Assembly: GCA_002698985.1 (NCBI GenBank) | Contig: PAAY01000069.1 | Location: forward strand, 1-47,679 | DNA: 47,679 nt | Source: Saprospirales bacterium | Lineage (GTDB): Bacteria > Bacteroidota > Bacteroidia > Chitinophagales > Saprospiraceae | Reading direction: 5' to 3' | Shown: piece after piece, positions 1 to 47,679 of the stretch | Position numbering within the stretch: the stretch's first letter is position 1 | Layout: the number at the start of each line of letters is the position of its first letter | Translations under genes and position numbers: made by a program | Notes under the pieces: model-generated | What the model was told of the DNA's origin: nothing | Databases searched by the model: none | The model's input: the letters and a program-made list of their open reading frames with translations, nothing else

Positions 1-81
1 GCACTCCATGCAAAATACTCCGTGGACCTCCGTGTCAAATCTCTGCGAAACTCCGTGTAATAACTCTGTTAAACTCTGCGG
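1..81. repeat. Dispersed intergenic word block (CTCCGTG/CTCTGCG family)
   Basis: A run of near-repeated 10-12 bp phrases built on ACTCCGTG and ACTCTGCGGTT. The same phrasing recurs at 12161-12220, 37674-37741 and 42508-42553, always between genes and on the same strand. No protein reading is supported. It is followed by a GAGTAGG heptamer run (91-113). Confidence 0.75.
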
Positions 82-111
82 TTGGAAAATGGAGTAGGGA
101 GTAGAGAGTAG

Positions 112-132
112 AGACGTTGCATCGCAACGTCT
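112..132. repeat. Short palindrome AGACGTTGC-ATC-GCAACGTCT
   Basis: Nine-base perfect inverted repeat with a three-base loop. The same arms with a different loop (GGT) occur at 1894-1914, so this is a dispersed hairpin with conserved stem and free loop. Neither copy is followed by a T-run typical of an intrinsic terminator. Confidence 0.7.
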
Positions 133-160
133 TCCCAGAAAACAAAGGGCCCGTCAACCC

Positions 161-278
161 GTCACGAGTCACGAGTTACGAGTCACGAGTTACGAGTCAC
201 GAGTTACGAGTCACGAGTTACGAGTCACGAGTTACGTGTCACGAGTTACGTGTCACGAGTTACGTGTCACGTGTTACG
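161..278. repeat. Heptamer tandem array GAGTCAC/GAGTTAC
   Basis: About sixteen heptamers alternating GAGTCAC and GAGTTAC, drifting to GTGTCAC/GTGTTAC at the right end. The array runs into the 3' end of the pnuC gene: the last codons and the TAA stop at 260-262 are array sequence. On the pnuC sense strand the 7-bp period places TAA or TGA in successive frames, while the opposite strand stays open. Confidence 0.9.
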
Positions 279-841
279 CCATTCATCGCCTTTCGCCATT
301 GGAGGAAGCCGGAGATGCACAGCAGCAGGTAAACGAAATACAGTCCGGAAGTAAAATACAGGCCTTTGAGCAGGTAGATGGGAATGGCCACCAGGTCTAC
401 CAGAATCCAGATGACCCAGTTGTCGATTTTCTTTTGGGCCAGCAAGTATTGGGCACACAGACTGGCAACAGTGGTATAGGCGTCGAAATACGGGAAGGAG
501 GCATCGGTGTTGTGTTCCATGAACCCGCCCCATGCGAGGCTGCCGGCAATGATGATACCGGTAAACAGTGCGATGCCCGAGCTACTCAGCCGGGTGATGA
601 GTACGTCGGGCTTGTCATCATGGCGGCGAGACCAGTTGTACCAGCCGTAAATGTTCAGGAACAAATAAATGACGTGAAGAATGGCATCGGAATAGAGCTT
701 TGAGACGAAAAAGATGTACACATAAATGCTCACCGTCACAATGCCGAAGGGCCAGGCAATGATCTTTTCCTTCGTCAACAAATACACATGCACCAGGCCG
801 CTGATGGTGGCAATGATTTCCAGAATGGTCAACAGGTCCAT
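260..841 (-). CDS. pnuC: Nicotinamide riboside transporter PnuC
   Basis: Inner-membrane facilitator for nicotinamide riboside, a precursor for NAD salvage. The 193-residue protein is of normal family length and almost wholly hydrophobic, with about seven membrane segments. Recognisable PnuC features are the NIYGWYNW stretch (residues 63-70) and the region from FDAYTTVAS (120-128) through NWVIWILVDL (141-150), conserved in the family. The start ATG lies 22 bases downstream of a Bacteroidota -7 box (864-871). The last residues (GVTRDT) and the stop are written in the heptamer array 161-278, so the C-terminal tail is probably an accident of array growth into the gene. The gene stands alone; no riboswitch or nadR-like kinase is visible nearby. 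In the same window nadC serves the same NAD pool. Confidence 0.93.
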   Translation of the reverse strand: MDLLTILEIIATISGLVHVYLLTKEKIIAWPFGIVTVSIYVYIFFVSKLYSDAILHVIYLFLNIYGWYNWSRRHDDKPDVLITRLSSSGIALFTGIIIAGSLAWGGFMEHNTDASFPYFDAYTTVASLCAQYLLAQKKIDNWVIWILVDLVAIPIYLLKGLYFTSGLYFVYLLLCISGFLQWRKAMNGVTRDT

Positions 842-863
842 GATGCAGGCAGTTTGTTGGATT

Positions 864-871
864 CAAAGGTA
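864..871 (-). promoter_or_regulatory. Promoter -7 box of pnuC (TACCTTTG)
   Basis: Exact match to the Bacteroidota -7 element TAnnTTTG on the minus strand, ending 22 bases before the pnuC ATG. That predicts a leader of about 15-18 bases. A -33 TTG at the expected spacing is not clear. Confidence 0.6.
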
Positions 872-893
872 GAAGCTGCGAAACTACATTTTT

Positions 894-952
894 GAGTAGG
901 GAGTAGGGAGTAGCCTGTCCGGCTAGCCAGACGGGGGATTGGGAGCGCTAGC
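894..952. repeat. GAGTAGG heptamers plus two GCTAGC palindromes
   Basis: Three GAGTAGG heptamers (894-913) sit just upstream of the pnuC promoter, with the C-free strand reading away from pnuC. Two GCTAGC palindromes (922-927 and 947-952) separate them from the 3' end of the lipase gene. The 13-mer TTGGGAGCGCTAG here is also present at the end of the PagL-like gene (17111 region). Confidence 0.8.
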
Positions 953-957
953 TCTTT

Positions 958-1791
958 TCATCCCTCATTCTTCATGCTCCGCTCCAGTATCCAGCTTGCC
1001 ACCCGGCCCATCACCTCTTTGGCGATGGGTTCGTTGTGCAATTCGTGGTAGAACCCTTCGTAGAGTTCCAGTTGCACATCGCCGGTGCAGCGTTCGGCCA
1101 GACTGGCGCTTCCCTGAAAATCGGTGATGCGGTCGGCGGTGCCGTGCATGAGAAGGAGCGGTACGGGAAATTCACCGGAAAAAGTATCGAGAAATCTGGC
1201 AGCTTCCAGCATGGTCAGTCCGGCGGCTACGCTGATGCGATCGTGGACCAGCGGGTCGGCTTTGTAGGCTCTGGCTACCTCCGGCGAAGTGGCCAGGTCC
1301 AGAGGATTCAGGCCGTTGCTCTGGGCAAAGGCGGGGAAAATGCCCTTCATGAATTTTGCGAAGCGAAGCAAAGCAGCGGATGGCTGCTCATGCAGCCGGA
1401 TCCAACTGCTCTGGGCGATGACGCCGGCAATGCCTTTCGGCTTTCGGAGCGCATAATTCAAAACGATGTTGCCGCCCATGCTCTGGCCCAATAAAAAAAC
1501 GGGCAGACCGGCATGCAGCTCTCCTGCCTTAGCAATGAGCGCATCCACACCGTCGAAGATTTCCTGCAGGGAACTGAAATGCCCTTTACGACCGCCGGTC
1601 ATCCCATGCCCCGGAAGGTCCATGGCCAAACAGGAAATCCCCCTGGTATTCAGAAATTCAGCATAGCTGTCATACCTGCCGCTGTGTTCACCAAGTCCAT
1701 GAACGATGCACAAAACTGCTCTTGATTGACCGGCTGGCCAGTGGCGGAAATGGAACTGACGCCCCCCCGGAGTTTTTAAGGTGTTATTCAT
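958..1791 (-). CDS. Alpha/beta hydrolase, monoacylglycerol lipase/lysophospholipase type
   Basis: Predicted serine hydrolase of the Hydrolase_4 group acting on monoacylglycerols or lysophospholipids. The complete triad is visible: HGLGEH oxyanion motif (31-36), nucleophile Ser104 in GQSMGG (102-107), Asp220 in HGTADRIT and His249 in YHELHNE. There is no signal peptide, so it is probably cytoplasmic. The 277-residue length is normal. The last four residues and the TGA (KNEG then stop) lie in a CTCATCCCTCAT-type repeat read on the sense strand as GAATGAGGGATGA, another gene end inside an intergenic word array. Substrate cannot be told from sequence. It stands alone between pnuC and the giant surface protein, on the same strand as both. 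Confidence 0.88.
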   Translation of the reverse strand: MNNTLKTPGGRQFHFRHWPAGQSRAVLCIVHGLGEHSGRYDSYAEFLNTRGISCLAMDLPGHGMTGGRKGHFSSLQEIFDGVDALIAKAGELHAGLPVFLLGQSMGGNIVLNYALRKPKGIAGVIAQSSWIRLHEQPSAALLRFAKFMKGIFPAFAQSNGLNPLDLATSPEVARAYKADPLVHDRISVAAGLTMLEAARFLDTFSGEFPVPLLLMHGTADRITDFQGSASLAERCTGDVQLELYEGFYHELHNEPIAKEVMGRVASWILERSMKNEG

Positions 1792-1893
1792 TTTGCTGGG
1801 TTTCCGTCTTTTTTATTTCGGTATGCGTGTATGTGTTGCCATGGGTTTCAGGCCCTGTTTCATTGGGGTTGGAGGTTGATACTTTAGGGCATT

Positions 1894-1960
1894 AGACGTT
1901 GCGGTGCAACGTCTCTACCTGCATCCTCGATTCTTCAATTCCTCGATTCCTCGATTCCTC
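1894..1960. repeat. Hairpin and CTCGATTCCT array after the giant gene
   Basis: Contains the second copy of the AGACGTTGC/GCAACGTCT hairpin (1894-1914) and an 8-9 bp tandem array (1921-1960). Read from the giant gene's stop at 1969, the sense strand gives eight T residues, then GAGGAATCG words nearly free of C. Confidence 0.8.
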
Positions 1961-1968
1961 AAAAAAAA

Positions 1969-4900
1969 TCACCGCATCAACACCACATCCCCCTCAAAAA
2001 TCTCCGTGTGGCCGTCTATGAACCGCACTTTGGCGAACCAGGTGAAAACGGCCGGATCCATGGGTTTGCCCTTGTGACGGCCGTCCCAGCCTCTGGTAAC
2101 ATCATTGGGTGCAAAGTTTTCAGAAGAAAATACATTGGCACCCCAGCGGTCAAAGATCATGAATTGCTCCACCACTTCCACCTGCGGCCCGGCGAACACG
2201 GAAAGCAGGTCGTTGATTCCGTCACCGTTGGGGCTGAAGGCATTGGGGACAAAAATCCGCCGCACCTTTTTCACGGTTACCTGCACTTCATCGGTCACGG
2301 TACAGCCATCCTCACTGGTGGCCACCAGGGTGTACAGGATGTCGTCTTGCGGTGTGGAGACGGGGTCCGGGCAGTCGGCGCAGTCCAGGTAGTCCGGTGG
2401 TGACCATTCCCAGGTGGCCGGCTCAAAATTGCGCTGCGACTGCAAAACAACGGCGTCGCCCAGTGGCACTTCATAACCGTCTCCCAGGTCGAGGAACAGC
2501 TCCGGTGCCGGCTGTACTTCAATGTTCATTTCCAGCACCACCCCGGTGGCATCTATGATCTCCACCAGGTGCGGGCCGGCCTCCACATCGGTGAAGACCA
2601 CCGGGAAAGTATCCGTTGTCACCTGATCGAAAACATCGAAAATGACGGTGTAGGGTGGCAGCCCACCCGTGGCACCTCCCACGGTAACGGTTCCGTCGAA
2701 ACCACCCGGACAGGAAGGCGAAGTCGTTGAGACGAAAGCCTCCAGGTCACCCTCATACATCAGGGTGATGTGCAGGGTGGAATCGCAGCCGGTATAGCTG
2801 CCGCCGGGAAAGATCTCCGTTCCGCTCAGGTTGGTGTGGTCGTACAGGGTGCCGTTGACGATGATGGACTCGCCGGGCTGCAAAATGGTGTCGAGGTAAC
2901 CCACAGCCGGTGGGTAATAGCTCACCGAAACCAGTATGGTGGAATCGCAACCGTCCACACTGCCGTTGGGCACCACCTCCGTTCCGGTGGGATTGGAGGC
3001 ATTGTACAGGTTGCCGTTGACGTAAATGAATTCGCCGGCGCAAAGGCTGGTGTCCAGGTTGACTACGACCGGCGGTGCAAAAGTCAGGTTGATGTTGACG
3101 ATGCTGTCGCAACCGTTCACACTGGCACCGGGCAATGTTTCCATTCCGGTCGGGTTGGCGGCATCGTAAACAGTGCTGTTCACGACGATACTTCCACCGT
3201 CGCAAAGCTCGTCATCGAGGTTGTTCACTGCCGGTGGATAAAAATCCAGGTTGACCACCACCGTGCTGTCGCAGCCGGTGTAGCTGCCGCCTGGAATCAC
3301 CACGCTTCCCATGGGGTTGTTTTCGTCGTAAACAACGCCGCCGATGGTAATGCTCTCACCCGGGCACAGGGTTGCGAAGAAAGCACCGAGTGCAGGCGGG
3401 TGGAAGTTCAGGCTGATGTTCAGAATGCTGTCGCAACCGTTCACACTGGCACCGGCCAGCACCTCCATGCCCTCCGGATTGGCCTCGTTGTAAACATTGC
3501 CGTTGATCACGATGCTGTCACCGGAGCAGAGGGTGCTCAGCAGATCGCCCTCGGCGGGTGGATAAAAGCTGAGGTTCACCATCACGGTGCTGTCGCAGCC
3601 CAGGTAGCTGGCGCCTGGCAGCACTTCCGTACCGGCCGGATTGAATTCGGAATACACCGTTCCGTTGACGGTGACGGTCTGGTTGGAGCAAAGCGTGGAG
3701 TCGAGGTTGAAAATTGCCGGAGCCGAAAACGAAAGCGCCACGTTGATGATGGAATCGCAGCCCAGGTAGCTGCCGTTGGGGATGGTCTCGGTGCCGGTGG
3801 GGTTGTTCTGGTCGTAAACAACGCCGTTGACCAGCACGCTGCCACCGGGGCACAGCAGGCTATCCAGGTCGTTCACCACGCCCGATGAAAAAGTCAGCAT
3901 CACGTTGATGGTGCTGTCGCAACCGGTGAAACTGCCACCGGGTATCACTTCGGTTCCGGTGGGATTGTTTTCGTCGTAAACGGTGCCGTTGACCGTCAGG
4001 CTGTTGCCGGAGCAGAGGTTTTGCTGCAAGTCGAACACCGCCGCAGGGTGAAAACTCAACTGGACATTGATGGTGGAATCGCAGCCCAGGCTGCTGCCGC
4101 CGGGTATCACCTCCACCCCACTTGAATTGTTTTCGTTATAAACAACGCCGTTCACAACCAGGCTATCACCGGCACAAAGGGTATCCACAATGTCCACCGT
4201 CACCTCCGGTGCCACATAGAGTGTTTCTTCCGCCTGGTTGTTGTTGTCCACCAGGCAGTTGGCATCCTGCAACTCGATGGTAAAAACCGTGACCATGCCC
4301 GTGTCGATGCCGTAGTCAGCGGGGCAAACGGTCAGCGTGTAGTTGTTGCCGTTGCTGGTCAGGCTGTCCACCGCCAGGCCGTTCACACTGTTGATGCCAT
4401 AGCGCAGATCGAAAGGCCCCACTCCGGTAAAGGTCAGCGCAAAATCATGGCAATCGCCCTGGCAGATGGTGTCGCCCGGGCTGATGTTTACCGAAGGAAG
4501 GTAAAAACTGACGGCCACACCCTGCGCCACAGATAGGCAGGGGTCATTGAGGTCCACACCGCCGCTGCCGTCGTCGTTGCCGGCCACGGCAGATACATAG
4601 TAGGTCTGCCCGGCTTGCAGGCCACCCGGCCAGGAGAAAGCGGTGGTACTGCTGGTGGCCAAAATATTGCCGAGGGTGGTGCCGCTGCTGTCGTGCAACA
4701 CGAAAACGAGCAGATCATTGCCGTCCAGCACCTCGTCGCCATTGTGCACAACGCTGAAGTCGCTGCCTTCGCAAAGCATCAGGGGCGAGGGCGGCAACTG
4801 CATGCTGCCGGCGGAGGTGGTGCAGTTGCAGTTCCTGACGCCGGTGATGGTCACAGGACCGCAGCCGTTGCCATCGTCCACAAAGAAGTTGTAAGGCGTG

Positions 4901-7818
4901 CCGCTCGGGATGGGTGTCGAGGTAAAGCTGGCGCCGGCAGGGTTGCCATTTACCGTATAAGTCGTTGGGTCGCCTCCGGCAATGTCTAAACTGACGGTGT
5001 ATTCGAAAGTGTTCAGGTCGCAGGTTTCAACGATGTTGCTGACGCTGGGCGGAAGGAGCAACTCGACGCTGGTGTAGGCCGTATCCGCACAGCCGGGTGC
5101 CAGGTAGGCCAGCGGATGCGCCCCACCCTGCCCCGCCGGCGGAAACAGCGTGTCGTTGGAGACATTGGCACCAAACCAGGTGCCACCGGGAAAGGCCGGA
5201 TCTTCGAGTTGGCTGAGGTCATAGGCGGCTCCTCCGGCACAGGTGGAATCCTGGAGCAGGTTGGGCTGGGCCGGCATCAGCACTTCCATGTTTGTCGTAG
5301 CGCCTGCGGCGCAACCGGCCGAAGGGGTAAAAGTCAGCGCAATGCTGCCACTGAGTCCCGCCGGGTCAAATTCATTGCCGCTGACGCCCGTACCCGACCA
5401 GGTGCCGTTGGGAAATGCGGGATCCTGGAGGCCTGTCAGGTCGTACAGTCCGCTGTTCTCACAAATGGTATCGGCGGCCAGCATGGGCACCGCTTCCGCT
5501 GTGATGATGAGCGAGGCAGTGGCCGTGTCGGCGCATTGCCCCGCCAGGGGTACGAAAAACAAGGTGATGGTGTCAGGCCCCACAACGATGGGATAAAGCG
5601 TATCGGAAACCACGCCCGGCCCGCTCCAGTGGCCCGCAAAGCCACCCTGGAGGGTGTCCAGCGGCAGCGCCAGTTCGCTTTCACAAACCGAAGCCGGCAA
5701 ACCGCTGATGACCGGAATGTCAGCCTGCCGGATGTAGAGGGTATCGTTGGCACCGGCGGCACAGGCCGATGATGCAGGCGTAAAGGTCAGCACCAGGAGC
5801 CCCGTGTCGGCAACGGCCGGGAAGAGGGTGTCGTTGCTGACCCCTGCCCCACTCCACGAGCCGCTGACGCCACCCTGCATGGTGGGCAGTGCCAGCGGTT
5901 CATCGAGCACGCAAAGGGTGTCGGGCAGGCCGCTGAGCAGCACCGTATCGCCCGGCACGATGGTAATATCAAAACTCGACAGCGTGGCACATTCGCCAGG
6001 GCCAGGGGTAAAAAGCAGGGTGTGCACACCGGTTCCGGCCTGGGCGGGGTCTAGCGTATCGGCTGCGACGCCATTGCCGCTCCAGCTTCCGTTGTAACCG
6101 CTCTGCACGGTGGGCAGCGCCAGTGGCGGGTCGGCCAGGCACAGCGTGTCGGGTACGCCGGTGATGCTCACAGGGCCGGGTACGTTCACGGTGATGGTGG
6201 TGTTGGTGGCCTGGGCACAGGCGCCGGTTGGCGTGAAATTCAGCGTTACATTCCCGGAGAGGCCGGCGGGATTGAAGTTGGTGCCGGAAACGCCGGGGCC
6301 CGTCCAGGTGCCGTTGGGATAATTGGGATCCTGGAGGTTCGTCAGGTCGTAAAGTCCCGAATTGTTGCAGAGGGTATCGGTGCCCAGCTGGGGTGTGGGT
6401 GCGGGATCCACCGTCAATGTCACGGGCACCAGTTCTGAAAAACAGGTGCCGTCATAAACCTGTGCAAAAACCACCGTATTGCCGGAGGTGAAGGAAGACG
6501 GATTGCCGATGGCGGTGTTGCCGTTAGGGTCCATGAACCACAGCACCGAGTTGCTGCTGTTGCCGTTCACCACATTGTTGACGCTGGTGAGATCGAAGGT
6601 AGCGGTGTTGTTGACCCCGCATTCCGACAGCGAAGTGCCCGTTGCCGAGGGCGCCGCATTGACGGTTACCTGCAGGGTGTTGGCATTGGCGCATTGCCCG
6701 GGATTCGGGGTGAAGGTAAGGGTGTATGTGCCGCTCAGCCCGGCGGGATTGAAGCTGTTGTTGTTCACGCCCGTACCCGACCACAGGCCGTTGATGCCGC
6801 TCTGTACGGTGGACAGTGCCACCGGATCGTCGTTGCTGCAGAGCGGCCCCACGGGTGTGAGGGCTGGAGTTACCGGTGTCTGAAGGGTCAGGGTAAAGCT
6901 CTCCTCGTCTTCGCAGCCGTTGGCACCGTCGTAAATGTAATAGACCCCGGGGGTGGTGATGGTATTGCCGGGCTGGTAGGAGGTGCCCGTGCCACCGGGG
7001 CCTGTGTAATAAGCCTGGTTGCCGGTCAGGTTGGTGCCGGTGATAGGCGGAAAGGTGAAGCTGGTTCCGCAAACGTTCTGGTTGGGCAGCGGATCGATGT
7101 CCGGCGCCGGATTTCCGAGGGAAACGGGCGGGGAGGTGCAGCCGTTGTTGCCGTAGGTAAGGGGCGGCAGGTGATAGTCACCGTCAGCTCCGCTCAGCAG
7201 GTTACGGTCGTAGGTGTAGGAATTGGAACATCCGTTACTGTTGAGGCCGATGGTGGTGGTTCTGGTTCCCGAACCCACATTGGTAAAGGCACCTGCCGAT
7301 CGGAAACAAGTGCTTTGTATGACGTAAATACACTGACCCTGCCCGCAGACACCTGAAAAATCGTAAGTAGTGTTGGCCCCGGCACTGGTTTGCAAAACCA
7401 CGAAGGCATTGGGCGGAATCATGAAACCGGGCCCCACGGCAATGACATTGGAACAGCCGGTGATGAGCGAAGGGTTGCCGGCCTGGATGCCACACGCCCC
7501 GGGGCCGAAGTTGATGTCGTTGTTTTCAGGGCCGATTATGTTGTTGTTGAGGTCAAAATCAACGAAAAGATCGCCCGGATCGAAACCACCGCCGGAATTG
7601 ATGATGATGAATTCGTTGGCGGATTCCGGGCCACAGGCATCCACCATGATGGCAGCCACGAAAGGGCATTGCGCCAAGGCAGTCTGCTGTTTTGACGAAG
7701 CAAGAAAAAAGAAAAGGAAAAGTGCCGGTACTGCCCAGATGCTGTTTGTGCCATAGCGGGCAAAGGCTTTCCGGAGTCCGTTGTCAGAATGAAATGATCG
7801 GCTAATGTTGGGCGGCAT
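1969..7818 (-). CDS. Giant secreted surface protein with Ig-like and 54-aa repeats, T9SS type B C-terminal domain
   Basis: Predicted cell-surface or secreted protein of 1949 residues exported by Sec and then the type IX system. I place the start at ATG 7818; a TTG at 7890 in frame is possible but would precede the hydrophobic signal (WAVPALFLFFFLA ending TALAQC) by an implausibly long stretch. After the signal comes a roughly 200-residue Cys-rich domain, then about eight Ig-like modules marked by GxWSGxGV motifs. Next are nine tandem 54-residue repeats (about residues 1207-1688) with signature LCxGxS, VNGxVY, NPTG and GCDST, two Cys each except the ninth, which has LQPG in place of LCxG. The C-terminus (VPNAFSPNGDGINDL, FDRWG, WDG) is the gliding-motility-associated domain (CHU_C). 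Ligand unknown; adhesion is a family-level guess. Confidence 0.9.
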   Translation of the reverse strand: MPPNISRSFHSDNGLRKAFARYGTNSIWAVPALFLFFFLASSKQQTALAQCPFVAAIMVDACGPESANEFIIINSGGGFDPGDLFVDFDLNNNIIGPENNDINFGPGACGIQAGNPSLITGCSNVIAVGPGFMIPPNAFVVLQTSAGANTTYDFSGVCGQGQCIYVIQSTCFRSAGAFTNVGSGTRTTTIGLNSNGCSNSYTYDRNLLSGADGDYHLPPLTYGNNGCTSPPVSLGNPAPDIDPLPNQNVCGTSFTFPPITGTNLTGNQAYYTGPGGTGTSYQPGNTITTPGVYYIYDGANGCEDEESFTLTLQTPVTPALTPVGPLCSNDDPVALSTVQSGINGLWSGTGVNNNSFNPAGLSGTYTLTFTPNPGQCANANTLQVTVNAAPSATGTSLSECGVNNTATFDLTSVNNVVNGNSSNSVLWFMDPNGNTAIGNPSSFTSGNTVVFAQVYDGTCFSELVPVTLTVDPAPTPQLGTDTLCNNSGLYDLTNLQDPNYPNGTWTGPGVSGTNFNPAGLSGNVTLNFTPTGACAQATNTTITVNVPGPVSITGVPDTLCLADPPLALPTVQSGYNGSWSGNGVAADTLDPAQAGTGVHTLLFTPGPGECATLSSFDITIVPGDTVLLSGLPDTLCVLDEPLALPTMQGGVSGSWSGAGVSNDTLFPAVADTGLLVLTFTPASSACAAGANDTLYIRQADIPVISGLPASVCESELALPLDTLQGGFAGHWSGPGVVSDTLYPIVVGPDTITLFFVPLAGQCADTATASLIITAEAVPMLAADTICENSGLYDLTGLQDPAFPNGTWSGTGVSGNEFDPAGLSGSIALTFTPSAGCAAGATTNMEVLMPAQPNLLQDSTCAGGAAYDLSQLEDPAFPGGTWFGANVSNDTLFPPAGQGGAHPLAYLAPGCADTAYTSVELLLPPSVSNIVETCDLNTFEYTVSLDIAGGDPTTYTVNGNPAGASFTSTPIPSGTPYNFFVDDGNGCGPVTITGVRNCNCTTSAGSMQLPPSPLMLCEGSDFSVVHNGDEVLDGNDLLVFVLHDSSGTTLGNILATSSTTAFSWPGGLQAGQTYYVSAVAGNDDGSGGVDLNDPCLSVAQGVAVSFYLPSVNISPGDTICQGDCHDFALTFTGVGPFDLRYGINSVNGLAVDSLTSNGNNYTLTVCPADYGIDTGMVTVFTIELQDANCLVDNNNQAEETLYVAPEVTVDIVDTLCAGDSLVVNGVVYNENNSSGVEVIPGGSSLGCDSTINVQLSFHPAAVFDLQQNLCSGNSLTVNGTVYDENNPTGTEVIPGGSFTGCDSTINVMLTFSSGVVNDLDSLLCPGGSVLVNGVVYDQNNPTGTETIPNGSYLGCDSIINVALSFSAPAIFNLDSTLCSNQTVTVNGTVYSEFNPAGTEVLPGASYLGCDSTVMVNLSFYPPAEGDLLSTLCSGDSIVINGNVYNEANPEGMEVLAGASVNGCDSILNISLNFHPPALGAFFATLCPGESITIGGVVYDENNPMGSVVIPGGSYTGCDSTVVVNLDFYPPAVNNLDDELCDGGSIVVNSTVYDAANPTGMETLPGASVNGCDSIVNINLTFAPPVVVNLDTSLCAGEFIYVNGNLYNASNPTGTEVVPNGSVDGCDSTILVSVSYYPPAVGYLDTILQPGESIIVNGTLYDHTNLSGTEIFPGGSYTGCDSTLHITLMYEGDLEAFVSTTSPSCPGGFDGTVTVGGATGGLPPYTVIFDVFDQVTTDTFPVVFTDVEAGPHLVEIIDATGVVLEMNIEVQPAPELFLDLGDGYEVPLGDAVVLQSQRNFEPATWEWSPPDYLDCADCPDPVSTPQDDILYTLVATSEDGCTVTDEVQVTVKKVRRIFVPNAFSPNGDGINDLLSVFAGPQVEVVEQFMIFDRWGANVFSSENFAPNDVTRGWDGRHKGKPMDPAVFTWFAKVRFIDGHTEIFEGDVVLMR

Positions 7819-7919
7819 GAATGACAGTGTTTGTTCAGCAGGCGTTCCCGTTCCCTTTCTACCTGTTGCCTGGAATTTTGGTTTTGGCAAGAGATCAAGG
7901 CCCCTTACAAGGCTAGTGG

Positions 7920-7927
7920 CAAAGGTA
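7920..7927 (-). promoter_or_regulatory. Candidate -7 box (TACCTTTG) for the giant surface protein
   Basis: Exact TAnnTTTG on the minus strand, about 100 bases before the chosen ATG at 7818 and 30 before the alternative TTG at 7890. It supports transcription starting here but does not decide the start codon. It sits just outside the inverted-repeat element at 7957-8119. Confidence 0.45.
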
Positions 7928-7956
7928 GTAAACCGATCTTTCCAAAGCCCGGCCTT

Positions 7957-8119
7957 TAGAGCCTGTTTAAATTTCCATTACTTGGCTGCAAGCGGCCAAT
8001 TTTGTCCTGCACTTCGTTAAATTTTTCGCCGGATTACCCGTATCCGACTGCAAAATTTGCCTCGTTCAGAACAAAATTTGCTCACTTTCGCTCAAGCATG
8101 AAAACCTAAACAGGCTCTT
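7957..8119. mobile_element. MITE-like element, 163 bp, with 12-bp terminal inverted repeats
   Basis: AGAGCCTGTTTA at 7958-7969 is the exact inverse of TAAACAGGCTCT at 8107-8118. The interior has no ORF but several AAATTT/CAAAATTTGC phrases that are partly self-complementary. No transposase is present, so it would be non-autonomous. The right end coincides with the gldC stop codon (TAA, 8118-8120), suggesting insertion at the gene end or replacement of its 3' tail. Together with the promoter it accounts for the whole gap between the giant gene and gldC. Confidence 0.65.
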
Positions 8120-8456
8120 AACTGTCGCCGGTTTTAAGTATTTGAGTTTTTTCTCCGAAGTATTGGACGAACTTCTGCATGTCCACCGCCAGCTCCCGGT
8201 TTTGGGTGGCTTTGAAATAGGTGTCGGCCATGGCCCGGAGGGTCTGGAAGAAAAAACGGTCCATCTCGTTGACCTGCATGTCTTTGGTCCACAGGTCGAT
8301 TTTTACGGTGTCCAGGCTTTCCCGGTCGAACAATGACAGCAACATGGCCTTGCACTCAGCGCCGGTGGGATTGTCGTCGGCTTCCCAATGCAGGGCTTCG
8401 GGAACGTTCTGGTCATCGAGGGTTACGGTGATTCGCAGTTGGGATTTTTTAGGCAT
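8118..8456 (-). CDS. gldC: Gliding motility protein GldC
   Basis: Small soluble protein (112 residues) found across gliding and T9SS-bearing Bacteroidota. In Flavobacterium its loss impairs rather than abolishes gliding. The family pattern is clear along the whole length: an N-terminal beta segment (LRITVTLDDQNVPEALHW), then KAMLLSLFDRES, IDLWTKDMQVNEMDRFF and TLRAMADTYFKAT. It is not a core component of the translocon, so it marks lineage rather than a local secretion operon. It follows the SDR gene on the same strand, with an 85-bp repeat-filled gap. A CCATAATCC array ends a few bases before the ATG, and the stop codon touches the inverted-repeat element 7957-8119. Confidence 0.92.
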   Translation of the reverse strand: MPKKSQLRITVTLDDQNVPEALHWEADDNPTGAECKAMLLSLFDRESLDTVKIDLWTKDMQVNEMDRFFFQTLRAMADTYFKATQNRELAVDMQKFVQYFGEKTQILKTGDS

Positions 8457-8466
8457 GCTTATGAAG

Positions 8467-8528
8467 GATTATGGGGATTATGGAGGATTATGGAGGATTA
8501 TGGAGGATTATAGAGGATTATGGGGGGG
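8467..8528. repeat. GGATTATGGA decamer array upstream of gldC
   Basis: Six to seven tandem 9-10 bp words. On the gldC sense strand they read CCATAATCCT, contain no G, and end within about ten bases of the ATG, so they occupy the ribosome-landing region of the mRNA. Confidence 0.9.
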
Positions 8529-8541
8529 TAGAGGGGGGCAT

Positions 8542-9243
8542 TTATTCAACTTGGGTGATGGCATCGATTTGCGCAGCGAGGTCCTGTAGCCAGTGTGAGG
8601 GATAGACATGCAGGCCGGGTTCCAGTTTCTGGGCAGCGCTGACCATGGCTTTGGCCACCACATCGGCTTCGATGGGGCGGTACTTCTTGAGCAGGCCGCC
8701 GGTCAGACCGTCGATGACCTTGCCCAGTTTTCCGGCTATTTCCTCTCCCCAGCGGTTTTCGTTTCGCTCTCCGAGCAATACGGAGGGCTGAAAAATGTGG
8801 ATAGCCCAGAAAGGCAGCGCTTTCACGGCTTCTTCCAGTTCTCCTTTAACCTGCGAGTAATAGAAAAGGCTGTCGGGGTCAGCGCCGACGGAGGAAACCA
8901 GCAATAATTGGTTGACCCCGTTGTCTACGGCTGCTTTGGCTGCCAGGTAGTTGTAGGTGAAATCCACTTTGTAAAAAGCCTCTTTGCTGCCGGCTTTAGC
9001 ACGGGTGGTGCCGAGGCAGAGAAAAAGGTCGTCGCCTTTGACCAGTTCCTGAAAATAAGAGGGGTTGTCAAAATCCACCACGTTGTGGACCAGTTTCGGG
9101 TGGGTGATGTCTATCGGCCTGCGGCCAAAAGTGAGCACCTTTTCATAGGCCCCGTGCAGCAGCAGAAACTCCAGCAGGTGGCGGCCCACCAGTCCGGTGG
9201 CGCCAAAAAGCAGTGCGGTCTTGTTGTTTCTGGTTATTTCCAT
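8542..9243 (-). CDS. Atypical short-chain dehydrogenase, NAD(P)-binding (HTATIP2/TIP30-like)
   Basis: Rossmann-fold NAD(P)-binding protein of 233 residues in the atypical SDR group that includes eukaryotic HTATIP2. The nucleotide-binding motif GATGLVG is at residues 14-20, followed by an acceptor-loop FGRRP that would suit NADPH. An active-site-like YSQVK gives Tyr129 and Lys133, with VSSVGAD (116-122) supplying the usual serine. These residues suggest a real oxidoreductase, but the substrate is unknown. The ATG lies 6 bp after the stop of the BNR protein gene, so the two are almost certainly co-transcribed, with gldC possibly third in the operon. No functional link between an extracytoplasmic BNR protein and a cytoplasmic SDR is evident. 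Confidence 0.82.
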   Translation of the reverse strand: MEITRNNKTALLFGATGLVGRHLLEFLLLHGAYEKVLTFGRRPIDITHPKLVHNVVDFDNPSYFQELVKGDDLFLCLGTTRAKAGSKEAFYKVDFTYNYLAAKAAVDNGVNQLLLVSSVGADPDSLFYYSQVKGELEEAVKALPFWAIHIFQPSVLLGERNENRWGEEIAGKLGKVIDGLTGGLLKKYRPIEADVVAKAMVSAAQKLEPGLHVYPSHWLQDLAAQIDAITQVE

Positions 9244-9249
9244 GCGTCG

Positions 9250-11799
9250 TCAACGCTTCAGCAGCTTGCCGGTTCGCACCACGTTGCCGGTTTTCACCTT
9301 CACAACGTAGAGTCCCGGCTGCAATCCAGTCAGGTCCAGCCGGTAATGCACCTTGCCGGCTTCCGGCAACTGCCTTTTGATCATTACCCTGCCTTCCGTG
9401 TTCAGCACCACCAGTGTGGCTGCCTTGCCCGGATCGGCGGCGCAAGATACAATGGTCTGCCCGTTTGCAGGGTTCGGATAAAGGCGAAGATCTGTTTTTA
9501 CCGGAAGGGGATCAAAAACAAAAGTGGAAGTGTCGGGATCCGGCAGCAGCGAATCCAACGGATAAGTCATGATGGAGCGGGCATGTGTACCGGCGATCAG
9601 CTGGTTGAACGCCACGTTGAGGTCCAGGTCGTAAACCGGGACGAAAGGCATGTTGCTGCCCAGGCGATGCCATTTGCTGCCGCCATCCAGGGTGGCGTAA
9701 ACACCGCCATCGGTGGCTGCAAAGAGCACCGAATCAGCATGCCCGGGCATGACGAACAGCTCGTTAATTGCCAGGTCGGGCAGGTCACCGCTGACATCGG
9801 TCCAGGTGGTACCGCTGTCGTCAGAGCGGAAAAGGCGGGGGATGAACTCGTTGTCCTTGTAGCCGGAATGAGCGGCAAAAACCCTCTTCGGGTCCGAGGG
9901 CGAAGCCACCACATCCGAAACGAAACGGTCCGGCAGATCATCAGAAATCTTCACCCAGGTGGCGCCATCGTCGGGGGTTTGCCAGATGTTTCCATCGGCC
10001 GTTCCGACGAAAAGCAAACCCTGCTGGATGGGCGATTCAGAAATGGCCGTGATGTTGTGGTACCGTGGATGGATGACCAGTCCGTCGGTCAGGTCATCGC
10101 TGATGGGTTCAAAAAGCGGGTAAACGCCGTTGGTGCTCTTGTAAAGTCTGTAGGTGCCCGCATACAATATATCGGGATTGTGCCGGCTGATGAGGTAAGG
10201 CATGTCCCAGTTACGGCGGTCGTCGGAATCGATGCCGTCATCGGCGGCAAAGAAATCATAGCCACCGTTGTCGGTCACGCTGATGTTGCCGTTTTGCGTC
10301 TCAACGTAGAACACCTCCGCAATTTCGGGATGGAAGGCCACCTGAAAACCATCGCCACCGTAGATGCGCTCCCATTCGTTGATGTGTTGGGCGTTGCCGC
10401 CGGAGGTGCCGTTGTCCTGTGCGCCCCCGTAATACATGTCCGGCTGGTGCGGGTTATAGCCCACACGGTAAAACTGCGTGGTCGGAATGTTTTCGATGTC
10501 GGTCCAGTTGACACCGTCATCCGTGCTTTTGTATAGCCCCCCATCGGTGGCCAGGTACATATTGCCCGAAGGCGAAAAAACGAGGTCGTGTTTGTCAGCG
10601 TGTATGTTGTACTCCCACCAGGGTGGCCCCACCTGCTGCCAGACTTGCTGGTCCGGCAGGTATTCCCAAAGGTCCACGCCGAGCACATAGAGGCGGTCGT
10701 CCATTTGCGGATGCACGGCGAAGGTTCCAAAGTACCAGCCAAAGCCACCCAGGGCTCCGTCGATGTTCGCTACAGGCAGGCTGCTCCAGCTCTGGCCGCC
10801 GTTGGTGCTTTTGTACACCCCCTGCACCTGTGAATTGGTGCCGACGAAGCGGGCATAAACCAGACCCGGGGTCAGCTTCGACAATGCCAGTGCGGGCCGG
10901 CCCTGGTTGCCGGTGGGCAGACCGCCGGCCAACACATTCCAGCTGGAGCCACCGTTGGTGCTTTTCCAGATGCGAGCGCCAGGCCCGGTGATGAGGCTTT
11001 CCTGGTTGTTGCGGATGCGGTCCCAGCCGGCAGCGTAAAGGGTATTGGGATCGAAAGGATCCATCTGGAGGTCGGTGACGCCGGCCTGGACGCTGATGAA
11101 CAGCACCTGAAACCAGCTTTGCCCCCCATCGGTGCTTCGGTAAACACCCCTTTGCAGGTTGCGCTCGAAGGGCAGCCCCATGGTGGCCACGTAAATGATA
11201 TCCGGATTCTGCGGGTGGATGACGATGCGGGAGATGATACTGGTTTCCTCCAGTCCGAGGTATTCCCAGCTCTGCCCGCCGTCGGGGCTTTTCCAAAGCC
11301 CATTGCCAATCCAGGGATAACCGGTGATGTTCGGATCGCCAGTGCCTACAAACACCACCTCGGGATTCAGCGGGTCCAGCGCAATGTCACCAATGGAGGT
11401 ATTGGTTTGTTCGTCGAAAATGGGATTCCAGCTGGCACCGCCGTCTGTGGTTTTCCAGACTCCACCGGTTGAGAAGCCGACGTAAATGATGTCTTCGTTC
11501 TGGGGGTTGACGGCTATGGTGTTGATGCGGGCACCGATGTTACCTGGGCCTTGGACGGTCCAGGCTTCGTTAAAACCTTCGCTTTTCACCTGCGCCTTGG
11601 CTTTGGCTTCCTTCAATGCTGAACGCAGGGCCTTTACCCCCACTTTCCCGTCGGGGTAGTTCCTGGCCAGGTAAAAGTCTTCAGCCGGGTAGGTTCTTAT
11701 TTCCTTCGGCAAACGGGATGTTTCGTCGTGGCCTGACTGGCAAGCGAAGAACAGAACTGCCAGGGGGAGAATGGGGAGTATCCACAAGCGTACTTTCAT
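9250..11799 (-). CDS. Secreted BNR/Asp-box (sortilin-like) protein with T9SS type A sorting domain
   Basis: Predicted extracellular beta-propeller protein of 849 residues. I choose ATG 11799 because the -7 box (11839-11846) overlaps the alternative TTG at 11841, which therefore cannot be transcribed. The N-terminus is a hydrophobic signal ending LFFACQSG, resembling a lipoprotein box. At least nine Asp-box motifs follow (VWKTTDGGASW, LWKSPDGGQSW, VYRSTDGGQSW and similar), as in VPS10/sortilin and sialidase propellers. No catalytic set of a glycosidase is recognisable. The C-terminal 80 residues (LRLYPNPANG ... GLYVVKV) are the T9SS type A sorting signal. A lipid anchor together with a T9SS signal is unusual; the cysteine may not be processed. 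Next gene in the operon is the SDR, 6 bp downstream. Confidence 0.9.
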   Translation of the reverse strand: MKVRLWILPILPLAVLFFACQSGHDETSRLPKEIRTYPAEDFYLARNYPDGKVGVKALRSALKEAKAKAQVKSEGFNEAWTVQGPGNIGARINTIAVNPQNEDIIYVGFSTGGVWKTTDGGASWNPIFDEQTNTSIGDIALDPLNPEVVFVGTGDPNITGYPWIGNGLWKSPDGGQSWEYLGLEETSIISRIVIHPQNPDIIYVATMGLPFERNLQRGVYRSTDGGQSWFQVLFISVQAGVTDLQMDPFDPNTLYAAGWDRIRNNQESLITGPGARIWKSTNGGSSWNVLAGGLPTGNQGRPALALSKLTPGLVYARFVGTNSQVQGVYKSTNGGQSWSSLPVANIDGALGGFGWYFGTFAVHPQMDDRLYVLGVDLWEYLPDQQVWQQVGPPWWEYNIHADKHDLVFSPSGNMYLATDGGLYKSTDDGVNWTDIENIPTTQFYRVGYNPHQPDMYYGGAQDNGTSGGNAQHINEWERIYGGDGFQVAFHPEIAEVFYVETQNGNISVTDNGGYDFFAADDGIDSDDRRNWDMPYLISRHNPDILYAGTYRLYKSTNGVYPLFEPISDDLTDGLVIHPRYHNITAISESPIQQGLLFVGTADGNIWQTPDDGATWVKISDDLPDRFVSDVVASPSDPKRVFAAHSGYKDNEFIPRLFRSDDSGTTWTDVSGDLPDLAINELFVMPGHADSVLFAATDGGVYATLDGGSKWHRLGSNMPFVPVYDLDLNVAFNQLIAGTHARSIMTYPLDSLLPDPDTSTFVFDPLPVKTDLRLYPNPANGQTIVSCAADPGKAATLVVLNTEGRVMIKRQLPEAGKVHYRLDLTGLQPGLYVVKVKTGNVVRTGKLLKR

Positions 11800-11838
11800 G
11801 GCAAAATGGGCGTATGTGTGAGTAATGTGAGATTTGGT

Positions 11839-11846
11839 CAAAGCTA
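11839..11846 (-). promoter_or_regulatory. Promoter -7 box of the BNR protein gene (TAGCTTTG)
   Basis: Exact TAnnTTTG on the minus strand, 40 bases before ATG 11799, predicting a leader of about 33 bases. It overlaps the alternative TTG start at 11841 and so decides the start codon. Confidence 0.6.
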
Positions 11847-11911
11847 ATGAACGGCCCGTGCACCACTATTGCCCGCATGTAATTTTTGGGTAATCTTGTC
11901 AGCCAGACGGC

Positions 11912-12314
11912 GTGTAGGGTGTAGGGTGTAGGGTTTAGAGTGTAGGGTTTGGGGGGCTAGCTCCTTTGAAAGGAGGATTATGGAGGATTATAGAGGATTA
12001 TGGAGGATTATGGAGTTTAGCAGCGCAAGCTACGAGCCATTGCCTGCCACGAGCTACGAGCTACGAGCCACAGCCTGCCCCGAGACCTCGGGGAGCTACG
12101 AGCCACGAGCTACAGCCTGCCACGATCCCGAGGCCTCGGGAGGGGAGCTACGAGCTCCATGGCACTCCGTGCAAAATACTCTGTGGAACTCTGTTCAAAA
12201 CTCTGTTCAACTCTGCGGTTAAAAAAAGGAGTAGGGATTAGGGAGTAGGGGTTGGGCTATCCCCCTCATCCCTCATCACGAGCTACGAGCTACGAGCTAC
12301 GAGCTACGAGCTCA
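11912..12314. repeat. Composite repeat island between the aldolase and BNR genes
   Basis: This gap of over 500 bp is almost all repeats. In order: GTGTAGG/GTTTAGG heptamers (11912-11950); GCTAGC (11956-11961); GGATTATGGA words (11973-12014); GAGCTAC heptamers with hairpins such as CCCCGAGACCTCGGGG at 12078-12093 (12028-12158); the CTCCGTG/CTCTGCG block (12161-12220); GAGTAGG heptamers (12229-12256); CCCTCATC words running into GAGCTAC heptamers (12262-12314). The polarity of the C-poor strand switches once, near 12260. No ORF here is credible. Confidence 0.9.
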
Positions 12315-12316
12315 AA

Positions 12317-13375
12317 CTACGCAATGGTCACCGACTTGTCCAGGTAAACGCTCTGCACGGCGTTGATGATCTCAACCCCTTCCTTCATCGGGCGCTGGAA
12401 GGCTTTTCGGCCCAGGATGAGACCGGTGCCACCCGCCCGCTTGTTGATGACGGCGGTTTTCACTGCATCGGCCAGGTCGGATTTACCGCCGGATTCGCCA
12501 CCAGAGTTGATGAGGCCGATCTTACCCATGTAGTTGTGCACCACCTGGTAGCGGCACAGGTCAATGGGGTGATCCGTGGTGAGCTTGTCGTACATGGCCG
12601 GCGACCATTTAGAAAAGCCAATTTTCTCAAAACCACGGTTGTTTTCCGGAAGCTTTTGTTTAATGATATCCGCCTGGATGGTGGCCCCCAGGTGGTTGGC
12701 CTGTCCGGTAAGATCGGCGCTGGCGTGATAGTCCACCCCGTCTTTTTTGAAGGCGCTGTTGCGGGTATAGCACCAGAGGATGGTGGCCATGCCCAGTTCA
12801 TGTGCCATCTGGAAAGCTTCGGCAATTTCCACGATTTGCCGGCTGCTTTCCTGCGAACCGAAATAGATGGTTGCCCCCACTGCGGCTGCACCCAGGTTCC
12901 AGGCTTCCTCCACGGTTCCGAAAAGTATTTGGTCGTATTTGGTGGGGTAGGTCAGCAGTTCGTTGTGGTTGATTTTGACGACGAAAGGAATCTTGTGGGC
13001 ATACTTCCGGGAGTTGAGCGCCAACACCCCAAAGGTTGTTGCCACGGCATTGCAACCTGCTTCCATGGCCAGTTTGATGATGTTCTCCGGATCGAAATAT
13101 TCCGGGTTTTTGTAAAAGGAAGCAGCAGCAGTATGCTCGATGCCCTGGTCAACCGGCAGGATGGACAGGTAGCCGGTGCCGGCCAGGTTGCCGTGGTTGA
13201 AGAGGGCAGCCAGGTTGCGGAGTACCTGTGCGTTGCGGTTGCTGCCTTCGAAAACCCTGTCGAGGTGACCGGGGCCGGGTAGGGTCAGCCGGTCTTTGGT
13301 GATCACCTTGCAGGTGTGGTTGAGCAGGTCGTCGGCCTGGTCGCCGAAGAGGCTGTGGTAATCGAGTTGTTTCAT
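12317..13375 (-). CDS. fbaB: Fructose-bisphosphate aldolase class I (FbaB/DhnA type)
   Basis: Cytoplasmic aldolase that interconverts fructose 1,6-bisphosphate with dihydroxyacetone phosphate and glyceraldehyde 3-phosphate, using a Schiff-base lysine rather than a metal. The 352-residue length is normal for the DeoC/FbaB group. Visible motifs are LPVDQGIEH (73-81), FVVKINHNE (131-139), ADIIKQK (235-241), in which Lys239 is the likely Schiff-base residue by family comparison, and the phosphate-binding [12 protein letters not shown] (315-326). It is flanked by repeat islands on both sides. The TAG stop directly abuts the GAGCTAC heptamer array. With ppdK elsewhere in the window it fits a glycolytic/gluconeogenic role. 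No regulatory site is evident beyond the GGTTGAGAGG array 45 bp upstream of the start. Confidence 0.92.
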
Positions 13376-13418
13376 TGGTGGAAAATGATTTGGTTATTGG
13401 TTAAAGCGTTAACTCATT

Positions 13419-13450
13419 GGTTGAGAGGGGTTGAGAGGGGTTGAGAGAAG
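13419..13450. repeat. GGTTGAGAGG decamer array upstream of the aldolase gene
   Basis: Three decamers. The C-free strand reads away from the aldolase start. The rest of the 319-bp gap (13376-13694) holds a short hairpin, GTTCCGG (13650-13656) pairing with CCGGAAC (13663-13669), just before the 52-aa ORF, and nothing else I can identify. Confidence 0.8.
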
Positions 13451-13694
13451 TTTTCAGGGGTTTAATTTTCACGGACGAAGATAGTTGGCGAGCCGGAATT
13501 TTCTCAACCGGTTTTGACGAAGATCATCAAAAATTACAGGGCCGGGTACTGGCACATTATTTGGGCTCCATCAATACACTAACGTTCCGCTTTTCTCCCC
13601 TTCCCCCGAGCATTTACGAAGCCTGAGATTCTCCCTTTTCATCGAGCCTGTTCCGGTATTTTCCGGAACGGAAAAACAAAAAACGAATAATCCC

Positions 13695-13853
13695 ATGTTG
13701 ACCGCAGTACTCTACATACTGATGGGCTGCAATCTGGCCAACATCTGCATGGAACGAACGAACACGATCTACAAAGACCACCGTTTCTGGCTGATCCTCT
13801 GTTCACTGGCCATGCTGGTTTACATGACCGTCAAGAGCTATATGGCTCGATAA
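13695..13853 (+). CDS. Small membrane protein, 52 aa
   Basis: Short ORF from ATG 13695 to TAA 13853. The predicted peptide starts MLTAVLYILMGCNLANICME, has a charged middle (RTNTIYKDHR) and a second hydrophobic segment (FWLILCSLAMLVYMTV), which makes two membrane helices joined by a basic loop. It ends 6 bp before the stop of the convergent nadC gene. The hydrophobic-charged-hydrophobic layout and balanced codon use make it more believable than a chance ORF, but I recognise no family. A GTTCCGG/CCGGAAC hairpin lies about 25 bp upstream of the start. It could equally be unexpressed sequence. Confidence 0.45.
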   Translation: MLTAVLYILMGCNLANICMERTNTIYKDHRFWLILCSLAMLVYMTVKSYMAR

Positions 13854-13859
13854 TCGGGG

Positions 13860-14720
13860 TCAGATCACTTTGAGGCTCATGTCGAGGCTCTGTGCCGAAT
13901 GCGTAACCGCTCCAACGCTGATGTAATCCACACCTGTCAGCGCTACGGCCCGCACGTTGTGGATGGTGATCCCACCTGAGGCTTCGGTTTCAAATCGCCC
14001 GTCCACGAAGGCCACACCTTCTGCCAGTAGCGGAATTTCAAAATTGTCAAACATGATTCGGGTCACCTTGCCCACTTCCAGCACATCTGCCAGTTCAATC
14101 AGGTTTTTCACTTCCACCGTCACCCCAAGGTTCAGTCCTTTGGCTTGCTGATAGGCAGCCACCTGCTCAATGGCGGCTTTCACTCCGCCGCAGGCTTTGA
14201 TGTGGTTGTCTTTGATCATGAACCAGTCGGAAAGGCTGTCCCGGTAGTTGTGGCAACCGCCGAGGCGCACGGCCCATTTTTCGAGGAAGCGCAGCAAGGG
14301 GGTGGTTTTGCGGGTGTCGAGGATCTTCACCGGCAGGTCTTCCACTTCAAAAAGGAAATGGTTGGCGAGGGTGGCGATGCCGCTCAGGCGCTGCATCAGG
14401 TTCAGCGTCACCCGCTCGGCCAGCAACAAGGCCCGGGTATTGGCCTCAACGGTGAAGGCGATGCTGCCAAAGCTGGCGTGATCGCCGTCGTTCATGCGCT
14501 TTTCAAACCTGGATTCCGGATCCACTTTTTTGAAGATGTGCTCCGCCAGGGAAATGCCGGCAATGACCCCGGCATCTTTCACCAGCAGGCAGGCGGTGCT
14601 GCGGCTGTCGGCGGGTATGCAGGCCAGCGATGTGATGTCCCCCTGCGGGGCGTCTTCCTCCAGTGCGCGGTCGATGAATTCATCAAATTTCTTCAGAAAA
14701 CGGGCGTCCAATTGGTCCAT
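13860..14720 (-). CDS. nadC: Nicotinate-nucleotide pyrophosphorylase (carboxylating) NadC
   Basis: Quinolinate phosphoribosyltransferase, third step of de novo NAD synthesis: quinolinate plus PRPP gives nicotinate mononucleotide, CO2 and pyrophosphate. I use ATG 14720 (286 residues); the longer reading needs a TTG at 14753. The family is clear from EEDAPQGDIT (21-30), ERVTLNLMQRLSGIAT (102-117), DTRKTTP (135-141), GGCHNYR (154-160) and FMIKDNH (167-173), which carry the PRPP- and quinolinate-binding Arg, His and Lys residues. No nadA or nadB is adjacent. It lies 67 bp downstream of tdk on the same strand, so the two may share a transcript. Confidence 0.95.
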   Translation of the reverse strand: MDQLDARFLKKFDEFIDRALEEDAPQGDITSLACIPADSRSTACLLVKDAGVIAGISLAEHIFKKVDPESRFEKRMNDGDHASFGSIAFTVEANTRALLLAERVTLNLMQRLSGIATLANHFLFEVEDLPVKILDTRKTTPLLRFLEKWAVRLGGCHNYRDSLSDWFMIKDNHIKACGGVKAAIEQVAAYQQAKGLNLGVTVEVKNLIELADVLEVGKVTRIMFDNFEIPLLAEGVAFVDGRFETEASGGITIHNVRAVALTGVDYISVGAVTHSAQSLDMSLKVI

Positions 14721-14787
14721 GGTTATGGTGGTTTCTTTTTGGTTGGTGCTCAAGATCGGGATTGAAATTCAAAAAGTGCAATGTTGT

Positions 14788-15402
14788 TTACGTTTTGGCC
14801 TTGTCGGTTTGCTTTTTGACGTGAAAATTCAAAATGTTGCCCATGTGGTAACAGGTGCGGCAACGGGGTTCGTAGCGATCCTTTTCGCCCAGCAGCACCG
14901 TGTCGTCCTCTTCGGTAAGGCGGTAGGAGTGGGTGGCCAGGTTGCCACAATGCGGGCAGATGGCGTGCACCTTGGTGATGTACTCGGCAACGGCCAGCAA
15001 AGCCGGCATGGGTCCGAAAGGCCGGCCGCGGAAATCCATGTCGAGGCCGGCCACAATGATGCGCTTTCCCTTCAGCGCCAGGGCCTGGCAGATTTCCGGC
15101 AGTTGCTCGTCAAAAAACTGGGCTTCATCGATGCCCACCACACTGATGTTTTCGGTGAGTTCCAGCAGGATGGAGGAGTGCTCGATGGGGATGGCCTTTA
15201 TGGAGTTGGCATCGTGCGAAACGACTTTCTTCTCGTCGTAACGCTTGTCGAGTTGGGGTTTGAAAATTTCCACTTTCTGATTGGCAATCCTCGCCCGTTT
15301 GAGCCGGCGGATCAACTCCTCGGTTTTACCGGAAAACATGGATCCGCAGATCACCTCTATCCAGCCACTTCTTTGCCCTTTGAAATTTGGTTCCAGAAAC
15401 AT
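14788..15402 (-). CDS. tdk: Thymidine kinase, type II
   Basis: Cytoplasmic salvage enzyme phosphorylating thymidine with ATP. I use ATG 15402 (204 residues); a TTG two codons earlier is also in frame. The P-loop GSMFSGKT is at 20-27, the catalytic-base motif DEAQFF at 92-97, and a zinc site of two CxxC pairs at Cys149/152 and Cys181/184 forms the lasso domain. Length and order match the family. Divergent from the proline-rich gene across a 227-bp gap without word arrays. A weak -7-like TACTTTCT is present about 40 bp upstream of the start but is not a full consensus match. Confidence 0.95.
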
Positions 15403-15629
15403 CTTCAAAATTTTCAGTTCCTAAATTCGGCGCAGAAAGTACACGGTATTCTTCGTGGAATTTCATTTTTGAACAATGCAGCCACGGTTTGCGCAGTTGG
15501 CTTAATCGTGTACATTTACCGCTACTATTTACAGCCTGCCAAGATAGGGCATCCGGCACTTCCTGCCAATTCCAAGCCGGCCCACCAGGCAGTAGTTTCA
15601 CTCACTCGAACTCACAACTTTTTGATTCA

Positions 15630-16340
15630 ATGGACTTTCGCAAATCAAAAATTCTTCTCGAAAAAATATCGGCACTCCACCAAAGCATGAGCAGCGATGC
15701 GGAAAACGTTTCCAGCATCGAACTGGATCTCATGAAAAGTTATGTGCGTCAGCTTTACGAAGCATTGCTCGATTTGCCCGAAGCTGACGAAAAGGCCACG
15801 CAGTCGAACTCCAGCCCCAAAGTGGAAGTGATCAAAGCAAGCAAAGCTGCCACGCCCCCACCCCGCCCTACGCCACCGCCAATTCCAGATCCACCAAAAG
15901 TTGAAGAGCCGGAGGTGATCACACCGCCTCCGCCACCACCGCCCAAAGTGGAGCCAACACCGCCGCCAACGCCAAAGCAGGAGCCGGAAGTAAAAACAGC
16001 ACCAAAGATCACCACCCGGCCACCAGTCTCGCCGGAACTGGAAGAGCTGTTCTCCTTTGAGACAGCCAAAGAACTTTCTGAGAAACTGAGCGAAATGCCC
16101 ATTTCTGACATCCGCAAAGCCATGGGACTGAACGAGCGCATTTTCACCGTCAACGAATTGTTCGGCGGCGAAAAGGATGTTTTTGACACCACCGTGGCCG
16201 AACTCAACAAAATGAATTCTTTCGAAGAGGCCAAACGCTACCTCATTACCGGCGTAGCCGCCAAATACAACTGGGCATCAAAAGACCGGAAGAACAAAGC
16301 CAAAACCTTCATCAAGCTGGTGAAGCGCCGGTATAATTGA
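15630..16340 (+). CDS. Proline-rich cytoplasmic protein with conserved C-terminal domain, function unknown
   Basis: A 236-residue soluble protein with no signal peptide. Residues 1-50 look helical (ISALHQSMSSDAENVSSIELDLMKSYVRQLYEALLDLP). Residues 75-133 are an acidic/basic proline-rich linker with PPPRPTPPP and a run of six or seven prolines. Residues 140-236 are a compact domain (FSFETAKELSEKLSEMP, MGLNERIFTVNELFGG, MNSFEEAKRYL, KTFIKLVKRRY) that I recall as conserved in Bacteroidota without an assigned role. The layout of helix, long Pro linker and folded end suggests a scaffold or tether. I take ATG 15630; the upstream open frame to 15387 overlaps the tdk start region and is unlikely. The stop is followed at once by GGTTGAGAGG words. 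Confidence 0.75.
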   Translation: MDFRKSKILLEKISALHQSMSSDAENVSSIELDLMKSYVRQLYEALLDLPEADEKATQSNSSPKVEVIKASKAATPPPRPTPPPIPDPPKVEEPEVITPPPPPPPKVEPTPPPTPKQEPEVKTAPKITTRPPVSPELEELFSFETAKELSEKLSEMPISDIRKAMGLNERIFTVNELFGGEKDVFDTTVAELNKMNSFEEAKRYLITGVAAKYNWASKDRKNKAKTFIKLVKRRYN

Positions 16341-16348
16341 GGATTGGG

Positions 16349-16513
16349 AGGTTGAGAGGAGTTGAGAGAGGTTTAGAGAAGTTGAGAGAGGTTTAGAGAA
16401 GTTGAGAGGGGTTGAGAGAGGTTTGACGCTAGCTCCATAATCCTCCATAATCCCTGCCTGCCGCCAGGCAGGCTCCATAATCCTCCATAATCCTCCATAA
16501 TCCCAATAATCCT
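16349..16513. repeat. Two-sided repeat island with central GCTAGC
   Basis: The clearest example of the intergenic layout. Right after the upstream stop come GTTGAGAGG/GTTTAGAGA decamers (16349-16426), free of C on the sense strand. Then GCTAGC (16428-16433). Then CCATAATCCT words (16435-16513), free of G on the sense strand, ending six bases before the next ATG. An 8-bp hairpin, CCTGCCTG (16453-16460) with CAGGCAGG (16465-16472), is inserted between words. Confidence 0.9.
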
Positions 16514-16518
16514 AACCA

Positions 16519-17115
16519 ATGCCTTTTCGCTACAGGAACATTTACAAAAGGATCAGCCTGGCAGCAGTAATTGCCGGGCTGATCTTGTTTTTCAGCCTTG
16601 TTTGCGAAGCACAAAAAACAACAGAATGGGGCGCCCACCTGGGCATTCCCTTTGGCCACGAGCGGCTGCACGAAGGGCTGAAGTACAAGCCCTGGCAACT
16701 GCTGTTGTACCACAAACTGGCCGACCTGAAACCCCGCAAACCCGGCCGCTTCATCATGGCCCTGGAGCCACAGCTGGTTTGGGTGCATTTTTCACCGAAG
16801 GCAAAAAAAGAATGGGAGGCAGGCGCCAATCTGGTGTTCGAATACCGCTGGCCGCTGGGTAGCCAGGCCATGGTATATGCCGCCATCGGCTCGGGGCCTC
16901 ACTTCATCAGCGTGCACACCACCCAGCAGGCCCGGGGCTTTATTTTTTCTGACAATTTCACCGCAGGATTCAGCCACCGCATAGGCAAAGGGAACACCTG
17001 GCTGGACCTGAAATGCCGTTTCCGGCACATCTCCAACGCCGGACTCAAAGAGCCCAACCTGGGTATCGATTCATGGTTTGCCATTGCAGGATTAAGATGG
17101 AGTTGGGAGCGCTAG
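16519..17115 (+). CDS. Acyloxyacyl hydrolase / PagL-like lipid A 3-O-deacylase
   Basis: Predicted outer-membrane beta-barrel enzyme removing an ester-linked acyl chain from lipid A. The 198 residues begin with a basic N-region and hydrophobic signal (ISLAAVIAGLILFFSLVCEAQ). The C-terminal half has the PagL signature: FRHISNAG (168-175) with catalytic His170 and Ser172, followed by EPNLGIDS (178-185). Alternating hydrophobic residues and a terminal aromatic-rich strand (FAIAGLRWSWER) fit a small barrel. The end of the gene, TGGGAGCGCTAG, is shared with an intergenic repeat at 940-951, so its last residues may be array-derived. Only two bases separate its stop from the stop of the convergent VWA gene. 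The CCATAATCC array lies directly upstream of the start. Confidence 0.8.
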   Translation: MPFRYRNIYKRISLAAVIAGLILFFSLVCEAQKTTEWGAHLGIPFGHERLHEGLKYKPWQLLLYHKLADLKPRKPGRFIMALEPQLVWVHFSPKAKKEWEAGANLVFEYRWPLGSQAMVYAAIGSGPHFISVHTTQQARGFIFSDNFTAGFSHRIGKGNTWLDLKCRFRHISNAGLKEPNLGIDSWFAIAGLRWSWER

Positions 17116-17117
17116 GC

Positions 17118-18695
17118 TCAGGTTCCTGAAATCTTAAGGAACTTGCCGTTGCTCATACGGTAGCGGTAAGCTCCGATCTCGATGGTATCGCCTTCGGCCA
17201 GTTTTTTCAGTTCCTCGATGTCTTGCGTGAGGGTGTGCACCGACCCGCCCGTTTTCCAGGCAATTTCAAGGTATTGCTCGTTGACGCCATACCTCGTTCC
17301 GGCCAAAATGATGTGCACCGGTACGTTCAGGTTTTTGAGCAATTCGATATCCCACACATCGGAGTAATTGTCTGCGATCAATACCAGCTCGTCGCCGGGA
17401 TTCAGGCTGGCAGCACCGGCCAGCAGAGCTTCCAGGTCGTTTTCCGGTGAACTGCCGCCAAATCCTGCCAGCACCGTTTCCCGCATCTTGAGCAGCACTT
17501 CTTCCAGCTCATCTCCTTCGGTAAAATGGAGGCCACCTGCCTGCCCCAACGCCTCATGATTGTCAGCGGCCGCATCCCCGTCGTTGAAAAACAGGTAGCG
17601 GTCGTCCAGTTTCTGGCTGCGCTGCAGGGCCTGCCACACCAGCACCTGGTCCATATAGGGTTTCATGCTGCCGGTCAGGTCGGTCACGATGACTTTGTCG
17701 GCCCAGCGGTTGCGGTTTCGGAAGAAAGCGGCTTTGATTTCCTCGCCCGACTTTTCGTAGTACTGCGGATCCTTTTCCAACAGCTCTTTTTCAGCCTCGG
17801 CTCTTCGCTCTATGTTTTTGACAATTTGTTCCGGTCTGGCGCCCAAAGACAGGCCCAGCATGAAATCCTCCTCGATCAAGCCAACCGGTAAAGAATCGGC
17901 CAACAGCCGCAATGAATCCCGGGCTCTTTCCAGCCGGTAGAGCGAATCCCGCTCGGCGGCCAGCCTTTCCCGCTCTTTTTTTCTTCGTAAAAATTCCTCC
18001 GTCCCAATGGTTCTGAAGCTGAGCCGCATGGTGCCCTTCATTTTGCCGGCAGGCAGATCGAAACAATGGAGGCTGTCGTGGACGATTGTGCTGAGGCAAT
18101 ATGTGTCTTCCTTCGGCAACATCAGCACTGCCCTGCCCTTTTCATCCGTTGCGCAGCGATAGACAAAGCTAGTGCGCCGGGCCCTGAAAAACAGCTGTTC
18201 CGCTGCCAGTGGCTCCCGGTCCAGGTTGACGACGGTAATCTTGGCCAAAACCCGGGCGGTGGTGGGCTGCTGCCGTGGATCGATTGCCTGAACGATGGTG
18301 TCGTTGCTGACGGTTTCCGAAAACAAGGTGGGCGTTACGGTGATGCTGTAAATGGAACGCAGATTGGGTGCATCCGGCAATTTGATGCTGCGGATGCCGG
18401 GTTCATCGCCTGCATCCACCCGGTGTTCCGAAGCCCTGGGCAACAGAAAAAACACCTCCCCCTTCGTGCCGCTCAGTCCGCAACGAAGCGTACCGATGCC
18501 TTCTTCCCGGAGGCAAACCCTCACTCCCTGGAGCGAGCGCATGTCGTTGTCGAAAACCTGGAGCTTCACCAGCGACAGGCTATCGGAAGCCGAAAGGCCG
18601 TGGTTTTTGTGCCAGTATTGCCAGAGGGTGTCGGGGCTTTGAGAAAGGGCAATTGACGAAGAAAACAGGGAAAGGAAAAGCAGCAGATTTCTCAT
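17118..18695 (-). CDS. Secreted VWA-like protein with carboxypeptidase-regulatory-like segments
   Basis: A 525-residue exported protein (signal MRNLLLFLSLFSSSIALSQ). Two beta-rich segments (about 45-86 and 153-198), each with a GxxxTDExGxAxxxLP-like ending, resemble carboxypeptidase-regulatory or MG2-type domains. Residues 232-265 form a charged coiled coil (EEFLRRKKERERLAAERDSL). From about 334 a VWA-like fold follows: VIVTDLTGSM (335-344) gives a DxTGS metal-site variant of MIDAS, and LIADNYSDVWDIELLKNLNVPVHIIL continues the Rossmann-like core. Role unknown; family members bind protein partners through the metal site. The gene converges on the PagL-like gene with a 2-bp gap and is preceded by the amidohydrolase terminator. 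Confidence 0.72.
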   Translation of the reverse strand: MRNLLLFLSLFSSSIALSQSPDTLWQYWHKNHGLSASDSLSLVKLQVFDNDMRSLQGVRVCLREEGIGTLRCGLSGTKGEVFFLLPRASEHRVDAGDEPGIRSIKLPDAPNLRSIYSITVTPTLFSETVSNDTIVQAIDPRQQPTTARVLAKITVVNLDREPLAAEQLFFRARRTSFVYRCATDEKGRAVLMLPKEDTYCLSTIVHDSLHCFDLPAGKMKGTMRLSFRTIGTEEFLRRKKERERLAAERDSLYRLERARDSLRLLADSLPVGLIEEDFMLGLSLGARPEQIVKNIERRAEAEKELLEKDPQYYEKSGEEIKAAFFRNRNRWADKVIVTDLTGSMKPYMDQVLVWQALQRSQKLDDRYLFFNDGDAAADNHEALGQAGGLHFTEGDELEEVLLKMRETVLAGFGGSSPENDLEALLAGAASLNPGDELVLIADNYSDVWDIELLKNLNVPVHIILAGTRYGVNEQYLEIAWKTGGSVHTLTQDIEELKKLAEGDTIEIGAYRYRMSNGKFLKISGT

Positions 18696-18773
18696 AAGGC
18701 AGATTTGCTGCTGATAACTACGACCAACCTGTAGCTATTATACCCGGGCATTGATTTATAAGCATTCCCGTAA

Positions 18774-18840
18774 AACGCTTCGCCCCGGCGGCAGGCCAGG
18801 GCGAAACGTTACAATTTCCAGCTATGAGGGCGCTGCCCTC
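18774..18840 (-). terminator. Double-hairpin terminator of the amidohydrolase gene
   Basis: On the minus strand the first hairpin is GAGGGC-AGC-GCCCTC (18826-18840), overlapping the TGA stop (18839-18841). The second pairs AACGTTTCGCCC (18799-18810) with GGGCGAAGCGTT (18774-18785), with one mismatch, and is followed by TT. The T-run is weak, so efficiency is uncertain. Confidence 0.6.
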
Positions 18841-21800
18841 ACCCTTCATCCTCCATGGTGTCACAATGGTAATGCCGGGGACGGCGCCAGCTTGGGCGCT
18901 GGGTGCTGTTGCCGTTTTTCTTGGCCTCCAGCATCTTCTGGATCAGGCGGTTGCGCTCATCGGCAACTTGCTGGCGGAGCTTGGCATCTTCGTTCCTGTC
19001 GAAAAACTTGATGCCATCCACGAAGGTCATTTCCGCTTTGGCATAGACTGACAGCGGATGATCACTCCAGAGTACCACATCGGCATCCTTGCCCACTTTC
19101 AGGCTGCCCGTGTGATCGTCGATGTGGAGCAATTTGGCCGGGTTGATCGTCACGAATTTCAGCGCTTCTTCCTCGCTCACCCCACCGAAACGGACGGCTT
19201 TGGCGGCCTCCTGGTTGAGGCGGCGGGCCATTTCTGCGTCGTCGGAATTGAAAGCGACGGTGACGCCCTGCTCGTGCATGATGGCGCCGTTGTGAGGAAT
19301 GGCCTCGTAAACTTCGAATTTGTAGGCCCACCAGTCGGAGAAGCTGCTGCCACCCACGCCGTGCTCGGCCATTTTATCGGCCACTTTGTAGCCCTCCAGA
19401 ATGTGGGTGAAGGTGTTCACCCGGAAACCAAACTGCTCGGCCACTTTCATCAGCATGTTGATCTCACTCTGGCGGTAGCTGTGGCAGGTGATGAATCGCT
19501 TGCTCTCGAGAATTTCGAGGAGGCATTCCAATTCGATATCTGTGCGGAATGGCTTGCCGGAACGTTTCAGCTCGCCGTATTTCTTTGCTTCGGTAAAATA
19601 ATCCACATAGACCTGCTCCACACCCATCCGGCTGTCCGGGAAGCGGTCGTTGCTGCTGCTGCGTGAACGCTTGACGTTTTCGCCGAGGGCAAACTTGATG
19701 AAGGGTTTGGCGTGCTCGTATTTCATCTCCTCCGGAGAAAATCCCCAGCGGAATTTGATGATGGCGCTCTGCCCGCCGATGGGATTGGCAGAACCGTGCA
19801 GGATCTGCGCACAGGTGACCCCTCCCGACAACTGGCGGTAAATATCAATGTCTTCGGAGTCCACTACATCGCCGATGCGCACCTCGGCACTGCTGGCCTG
19901 GGCGCCTTCGTTGATGCCCCTGCTGGCGGCAATGTGCGTGTGCTCATCGATGATGCCGGGAGTGACGTGCTTACCGGTGGCGTCGATCTGGATGGCATCA
20001 TCCCGGTTGATGTTGCGGGCGATCTGGGCAATCTTACCGTCTTTGATCAACACATCGGTGTTTTCCAAAACGCCCAGGTCGTCGCAGGTCCAGACGGTTG
20101 CATTTTTCAGCACATAGGTTTGAGGCTTGGGCCGCTCCGTCCAGCCAAAAGCGGTGAACGGATAGGTGACCTCGCCCATTTGGGTCTGGGTGTCATCACC
20201 TCCGCCCCGGTTACCCCGGCGGCCTCTTCGGCCTTCTGGCTTGGCTTCATCCTTTTGCAAATCACCAGAGCGGGTGGCTTTCCACTGCACCCAGTTGCCG
20301 TTGCCATCCTGACCGGTACCCATCCACGAATCGGCGTTGATGGTGCCGGAAAGACGCATCATTTTAGAAAGGCTGTCGGGCTTGAAGCTGAGGGTGATGC
20401 GGCCGTCACTGATCTTGTTCTTCACATCGATCTTGGTGCTGTCATCCACCACGATGGCCATTTTGAAATTGTCACCATCTTCGGAAACGGCGAGTTTGTA
20501 GGCCATGTCTGCGATGGTGAGCATGTACTCCCCTTCCAGATCCGGAGCGGTGAGGTCTTTGAAAACAAAGGGTTTGCCTTTTATCCAGTTGTGATAGATC
20601 TTGGTTTTGTCACCAAAAATATCGCCGTTGGTAATGATGAAGTTGGCGAGCTTTCCTTTTTCCAGGCTACCGAGTTCATCCAAAGAACCGGTCAGTTCGG
20701 CGGGCGTGTAAGTGAGGGCTTTGAGGGCCTGTTCTTTGGAGAGTCCGTTTTTGATGGCCTCCTTTACTTTACCGATGAAGTCGGATTTGCGCTGCACACC
20801 TTCAGAGGTGATCGCAAACTGCATCCCGGCTTTTTCGAGGCGGGCGGGATTGGTGGGTGCCAGCTCCCAGTGTTTCATTTGCGCCAGCGAAACGGAAAGC
20901 GCATCATAAGGGTCTTCCACATCGTAGGCATCCGGAAAATTCACCGGAATCACCAGTGGTGAGCCCGTGGCTTTGATCTCATTCAAGCGTTGGTACTCAT
21001 CGCCATTGCCGACAATCGTGTAGGTTATGCCAAATTCTTTTCCCAGCCTGGCGGCACGGAGCACTTCCAGTTTATCTCCCACTTCGAAAAACTGCCTCAA
21101 GCCCAACACATCGTTCCAGGCTTCCAAAGAAAGGTTCACTTCTTCCTTTCGGCCCACTTCGGCGTACCATTTTCCGTCGTAATAGGTTTGCCGAAGCAAA
21201 GCAATGGCCCCCATGAGGGAAGTGGGATAGGTAACCTTGGCTGTGCCTTTGCGGAACGACAGGTGGTGCCCCACCCTTTCTTTTACGATCACTTCGTGTT
21301 CCCGTTCATCGGAAAGCGTAACCAGTGCGCTGCTGCCCCTGGAGATGCCGTCCCTTTTGTGCGTCAGCACGGCCCCGAAACCTGCCTTGCGGAAGTCACC
21401 GGCAGTTTTATCGTCGGTCTTGAACACCTCGGCAGCGTCGAATTCCGGCTTCAAAGCATCGTTCCAGGCATGTGCCCCCCGGTCTTCTGCCGTGTGAACG
21501 GAACGCCGGTTGAACCAGCTGCCGCCTCCGGAATCGCCTCCAGGGCGCTCTTTCGGCATGCCGTAATCCGAAACCAGCTCGATGAAGGAGGGATAAATGG
21601 TCTTGCCCTTGGCATCGATGACGACGGCACCGGGCGGCACGGCAATGCCCTGGCCAACCGCCTCTACCCTGCCCTTTCGGATGACGAGGGTGGCATTGTC
21701 CAGTTTTTCATTCCAGGATTTGTAAATGGTGGCATTGGTGAAGGCATACAGCCCTTCACGGTGATCTGCAACGCCATTGCGGGGAAATGTCTCTTGAGAA

Positions 21801-21865
21801 AAGCTTTGCGAAGCGAAAGAAAACACCAGTGCACTGAGCACCAGCAGCCGGATGAGTGATTTCAT
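18839..21865 (-). CDS. Secreted tandem amidohydrolase (two imidazolonepropionase-like halves, first degenerate)
   Basis: A 1008-residue exported protein (signal MKSLIRLLVLSALVFSFASQSFS). It holds two amidohydrolase-superfamily halves. The C-terminal half is intact: HTH (about 642-644), CHSYRQSEI (about 793), HILEG (about 821) and NSDDAE (about 874), the metal ligands of the imidazolonepropionase/prolidase-like clade. In the N-terminal half the HxH motif is replaced by a YPSFIELVSDYG-like segment, so it should not bind the metal pair, although the composite-domain ending (GSLEKGKLANFIITNGDIF) is still recognisable. A basic, Gly/Arg-rich linker near 545-565 (EGRRGRRGNRGGGDD) separates the halves. 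Substrate unknown; peptide or amino-acid amides are typical. Promoter box at 21892-21899. Confidence 0.85.
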   Translation of the reverse strand: MKSLIRLLVLSALVFSFASQSFSQETFPRNGVADHREGLYAFTNATIYKSWNEKLDNATLVIRKGRVEAVGQGIAVPPGAVVIDAKGKTIYPSFIELVSDYGMPKERPGGDSGGGSWFNRRSVHTAEDRGAHAWNDALKPEFDAAEVFKTDDKTAGDFRKAGFGAVLTHKRDGISRGSSALVTLSDEREHEVIVKERVGHHLSFRKGTAKVTYPTSLMGAIALLRQTYYDGKWYAEVGRKEEVNLSLEAWNDVLGLRQFFEVGDKLEVLRAARLGKEFGITYTIVGNGDEYQRLNEIKATGSPLVIPVNFPDAYDVEDPYDALSVSLAQMKHWELAPTNPARLEKAGMQFAITSEGVQRKSDFIGKVKEAIKNGLSKEQALKALTYTPAELTGSLDELGSLEKGKLANFIITNGDIFGDKTKIYHNWIKGKPFVFKDLTAPDLEGEYMLTIADMAYKLAVSEDGDNFKMAIVVDDSTKIDVKNKISDGRITLSFKPDSLSKMMRLSGTINADSWMGTGQDGNGNWVQWKATRSGDLQKDEAKPEGRRGRRGNRGGGDDTQTQMGEVTYPFTAFGWTERPKPQTYVLKNATVWTCDDLGVLENTDVLIKDGKIAQIARNINRDDAIQIDATGKHVTPGIIDEHTHIAASRGINEGAQASSAEVRIGDVVDSEDIDIYRQLSGGVTCAQILHGSANPIGGQSAIIKFRWGFSPEEMKYEHAKPFIKFALGENVKRSRSSSNDRFPDSRMGVEQVYVDYFTEAKKYGELKRSGKPFRTDIELECLLEILESKRFITCHSYRQSEINMLMKVAEQFGFRVNTFTHILEGYKVADKMAEHGVGGSSFSDWWAYKFEVYEAIPHNGAIMHEQGVTVAFNSDDAEMARRLNQEAAKAVRFGGVSEEEALKFVTINPAKLLHIDDHTGSLKVGKDADVVLWSDHPLSVYAKAEMTFVDGIKFFDRNEDAKLRQQVADERNRLIQKMLEAKKNGNSTQRPSWRRPRHYHCDTMEDEG

Positions 21866-21891
21866 ACTTTCAGTTTTTTTGACTAACCAGG

Positions 21892-21899
21892 CAAAGATA
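21892..21899 (-). promoter_or_regulatory. Promoter -7 box of the amidohydrolase gene (TATCTTTG)
   Basis: Exact TAnnTTTG on the minus strand, 27 bases before the ATG, predicting a leader of about 20 bases. A GAACTGAGG word array lies just upstream (21924-21964). Confidence 0.62.
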
Positions 21900-21923
21900 A
21901 TTTTTCATCGCACAAATGGATGG

Positions 21924-21964
21924 AATGAAGAACTGAAGAACTGAGGAACTGAGGAACTGAGGAT
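21924..21964. repeat. GAACTGAGG nonamer array upstream of the amidohydrolase promoter
   Basis: Four to five tandem 8-9 bp words. The purine-rich strand reads away from the amidohydrolase gene; on the sense strand they read CCTCAGTTC. The same family reads in the opposite sense after the HlyD-type gene (35836-35880). Confidence 0.85.
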
Positions 21965-22075
21965 GCCTGCTAAAGGGCATAATAATGATTCTTTATTTGA
22001 GCAAACTAATATCTATGCTATGAGGAGAGGACCACTTGGTGAATTACACCGGAATAAATCAATAGGCTCACAATC

Positions 22076-22103
22076 ATCGATTCCTCAATTCCTCGATTCC
22101 TCA
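22076..22103. repeat. ATTCCTCG word array overlapping a gene end
   Basis: Three ATTCCTCG/ATTCCTCA words. Read on the minus strand they encode the last residues EESRN and the TGA stop of the upstream membrane-protein gene. Related words lie at 22659-22681 after the oxidoreductase stop and at 1921-1960. Confidence 0.8.
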
Positions 22104-22618
22104 TAAACCGGGTGTCCAAGTTTTTCCTCCAGAAAATTGTGGAGGATTTCCATCTGGTCATGTCCAAGCCGCTGGCCGAAATAAGAGACCAGATAGATAC
22201 TGGCCAATACGCCAGCCAGCACCAGGGCCCACCACAGGATGGAAGCATCCATTCCCACCGTCAGGTAAGAAACACCTACCAGCAAGACCCCCAGAAAAGC
22301 GAGTCCAACCAAAGCGTAAAAAAAGATGAACAAGGTCCAGACATTCGGGGCGGGGCCATACAAGCCTCTGATCAGGCAGCCTTTCTTGTCCTCCAGATTT
22401 TCAATGCTCAGCGAAAGCTGCGGCGACCAGTAATGCCTTATCTCCGGGGGTATTTTCAGCGCTGCATATCCGTGCTTTGCCACCCCGACGACTTTGGCCC
22501 CCTCTTCCTCGAGGCCTTTTTTCAGCCTTCCAATTACCTCTTCAGCAGTCAAAGGTGATTCCACCTGAAAGCGAGGCAGTATTCTGTAAGATGGCAGGTG
22601 TGATGCAGAAGAACTCAT
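22085..22618 (-). CDS. Two-helix membrane protein, function unknown
   Basis: A 177-residue protein with no signal peptide. Residues 20-90 form a soluble domain (LTAEEVIGRLKKGLEEEGAK, then SPQLSLSIENLEDKKGCLIRG) with the look of a small alpha/beta fold. Two membrane helices follow at about 93-119 and 125-147, then a cytosolic tail containing HDQMEILHNFLEEKLG. I recognise no named family; similar short proteins with two C-terminal helices are common in Bacteroidota. The final EESRN and stop are encoded by a dispersed ATTCCTCG array (22076-22103), so the natural C-terminus may be VY or nearby. It lies 76 bp downstream of the oxidoreductase gene on the same strand. Confidence 0.65.
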   Translation of the reverse strand: MSSSASHLPSYRILPRFQVESPLTAEEVIGRLKKGLEEEGAKVVGVAKHGYAALKIPPEIRHYWSPQLSLSIENLEDKKGCLIRGLYGPAPNVWTLFIFFYALVGLAFLGVLLVGVSYLTVGMDASILWWALVLAGVLASIYLVSYFGQRLGHDQMEILHNFLEEKLGHPVYEESRN

Positions 22619-22694
22619 ATTGCACGGATTGAATCAGATTGGTACATGCTGGCGGATGCTCGATTCTTCAATTCCTCATCCGCCAGCCGGCGGA

Positions 22695-23894
22695 TCACAC
22701 ACTCTCCTCCACCTGGATCAGGGCGCCGGTGGCCTTTTCTTTGAGAAGGAGTTTTCGGGAGCCGTCGGGCATTACCTCCTCTTTCAGGAGCCAGTGCTTT
22801 TCATCGTATTCCACCTCTTTTTTCGCTTGCACTTCTTCGTCGGAAAGGCCGCGCCATTCCTTCAGTTCGATGGGTTCCCATTTCTTGGACTTTGCGGAGC
22901 GATAGGCAGCATCCATGATGGCATTGACGACATAGCCGTCGTAAAATGTTTCCATGGGTTGCCGGCCTTGCTCGATGCTGTCGAGCATATCGGTGAACAT
23001 GTGGTTGTAGCCCAGTGCATTCACTTCATCGCCGACGGGGAAGAGCCAACCGCTGCTGCTTTCGGCTTTTTCGGCCACATAGCCTTTGTTGCCGGGGGCC
23101 GTGAACATTTCGAAGCCGGTGCGCAGGAAGTGGTTCAGCCAGATGGTGCCGTCGGTGCCCATCACTTCATCCCGCAGGTCCATGCCGCCGCGGAAGCTCC
23201 AGGCCACTTCGAATTGGCCGATGGCTCCGTTGGCGTAGCGCACCAGCCCGATGGCGTGGTCTTCGGCATCGATGGGTTTCACCTGGGTGTCGGCCCAGCA
23301 CATGACCTCCACCGGCCGCACCTCTTTTCCGATGAAGCTCCGGCCGATTTCAATGCAATGGCAACCGAGGTCAACCAGGGCGCCGCCGCCGGCCTTTTTG
23401 ACATCCCAGAACCAGGGGCTGTGCGGACCAGGATGGGTCTCCCGGCTTTTGGCCCAGAGCACCCTTCCGATGGCTCCCTCCCTGACGCTCTTCATGGAAC
23501 TGAGGGTTTTGGGAGTGTACACCAGGTCCTCCAGGTAGCCGGCAAACACGCCCGCTTTTTCCACGGCCTGCACCATGGTCCAGGCCTCTTCGGCATTGCG
23601 TGCCAGGGGTTTGGTGCACATCAATGCTTTGCCAGCTTCGGCAGCGGCAATGGCGGCTTCGGCGTGCTGGTCGTTGCGCAAGCCGATGCACACCACTTCC
23701 ACATCGGGGTGGTTGACGGCCTCGTTCAGGTCGTTCGTCCAGTTGGGTATGCCGTGTTTCTTCGCAAAAGCCGTTGCACGCTCCGGTGTGGTTGAATAGG
23801 CCATGACCACCCGGTCACAGTTGCGGCCGCCGTGAAGAGCTGACACATAAAAGTCGGCGATGAAGCCTGTGCCAAGCATTGCTATCTTTTTCAT
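22695..23894 (-). CDS. Gfo/Idh/MocA family NAD(P)-dependent oxidoreductase
   Basis: A 399-residue cytoplasmic oxidoreductase from ATG 23894. The Rossmann motif GTGFIADF is at 8-15. CTKPLARN (about 92-99) carries the Lys-Pro of the family's EKP-like motif, and [21 protein letters not shown] provides the conserved catalytic-domain histidine region. Family members oxidise or reduce sugars, inositols or related polyols. The C-terminal extension rich in Lys and Glu ([21 protein letters not shown]) is longer than in glucose-fructose oxidoreductase and unassigned. Substrate unknown. The reading frame extends upstream to 24248, but that part is antisense to the glycosyltransferase gene. A CCCGA-AATC-TCGGG hairpin lies in the 160-bp divergent gap. 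Confidence 0.88.
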
Positions 23895-24054
23895 AGTCTG
23901 TTTTTGAGTAAGTGGTGAGGAAGCAGCAGGAGTCCCCGATTGCCGAAAGCCTGTCCCGAAATCTCGGGGGAAAACAGCCCTGCCACTCCGGCCAAAATAC
24001 AAACCACCCTGATTTGATAAAGCCCATGTGGGTATTTTTTCAAAATTTCGCCGC

Positions 24055-24846
24055 ATGGAATACCAACGGTCGGAAATACCCGAAAAGCTGCCGGTCACGG
24101 CTGTGATCATCTGCCACAATGCCGCCCGCACCATCGGCCGGTGCCTCGAAACCCTGGCGAAGGTGGCTGAGGAGGTGATCGTACTGGACAGCGACAGCGA
24201 TGACGGAACCAAGGAAATCTGCCTGGAATACGGGGTCAAGCTGGTCAATCAGCCTTTCCTGGGCTATTCGGCCACTAAAAATCTTGGCAATGAAATGGCC
24301 CGCCACGACTGGATCCTGTCCATCGATGCCGATGAGGTTTTGTCAGATGAATTGATTGCCTCGCTGCGCAATGTCAGCCTCAGCCCCGGCACCGTTTATG
24401 CGCTCGACCGGCTGACGGAATTTTGCGGCCGGTGGATTTACCACTGCGGCTGGTATCCGGAATGGAAGGTGAGGTTGTTCAACCGAAAAGAGGTTTTCTG
24501 GAAAGACGAGCTGGTGCACGAAACCCTCCACATTCCTGAGCATACCAAAGTTGTCAGGCTCCGGGGAAAGCTCCTTCACTACTCTTTTGCCGACGAACAG
24601 GACCATCTGAAGCGCATGGAAAAGTACGCCCGGCTGGGCGCCGAGGAATTGTTCCGGAAAGGCAGGCGGACGCCGCTTTGGAAGAAATACCTCTCTCCCC
24701 CGGCCCGCTTCATCAGAACTTACTTCCTGAAACTGGGCCTGCTGGATGGCAAAGCCGGCTGGATCATCAGCAAACGCAACGCCTGGATGGTGTGGAAACG
24801 ATACCAGTTGCTGGACGAAATGTGGGAAGGGTCAACGGGCCAGTAA
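24055..24846 (+). CDS. Glycosyltransferase family 2, lipopolysaccharide-core (WaaE/KdtX) type
   Basis: Cytoplasmic GT-A enzyme of 263 residues expected to transfer a sugar, such as a core glucose, onto lipooligosaccharide. The N-terminal nucleotide-binding half shows [21 protein letters not shown], then [12 protein letters not shown], then [23 protein letters not shown] with the metal-binding DAD at 91-93. The region [20 protein letters not shown] is typical of the WaaE group. ATG 24055 is preferred over GTG 24028 because the extra residues precede the fold. Its last 15 bases overlap the 3' end of the convergent pyrD gene. A TATTTTTT about 15 bases upstream could be a weak -7 box. Confidence 0.88.
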
Positions 24847-25863
24847 AGCTTCGTTGATTTTCCTGACGAGACCGGGGCCTTCGTAAATCAGTCCGGTATA
24901 AACCTGCACGAGGGTGGCACCGGCCTCCAGCTTTTCGAGTGCATCCTTCGGTGAAACGATGCCGCCAACCCCGATGATGGGCACTTGCTCGCCAAGATTT
25001 TTCCGAAGGTAACGAATGACCTGGGTGGCAGTATCCCTCAGCGGTTTGCCACTCAATCCGCCCGGGCCAATTTCTGTAACTTCTTTTTCAGGTGTATTCA
25101 AGCCTGCCCGGCCAATGGTGGTATTGGTCGCGATGACTCCGGCGATGCCGGTTTCTTTGACAATGGCAACGATGTCATCCAGCTGTACACGGTTCAGGTC
25201 CGGTGAAATTTTGAGCAGAATGGGTTTGGGAGCGGTTTTCTGATGGTTCAGTACCTGCAACCTGTTCAACAGGTTCGACAAAGGCTTTTTGTCCTGCAAG
25301 GCCCGTAAGTTGGGAGTATTGGGCGAACTGACATTGACGACGAAATAATCAACATAGGGAAAGAGCGCCTCGAAGCATTTTTCGTAGTCGGAAACGGCCT
25401 GGTCGTTGGGTGTTTCCTTGTTTTTTCCAATGTTGCCACCGATGATGACGCCTTCCGGCCTGCCCTTTTTCAGCCGCCTGACCATGGCCTCCACGCCATC
25501 GTTGTTGAAGCCCATGCGGTTGATGACGGCCTCATCGGCGGGCAGGCGAAAAAGCCGGGGCTGTGGATTGCCGGGTTGCCCCACCGGGGTGACGGTGCCA
25601 ATTTCTATGAAGCCGAATCCGAGGTTGGCCAGGGCACGGAAGTGCTTGCCGTCTTTGTCGAAGCCGGCGGCCAATCCAACCGGATTGGGGAAATCCAAAC
25701 CAAACACCTTGCGGTGAAGCCGGGAATCATTGACACAATACCATTTGCGGAAGAGCGATTTGACGCCGGGAATGGCAGTCGCAAAATCGAGGAGTTGCAA
25801 AGTCAGTTTGTGGGCTGTTTCAGCCGACAGGGCAAACAAAAGGGGTTTGAGTACTTTGTACAT
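24832..25863 (-). CDS. pyrD: Dihydroorotate dehydrogenase (quinone), class 2
   Basis: Membrane-associated flavoenzyme oxidising dihydroorotate to orotate in pyrimidine synthesis, passing electrons to quinone. The 343-residue length and the N-terminal helices ([20 protein letters not shown]) that bind the membrane identify class 2. Motifs: [11 protein letters not shown] (63-73), [10 protein letters not shown] (114-123), [11 protein letters not shown] (177-187) with the catalytic serine, [16 protein letters not shown] and PIIGVGGI for FMN phosphate binding. The gene starts 22 bp after the TauE-family gene on the same strand, yet it has its own -7 box inside the 3' end of that gene (25898-25905). 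Its 3' end overlaps the glycosyltransferase gene by 15 bp, tail to tail. Confidence 0.96.
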
Positions 25864-25884
25864 TCGGAGCGGGTTTCTCGGTAT

Positions 25885-26655
25885 TCACAAAAGCGCCCAA
25901 ATATACGTGTGTATTCCGAATAATTTCAAAACTGCCAGCAAAACAATTACAACGAGCACCCGGTAAGCCCAGGCATTGGCTTTGGGGCTGTTGGAAGCAT
26001 AATGCGCTGTCAGCCAGCCACCTGTCGTCTGTCCCACTGCCATCAGCAGGCCAATTTTCCAGTCGATCAAGCCGTGTATCTGGAAAACTACGATGACCAG
26101 CAAGGTGTAGAGCCCCACCACAAATGACTTCAAAACATTGGCATCCAGCAGGCTGTACCTGGCCAGCAAAACCATTACTGCCAGAAAGAAAATGCCCATG
26201 CCCATTTGAATGAACCCGCCGTAAAAACCCAGCGCCAGAAAAGCCGGAATGGTCACCCATTTTGGGGGCCTGTGGTCGAGGTCGGTTTCCCGGAGCCACC
26301 GCTTGGGCTTTACCAGCAAAACCACCAGCATCACCACCATCAACCAGCGAAAAACGGTTTTGAATTCTTCGTTGCTGACCTGCGTGGCCACCCAAACCCC
26401 AAACAGTGCCCCGATGGTGAGTAGGCTGATGGCCAGTGCGTCCCGGCGCACGTCCACTTTTCCGTTCCGGTAAAAGGCCCAGGTGGCCCCCATCGACTGC
26501 GAAGCAATGCCTATCCGGTTGGTGCCATTGGCCATGTTGCCTGGCAATCCCAGCACCTCCGTCAGAATGGTCAGCGTAATGGCCGAACCGTTCCCAGCCA
26601 GGGTGTTGATGGCCCCTGCAAGCGCTGCCCCGAGAATGGCGATGAGGTAGATCAT
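25885..26655 (-). CDS. TauE/SafE family anion exporter
   Basis: Polytopic inner-membrane protein of 256 residues with about eight membrane segments, of the family that exports sulfite, sulfoacetate and similar anions. The two internally related halves are visible: AALAGAINTLAGNGSAITLTIL near residue 10 and the second-half FYGGFIQMGMGIFFLAVMVLLARYSLLDANVLKSFVVG, with the family's LKSF/K-N motif. The ATG is embedded in the edge of the GGATTATGG array (26653-26763), so the mRNA leader would be made of array words. It is probably co-transcribed with pyrD, 22 bp downstream; no substrate clue comes from that. Confidence 0.88.
   Translation of the reverse strand: MIYLIAILGAALAGAINTLAGNGSAITLTILTEVLGLPGNMANGTNRIGIASQSMGATWAFYRNGKVDVRRDALAISLLTIGALFGVWVATQVSNEEFKTVFRWLMVVMLVVLLVKPKRWLRETDLDHRPPKWVTIPAFLALGFYGGFIQMGMGIFFLAVMVLLARYSLLDANVLKSFVVGLYTLLVIVVFQIHGLIDWKIGLLMAVGQTTGGWLTAHYASNSPKANAWAYRVLVVIVLLAVLKLFGIHTYIWALL
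25898..25905 (-). promoter_or_regulatory. Candidate internal -7 box for pyrD (TATATTTG)
   Basis: Exact TAnnTTTG on the minus strand, inside the last codons of the TauE gene and 35 bases before the pyrD ATG. It could give pyrD transcription independent of the upstream gene. Confidence 0.45.
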
Positions 26656-26872
26656 GAGGATTATGGAAGATTATGGGGATTATGGGGATTATGAGGATTA
26701 TGAGGATTATGAGGATTATGAGGATTATGAGGATTATGAGGATTATGGTGGATTATGAGGATTTGCTGTTCTGCTACGAGCTACAGCCTGCCCCGAGAAC
26801 TCGGGGAGCTACGAGCTACGAGCCACAGCCTGCCCCGAGAACTCGGGGAGCTAACAGCTACGAGCTAACAGC
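26653..26872. repeat. GGATTATGA array plus GAGCTAC heptamers with CCCCGAG hairpins
   Basis: 26653-26763 is a 9-bp tandem array (ATGAGGATT, eleven or so copies) touching the TauE start codon. 26773-26872 is GAGCTAC heptamers with two copies of the hairpin CCCCGAGAACTCGGGG (26791-26806 and 26833-26848). The right edge supplies the last codons and the stop of the epimerase gene. Confidence 0.9.
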
Positions 26873-27268
26873 TTCCTGGCACAGTTCCACCAGTACGCCG
26901 TTGGCGGATTTGGGGTGGACGAAGCAAACCAGTTTGTTGTCGGCTCCTTTTTTGGGCTCTTCATTCAAAATGCGAAAACCGGCAGCTTTTAGTCGCTTTA
27001 TTTCTTCGTAAATGTCCTCCACCTCAAAGGCGATGTGGTGGATGCCTTCGCCTCGTTTTTCGATGAATTTGGCGATGGGGCTGTCTGCTGTGGTCGCTTC
27101 CAGCAATTCCACCTTCGACTCACCCGTCAGGAAAAAAGAAGTGACGACCCCCTCTGATTCCACGGCCTCTTCTTTGTAGGGCTTGACGCCCAACAGGCTT
27201 TCATACAATTCATTGGCAGCTTCCAGATCTCTGACAGCGATGCCGATGTGCTCTATTTTTCTGACCAT
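26858..27268 (-). CDS. mce: Methylmalonyl-CoA epimerase
   Basis: Interconverts (S)- and (R)-methylmalonyl-CoA in the propionate/succinate route. A small vicinal-oxygen-chelate protein of 136 residues with two paired beta-alpha-beta-beta-beta modules. Metal ligands fit the family: His7 in IEHIGIAV, a glutamate in VELLE (54-57), His78 in GIHHIAFEV and Glu128 in VLVELC. The ATG follows a clear -7 box (27289-27296) by 20 bases. The C-terminal VSS and stop codon are written in the GAGCTAC heptamer array; the natural end is probably close to ELCQE. No methylmalonyl-CoA mutase is nearby. Confidence 0.93.
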   Translation of the reverse strand: MVRKIEHIGIAVRDLEAANELYESLLGVKPYKEEAVESEGVVTSFFLTGESKVELLEATTADSPIAKFIEKRGEGIHHIAFEVEDIYEEIKRLKAAGFRILNEEPKKGADNKLVCFVHPKSANGVLVELCQEAVSS

Positions 27269-27288
27269 GACGTTTTATTTTGGATGCG

Positions 27289-27296
27289 CAAAGCTA
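27289..27296 (-). promoter_or_regulatory. Promoter -7 box of mce (TAGCTTTG)
   Basis: Exact TAnnTTTG on the minus strand, 20 bases before the mce ATG; predicted leader about 15 bases. Identical in sequence to the box of the BNR gene. Confidence 0.62.
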
Positions 27297-27312
27297 ATGA
27301 ATTGAGCCCCGT

Positions 27313-27643
27313 GCCGATCCCGAATCCCGAAGGATTTCGGGATTCGGGATATCGGCTTCGGGGGAGGAACTGAGGATGTGAGGATGCGAGGATTTGAGCC
27401 CCGAAAGCTTTCGGGGGAAGAACTGAGGAACTGAGCGCCCCGATAGCCATCGGGGCAAAAAGTCTTTTTCAATTGGAGAAAACGAAAGTCCACGCTGGTT
27501 CCGGACTCCGTCCGGGACCCCATCTTGTCGGACTCTGTCCGACTTTTGTTCAGAAAGAAAAATACCCGCTGTCGCAATACCCCTCCCCACTGCTCGTCCC
27601 GAGCTGTGCTCGGTGACGGGAGTAAGTTGCGGCCTCCGGCCGC
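27313..27643. repeat. Cluster of hairpins and GAACTGAGG words in a divergent gap
   Basis: The gap 27269-27795 between divergent mce and the RNase H gene has no credible ORF. It holds at least five strong inverted repeats: 27313-27356 (nested, loop GGAT), CCCCGAAAGCTTTCGGGG (27399-27416), CCCCGATAGCCATCGGGG (27438-27455), GTCGGAC-TCT-GTCCGAC (27527-27543) and GCGGCC-TCC-GGCCGC followed by TTTT (27629-27643). GAACTGAGG words occupy about 27365-27436. Since both genes point outwards, none of these can be a normal 3' terminator for either. Confidence 0.8.
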
Positions 27644-27783
27644 TTTTAAGGAACCAAAGAAATGTGTACTACTTTGGTGCTTGGCCAATCACTAGCTTCT
27701 TTTCAATTTCACCATTGAAAATACCTGTAGAATTAAAACACCCCACTCCATCGGTTCCTCAGTACCTTATTTAATCATTTCCC

Positions 27784-27791
27784 TACATTTG
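27784..27791 (+). promoter_or_regulatory. Promoter -7 box of the RNase H operon (TACATTTG)
   Basis: Exact TAnnTTTG on the plus strand ending only four bases before ATG 27796. If transcription starts at the usual distance, the mRNA would begin at or next to the ATG, that is, leaderless. Confidence 0.6.
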
Positions 27792-27795
27792 TGCG

Positions 27796-28428
27796 ATGAG
27801 CAATAGCAAGAAGAAATACTACGTAGTGTGGGTAGGCGCCAAACCGGGGATTTATGAATCCTGGGACCAGGCTAAGGCCCAGATAGCAGGCTTTCCGGGG
27901 GCGAAGTACAAGTCCTTTCCGACGAAAGCCGAGGCTGAGCGCGCCTACCGGCAAGCGCCTTCCAACCACATTGGTAAGGGTACCGGCAGTGCCAAATCCA
28001 AAGCAGCCGTGGTGCCTCGCAGTAAAATCGTGTGGAACAGTATCAGCGTGGATGCTGCCTGCAGCGGCAATCCCGGCGTGATGGAATACCAGGGTGTGCA
28101 CACCAAAACCGGGCAGCAGATCTTTCACCAGAAGTTTCAGTTGGGAACCAATAACATTGGCGAGTTTCTGGCCATCGTTCACGCCCTGGCACTCTGTGAA
28201 AAACAGGGGAAAGACACCCCCATCTACACCGATTCCCGAACGGCGCTGGCCTGGGTGCGGAACAAAAAGTGCAAATCCACCCTGCCGCGGGATGCCCATA
28301 CCGAAAAGTTGTGGCAACTGGTGGACCGGGCCGAAGAATGGCTCAAAACCCACACCTGGAAAAATCCCATCCTGAAATGGGAAACCGAATCGTGGGGAGA
28401 GATACCCGCTGATTTTGGAAGAAAATAA
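27796..28428 (+). CDS. rnhA: Ribonuclease HI with N-terminal caulimovirus-VI (viroplasmin) domain
   Basis: Degrades RNA in RNA-DNA hybrids. The 210-residue protein joins a small N-terminal viroplasmin-like, hybrid-binding domain (KKYYVVWVGAKPGIYESWDQAKAQIAGF, about 7-53) to a catalytic domain by a Lys/Ser/Gly-rich linker. Catalytic acids fit the family: Asp86 in SVDAACSGNPG, Glu123 in GEFLAIVHAL, Asp146 in IYTDS and a C-terminal Asp206. This bacterial arrangement is standard in Bacteroidota. First gene of a three-gene operon (8- and 3-bp gaps to the next two), with the -7 box almost touching the start codon. Confidence 0.94.
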   Translation: MSNSKKKYYVVWVGAKPGIYESWDQAKAQIAGFPGAKYKSFPTKAEAERAYRQAPSNHIGKGTGSAKSKAAVVPRSKIVWNSISVDAACSGNPGVMEYQGVHTKTGQQIFHQKFQLGTNNIGEFLAIVHALALCEKQGKDTPIYTDSRTALAWVRNKKCKSTLPRDAHTEKLWQLVDRAEEWLKTHTWKNPILKWETESWGEIPADFGRK

Positions 28429-28436
28429 CAACGGCT

Positions 28437-29756
28437 ATGGATTTTCTAAAAAAACTCTTTGACCGCAAACCAGAGGCCCCGGGCATCTTTGACACCCCCG
28501 TGCGTTTTGGCAGGTTCAGCGATGTGTACCGGACCGCTGAGCAAAACGCAGCTTTTGACGAAGCCATCAAAGACCATAAAAAGGGAAACTACCTGAACTC
28601 CTACCGGCATTTCCTCACCTTCCTGAACCACCCGAAAGAGGAAAACGTGAAACTGGAGGACGCCGGAAAGCGGCTGGATTTTGAGATCTACCAGGGTTCC
28701 AGAAAAATCACGGGTTATGCCACCCCGGAAAAATTTTATGCCTCTTCAAAAATTGCGCAAGCGAAGGAACTGAGCCCGAGTTTCATGCGACGGCTGCTGG
28801 AGCAAAACTTTGAGCTGAAATACAGCCGCTTCTCTTTGAGTCCGGCAAATGAAATCGTCATTCTCTTTGAAAGTGCTGCGCTCGATGGTTCGCCATACAA
28901 ACTGTATCCGGGGCTGAAAGAGATGGCGGTTTTTGCCGACAAAAACGACGACCTGCTGATCGATGAATTTGAACAACTGGACCATGTGGACCAGGCACCG
29001 ATCCGTACATTGCCCGATGAAATTGCCAATGCCAAGTATGAATTCATCATCGCTGAAATCAAATCGGTGCTGGCACGCATGGACAAGGGCGACCCGGACC
29101 CAGCGAAGTATCCGGTTGGCTACTCCTTCCTGCTGTTGAGCACTGCTTACAAGCTCGATTACCTCACCAAGCCGGAAGGATACCTCATGGAAAGGCTGGA
29201 AAACGTACATCGCATCGCTTTCAGACAGGATGGATTTGGCCCGGCGAAAAAGAACGAGGAGATCCGAAAGGAATTCGAAAAGCTGTTGGCAAGGCCGAAA
29301 GAAAAATACCTGCGGGAGCTTTACGAGGTGCGGTCCACCTTCGGTATCACCGGGCCTATAGAGCACAAAAAACTGGCCCTGATCATCGAGCAGGAACTGC
29401 CTCACATGAACTGGTACCTGGAAAATGGCTATGATGAAATAGCCCTGGCGGTGCCCGAGTACATCGTTTCGCACTGCTTGTTTTACTACTCTATTCCGCC
29501 ACCCGACAAAGCCCTGTTCCATTTGTTCCTGAATGTGGCGGAAGCCGACTACTTCAGGTCCATCGGAATTCCCGCATTGCGGAACGGAAACACACTGGAC
29601 AAAAAAGGCATCCGCAACGCCATCGAGTTCGTGGAAGACAGTTTTGAGGAGCAATACCCGGAACTGAACATCGATCACAGTGTTTTGAACTATGACTCGC
29701 TGCCGCAATTTGCGAGGAGTTTTCTCACCATGGTCAAAAACCTGAACATCAGTTAG
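28437..29756 (+). CDS. Hypothetical cytoplasmic protein, 439 aa
   Basis: I recognise no family. The protein is soluble, acidic-basic mixed and mostly helical by composition, without signal peptide or membrane segment. A first part (about 1-60) contains EAIKDHKKGNYLNSYRHFLTFLNH, like a single TPR-type hairpin. A middle alpha/beta portion (about 65-170) has KLEDAGKRLDFEIYQGSRKITGY and SRFSLSPANEIVILFES, reminiscent of a type III chaperone-like or YbjN fold. The C-terminal half is helical (PHMNWYLENGYDEIALAVPEYIVSHCLFYYSIP). It lies 8 bp after the RNase H gene and 3 bp before paaD, so it is co-transcribed with both; that does not reveal its job. Confidence 0.72.
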   Translation: MDFLKKLFDRKPEAPGIFDTPVRFGRFSDVYRTAEQNAAFDEAIKDHKKGNYLNSYRHFLTFLNHPKEENVKLEDAGKRLDFEIYQGSRKITGYATPEKFYASSKIAQAKELSPSFMRRLLEQNFELKYSRFSLSPANEIVILFESAALDGSPYKLYPGLKEMAVFADKNDDLLIDEFEQLDHVDQAPIRTLPDEIANAKYEFIIAEIKSVLARMDKGDPDPAKYPVGYSFLLLSTAYKLDYLTKPEGYLMERLENVHRIAFRQDGFGPAKKNEEIRKEFEKLLARPKEKYLRELYEVRSTFGITGPIEHKKLALIIEQELPHMNWYLENGYDEIALAVPEYIVSHCLFYYSIPPPDKALFHLFLNVAEADYFRSIGIPALRNGNTLDKKGIRNAIEFVEDSFEEQYPELNIDHSVLNYDSLPQFARSFLTMVKNLNIS

Positions 29757-29759
29757 GCT

Positions 29760-30242
29760 ATGAACAAAGAAGAAATCCTCAGGATTCTCCAATCCGTTAC
29801 TGATCCTGAAATTCAAGTGCTGACCCTCGAGGACATGGGCATCATCCGTGACATCAACATTGACGAAGACGAAAAGGTGGAAGTCGTGATCACCCCGACC
29901 TACACCGGATGCCCGGCCATGGACCTCATCGCCGTCAACATCAAATCTGCCCTGCAGGAAGCCGGCATTCAAAACGTGGAGGTAAAAACCACCCTGAGCC
30001 CGGCCTGGAGCACCGACTGGCTCAGCGAGGAAGGCCGCAAGAAACTCAAAGCATACGGCATCGCCCCACCGGAAAAGGCCGCCGGCAAATCCGCCCTCCT
30101 CGGCCTGGATGGCGGCGTGACCTGCCCCCGCTGTAATTCCACCAATACCCGCCTCATCAGCGAATTCGGATCCACTGCCTGCAAAGCCCTCTACCAGTGC
30201 AATGACTGCCTCGAGCCATTTGATTATTTTAAGTGTATTTGA
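29760..30242 (+). CDS. paaD: PaaD-like protein (1,2-phenylacetyl-CoA epoxidase subunit D / MIP18 family)
   Basis: MIP18 (DUF59) domain at about 5-80 with PEIQVLTLEDMGIIRDI and the conserved TYTGCPAMD (47-55) cysteine, followed by a C-terminal zinc-ribbon-like module: Cys122, Cys125, Cys141, Cys147, Cys150 and the near-terminal Cys159 (TCPRCNS, STACKALYQCNDC, FKCI). This arrangement is that of PaaD/PaaJ, thought to help mature the iron centre of the phenylacetyl-CoA epoxidase. No paaA, B, C or E is adjacent; the gene is instead third in the RNase H operon. Either the other paa genes are elsewhere or the protein serves another iron or Fe-S target. The stop is followed by GTTGAGAGG words. Confidence 0.88.
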   Translation: MNKEEILRILQSVTDPEIQVLTLEDMGIIRDINIDEDEKVEVVITPTYTGCPAMDLIAVNIKSALQEAGIQNVEVKTTLSPAWSTDWLSEEGRKKLKAYGIAPPEKAAGKSALLGLDGGVTCPRCNSTNTRLISEFGSTACKALYQCNDCLEPFDYFKCI

Positions 30243-30248
30243 TCCGGG

Positions 30249-30296
30249 AGGTTGAGAGGAGTTGAGAGGAGTTGAGAGGGGTTTAGAGGAGTTGAT
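30249..30296. repeat. GGTTGAGAGG array after paaD
   Basis: Four to five decamers, C-free on the sense strand of paaD. Words contain TGA in shifting frames. Confidence 0.85.
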
Positions 30297-30341
30297 CCCG
30301 ACATTCACTGGGAGGGCCACCTTACCAGCGCCGTTGCCCCC

Positions 30342-30476
30342 TAAACTCCGGCGAAGCCGGACTAAACCAGCCGAAGGCGTTTAAACTCAGCAAAGCCGTG
30401 TAAACCTGCCAAAGGCGTTTAAACTCAGCAAAGCTGTGTAAACCTGCCGAAGGCAGTTAAACCCGGCGAAGCCGTT
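30342..30476. repeat. 19-bp tandem array of mini-hairpins
   Basis: Seven units beginning TAAAC at 30342, 30363, 30382, 30401, 30420, 30439 and 30458: a 21-bp first unit, then exact 19-bp spacing. Each unit centres on a tiny stem with GAA or AAA loop: CCGGC-GAA-GCCGG, GCC-GAA-GGC, GCC-AAA-GGC, CAGC-AAA-GCTG, CTGCC-GAA-GGCAG, CGGC-GAA-GCCG. Both stem sides change together between units; only unit 3 pairs poorly. Confidence 0.85.
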
Positions 30477-30481
30477 TAAAC

Positions 30482-30509
30482 CGATATAGCCGGCAGACCG
30501 GCTATATCG
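30482..30509 (-). terminator. Perfect 12-bp hairpin at the MATE gene end
   Basis: CGATATAGCCGG (30482-30493) pairs fully with CCGGCTATATCG (30498-30509) around a four-base loop. The TAG stop of the MATE gene (30502-30504) lies in one arm. On the minus strand it is followed by GTTTAAAC rather than a long T-run, so termination strength is uncertain. Confidence 0.6.
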
Positions 30510-31887
30510 CAACCCGCTTCCACCTGCCTTTGCGGAAGAGCCAGATCATGACCAGCGACATGGTGGCTTCGCTGATGGCCACGGCCCAGCAAACACCGGC
30601 CAGGCCCCATTCCAGTTGCGTAGCGAGGAACCATGCCAGCGGAATTTCCAGCATCCAGAAACAGAAAAAATTGGTGATGGTGGGTGTGCGGGTATCGCCG
30701 GCGCCGTTGAACGACTGGCTGAAAACCAGCCCATAGGCAAACATCACATAGCTGGCGCAAAAGATCCGCAAGGCCAGAATGCCCGCCTCCACCACCTCGG
30801 GATGGGCATTGAAGCGGGGAATGGTCCAGTGAGCCGTGCTGAACAGGATGATTGAGACGAACAGCAAAAAAAACATGGTGTAATGGGCCGTGAGCCAACT
30901 GGACCGCTCGGCCCTCTCCGGCTTGCCGGCACCCAGGTTTTGCCCTACCAGGGTGGCAGCAGCGTTCGACAAGCCCCACACGGGCATGAAGGTGAAAATG
31001 ATGATTCGAATGGCAATGGTGTATCCCGCCAGTGACTCACTGCCAAACTCGGCAATGATGCGCATGAGGAATATCCAGCTGGCCGACATGATCAGGTACT
31101 GCCCCGTACCACCCGCACCGATCGAGATGAGCTGCCGGATGAGTTTCCATTGCAGTTGCAGCTTGTTCAGCACCAGCTTCACCATGCCCCGCCCCCTGAA
31201 CAGCAAATAAATCTGCAAGCCGACGCCGATGCCACGGCCTATGCTGGTGGCCACGGCAGCCCCGGTAACGCCCAGTTCAGGAAATGGCCCGATTCCGAAG
31301 ATGAAAAGCGGATCGAGGATGAGGTTGATGCCATTTGAGAGCCACAGCACCCACATGGCATAGGCCGCATTGCCGGCTCCCCGGAAAACGGCGTTGAAAA
31401 CAAAGAGCAGCATGATGACCCCATTGGTGCCAAACATGATGCGGGTGTAGCCAGAGCAGGCGGCAATCAGCTCCTCGCTGCCGCCCATCAGCCTGAGAAT
31501 GTCTTCGGCAAAAACGAATCCTGCCACTCCTATCACAGCAGCGATGAACAAGGCCAGCCAGGTGGCCTGCACCGTTACCTCACCGGCCTTTTCCGGTTTG
31601 CCCTCTCCCACCCTGCGGGCCACCATTGCCGTGACCGCCGCACTCAACCCGATGGCAATGGAATACACCAGGGTAATGACGGACTCGGTCAGTCCTACCG
31701 TGGCCACGGCATCCACACTCACCTTGGACACCCACCAGGCATCCACCAGAGCGAACAGCCCCTCCATCAGCATCTCCAGTACCATCGGAATGCTCAACAG
31801 CACAATGGCCCGCCGGATACTGCCCGATGTAAAGTCCTCCTCCTCCCCACGAATGGCCTGACGGAATATCTTGAAAAGTTTCTTCAA
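30502..31887 (-). CDS. MATE family multidrug/toxin efflux transporter
   Basis: Twelve-helix cation-coupled antiporter of 461 residues that exports organic cations, drugs or metabolites. No ATG occurs near the expected N-terminus. I choose TTG 31887 because LKKLFKIFRQAIRGEEEDFTSGSIRRAI aligns by eye with Bacteroidota MATE proteins starting MKKL; TTG 31902 is the alternative. The two MATE halves are visible (SIPMVLEMLMEGLFALVDAWWVSKVS and, in the second half, GQYLIMSASWIFLMRIIAEFG ... VGQNLGAGKPERA). The reading frame stays open far upstream to 33888, but that part is antisense to the ABC exporter. Divergent from that exporter across about 200 bp. The stop is inside a terminator-like hairpin. 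Confidence 0.9.
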   Translation of the reverse strand: MKKLFKIFRQAIRGEEEDFTSGSIRRAIVLLSIPMVLEMLMEGLFALVDAWWVSKVSVDAVATVGLTESVITLVYSIAIGLSAAVTAMVARRVGEGKPEKAGEVTVQATWLALFIAAVIGVAGFVFAEDILRLMGGSEELIAACSGYTRIMFGTNGVIMLLFVFNAVFRGAGNAAYAMWVLWLSNGINLILDPLFIFGIGPFPELGVTGAAVATSIGRGIGVGLQIYLLFRGRGMVKLVLNKLQLQWKLIRQLISIGAGGTGQYLIMSASWIFLMRIIAEFGSESLAGYTIAIRIIIFTFMPVWGLSNAAATLVGQNLGAGKPERAERSSWLTAHYTMFFLLFVSIILFSTAHWTIPRFNAHPEVVEAGILALRIFCASYVMFAYGLVFSQSFNGAGDTRTPTITNFFCFWMLEIPLAWFLATQLEWGLAGVCWAVAISEATMSLVMIWLFRKGRWKRVAI

Positions 31888-32094
31888 TGCGGGTGATTTC
31901 AATTTTCCAAAAGGGCGTCGAAAGTAGGAATTAGGGCGGGATGTAAGGTAATTGCAGGCGTCAAAGCGCAAAGTCAATGCTACTTCTGCCTGCGTTCTGA
32001 TTGCCCTCCCAACTCCGCCAGCCTGCTGACATATTCGGGATAGCGTATTCGGTTTGCCCTGATTTTTGATTTTCTTCGTCACAAACTCGAGCCC

Positions 32095-34272
32095 ATGCGC
32101 TTTCCTTTTTTTCCACAGCATGATTCCAGCGACTGCGGGGCGGCCTGCCTCCGCATGGTGGCGGCGTGGTATGGGCTGCACCGTCCCCTGTCGAACTGGC
32201 GGGAGTTGACGCAGCCCGACAGCAGCGGGGTGAGCCTGGCCGGGCTGGAGCACGCTGCCCGGTCGGCGGGATTTGAGTGCATGTTGGCGGAACTCGATTT
32301 TGACGAAAAAAACGGAGAGCCCGGCCTGCGGCAGGCGCCCCTGCCCTGCATCGTGCATTGGGAGGGCAGGCACTTCGTGGTGGTGTACCGCATCGGCCGG
32401 CACAGCGTAGGTATCGCTGATCCGGCCAGCGGCAGGCACAGGCTCCGCACTGCGGATTTCGTGGAGCGGTGGAAATACGGTCAAGCCAAAGGCAGGGTTT
32501 TGCTCTTGCAGCCCGGACCAGCATTTACCGAAGGAAAAGAAGACCATGCCGGTGGAGGTTGGCGGTTCATGCTGCAATACCTCCGCCCTCACCGCCGGCT
32601 GCTGGTGCAGGTGCTGATGGCCTTGCTCATGGCGGGAGTGGTGCAGTTCCTGCTCCCCTTCCTGACCCAGGCGGTGGTGGACATCGGCATCCAAAACCGG
32701 GATCCGGGTTTCATCTGGCTCATCCTGGCGGGGCAGTTCATGCTGTTTGGGGGGCAGTTGCTGGTGCGCTTCCTGCAAGACCGCATCGTGCTTTACATCG
32801 GCACCCGCATCAACGTGAACATGCTCGGTGATTTTTTGAAACGGCTGCTCAATCAACCCATCGCCTTTTTTGAGAGCCGCATGACCGGCGACCTCATGCA
32901 ACGAACCAACGACCACCACCGCATTGAATCCTTTCTCACGGCGGGCATGGTGCGCATTCTTTTTTCGGTCTTTACGCTGGTGGTTTTTGCCGTGGTGCTG
33001 GCGCTTTACAGCTTGCAGGTTTTCCTCGTCTTCGCAATGGCCAGCCTGCTGTACAGCTGGTGGTTGCTGCTTTTTCTTCGCAAACGGGCCGCAGCTGACA
33101 GGCGCCAGTTTGCCGCTTCGGCAATGAACCAGAACACCCTGCTGGAAATGTTCGAAGGCATCCGTGAGATCAAACTGGAAGGCAGCCAGCAAAAACACCG
33201 GCTGGCATGGGCTGCCGTTCAGGCAAGGCTTTTCGATGCCAACCTCGATGCGCTGCGCATAGCCCAATGGCAGGAGGCCGGGGCCGTTTTCATTTCGCAG
33301 ACCAAAGACCTGCTCATCACGGCACTGGTGGCGCTGGCGGTGATAGACGGCAGGCTGAGTTTCGGTATGCTGCTGGCGGTCATGTTCATCATCGGTCAGT
33401 TGAACCTGCCTTTGCAACAGTTGATCGCTTTCGTTCAGGCCGGCCAGGACGCCCGCATCAGCCTTGAACGCTTGCGGGAGATTGCGACGACAAAAAACAA
33501 AGAGAAGCCGCAAGGGATAACCGAAATCCCGCAAGGCGACCTGGTGCTGCAAGATGTCAGCTTCCGCTACTCCCCGCTGGACGAGGCGGTGCTGAAGGAT
33601 GTTTCCCTGCGCATTCCTTCGGGAAAAACAACGGCCATCGTCGGTGAAAGCGGCTGCGGCAAAACCACCCTGCTGAAACTGTTGCTCCGACTTTACGAGC
33701 CCGAAAGCGGGGAAATAACTGTGGGCGGCGTTCCGCTCCGTCAACTCGACGAAGCAGCCTGGCACCGGCACTGCGGATCTGTATTGCAAGACGGCTATAT
33801 CTTTTCGGGCACCATCGCCGACAACATTGCTGAAAGCGAGGAAAACCCCGACAGCATCTCCGCTGCAAAGCTGAAACGAGCTGCCCACACGGCCTGCCTA
33901 GACGATTTCATAGAGCAGTTGCCCAAAGGATTCAATGCCGAAACTGGCACCCGTGGCGAACGGCTGAGCCAGGGCCAGCGCCAGCGGCTGCTCATTGCCC
34001 GGGCGGTTTACAAAGAACCCGATTACCTTTTTCTGGATGAACCGACCAACGCACTGGATGCTCACACCGAAAGTCTTATTTTGGAGCGGCTGAAAAATTT
34101 CATCAAAAACCGGACAGTGGTGCTGGTGGCCCACCGGCTCAGCACCATCAGGGCCGCTGATCAGATCCTGGTCATGAAAGACGGCCGGATCACGGAAAGC
34201 GGCACCCACAACGAGCTGATGGCCAAGAATGGACATTACCGTGAGCTGGTTGAGAAACAGGTTTTTGGATAG
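32095..34272 (+). CDS. Peptidase-containing ABC exporter (C39 peptidase, PCAT/bacteriocin type)
   Basis: Inner-membrane exporter of 725 residues that cleaves a leader from a peptide substrate and exports the mature part. The N-terminal C39 peptidase is intact: Gln8 and Cys14 in PQHDSSDCGAACL, His93 in GRHFVVVY and Asp109 in IADPASG. A six-helix membrane domain follows (about 165-450). The ATPase domain has Walker A GESGCGKT (519-526), signature LSQGQRQR (about 624) and Walker B LFLDEP (about 645). The partner adaptor gene lies 300 bp downstream. No double-glycine precursor peptide was recognised nearby. The final codons GTTTTTGGATAG match the start of the adjacent 48-bp repeat units, so the gene end is repeat-derived. 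Confidence 0.94.
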   Translation: MRFPFFPQHDSSDCGAACLRMVAAWYGLHRPLSNWRELTQPDSSGVSLAGLEHAARSAGFECMLAELDFDEKNGEPGLRQAPLPCIVHWEGRHFVVVYRIGRHSVGIADPASGRHRLRTADFVERWKYGQAKGRVLLLQPGPAFTEGKEDHAGGGWRFMLQYLRPHRRLLVQVLMALLMAGVVQFLLPFLTQAVVDIGIQNRDPGFIWLILAGQFMLFGGQLLVRFLQDRIVLYIGTRINVNMLGDFLKRLLNQPIAFFESRMTGDLMQRTNDHHRIESFLTAGMVRILFSVFTLVVFAVVLALYSLQVFLVFAMASLLYSWWLLLFLRKRAAADRRQFAASAMNQNTLLEMFEGIREIKLEGSQQKHRLAWAAVQARLFDANLDALRIAQWQEAGAVFISQTKDLLITALVALAVIDGRLSFGMLLAVMFIIGQLNLPLQQLIAFVQAGQDARISLERLREIATTKNKEKPQGITEIPQGDLVLQDVSFRYSPLDEAVLKDVSLRIPSGKTTAIVGESGCGKTTLLKLLLRLYEPESGEITVGGVPLRQLDEAAWHRHCGSVLQDGYIFSGTIADNIAESEENPDSISAAKLKRAAHTACLDDFIEQLPKGFNAETGTRGERLSQGQRQRLLIARAVYKEPDYLFLDEPTNALDAHTESLILERLKNFIKNRTVVLVAHRLSTIRAADQILVMKDGRITESGTHNELMAKNGHYRELVEKQVFG

Positions 34273-34282
34273 GGTTTTTGTG

Positions 34283-34530
34283 GTTTTTGGATAATCGGCG
34301 AAATCCCAAAATCCGTTCAATCTGCGATCGGTTTTTGGATAATCTGCAAAATCCAATAATCCGAACAATCTGCGATCGGTTTTTGGACAATCTGCGAAAT
34401 CCAATAATCCGAACAATCTGCGATCGGTTTTTGGATAATCTGCGAAATCCCAAAATCCGTTCAATCTGCGATCGGTTTTTGGACAATCTGCGAAATCCCA
34501 AAATCCGTTCAATCTGCGAACGGTTTTTGG
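34283..34530. repeat. Five tandem 48-bp units plus partial, between exporter and adaptor genes
   Basis: Units start at 34283, 34331, 34379, 34427 and 34475 and begin GTTTTTGGAtAATC; a partial unit starts at 34523. Two subtypes differ by linked changes: CCCAAAATCCGTTCA in units 1, 4, 5 and CCAATAATCCGAACA in units 2, 3. There are no variable spacers, so it is not CRISPR. Because 48 is divisible by three, several frames stay open on both strands; no start codon other than TTG supports the plus-strand frame. GCTAGC (34535-34540) and CTCATCCCTCATC words follow, up to the HlyD start. Confidence 0.92.
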
Positions 34531-34572
34531 GAGGGCTAGCTCTCTCATCCCTCATCCCTTAACTTTTAGAGT

Positions 34573-35835
34573 ATGTACAAAGAAAACGACCTGGAACACG
34601 TAATTGGCAAGCCGCCGGGCTGGGGCATGCGTTGGGGGCTGTGGGTGGTGCTGGCGGCAATGGCATTGCTGGTCTTGTTGGCGGCGGTCATCAGCTACTC
34701 CGACGTGGTGGAGGCACCGGCCATGCTGACCACCGAGCAGCCGCCCTTCCGGGTGGTGGCGCCTGAAACCCGCACCATTGGCAAGCTGCTGGTGACGGAC
34801 GGTGCAAGCCTCGAAGAAAATACCCCCATCTTGCTGTGGCAAACGGATGCCGAACCTGCCGATGTGCAAATGCTGGAAAACAGTCTTTCCGAAGCTGTCA
34901 ATCCGGTGCAACTGGCCGGCGTCTTCGGCAACTGGACCCGCCCGCTACGCCTGGGAAGCATCGATCCGGCTTTCATTGCCGTTCGCAAAGCGGCCCGCCA
35001 ACTGCTCGATCATCAAAACGATCCACTCAGCCAAAGCCGTCTCAGCAACCTGAGAAAGCAGGTGGCGGAACAGCAAGCCCTGGCAATTTCCTTGCAGCGC
35101 CAGGCCCATACCCTGGAAACGGAACTTCAACTGGCCGCCGCCAACGTAGCCAGAGACAGCACCCTGCTGGCCCGCCGCTCACTGAGCGAATCGGAGTACG
35201 ACCAGACCCGGGCTTTTTACCTTCGGAAAAAACGGGAACTGGAAAACCTGCAATCGGAGATCGTCCGCAACCGCTTGCTGGGCAAACAACTGGAAGCGCA
35301 AATCCTCGACCTTCGGCAAAGCCGGGCCAGTGCCGGGAAGGCTGCACAACTGGCCTTCGAGACGGCTCTGCTGGAACTGAAAACGGCCATAGAATCCTGG
35401 AAAAACGGCTACCTGCTCAAAGCCCCCGTCAGCGGTGTGGTGGCATTTCCGGACAGCCGCCGCAACGGTCAGGTCCTTGCCGCAGGTGAAGTGATCCTGA
35501 GCCTGGTTCCTGAAAACGGCCACGACGCAAGACCCTACTGCCGTGCCTGGATTCCCGCCGCCGACATTGCAAAGCTGAAAACGGGAATGGAGGCCCGCAT
35601 CCGCCTGGAGGCCTACCCCTGGCAGCAACACGGCGAACTGGAGGCCCGCATCGCCAAACTGGCTGAAGTGGCCGAAAACGGGGTTTTCGAAGCTAGGCTT
35701 TCTTTGCCAAACGGCCTCGCCACCACACAAGGCAAGGACCTTGAATTTCACCACGAACTACAGGGGACGGTGAGGATCACCACTGAAAAGCGCAGCCTGC
35801 TAAAGCGATTGCTGACTAAGCTGAAATGGGAATGA
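34573..35835 (+). CDS. HlyD/EmrA-type periplasmic adaptor of the peptide exporter
   Basis: Membrane-fusion protein of 420 residues expected to link the inner-membrane exporter to an outer-membrane channel. A short cytoplasmic N-terminus is followed by one membrane helix (about 22-44, WGLWVVLAAMALLVLLAAVISY). Then comes a split biotinyl-lipoyl domain (VVAPETRTIGKLLVTDGASLEE ... LLKAPVSGVVAFPDSRRNGQVLAAGE), with a long coiled-coil hairpin between the halves (about 125-270) rich in Leu, Gln and Arg, and a C-terminal beta-barrel region (ARPYCRAWIPAADIAKLKTGMEARIRLEAYPW). It follows the exporter on the same strand, separated by the 48-bp array. No TolC-like gene is in the window. The TGA stop falls in a GGGAATGA word of the downstream array. 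Confidence 0.9.
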   Translation: MYKENDLEHVIGKPPGWGMRWGLWVVLAAMALLVLLAAVISYSDVVEAPAMLTTEQPPFRVVAPETRTIGKLLVTDGASLEENTPILLWQTDAEPADVQMLENSLSEAVNPVQLAGVFGNWTRPLRLGSIDPAFIAVRKAARQLLDHQNDPLSQSRLSNLRKQVAEQQALAISLQRQAHTLETELQLAAANVARDSTLLARRSLSESEYDQTRAFYLRKKRELENLQSEIVRNRLLGKQLEAQILDLRQSRASAGKAAQLAFETALLELKTAIESWKNGYLLKAPVSGVVAFPDSRRNGQVLAAGEVILSLVPENGHDARPYCRAWIPAADIAKLKTGMEARIRLEAYPWQQHGELEARIAKLAEVAENGVFEARLSLPNGLATTQGKDLEFHHELQGTVRITTEKRSLLKRLLTKLKWE

Positions 35836-35957
35836 GGGAATGAAGAACTGAAGAACTGAAGAACTGAGGATTTGAGGAACGGAGACAGGTACGAATGGTA
35901 ATCCAATCACCCTAAAATGCTGCCCCTCAACACATCAACAAATCAACAATTCAACAG
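35836..35957. repeat. Opposed word arrays between convergent genes
   Basis: GAACTGAAG/GAACTGAGG words (35836-35880) follow the HlyD-type gene; TCAACAAT words (35925-35957) precede, on the plus strand, the end of the oxidase gene and read GTTGAATTG from that gene's stop. Each array's C-poor strand points away from its own gene; a 45-bp unpatterned stretch separates them. Confidence 0.85.
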
Positions 35958-35965
35958 CAAAAATC

Positions 35966-36589
35966 CTACTGCAGCAGCCAGTTGACCAGGAAAAACAGCA
36001 CCAGCAGCAGCCAGAGGCCGTCGAGGAAATGCCAGTACATGCTGACCAGCCGTAGTTGGAGGCGCTTTTCGGGATCCGAGAAGAACAGTTGCCCTCCCAA
36101 CTCCATTTGCACTTGCCGGTTGAATTTGCGAAGAAAAAGCCAGAGAAAAGGAATGCCCGCCAGCACGTGAACGAAGTGGAGCATGGACAGCAGGTAGAGG
36201 TATCCGGCGCCCTGCCCGCTTTTCAGATCGAGGTTTTGGGAAAACAGCCAGGCCCAGGCAGCTATTTGAACCAGCAGAAAGGCCACCGTGAGCCACAGCG
36301 TTCTGACCAGGGTTTGCCGGAAAAGGGCAGGTTCATCGTTTTCGAAGGCAGTTTTGGCCTTCCTCAGGTAATGGCTGCAGGCCAGCAAAACCGCCGTACT
36401 GACCAGAAAAAGCCAGGGCAGGCGAATGGGCAAGACCCCGTTCTCGACACGGGTGTAAATGAAGGCCACCATGATGCCGAAAAACAGCATTCCAATGGCC
36501 ATCATCACGAAAACCAGCATGACATTGTACGGATGGAAAGCCAGGTTCTCGTACTCGCTGAATCCTCTTCTGTCTTTGGTTTTGCTCAT
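35966..36589 (-). CDS. Cytochrome c oxidase subunit III family protein
   Basis: Five-helix membrane protein of 207 residues of the heme-copper oxidase subunit III family, short form as in quinol or caa3-type oxidases. Helices begin with HPYNVMLVFVMMAIGMLFFGIMVAFIY; later segments carry SMLHFVHVLAGIPFLWLFL and MYWHFLDGLWLLLVLFFLVNWLLQ, the usual conserved His/Glu-type positions and the YWHFxDxxW ending typical of subunit III. ATG 36589 is chosen over GTG 36643. No subunit I, II or IV is in the window, so the gene is detached from an oxidase operon or completes a complex encoded elsewhere. Divergent from the zinc-ribbon gene. Confidence 0.88.
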   Translation of the reverse strand: MSKTKDRRGFSEYENLAFHPYNVMLVFVMMAIGMLFFGIMVAFIYTRVENGVLPIRLPWLFLVSTAVLLACSHYLRKAKTAFENDEPALFRQTLVRTLWLTVAFLLVQIAAWAWLFSQNLDLKSGQGAGYLYLLSMLHFVHVLAGIPFLWLFLRKFNRQVQMELGGQLFFSDPEKRLQLRLVSMYWHFLDGLWLLLVLFFLVNWLLQ

Positions 36590-36671
36590 TTGTTCGTTTT
36601 CTTTCACCTTCGGCAATAATGCCCGAAACAATTGAATTGCCACAGGGTTGCCCGAAGGTAAAGAGCTTTTC

Positions 36672-36679
36672 TAACTTCG
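36672..36679 (+). promoter_or_regulatory. Candidate -7 box (TAACTTCG) of the zinc-ribbon gene
   Basis: One mismatch to TAnnTTTG, 26 bases before ATG 36706 on the plus strand. Position suits a short leader. Confidence 0.4.
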
Positions 36680-36705
36680 CCCCGACAGAACAGAAGCTAC
36701 CTGAG

Positions 36706-37623
36706 ATGAAAAAATGCAGAGCCTGCCAACAACCCATCGCCGATGCTGCTGCCCGCTGCCCCCATTGCGGCGCAGCCGTGATCGAGGAAACCATTCTCTG
36801 TCCGGCTTGCGGCGAGGAAAACAGCCTGTACGCCAGTGCCTGCGTCAGCTGTGGAACCCGCTTCTTCGCCGGTGATCCGGAGCCCGGCATCGACGACGAC
36901 ATCTTCGGCAACGCCAGCCTGGATGCCCTGCAAAGGGAAGTGGCCAAACGCTTCGAAACGGCTTTCAGGAAAAGGCTGGAGGAAGAACATTCACCGGTGC
37001 TGCACCCCCGTTATTACGAGCGCCTGCAGCAGTCCGGCTTTCAGGGCAACCTCAATTTCAGGATTGAACAACTGGCCACGGAGGTCTCTGCCCTGGGCGC
37101 TGATTTCAGAACCAAGGCGGTGAAAAAACTGCTGGAAAGAAACTTTGAGGAACTGCTCGATTACTTCATCATCCGCTTCTGTGCCGACCTGAATGAGACC
37201 AATTACCCCGAAGCCATCCTCCGCTACCACGGCAAGTCACTCGACCAGATTGACCTGCGCCGGATGATCCTCGACTACCTGGACCTGGAAGTGGAAGACC
37301 TCAGCTGGTACGATGATTTTGTGGCCATGCCTGCAGGGAAACTCCGGAACGCCGCCGACAATTTCCTCTTTCCGAAAAAGGACGAAAAGCTCTTCCTCAT
37401 CGTCAACACGGCCATCCTCGGCAACTGCAAGAACGGCTTTGCCATGACCTCCAAATGCCTCTACTGGAAAACCGAGCTGGAACCCGCCCAAAGGGTCTTT
37501 TACCACAAACTGGAAGAGGTGAAACGGGATGACAAATGGATTACCATCAACGGCATCTTCTTCCACGCCTCCACCTCCATCGATCTGAAAATGATTAGGC
37601 TTTTGAAGAGGTTGAGGGTGTAG
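36706..37623 (+). CDS. Double zinc-ribbon protein with uncharacterised C-terminal domain
   Basis: A 305-residue soluble protein. The N-terminal 50 residues form two zinc ribbons: Cys4/Cys7 with Cys18/Cys21 and Cys32/Cys35 with Cys46/Cys49. A helical middle follows (about 75-175, DALQREVAKRFETAFRKRLEEEH, then KAVKKLLERNFEELLDYFIIRF). The C-terminal part has KKDEKLFLIVNTAILGNCKNGFAMTSKCLYWK and ITINGIFFHASTSIDLKMIRLLKRL, which looks like a beta-rich PH-like module of the kind that follows zinc ribbons in many bacterial proteins. No enzymatic motif is visible; nucleic acid or protein binding is a guess. The TAG stop and last codon (RV) fall in the first GTGTAGG word of the downstream array. Confidence 0.75.
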   Translation: MKKCRACQQPIADAAARCPHCGAAVIEETILCPACGEENSLYASACVSCGTRFFAGDPEPGIDDDIFGNASLDALQREVAKRFETAFRKRLEEEHSPVLHPRYYERLQQSGFQGNLNFRIEQLATEVSALGADFRTKAVKKLLERNFEELLDYFIIRFCADLNETNYPEAILRYHGKSLDQIDLRRMILDYLDLEVEDLSWYDDFVAMPAGKLRNAADNFLFPKKDEKLFLIVNTAILGNCKNGFAMTSKCLYWKTELEPAQRVFYHKLEEVKRDDKWITINGIFFHASTSIDLKMIRLLKRLRV

Positions 37624-37803
37624 GGTGTAGAGTTTAGGGTGTAGAGTTTAGGGTGTAGAGTTTGGAGGGGCTAGCTCCGTGGAACTCCGTGTCAAATCTC
37701 TGTGCAACTCCGTGAAATAACTCTGTTTATCTCTGCGGTTAACTGAGTGTAGCGTGTAGGGTTTGTGCCCCTCAACAATTTCAACAATTCAACAATTTCA
37801 ACA
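37613..37803. repeat. Repeat island between convergent zinc-ribbon and pdxH genes
   Basis: GTGTAGG/GTTTAGG heptamers (37613-37664), GCTAGC (37670-37675), the CTCCGTG/CTCTGCGGTT block (37674-37741), more GTGTAGG words (37747-37762), then TCAACAATT words (37765-37803). The C-poor strand flips near 37763, so each half points away from its own gene. Confidence 0.9.
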
Positions 37804-37812
37804 GCTGCACAT

Positions 37813-38457
37813 TCACGGAGCCAGCCGCTGAATCTCCCAGTTTCCGGCATCGTCAAGGCGGTACTCAAATCGATCGTGGAGGCGGTTTTCCCGGCCCTGC
37901 CAGAATTCGATGGCGGTGGGGATGACCCGGTAGCCGCCCCAGAAATCGGGTAGCGGCACCTGTTTGTTGGCGAACTTCTTTTTGATCTCCTCAAACTTCA
38001 TCATCAGCAATTGGCGGGAGGTGATGGGGCTGCTCTGGTTGCTCACCCAGGCCCCCAGCTGACTGCCGCGGGGGCGGCTCATGAAGTACTTCAGGCTCTC
38101 CGCCGTTGACACCTTTTCAACATGCCCCTCGATCTTGACCTGGCGGTGCAAATCCAGCCACGGGAACAGGAGCGAAACTTTCGGGTTGGCGGCCATGTCC
38201 CGGGCTTTGCGGCTGTTGTAGTTGGTGTAAAACACAAAGCCGTTTTCGTCGAAAAACTTCAGCAGCACCACCCTGGCCGAGGGCTGCCCTTCAGCAGACA
38301 CGGTGGACAGCACCATGGCATTGGGCTCCCGCAGCTGGGCCTGTTCTGCCTGTTTGAACCATTTTTCGAATTGCACGAATGGACTCGCATCCAGGTCTTT
38401 CCGGTTCAGTCCCTCACTGAGGAACTCTTCACGCATTGCACTGAGGTCGAGAGACAT
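37813..38457 (-). CDS. pdxH: Pyridoxamine 5'-phosphate oxidase
   Basis: FMN enzyme that oxidises pyridoxine or pyridoxamine phosphate to pyridoxal phosphate with oxygen. The 214-residue length and full family pattern are present: [75 protein letters not shown], the [17 protein letters not shown] loop and the C-terminal [25 protein letters not shown], which carries FMN- and PLP-phosphate-binding Arg and His. It stands alone. GTTTAGG-type words begin 5 bp upstream of the ATG with their C-free strand reading away from the gene. The TCAACAATT array abuts its 3' end. Confidence 0.95.
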
Positions 38458-38462
38458 GGGGG

Positions 38463-38515
38463 TGTTTAGTTTAGAGTTTAGGGTTTAGGGTGTAGGGTTT
38501 GGGGTTTGGGGCAGG
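38463..38515. repeat. GTTTAGG/GTGTAGG heptamer array upstream of pdxH
   Basis: Seven or so heptamers; C-free strand reads away from the pdxH start. The remaining 170 bp up to ppdK show ATGAC-AGTG-GTCAT (38627-38640), a possible small operator, and a weak -7-like CAGATTTG (38663-38670). Confidence 0.8.
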
Positions 38516-38687
38516 GTGGTTTTTTCGTGAACTGCATTGGTCACATCTGGTATAAAACCGGCGGCGAAATTCCGAATTCCGGGCTTACCGGGAGAGCATG
38601 AACCTTGATTTATCGCAATTGAACAAATGACAGTGGTCATCTGAAAGGCGGTTCAGGATGGTCAGATTTGCTCAAAATCTCTGACCT

Positions 38688-41492
38688 ATGGAAAATGTAA
38701 TTGTCTCTCCCGAAAAAAAGCCTGATTCAACCGGACACAAAAAGTTCGTCTTCTCATTTCACGAAGGAGATGGAAAAAACAAACAACTCCTCGGTGGCAA
38801 AGGCGCCAACCTCTGTGAAATGACCCAGATCGGACTGAATGTGCCTCCGGGTTTTGTGATCAGCACCGAAGCATGCCTGGCCTACCTCGACAACCCCAAC
38901 AAGCAGTTGCCCGAAGGGCTGATGGAAGAGGTAAAGGCCCACATTGCCGAACTGGAAAAAGAAACCGGAAAAGGCTTTGGCGACGCCAAAAACCCGCTGC
39001 TCGTCTCCGTTCGCTCGGGTTCTGCCATGTCCATGCCGGGTATGATGGACACCATCCTGAACCTGGGCCTGAACAGCGAAACACTGAAGGGCCTGATTGA
39101 ACAAACCGGCAATGAGCGCTTTGCCTATGACGCCTGGCGGCGTTTCATTCAGCTCTTCGGAAAAATTGCGCTCGGAGTGCCAGACGAGTTGTTCGATGAA
39201 GCATTTGAAGCGGTGAAACGCAAAGCCGGCGTGGCCGTGGACATCGGTCTGAAAACCGAACACATGAAGGAGATCAGCGAGCGCTTCCTCGAAATTGTGA
39301 AAGCTGAAACCGGCCGCCCCTTCCCCGAAGATGTTTACGAGCAACTGGAAATAGCCATCAAAGCCGTGTTCGGTTCATGGATGGGCAAGCGTGCCGTTGA
39401 CTACCGCAAGCAGTTCAACATCACCCCTGACATGGCCAACGGCACCGCCGTCAACATTGTGACGATGGTCTTCGGAAACATGGGTGACGACAGCGCCACC
39501 GGTGTGGCCTTCACCCGTGACCCCGGCACCGGCGAAAACGTGCTTTTTGGGGAATACCTCACCAATGCCCAGGGTGAAGATGTGGTAGCTGGCATTCGCA
39601 CTCCCAAACCCATTGCGGAACTTGAAAAGGAGATGCCGGAGATATATCGCCAGCTTCAGGAACTCCGCCAAAAGCTCGAAACCCATTACAAAGAAGTGCA
39701 GGACTTTGAGTTCACCATTGAAAAAGGTACGCTCTACTGCCTGCAAACCCGCAACGGCAAAATGAACGCCGTGGCCAGGGTACGCACTTCCGTGGACATG
39801 TGCAACGAGGGTATTTTGTCCCGTGCAGAAGCCCTGCTCAGGGTTGAGCCCACCATTTTGGAGCAGTTGCTCTTCCCCCGCCTCGACCCATCCTACAAGG
39901 TTGAACCACTGGCTACGGGCCTCCCGGCTTCTCCGGGTGCCGCCTCCGGTCATGTGGTGTTTGATGCCGACAGGGCCGAAGCACTTGGCAATGCCGGTGA
40001 ACAAGTCATCCTGGTTCGTGAGGAGACCAAACCCGAAGACATCCACGGTTTCTTCGCTTCGCAAGGCATCCTGACCAGCCGGGGCGGTAAAACCTCCCAC
40101 GCTGCCGTGGTGGCCAGGGGCATGGGCAAGCCATGTGTGGCCGGAGCGGAGGGCATCTTTGTGGATGTGAAACTGCGCCGTGCCGTGATCGGCGACAAAG
40201 TATTGCACGAAGGCGACTACATCACCATCGATGGTAGCACCGGAAACGTTTACCAGGGGCTGATTCCTACCGTTGACCCTGAATTTACACCGGAACTTCG
40301 CACCCTGCTGAGCTGGGCCGATGAAGTGGCCCGGCTGAAAGTGATGGCCAACGTGGACACCCCGCCGGCTGCCAAAAAAGCCCTCGATTACGGAGCCATG
40401 GGAATTGGCCTGTGCCGCACCGAGCGCATGTTCAACGCCGTGGACCGACTGCCTGTGGTCATTGACATGATTCTGGCCGACACCCTGGAAGAGCGCCAGG
40501 AAGCCCTCGACCGCCTGCTGCCCATGCAGCGCCAGGACTTCGTGGACATTCTGAAAGTGATGTCTCCACACCCGGTGACCATCCGCTTGCTGGATCCGCC
40601 CATCCACGAATTTTTGCCGGCTGAGGAAGAGCTGAAAGCCGAGATCGAACACCTCAAGCACCTGAAAACCACCATCGAAGGTGTCAACAACCTCTACGGC
40701 AGCCTCCGCCTGTTGCAAGCCGAAGAAGACCTCGGCAAACAATATCCGGAACCCTTCGACCAGCACGGTGCCGACCTCGTTGACAAGGCATTGCTGAAGA
40801 AGGAACGCATGCTCCGCAAGATCAAGGAATTGTACGAAGTGAACCCCATGCTGGGCCACCGCGGTGTACGCCTTGGCCTCACCTATCCCGAGATCTACAA
40901 AATGCAGATCAGGGCCATTCTGGAGGCCGTTGCAGAATGTAAAAAAGCGAAGGTGGAAGTGCACCCCGAGATCATGGTTCCGCAGGTTTGCACCGCCCGC
41001 GAGCTGGAGCATGTAAAAGTAATGTTGGAGGAAGTGAAAGCCGATGTGGAAAAACAATACGGCTTTGAGGTGAATGTGAAGTTTGGTTCCATGATCGAAG
41101 TGGTCAGGGCCTGCATGCGCTCTGACGACCTGGCCAAAGTGGCCGAATTTTTCTCCTTCGGAACCAACGACCTCACCCAGGCAACCTTCTCGTTCAGCCG
41201 GGAAGATGCGGAGAACAAGTTCCTGCCGCTGTACCAGCAGGCCAATGTGCTTCATGACAACCCCTTCGAGGTGCTCGACACCATGGGAGTTGGCAAGCTG
41301 ATGGACATTGCCGTGAACTGGGGACGCCGCACCCGGCCCGACCTCGAGGTAGGCATTTGCGGTGAACAGGGTGGACATCCCGCCTCCATAGAGTTCTGCC
41401 ACAAAGTGGGCCTCGACTACGTTTCCTGTTCGGCACCACGGGTGCCAATAGCCAGACTGGCAGCGGCCCAGGCTGCGCTGAAAAACAGCTGA
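38688..41492 (+). CDS. ppdK: Pyruvate, phosphate dikinase
   Basis: Converts pyruvate, ATP and phosphate to phosphoenolpyruvate, AMP and pyrophosphate, reversibly, in glycolysis or gluconeogenesis. The 934 residues carry the three domains in order: an ATP-grasp domain (LLGGKGANLCEMTQIGLNVPPGF, SVRSGSAMSMPGMMDTILNLG, GVAFTRDPGTG), the swivelling phosphohistidine domain with His471 in RGGKTSHAAVVARGMG, and the TIM-barrel PEP/pyruvate domain (MGIGLCRTERMF, EIMVPQV, FFSFGTNDLTQ) with the catalytic Cys at about 891 in GICGEQGGHP. All key residues are intact. No regulatory kinase/phosphatase (DUF299) gene is adjacent. It ends in a strong intrinsic terminator. Confidence 0.97.
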   Translation: MENVIVSPEKKPDSTGHKKFVFSFHEGDGKNKQLLGGKGANLCEMTQIGLNVPPGFVISTEACLAYLDNPNKQLPEGLMEEVKAHIAELEKETGKGFGDAKNPLLVSVRSGSAMSMPGMMDTILNLGLNSETLKGLIEQTGNERFAYDAWRRFIQLFGKIALGVPDELFDEAFEAVKRKAGVAVDIGLKTEHMKEISERFLEIVKAETGRPFPEDVYEQLEIAIKAVFGSWMGKRAVDYRKQFNITPDMANGTAVNIVTMVFGNMGDDSATGVAFTRDPGTGENVLFGEYLTNAQGEDVVAGIRTPKPIAELEKEMPEIYRQLQELRQKLETHYKEVQDFEFTIEKGTLYCLQTRNGKMNAVARVRTSVDMCNEGILSRAEALLRVEPTILEQLLFPRLDPSYKVEPLATGLPASPGAASGHVVFDADRAEALGNAGEQVILVREETKPEDIHGFFASQGILTSRGGKTSHAAVVARGMGKPCVAGAEGIFVDVKLRRAVIGDKVLHEGDYITIDGSTGNVYQGLIPTVDPEFTPELRTLLSWADEVARLKVMANVDTPPAAKKALDYGAMGIGLCRTERMFNAVDRLPVVIDMILADTLEERQEALDRLLPMQRQDFVDILKVMSPHPVTIRLLDPPIHEFLPAEEELKAEIEHLKHLKTTIEGVNNLYGSLRLLQAEEDLGKQYPEPFDQHGADLVDKALLKKERMLRKIKELYEVNPMLGHRGVRLGLTYPEIYKMQIRAILEAVAECKKAKVEVHPEIMVPQVCTARELEHVKVMLEEVKADVEKQYGFEVNVKFGSMIEVVRACMRSDDLAKVAEFFSFGTNDLTQATFSFSREDAENKFLPLYQQANVLHDNPFEVLDTMGVGKLMDIAVNWGRRTRPDLEVGICGEQGGHPASIEFCHKVGLDYVSCSAPRVPIARLAAAQAALKNS

Positions 41493-41516
41493 CAATACCC
41501 ACACAGCTGACAAGCA

Positions 41517-41553
41517 AAAGGAGCATGGTCTTGCCACCATGCTCCTTTGTTTT
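41517..41553 (+). terminator. Intrinsic terminator of ppdK
   Basis: Thirteen-base perfect stem, AAAGGAGCATGGT (41517-41529) with ACCATGCTCCTTT (41536-41548), six-base loop, followed by GTTTTT. The only textbook hairpin-plus-T-run terminator in the window. Confidence 0.88.
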
Positions 41554-41593
41554 TAAAGGGACAAGAGCCTGCATTAATCCCGACCACCTGGCT

Positions 41594-41682
41594 GTACTCA
41601 AAACGAAGTGTGTTGGGCTGCGATCCTGAATCCTGCTAAAGTTTGAAGCTGGGATTTCCCAAACCACCTCGCGTAGGGTATA
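41594..41682. mobile_element. MITE-like element, copy 1 (TACTCAAAACGAAGTG ends)
   Basis: Left end TACTCAAAACGAAGTGtGTTGG (starting 41595) is matched in inverse by the right end ending ACCTCGCGTAGGGTATA at 41682. About 89 bp with no ORF. Copies 2 (44015-44173) and 3 (from 47578) share the ends but not the middle. It fills most of the gap between ppdK and the DedA gene. Confidence 0.7.
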
Positions 41683-41745
41683 GAAACATCAAGCCCCATC
41701 AGGTTATTTATCCGCTTTCACCCAGGCGTACAACTTTGAGCAGTC

Positions 41746-42381
41746 TCAATTATTGCTGAACCGCCGCAAACCTGACCGCACCAAGCCTGCCAATGTGACA
41801 ACTAAAAGAAGGAACAGTAAACCGGTGAATACCAAACCGAAATTTTCACGCACGAGGGTGGTATCGCCAAGGTAATAGCCCAGCAACAGGTAGGTACTGA
41901 CCCATACAATACCTCCGGCAATATTGGCCACGGAATAACGCCAGAAAGGCATTCTCGACAGACCCGCTACAAAGGGTACAAAAGAGCGCATAAAGGGAAC
42001 ATATCGACTGAAAAACACCGCAAGCCCACCGTATTTTTCATAATACTCCCTGGCCTTGTCCAGGTAACGAGTCCAGGTATTTTTCCTTTTTCCGAGGAAT
42101 CGCTGCCCGATAAATTCACCAATGAGAAAATTGGAGGTATTTCCGAGTATCGTGGCCACACTGGCCAGTATGAGCAGCAAACTCAAATCAAGACGGCCTG
42201 TAGTGGCCATTAGCCCTGCTGCAAACAACAAACCGTCACAGGGAAAAATCATCACCACTACCAAGCCTGTTTCTACAAACACGATTAGAAACAACAGGAA
42301 ATAGGTCAATGCGCCATATTTCTCAATAATGAGCCCTATGGCTTCATCGGCGTGCAACATCAAGTCGAATAATTCCTGCAT
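41746..42381 (-). CDS. DedA family membrane protein
   Basis: Integral membrane protein of 211 residues from the DedA/SNARE-associated family, whose members act in undecaprenyl-phosphate or phospholipid translocation and envelope homeostasis. Recognisable are the re-entrant region FVETGLVVVMIFPCDGLLFAAGLM and the family's FFSRYVPFMRSFVPFVAGLSRMPFWRYSVANIAGG with its essential arginines. The start ATG 42381 is followed outward, at 42385, by the GGATTATGG array, so array words form the mRNA leader. The frame open further upstream to 42543 runs through repeats and is rejected. Neighbours are ppdK (convergent) and the phospholipase D family gene, upstream on the same strand; the pair could both concern phospholipid metabolism. 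Confidence 0.9.
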   Translation of the reverse strand: MQELFDLMLHADEAIGLIIEKYGALTYFLLFLIVFVETGLVVVMIFPCDGLLFAAGLMATTGRLDLSLLLILASVATILGNTSNFLIGEFIGQRFLGKRKNTWTRYLDKAREYYEKYGGLAVFFSRYVPFMRSFVPFVAGLSRMPFWRYSVANIAGGIVWVSTYLLLGYYLGDTTLVRENFGLVFTGLLFLLLVVTLAGLVRSGLRRFSNN

Positions 42382-42553
42382 GTTGAGAGGATTATGGGGA
42401 TTATGGGGATTATGGAGGTTGTAGGTTGTCCCCGATACCGATATCCCGATCCCGAAGGATTTCGGGATTCGGGATCGGTATCGGGGGTAGGTTGTGTTTG
42501 GGGGCGGTGGTTCCGTGAAACTCCTTGTGGCAACTCTGCGCAAGGCTGTGGTT
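42382..42553. repeat. Repeat island upstream of the DedA gene with a long nested hairpin
   Basis: GGATTATGG words (42385-42418), a 57-bp bulged hairpin (42430-42486: outer arms CCCCGATACCG and CGGTATCGGGG, inner CCCGAA/TTCGGG around GGAT) and the fourth CTCCGTG/CTCTGCG block (42508-42553). The hairpin core matches the one at 27313-27356. The rest of the gap to 42789 has one small hairpin (ATTGCAC-GGA-GTGCAAT, 42619-42635) and no gene I can support. Confidence 0.85.
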
Positions 42554-42789
42554 TATTGGGGTCTACAAAGGACTATCCTATCCATTGCACAAAATTACCC
42601 AGATCTGGTTTTGAGGAAATTGCACGGAGTGCAATATATTTTTGCTTCAGGCTTCGCCTCAATTCCGGCAATACGTCCTTCCCAACCGGTATTCCGATGT
42701 GTGCAGTTGCCTTTGGTTAAATCAGCAGTGCGGAAATGGAAGCGTGGAAAATCACCGCTGGCAGCCCAACCTCTCGATCCCGCATCCAC

Positions 42790-43953
42790 TTATTCCACAA
42801 AATCTTCTTCCTTGCAGGTCAGCCAGTAGGTAATTCTGAACATAAAGAGCAAAAAATAATAACTCATTCGCCACCGGAAGCGCGTAAACCTGGAAGCATT
42901 TTGGTATTCACCGGGATTTACTGGTTCACACTCATTTTCAATGACATCCAACAAATAATGCTGGAAATTGCCGGCCACTTCCGGGTCTTCGATTTCAACA
43001 TTCAACTCAACGCTGAGAATGTCGCTGAGGTCGTTGATATTGTATGAGCCAACAGTGCACCAACGTCCATCCTGTGTTGCCACTTTGGCATGGAGTACGC
43101 TTTTATGGTATTCATAAATTTTTATTCCGGCGGCAAAGAGATGGTGGTAATAATATTTTACCGCACTGGGATAAACAGCCACATCAGATTTTCCTTGCAG
43201 CACCAGTCGTACATCCACGCCCCTGCGCACCGCATTGCCCAGTTTCCGCAAAAGGCGGTACCGCGGTAAAAAGTAACTGTTAAAAATGATCAGGGTGTTC
43301 TTTGCCGTATTGATTCTTCGCTTGTAGCTGGCCCTGATATTGAACTGCCGGGTGAAGTTGTCATTGACGAGGGCACGGACTTCGGTACCTGGCTGGCGGC
43401 TCCAGGCCCTTTCCCAGATGCGGCGCAGCTTGTTTTTTGCCTTTCTGCGCTGCATGAGCCGCTGTGCGAATTCGTGCAGATGCTTACAGATATCACCTTT
43501 CAGAAAAACTCCGAAATCAAGCCAGGGTTCTTCATTGGCAAGGCCCCGGTAACGATCGGCAATGTTGATGCCCCCGACGACGGCAGTCTGCTTGTCGGCA
43601 ACCAGCAGCTTCACATGAAGGCGCCGCCCCATACGGAACCTGGTCTTGAAATATATTTTGGAAAAAAATCGCAGCTCTATCCCTTCTGCCAAAAAGCGGT
43701 CACGCAATTCATCCGGGAAACTCATACTGCCCACACCATCGAGCACCACACCCACCTGCACCCCTCGCCTGCGGGCTCGAAACAAGGCTCGGGCTACCAG
43801 CCTTCCGGTCGCATCATCCTCAAAATTGTACACAACCAGAAAGAGCGTCTCCCTGCATTCGTCAATGACACGGATGTATTTTTCAAAATATGCACTGCCT
43901 CCCCGGACGATTTCACAGGAAGACACATATTTATCGATCGGAATTGCGGTCAT
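42790..43953 (-). CDS. Phospholipase D family enzyme, cardiolipin-synthase-like
   Basis: Two-HKD enzyme of 387 residues: His113/Lys115/Asp120 in LHVKLLVADKQTAVVGGIN and His288/Lys290/Asp295 in LHAKVATQDGRWCTVGSYN. Such proteins join two phosphatidylglycerols into cardiolipin or transfer phosphatidyl groups to other alcohols. Unlike classical Cls there are no N-terminal membrane helices, so it is closer to ClsB-like enzymes; a C-terminal aromatic/basic segment (RFRWRMSYYFLLFMFRITYWL) may bind or enter the membrane. ATG 43953 is chosen over GTG 43995, which lies 42 bases upstream. Located upstream of the DedA gene on the same strand, about 400 bp apart. Confidence 0.88.
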   Translation of the reverse strand: MTAIPIDKYVSSCEIVRGGSAYFEKYIRVIDECRETLFLVVYNFEDDATGRLVARALFRARRRGVQVGVVLDGVGSMSFPDELRDRFLAEGIELRFFSKIYFKTRFRMGRRLHVKLLVADKQTAVVGGINIADRYRGLANEEPWLDFGVFLKGDICKHLHEFAQRLMQRRKAKNKLRRIWERAWSRQPGTEVRALVNDNFTRQFNIRASYKRRINTAKNTLIIFNSYFLPRYRLLRKLGNAVRRGVDVRLVLQGKSDVAVYPSAVKYYYHHLFAAGIKIYEYHKSVLHAKVATQDGRWCTVGSYNINDLSDILSVELNVEIEDPEVAGNFQHYLLDVIENECEPVNPGEYQNASRFTRFRWRMSYYFLLFMFRITYWLTCKEEDFVE

Positions 43954-44014
43954 GACATGCAGTTTTTGTAGTCTAATTGCACCCTCGAGTTCCACAAAGT
44001 AAAAGGATTGGAGC

Positions 44015-44173
44015 TATACTCAAAACGAGGTGGTTTGGGCGGCGAAGCCCCCTACTCCATTTCCTTTAAGGGGTTGCTTAAAGCCTGGCAACAGAATTAC
44101 CGATTGCACCTTTCGATAATACAAAGAATCCTGGGTAATTTGCTGGCCATTGTTTCACCTGTGTCTGGGTATA
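44015..44173. mobile_element. MITE-like element, copy 2
   Basis: Left end TATACTCAAAACGAGGTGG at 44015 is nearly identical to copies 1 and 3. The right end CACCTGTGTCTGGGTATA (to 44173) is a diverged inverse. The interior holds GGGCGGCGAAGCCCC, a small palindrome at the same relative place as in copy 3. It occupies most of the 308-bp gap between the phospholipase D gene and the GH3 gene and ends about 90 bp before the GH3 start. Confidence 0.6.
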
Positions 44174-44261
44174 CGAGACAGCGAAAATTTTTTGAGATCG
44201 ATGCACCCCAGCAGAGCTCTCCATGGCATCCGTTTCCCTGGGGATATCAAAATCACAGTAT

Positions 44262-46541
44262 ATGCAAACTCACCTTGTTTCCTTTCTGCTTACCGTCTTC
44301 ATGCTTTCAACCATGCCCCTGTCTTTTGGCCAAAACAACAATGCTGCTACTGCTCAGGAAATTCTCAAAGGATTGACACTGGAAGAAAAAGTCAACCTCG
44401 TCGTCGGCAACGGGATGAACATCTCCGGTCTGCTGGTTGCCGAAGGCGAAGACAAAGTGCCCGGAGCGGCCGGAAGCACCCACGCTGTGGGGCGGTTGGG
44501 CCTGCCATCTGTTGTCATGGCCGATGGTCCGGCAGGTTTGCGGATAGCCCCCCTTAGGGACAGCAGCGGCCAAACGTATTATTGCACAGCCTTTCCGATC
44601 GCTACCCTGTTGGCTTCATCGTGGAATACAGCACTTGTTGAAGAGGTCGGGAAGGCCATGGGAGAAGAGGTGAAAGAATACGGGGTAGATGTGCTCCTGG
44701 CCCCCGCCATGAACATCCACCGAAACCCGCTCGGCGGCCGGAATTTCGAGTATTATTCCGAAGACCCTTTGCTGAGCGGCAAGATGGCTGCGGCCATGGT
44801 CAAAGGCATTCAGTCCAACGGTGTTGGCACCTCAGTAAAGCACTTCGTCGCCAACAACCAGGAGACCAACAGGACCTTGGTAAATGAAATAATTGACGAA
44901 AGAACCCTTCGGGAAATTTACCTGAGGGGATTTGAAATCGTGGTTAAGGAAGCCCAACCCTGGACCGTCATGAGTGCCTACAATGCCATCAATGGGACTA
45001 CTTGTTCCGAGAACAAGCTGTTGCTGACTGATATTCTCCGGAACGAATGGGGCTTCAAGGGACTGGTGGTCACAGATTGGTTTGCCGGTGAAAATCCCAT
45101 TGCACAGATGGAAGCAGGGAACGATTTGCTGATGCCAGGCACCCCCCAACAGAAACAGGCACTTCTCGAAGCGGTGAAAAATGGCGTTTTGGACGAAAAA
45201 ATTCTGGATGCCAATGTGCTGCGGATCATCGGACTCATCATGAAGTCGCCAGTTTACAAAAATTACCCCTACAGCGACCAGCCAGACCTGGAAGCCCATG
45301 CACAAATAGCCCGCAAAGCTGCTGCCGAGGGTACGGTTCTTTTGAAAAATAAAGGTGCATTGCCCATCACTGATCCGGACATTAATATCGCCGCCTTTGG
45401 AATTGGTTCTTACGACTACATAGCCGGAGGCACCGGCAGTGGCGATGTGAATGAAGCCTACACCATATCTTTGGTACAGGGTCTTGAAAATGCCGGCTAT
45501 AAGGTGGAAGAAAGCCTGAAAAGCACCTACGAAACTTACATCAAAGCTGAAAAAGCAAGCCGCCCGCCTAAGCGATTTTTCTTTGAACTGGAGCCGCCCC
45601 TTCCGGAAATGCCGCTCAGCCAGGAAGACGTCGTCCCTTTTGCGCAGACCACCGACATTGCCCTGATCACTTTGGGCCGTAATTCCGGTGAGTTCCAGGA
45701 CCGTCATCTGGAAGGAGATTTTTACCTGACACAGGCCGAGCAGGACATGATAGCAAGCGTTTCCGAAGCCTATCACCAAACGGGTAAAAAAGTGGTCATG
45801 GTGCTGAACATCGGCAATGTAATTGAAACCGCCAGCTGGCGGGATATGGTGGATGCAATCGTATTGCCCTGGCAAGGGGGACAGGAAGCCGGCAATGCCC
45901 TTGCCGATGTGCTAACTGGCAAAGTGAATCCCTCCGGAAAATTGCCAACATCCTTCCCGGTTGCTTATGAGGACGTGCCGAGTGCCACTTGGTGCCCAGG
46001 CAAGGAAGTTCCCAACGGCAAGGTGAAAATGATGGGGCCAATAGTCATGGGAAAAGAGGCCGAAGTGGAATATGGAGAAGGCATCTACGTTGGATACCGC
46101 CACTACCTCAGCCGAAAAGTGGAACCGGCCTGGCCATTTGGATTTGGACTATCCTACACCGATTTTGATTACGACAACCTGACCCTGAGCAGTGACACAT
46201 TCAAAGACCAGCTCAAAATATCCGTAACCATCAAAAATACTGGCAGCCACTCAGGCAAGGAAGCCGTACAACTCTATCTTTCAGCCCCTTCGGGCAAATT
46301 GGAAAAACCTTCCATGGAATTGCGTGCCTTCGGAAAAACGAAATTATTGGCCCCCGGAGAGCAGCAAACCCTGGAGTTCACTTTGATGCCAAGAGACCTG
46401 TGCAGTTTTGACGCCGAGGGCCAAAACTGGCTGGCAGAAGCAGGAACCTACACCGTAAAAATTGGCAGCTCCAGCGAACAGATATTATTATCCGAAGATT
46501 TCAGGTTGAAGAAAGATTTGGAATTGGGGCTAACGGATTAG
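44262..46541 (+). CDS. Secreted glycoside hydrolase family 3 (beta-glucosidase-like)
   Basis: Exported glycosidase of 759 residues from ATG 44262, which gives a compact signal peptide ([24 protein letters not shown]); ATG 44223 is the alternative. The GH3 N-terminal barrel shows [57 protein letters not shown] and the nucleophile Asp272 in VTDWF. The C-terminal alpha/beta domain ([28 protein letters not shown]) should supply the acid/base glutamate. A fibronectin III-like domain ends the protein ([20 protein letters not shown]). No T9SS signal is present, so it is probably periplasmic. No SusC/SusD pair is nearby, so this is not a classical polysaccharide locus. The gene and the empty DNA after it are bracketed by two MITE-like copies. 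Confidence 0.93.
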
Positions 46542-47577
46542 GGTTAAACCTTCATACTGAAAACAATGTGAATTGAGCGGTAGTTCCTTAGCAATTCAGT
46601 CATCAAACTAACCATACCATTTGTAATGAAAGCCTCTAGTTTACTCCAACTGCTGTGCATAGGTGTGAAAGTAAGTATTTATGACAGTCCTCTATTTCGG
46701 TTTGCAAGCCCAAGAATGTCGGCAAAACCACTCAGACTAAACAATGAAGAAAGCCCTAAAAGCGAATACTATTTTCAAACTTGATCATAGTGATTTGAAT
46801 AGTAAAAAATTTTAACTTGCAGCATTGAAATCAAACTAACACTAGTTGAACCCAAATGTAGGATCCAAGCAAAGTATCCTTCTTTCAGACTTAGTTGTAA
46901 TTCGGAGACAAGCAGACTGCATTACTACGGTGGACTTGTCTATAGAAAACTGTGAGGCAAGTCATTCAGAGAATTGCATTACGGCCCGAAGCTTGTAAAG
47001 GATTTGTATAGAAAGGACCAGAAAAAGTACATGGCAGATAGCTATTCCCCTCATCAGGCAACAGGCAATTTGTTTGAGGACAAACAGAATGCCTTAACAG
47101 CCTAGTTAGGACGAGCAACCAAGAGAAGATGCTAAAGTGGCACGCAACTGCATAGAAAAAACTTTGGCGTCTAACAGATAAAAAAACAGAGATCTACTAC
47201 ACATCTTTGATTTTGTTAACAAGCAGACCCGACTCAGGACCAGAAAGGCCTGTATCGGTCTTGTGTGCCGAACTGGCAAGACGAACAAAAAGGAACAAAT
47301 TGCAACTGATGAAGATTTTGGAAAAATCTTTGCCAGTTTAATTATAAGGTGCAGTCGGCACAAATTGAAGTCACAAGTTTGACGATACCGACTTGGCCTA
47401 AAGTACAAAACTGGATGCTCTCCTTCTGGAGACCAATGTTTGACAAACGGGGAGTAGTCATAAGCATTGGCTGGTATGAAGAAAGTAAAATCCGCTTCAA
47501 ACTGGCCTTAATTGAGTTAACATCATAGCGTAATTCTGCGTAGGCCTATCCCGTTTAATCTTGTAGAAAACTTAATC
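46542..47577. other. Gene-free, AT-richer region
   Basis: More than 1 kb without a credible gene on either strand. Base composition is visibly richer in A and T than elsewhere, and none of the intergenic word arrays occur. A few open stretches of 35-45 codons read like ordinary protein in one frame (for example LHYGPKLVKDLYRKDQKKYM near 46977-47036, and a 37-codon ORF at 47415-47528), but they are broken by stops and I cannot identify them. Decayed coding DNA is possible. Confidence 0.6.
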
Positions 47578-47679
47578 TATACTCAAAACGAAGTGGTTTG
47601 GTTGGCGTACGCCAACCAAACTCCCCATCTTCTCTGGAATGAAGAGCCTGGATTTTCTCAAACCACTTCGCGTTGGGTA
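47578..47679. mobile_element. MITE-like element, copy 3 (window edge)
   Basis: TATACTCAAAACGAAGTGGTTTGG at the left end and its near-inverse (AAACCACTTCGCGTTGGGTA) at the window's last base. Inside is a perfect 26-bp palindrome at 47596-47621 (half-site GTTTGGTTGGCGT). No ORF. The final base or bases of the right end may lie outside the window. Confidence 0.72.

Follow-up and report, generated by a model that had tools for sequence, protein, structure and literature searches.

Tandem arrays beside the genes of a bacterium almost always point their C-poor strand outward

Results

The window, by which we mean the whole stretch of 47,679 nucleotides analysed here, encodes T9SS sorting domains, which point to Bacteroidota, and the gaps between its genes carry short tandem arrays. 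We defined arrays as tandem repeats with a period of 6–12 bp, ran Tandem Repeats Finder (TRF) on the window, and counted an array as a gap array if its midpoint lay in a gap; gene coordinates, here and in the larger genome set, come from a home-made caller. The window has 22 polar gap arrays, and in 20 of them the C-poor strand runs away from whichever gene edge is closest. The strand given for each array below is that of its C-poor strand, and the figure after a bracketed word is its copy number.

On the plus strand, the C-free (GTTGAGAGAA)7.3 (16351–16423) lies 10 nt past the stop of 15630–16340(+) and (GTTGAGAGGA)4.5, also without C (30251–30295), 8 nt past that of 29760–30242(+); the first of the GGGAATGA / TGAAGAAC arrays at 35828–35867 contains the stop codon of 34573–35835(+), just as (AGGGTGT)6.3 at 37615–37658 contains that of 36706–37623(+). 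On the minus strand, (ATCGAGGA)4.6 (1924–1960) lies 8 nt past the stop of 1969–7890(−), (ATGAGGG)2.1 (12263–12277) 39 nt past that of 12317–13375(−), (TTTGTTGA)3.8 (35927–35956) 9 nt past that of 35966–36643(−), and (AATTGTTGA)3.7 (37772–37803) 9 nt past that of 37813–38457(−), a gene whose ortholog in the genome G003 shares the C-terminus but uses TAG in place of TGA and has another array, (GGGATGA). The outward (TGAGGAAT)3 (22080–22103, minus) contains the stop of 22085–22618(−) and, with its midpoint in the 3' end of that gene, stands outside the 22. About two units of TGAGGAAT type (22659–22681, minus), some 14 nt past the stop of 22695–24248(−), were read by eye.

Before starts, most C-poor strands are on the plus strand, opposite to the gene: (TTATGGAGGA)6.6 without C (8459–8523) is 2 nt before the start of 8118–8456(−); (GTGTAGG)5.3 (11912–11948) and (GGAGGATTAT)4.4 (11972–12015), both C-free, are 70 and 130 nt before that of 9250–11841(−); (GGTTGAGAGG)2.9, C-free (13419–13447), is 43 nt before that of 12317–13375(−); (GGAACTGA)5.4, with 4 C and 15 G (21922–21963), is 56 nt before that of 18839–21865(−); and (GATTATGAG)12.4, with 1 C and 40 G (26650–26763), overlaps the start codon of 25885–26655(−). 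Further plus-strand cases are the TGAGGATG and GAACTGAG arrays at 27371–27435, split by a CCCGAAAGCTTTCGGG palindrome and 102 nt from the start of 26858–27268(−), the C-free (GTTTAGG)6.1 (38469–38511) 11 nt before that of 37813–38457(−), and the C-free (GGATTATGG)3 (42389–42415) 7 nt before that of 41746–42381(−), a weakly supported gene call. Two (GATTATGGAG) arrays (16433–16453 and 16473–16513) are on the minus strand, G-free on plus, and end 5 nt before the start of 16519–17115(+); (GGATGAG)2.3 on minus (34544–34559) is 13 nt before that of 34573–35835(+).

The two exceptions by nearest edge are both on the plus strand. One, (GAGTAGG)2.9 with no C and 11 G (894–913), is 52 nt from the start of 260–841(−), to which the sequence-only reading had assigned it, and nearer, at 44 nt, to the stop of the next gene; the other, the C-free (GGAGTAG)3.3 (12228–12250), runs toward the stop of 12317–13375(−) at 66 nt and was absent from that reading's list. 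TRF recovered every array on the list except 22659–22681, which fell below the score threshold and is legible in the sequence.

We also counted arrays in a genome set of 1,225,829 bases (1.23 Mb), window included, or about 25% of the window's genome. Its gaps hold 591 arrays of period 6–12, of which 379 are polar (|GC skew| at least 0.6); the C-poor strand of these is 0.8% C, and there are 103 distinct polar words of 6–12 bp, nearly C-free, many containing GGG runs. Overall, 293 of the 379 point outward from the nearest edge, with orientation depending on distance. Polarity was strong where the array began between −99 and +19 nt of a stop (96 outward, 4 inward), where it overlapped a start (2 and 0) and where it lay 0–59 nt from a start (68 and 4), and much weaker at least 60 nt from starts (62 and 24) and at least 20 nt from stops (65 and 54), with 24 of 43 outward at 20–59 nt past stops. 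Polarity in this genome thus ends about 20 nt past stops and fades 60–130 nt before starts.

Counting one array per gene edge, with a looser skew limit of 0.55, we found 97 of 101 outward within 20 nt of stops (p = 3e-24) and 65 of 69 within 60 nt of starts (p = 3e-15). The corresponding counts were 31/32 and 28/30 in a same-genus genome and 49/50 and 48/54 in 80 loci from other groups, mostly Cyanobacteria; the rule spans unrelated groups and words. Left out of the gap counts were 13 polar arrays that lie across a gene edge and are centred within the gene; all of them are at stops and all point outward. In convergent gaps, stop-side arrays were outward in 41/42, and since polarity there is equally strong, it is not derived from the leader of a downstream gene. 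One word family, AGGATTATGG, is found at 7 starts and 7 stops, in each case no more than 40 nt away, with its orientation flipped between them.

These counts bear out part of the sequence-only reading, which had proposed a two-ended polarity and word families that flip between gene ends; the bias is strong genome-wide and in relatives. Nor are arrays as common inside genes as between them: 59 polar arrays are wholly intragenic, and one of 27 common words is present in only 3 of these but in 292 of the 379 gap arrays. Several words listed in that reading, such as GAACTGAGG and TCGAGGAA, have one C per unit and are C-poor rather than C-free. Its claim that the strand always points outward is not supported, since about 4–6% of the arrays at gene edges in this genome break the rule. 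Nor is a rule for all gap arrays supported: in this genome their orientation is near random beyond about 20 nt past stops and deep within gaps.

In the deep interior of gaps (at least 60 nt from stops and at least 130 nt from starts), adjacent pairs of arrays in this genome showed no order (+− 6, −+ 5), nor did those of G003 (12 and 9), and 67 of 113 deep arrays in this genome pointed away from the nearer edge. Some order was left when the limits were loosened to 20 nt from stops and 60 nt from starts (+− 24, −+ 8), and at limits of 40 and 100 nt the pairs numbered 12 and 7. Among the 64 gaps of this genome with arrays in both orientations, 56 were ordered, 3 reversed and 5 mixed, and in the 80 loci all 30 such gaps ran + then −; in the latter set, where the array closest to an edge lay at least 60 nt past the stop, it was outward at 0 of 10 edges. 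Both arrays of one gap belonged to the same word family in 5 of 61 cases, at the shuffled mean of 5.9, and gave no sign of a two-ended element, nor of the inverted ends, alike in sequence, of a transposon or MITE. The same period in both arrays was commoner than expected (30/61, 17.8 by chance). Looking for intrinsic terminator stems by family comparison, we found that array arms in this genome were not complementary families.

We also scored each array of this genome against every start within 200 nt, according to whether a promoter-like TAnnTTTG motif lay between them. With the motif there were 4 outward and 0 inward at 0–59 nt, 9 and 7 at 60–129 nt, and 6 and 2 at 130–200 nt; without it the counts were 68 and 7, 31 and 20, and 15 and 23. 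The numbers with the motif are too small to tell an effect of the leader from one of distance.

Discussion

Short tandem repeats between genes are familiar from other bacteria. Mazel et al. (cited in PMC4692102) reportedly described STRR heptamers between genes of heterocystous cyanobacteria, and these resemble our arrays as intergenic short tandem repeats. Within Bacteroidota, the BrickBuilt minisatellite-MITE of Porphyromonas gingivalis (PMC4596501) likewise consists of intergenic tandem repeats, with a 23-bp period like that of the CTCCGTG family at 28–76 in the window; as described there, however, it is one family with inverted-repeat ends, 49–591 nt from genes and not abutting them. TAACTGA repeats, reported from Beggiatoaceae, Cyanobacteria and some Bacteroidetes (MacGregor 2015, PMC4679880), differ from our arrays in being one GC-balanced, mainly start-sided word for which we found no two-ended rule stated there, although in the F. 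litoralis genome a set of them lies past a stop, in reverse orientation.

The sequence-only reading held that no element class with two-ended polarity had been described, and in this it was mistaken. Rehm et al. 2015 (PMC4692102) reported such polarity for the G-rich heptamers GGGAATC in Xanthomonas and GGGGA(C/T)T in Nostoc, which lie antisense within 50 bp upstream of ORFs and sense within 50 bp of stops. Like our arrays, these are intergenic tandem words, dispersed over the genome, that overlap stop codons and occur as close convergent pairs; our arrays share their rarity in genes and their placement, G-rich strand antisense at starts and sense at stops. They differ in that the Rehm heptamers, as described, comprise one G4-forming word type per organism, whereas our genome, from Bacteroidota, has its 103 polar words, some without G-runs, and its array words often differ or vanish at orthologous gene ends. 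Neither published heptamer is among the 70 most frequent of these 103 words, and runs of at least 3 G are not general: of the arrays within 20 nt of stops, 62 have them, 31 have runs of 2 at most and 8 have single G. The polarity itself was already known, and our arrays extend it to Bacteroidota, to many words and to some words without G-runs; among the matches listed in our literature search on repeats or polarity, there was no report of these repeats in Saprospiraceae.

The cause of the rule is only partly understood. The explanation that we consider best, and put forward tentatively at somewhat short of even confidence, is that the arrays are quickly evolving intergenic minisatellites, drawn from a common C-free vocabulary, dispersed over the genome and replaced again and again, which would be filtered on contact with translation signals, such that an array beside a gene would survive only in the orientation harmless to translation. 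Upstream, the mRNA leader would have to stay G-poor, with little structure and free of G-rich sites that compete and of additional start codons (ATG, GTG and TTG all contain G), so that only the G-free strand could serve as sense. Downstream, once an array extends to the end of the coding sequence, it would have to terminate translation. TAG or TGA occurs in most of the C-free words of this genome, whereas the G-free strand can supply TAA alone, and so the C-free strand would be sense where an array abuts the stop. Two separate filters, one per gene end, would then mimic a single strand rule.

What we observed is the polarity, how short a distance it extends in this genome, the replacement of arrays between sister species, leaders poor in G, and the rarity of TAA where an array abuts a stop; that selection does the filtering, and why it would do so at each end, we infer. 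The start half is the better supported. Array-free leaders are already G-poor (C 0.25 and G 0.13 at −20 to −10; n = 488, gap of at least 60), and according to Baez et al. 2019 the leaders of Bacteroidota have no Shine-Dalgarno sites and depend on low structure for their tuning. At stops of this genome (counts converted from fractions), TAA was used by 1 of 42 genes whose stop is overlapped by an outward array and by 1 of 50 in which such an array begins 3–19 nt past the stop, against 37% of 338 array-free genes with a gap of at least 60. Two classes do not fit a clean pattern: where an outward array lies at 0–2 nt, 3 of 5 genes end in TAA, and where the nearest array is inward at 20–59 nt, and so could not be the source of the stop, 0 of 24 do. 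Turnover is evident from 56 ortholog pairs with G003. In 13 of them at least one of the two species carries an array no more than 25 nt from the stop; for 10 of these 13 the alignment of the two proteins extends to within 4 residues of their ends, while the array is missing or built of other words in most, a comparison tabulated for array-bearing pairs.

Stop-codon supply cannot be the sole cause at stops. In the 80 loci, arrays that lack stop codons on both strands were outward at stops in 27/27, leaving the stop half incomplete, and TAA was only partly reduced (9/27 vs 100/173); in our genome, two arrays without a stop on the C-poor strand and with TAA on the other were still outward. Array-free trailers of this genome show no general avoidance of C (C 0.23, G 0.25 at +1 to +9). 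We retain stop supply as a contributor because TAA is scarce at array-abutting stops. The order of arrays, moreover, is not confined to edges everywhere, as the ordered gaps of the 80 loci and those of our genome at looser limits attest, which counts against a filter on translation.

Alternatively, arrays might be laid down outward from gene edges, with their polarity present from birth and unselected, whether by 3'-end extension at breaks, by templated slippage that would nucleate at gene ends, or by array-mediated deletion that would consume the gap as far as the last base with a function. We regard such polar deposition as possible if rather unlikely. Outward arrays are concentrated at stops (in array-bearing gaps of at least 100 nt in our genome, coverage is 0.22–0.32 at 0–40 nt past stops vs 0.05–0.10 beyond 100 nt), gaps with both orientations are ordered, the same rule holds in unrelated groups and words, and at tRNAs 4/5 arrays are outward. 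Against it, deep interiors are unordered both here and in G003, and gap partners share a word family only at chance. For our genome these observations leave a mirror element or break-healing model unsupported; it is kept as a rival because of the 30/30 ordered gaps in the 80 loci. G-quadruplex or i-motif elements, whose G-rich strands, once folded, would affect transcription or termination if placed outward, seem improbable as the cause, even though many of our words have GGG runs and the identically placed repeats of Xanthomonas and Nostoc form G4 in vitro (Rehm et al. 2015, PMC4692102), a paper whose account of the repeats identifies no regulatory role. Words free of GG obey the rule at 8/8 stops and 4/4 starts in our genome and at 14/15 stops and 11/13 starts over four sets, and G4 as a requirement is rejected.

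Two further readings we find very hard to credit. Arrays might act as insulators, in that a transcript entering the gene from outside would meet C-rich, G-free RNA that loads Rho; the orientation fits both gene ends by definition, but such insulators should act equally at 40 nt and 5 nt past a stop, whereas polarity in our genome is gone beyond 20 nt, and the rule is equally strong in the mostly cyanobacterial loci. To our knowledge, Cyanobacteria lack Rho. Alternatively, the gene caller might read ORFs through G-free arrays, thereby swallowing that orientation, and set starts after arrays; since no stop codon contains C and every start codon contains G, the ends of ORFs are in principle linked to array orientation. 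The common-word arrays wholly within called genes are nevertheless too few to hide a missing orientation, orthologous C-termini align across species, and words that are stop-free on both strands obey. In a 45-kb annotated Nostoc stretch, the caller recovered 34 of 42 whole annotated stops, with 29 starts identical, and its single extra prediction was an annotated gene cut by the end of the stretch; the only polar gap array there lies nearly halfway between two stops (16 and 19 nt) and points inward from the nearer. We reject an artefact on the intragenic counts, the C-terminal alignments and the match to annotation.

The rule holds whether or not a word contains G-runs or stop codons. It is conceivable, although we would not count on it, that a general law applies, under which any C-poor array touching a gene, in any phylum and of any word, points outward regardless of G4 or stops, perhaps also at untranslated genes; if so, a common and unrecognised process or constraint would operate at gene edges. 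A rule that is near-absolute in Bacteroidota, Cyanobacteria and the published Xanthomonas case makes dispersed repeats a readout of the DNA tolerated at gene edges: the start half offers natural G-free leaders of many lengths from which to learn leader rules in bacteria without Shine-Dalgarno sites, and the stop half marks a constraint within about 20 nt past stop codons for which current knowledge gives no complete explanation. An outward excess at untranslated genes is not predicted by a purely translational rule, and the edges of 75 distinct tRNAs of two genomes, with 5 nearest arrays, 4 outward and 1 inward, are too small a sample to decide. Two of the four outward cases may be one orthologous gap, and the inward case is a 19-nt array that overlaps the tRNA end.

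Results

In stretches totalling 1,225,829 bases, window included, of the window's own genome (a 4.83-Mb draft in 102 contigs), tandem arrays were detected with TRF (period 6-12, score >=30) and gene prediction used a purpose-written finder based on hexamer scores. Compared with a Nostoc plasmid annotation, this finder recovered the stops of 34 of 42 whole genes and reproduced 29 starts exactly; the only additional call corresponds to an annotated gene truncated at the end of the stretch. Two window proteins carry T9SS sorting domains, which marks the genome as Bacteroidota. Among 591 gap arrays, 379 are polar (|GC skew| >= 0.6), their C-poor strand being 41% G, 31% T, 27% A and 0.8% C; they comprise 103 words, most frequently AGGGATG, AGGATTATGG, AGGGAGT, AGAGTTT, AGGGTGT and AGGGTTT.

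Counting one array per gene edge, the C-poor strand reads 5'->3' away from the gene (i.e., outward) at 97 of 101 stops with an array closer than 20 nt and at 65 of 69 starts with one closer than 60 nt, such that the bias claimed for both gene ends extends beyond the window. The sequence-only reading had every window array that it compared with an abutting gene outward; by nearest edge, 20 of 22 window arrays are, the exceptions being 894-913 and 12228-12250. At stops the bias is equal across gap types (41/42 convergent, 56/59 tandem), and at starts it is present in both kinds of gap (52/54 tandem, 13/15 divergent); the 64 gaps with both orientations run plus then minus in 56 cases, reversed in 3 and mixed in 5. 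Thirteen further arrays that cross a gene edge and are centred inside the gene were left out of these edge counts; all lie at stops and all point outward. As an untranslated control, 75 tRNAs gave just five nearest arrays, four of them outward, a sample too small to be decisive.

In the own genome, polarity is gone about 20 nt past stops and fades across 60-130 nt before starts; distant arrays are outward in 19 of 32 cases at stops (>=60 nt) and 9 of 15 at starts (>=130 nt). Deep interior arrays point away from the nearer edge in 67 of 113 cases, and their pairs show no order in this genome (6/5) or in G003, a genome of the same genus (12/9); looser interior limits retain partial order in the own genome (24/8 and 12/7).

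The exact two-unit word searched for was present, among 59 other genomes, only in G003 (78-96% protein identity over 22 close orthologs), where 31 of 32 stops and 28 of 30 starts in 620 kb are outward. Four more same-genus genomes, with mostly different words, gave 20/21 stops and 14/17 starts. Scanning genome contigs for four GGGGAYT units gave at least 118 matching stretches. The 80 that were listed are mostly cyanobacterial by title, with Chloroflexota, Stenotrophomonas, Xanthomonas sp. and others among them; their arrays are outward at 49 of 50 stops and 48 of 54 starts, but at none of 10 edges where the nearest one lies >=60 nt past the stop. That this heptamer family also occurs outside Cyanobacteria, among the matches listed in Chloroflexota, Stenotrophomonas and other records, suggests convergence or transfer. 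In array-bearing gaps of at least 100 nt, outward coverage at 0-40 nt past stops is 0.17-0.32 in the own genome, G003 and low-GC loci and 0.11-0.20 in high-GC gaps (n = 27), and inward coverage is 0.00-0.04, except for 0.10 in one high-GC bin.

Arrays turn over between species. Of 56 ortholog pairs between the own genome and G003, 13 have an array no more than 25 nt from the stop in one or both species. For 10 of these, the two proteins align to within four residues of their ends, although most of the trailers carry unrelated arrays or none. The window gene at 37813-38457, for example, ends in TGA followed by TGTTGAAAT words, and its G003 ortholog in TAG followed by GGGATGA words. Arrays of one gap share a word family no more often than chance (5/61; shuffled mean 5.9), and a period more often (30 vs. 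17.8 shuffled).

Discussion

The placement described here has a precedent: The sequence-only reading knew of no element class with two-ended polarity, a claim of novelty that fails because Rehm et al. (2015, PMC4692102) had reported G-rich heptamers in Xanthomonas and Nostoc lying antisense within 50 bp upstream of ORFs or sense within 50 bp of stops. Some of those repeats overlap the stop, and convergent pairs number 70 in one Xanthomonas genome; that study discusses G-quadruplexes and found no regulatory role. What is added is the many-word, C-free form in Bacteroidota, together with tests of mechanism. On the G-quadruplex question, arrays lacking a GG run are likewise outward, at 8/8 stops and 4/4 starts in the own genome and at 14/15 and 11/13 across all sets.

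The best-supported explanation, which we hold tentatively, is that translation signals act as a filter on rapidly replaced intergenic repeats. Before a start, the leader would be kept G-poor; where an array meets a coding end, the stop-bearing C-poor strand would be kept as sense. The start half is supported by several results that agree. Leaders of array-less genes at -20 to -10 are themselves G-poor (G 0.13, C 0.25), in agreement with the account by Baez et al. (2019) of initiation in Bacteroidota, which does without Shine-Dalgarno sites and is tuned through low structure. The stop half fits in part, suiting much of the own genome: among 42 genes that an outward array overlaps, one ends in TAA, as does one of 50 whose outward array begins 3-19 nt downstream, vs. 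37% of 338 comparison genes; therefore, the array often supplies TGA or TAG. This pattern has loose ends. With an outward array at 0-2 nt, TAA occurs in 3 of 5 genes, and TAA is scarce not only at array-abutted genes but also when an inward array, 20-59 nt away, is the closest one (0/24). Repeat turnover may thereby reshape stop-codon usage.

The stop half does not suit the stop-free cyanobacterial words. In the 80-locus set, words stop-free on both strands are outward in 27 of 27 cases, with TAA about halved (9/27 vs. 100/173), and an additional constraint acting up to about 20 nt past stops, or a polar origin, may therefore be involved. Under a polar origin, which we consider rather unlikely, arrays would arise with a fixed direction at gene ends. 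A recount of ordered gaps in the 80 loci, where all 30 two-sign gaps are ordered, raised our estimate for such an origin and lowered that for the filter at translation signals.

Several other elements were noted. A promoter-like TAnnTTTG motif is enriched 25-74 nt before starts genome-wide in the own genome (84 vs. 14 reversed). Arrays of 7-mers often terminate inward at a GCGCTAGC / GGGGCTAGC palindrome (window 1-76, 12170-12260 and other gaps of this genome), followed by 23-bp CTCCGTG...CTCTGCGGTTAAA arrays and a further 7-mer array, a composite of about 120 bp. Palindromes of the CCCGAAAGCTTTCGGG type interrupt arrays in window gaps (e.g., 27310-27460), and a 48-bp unit is repeated five times with 92% match at 34282-34530, in the gap separating an ABC transporter gene from the HlyD-like gene next to it.
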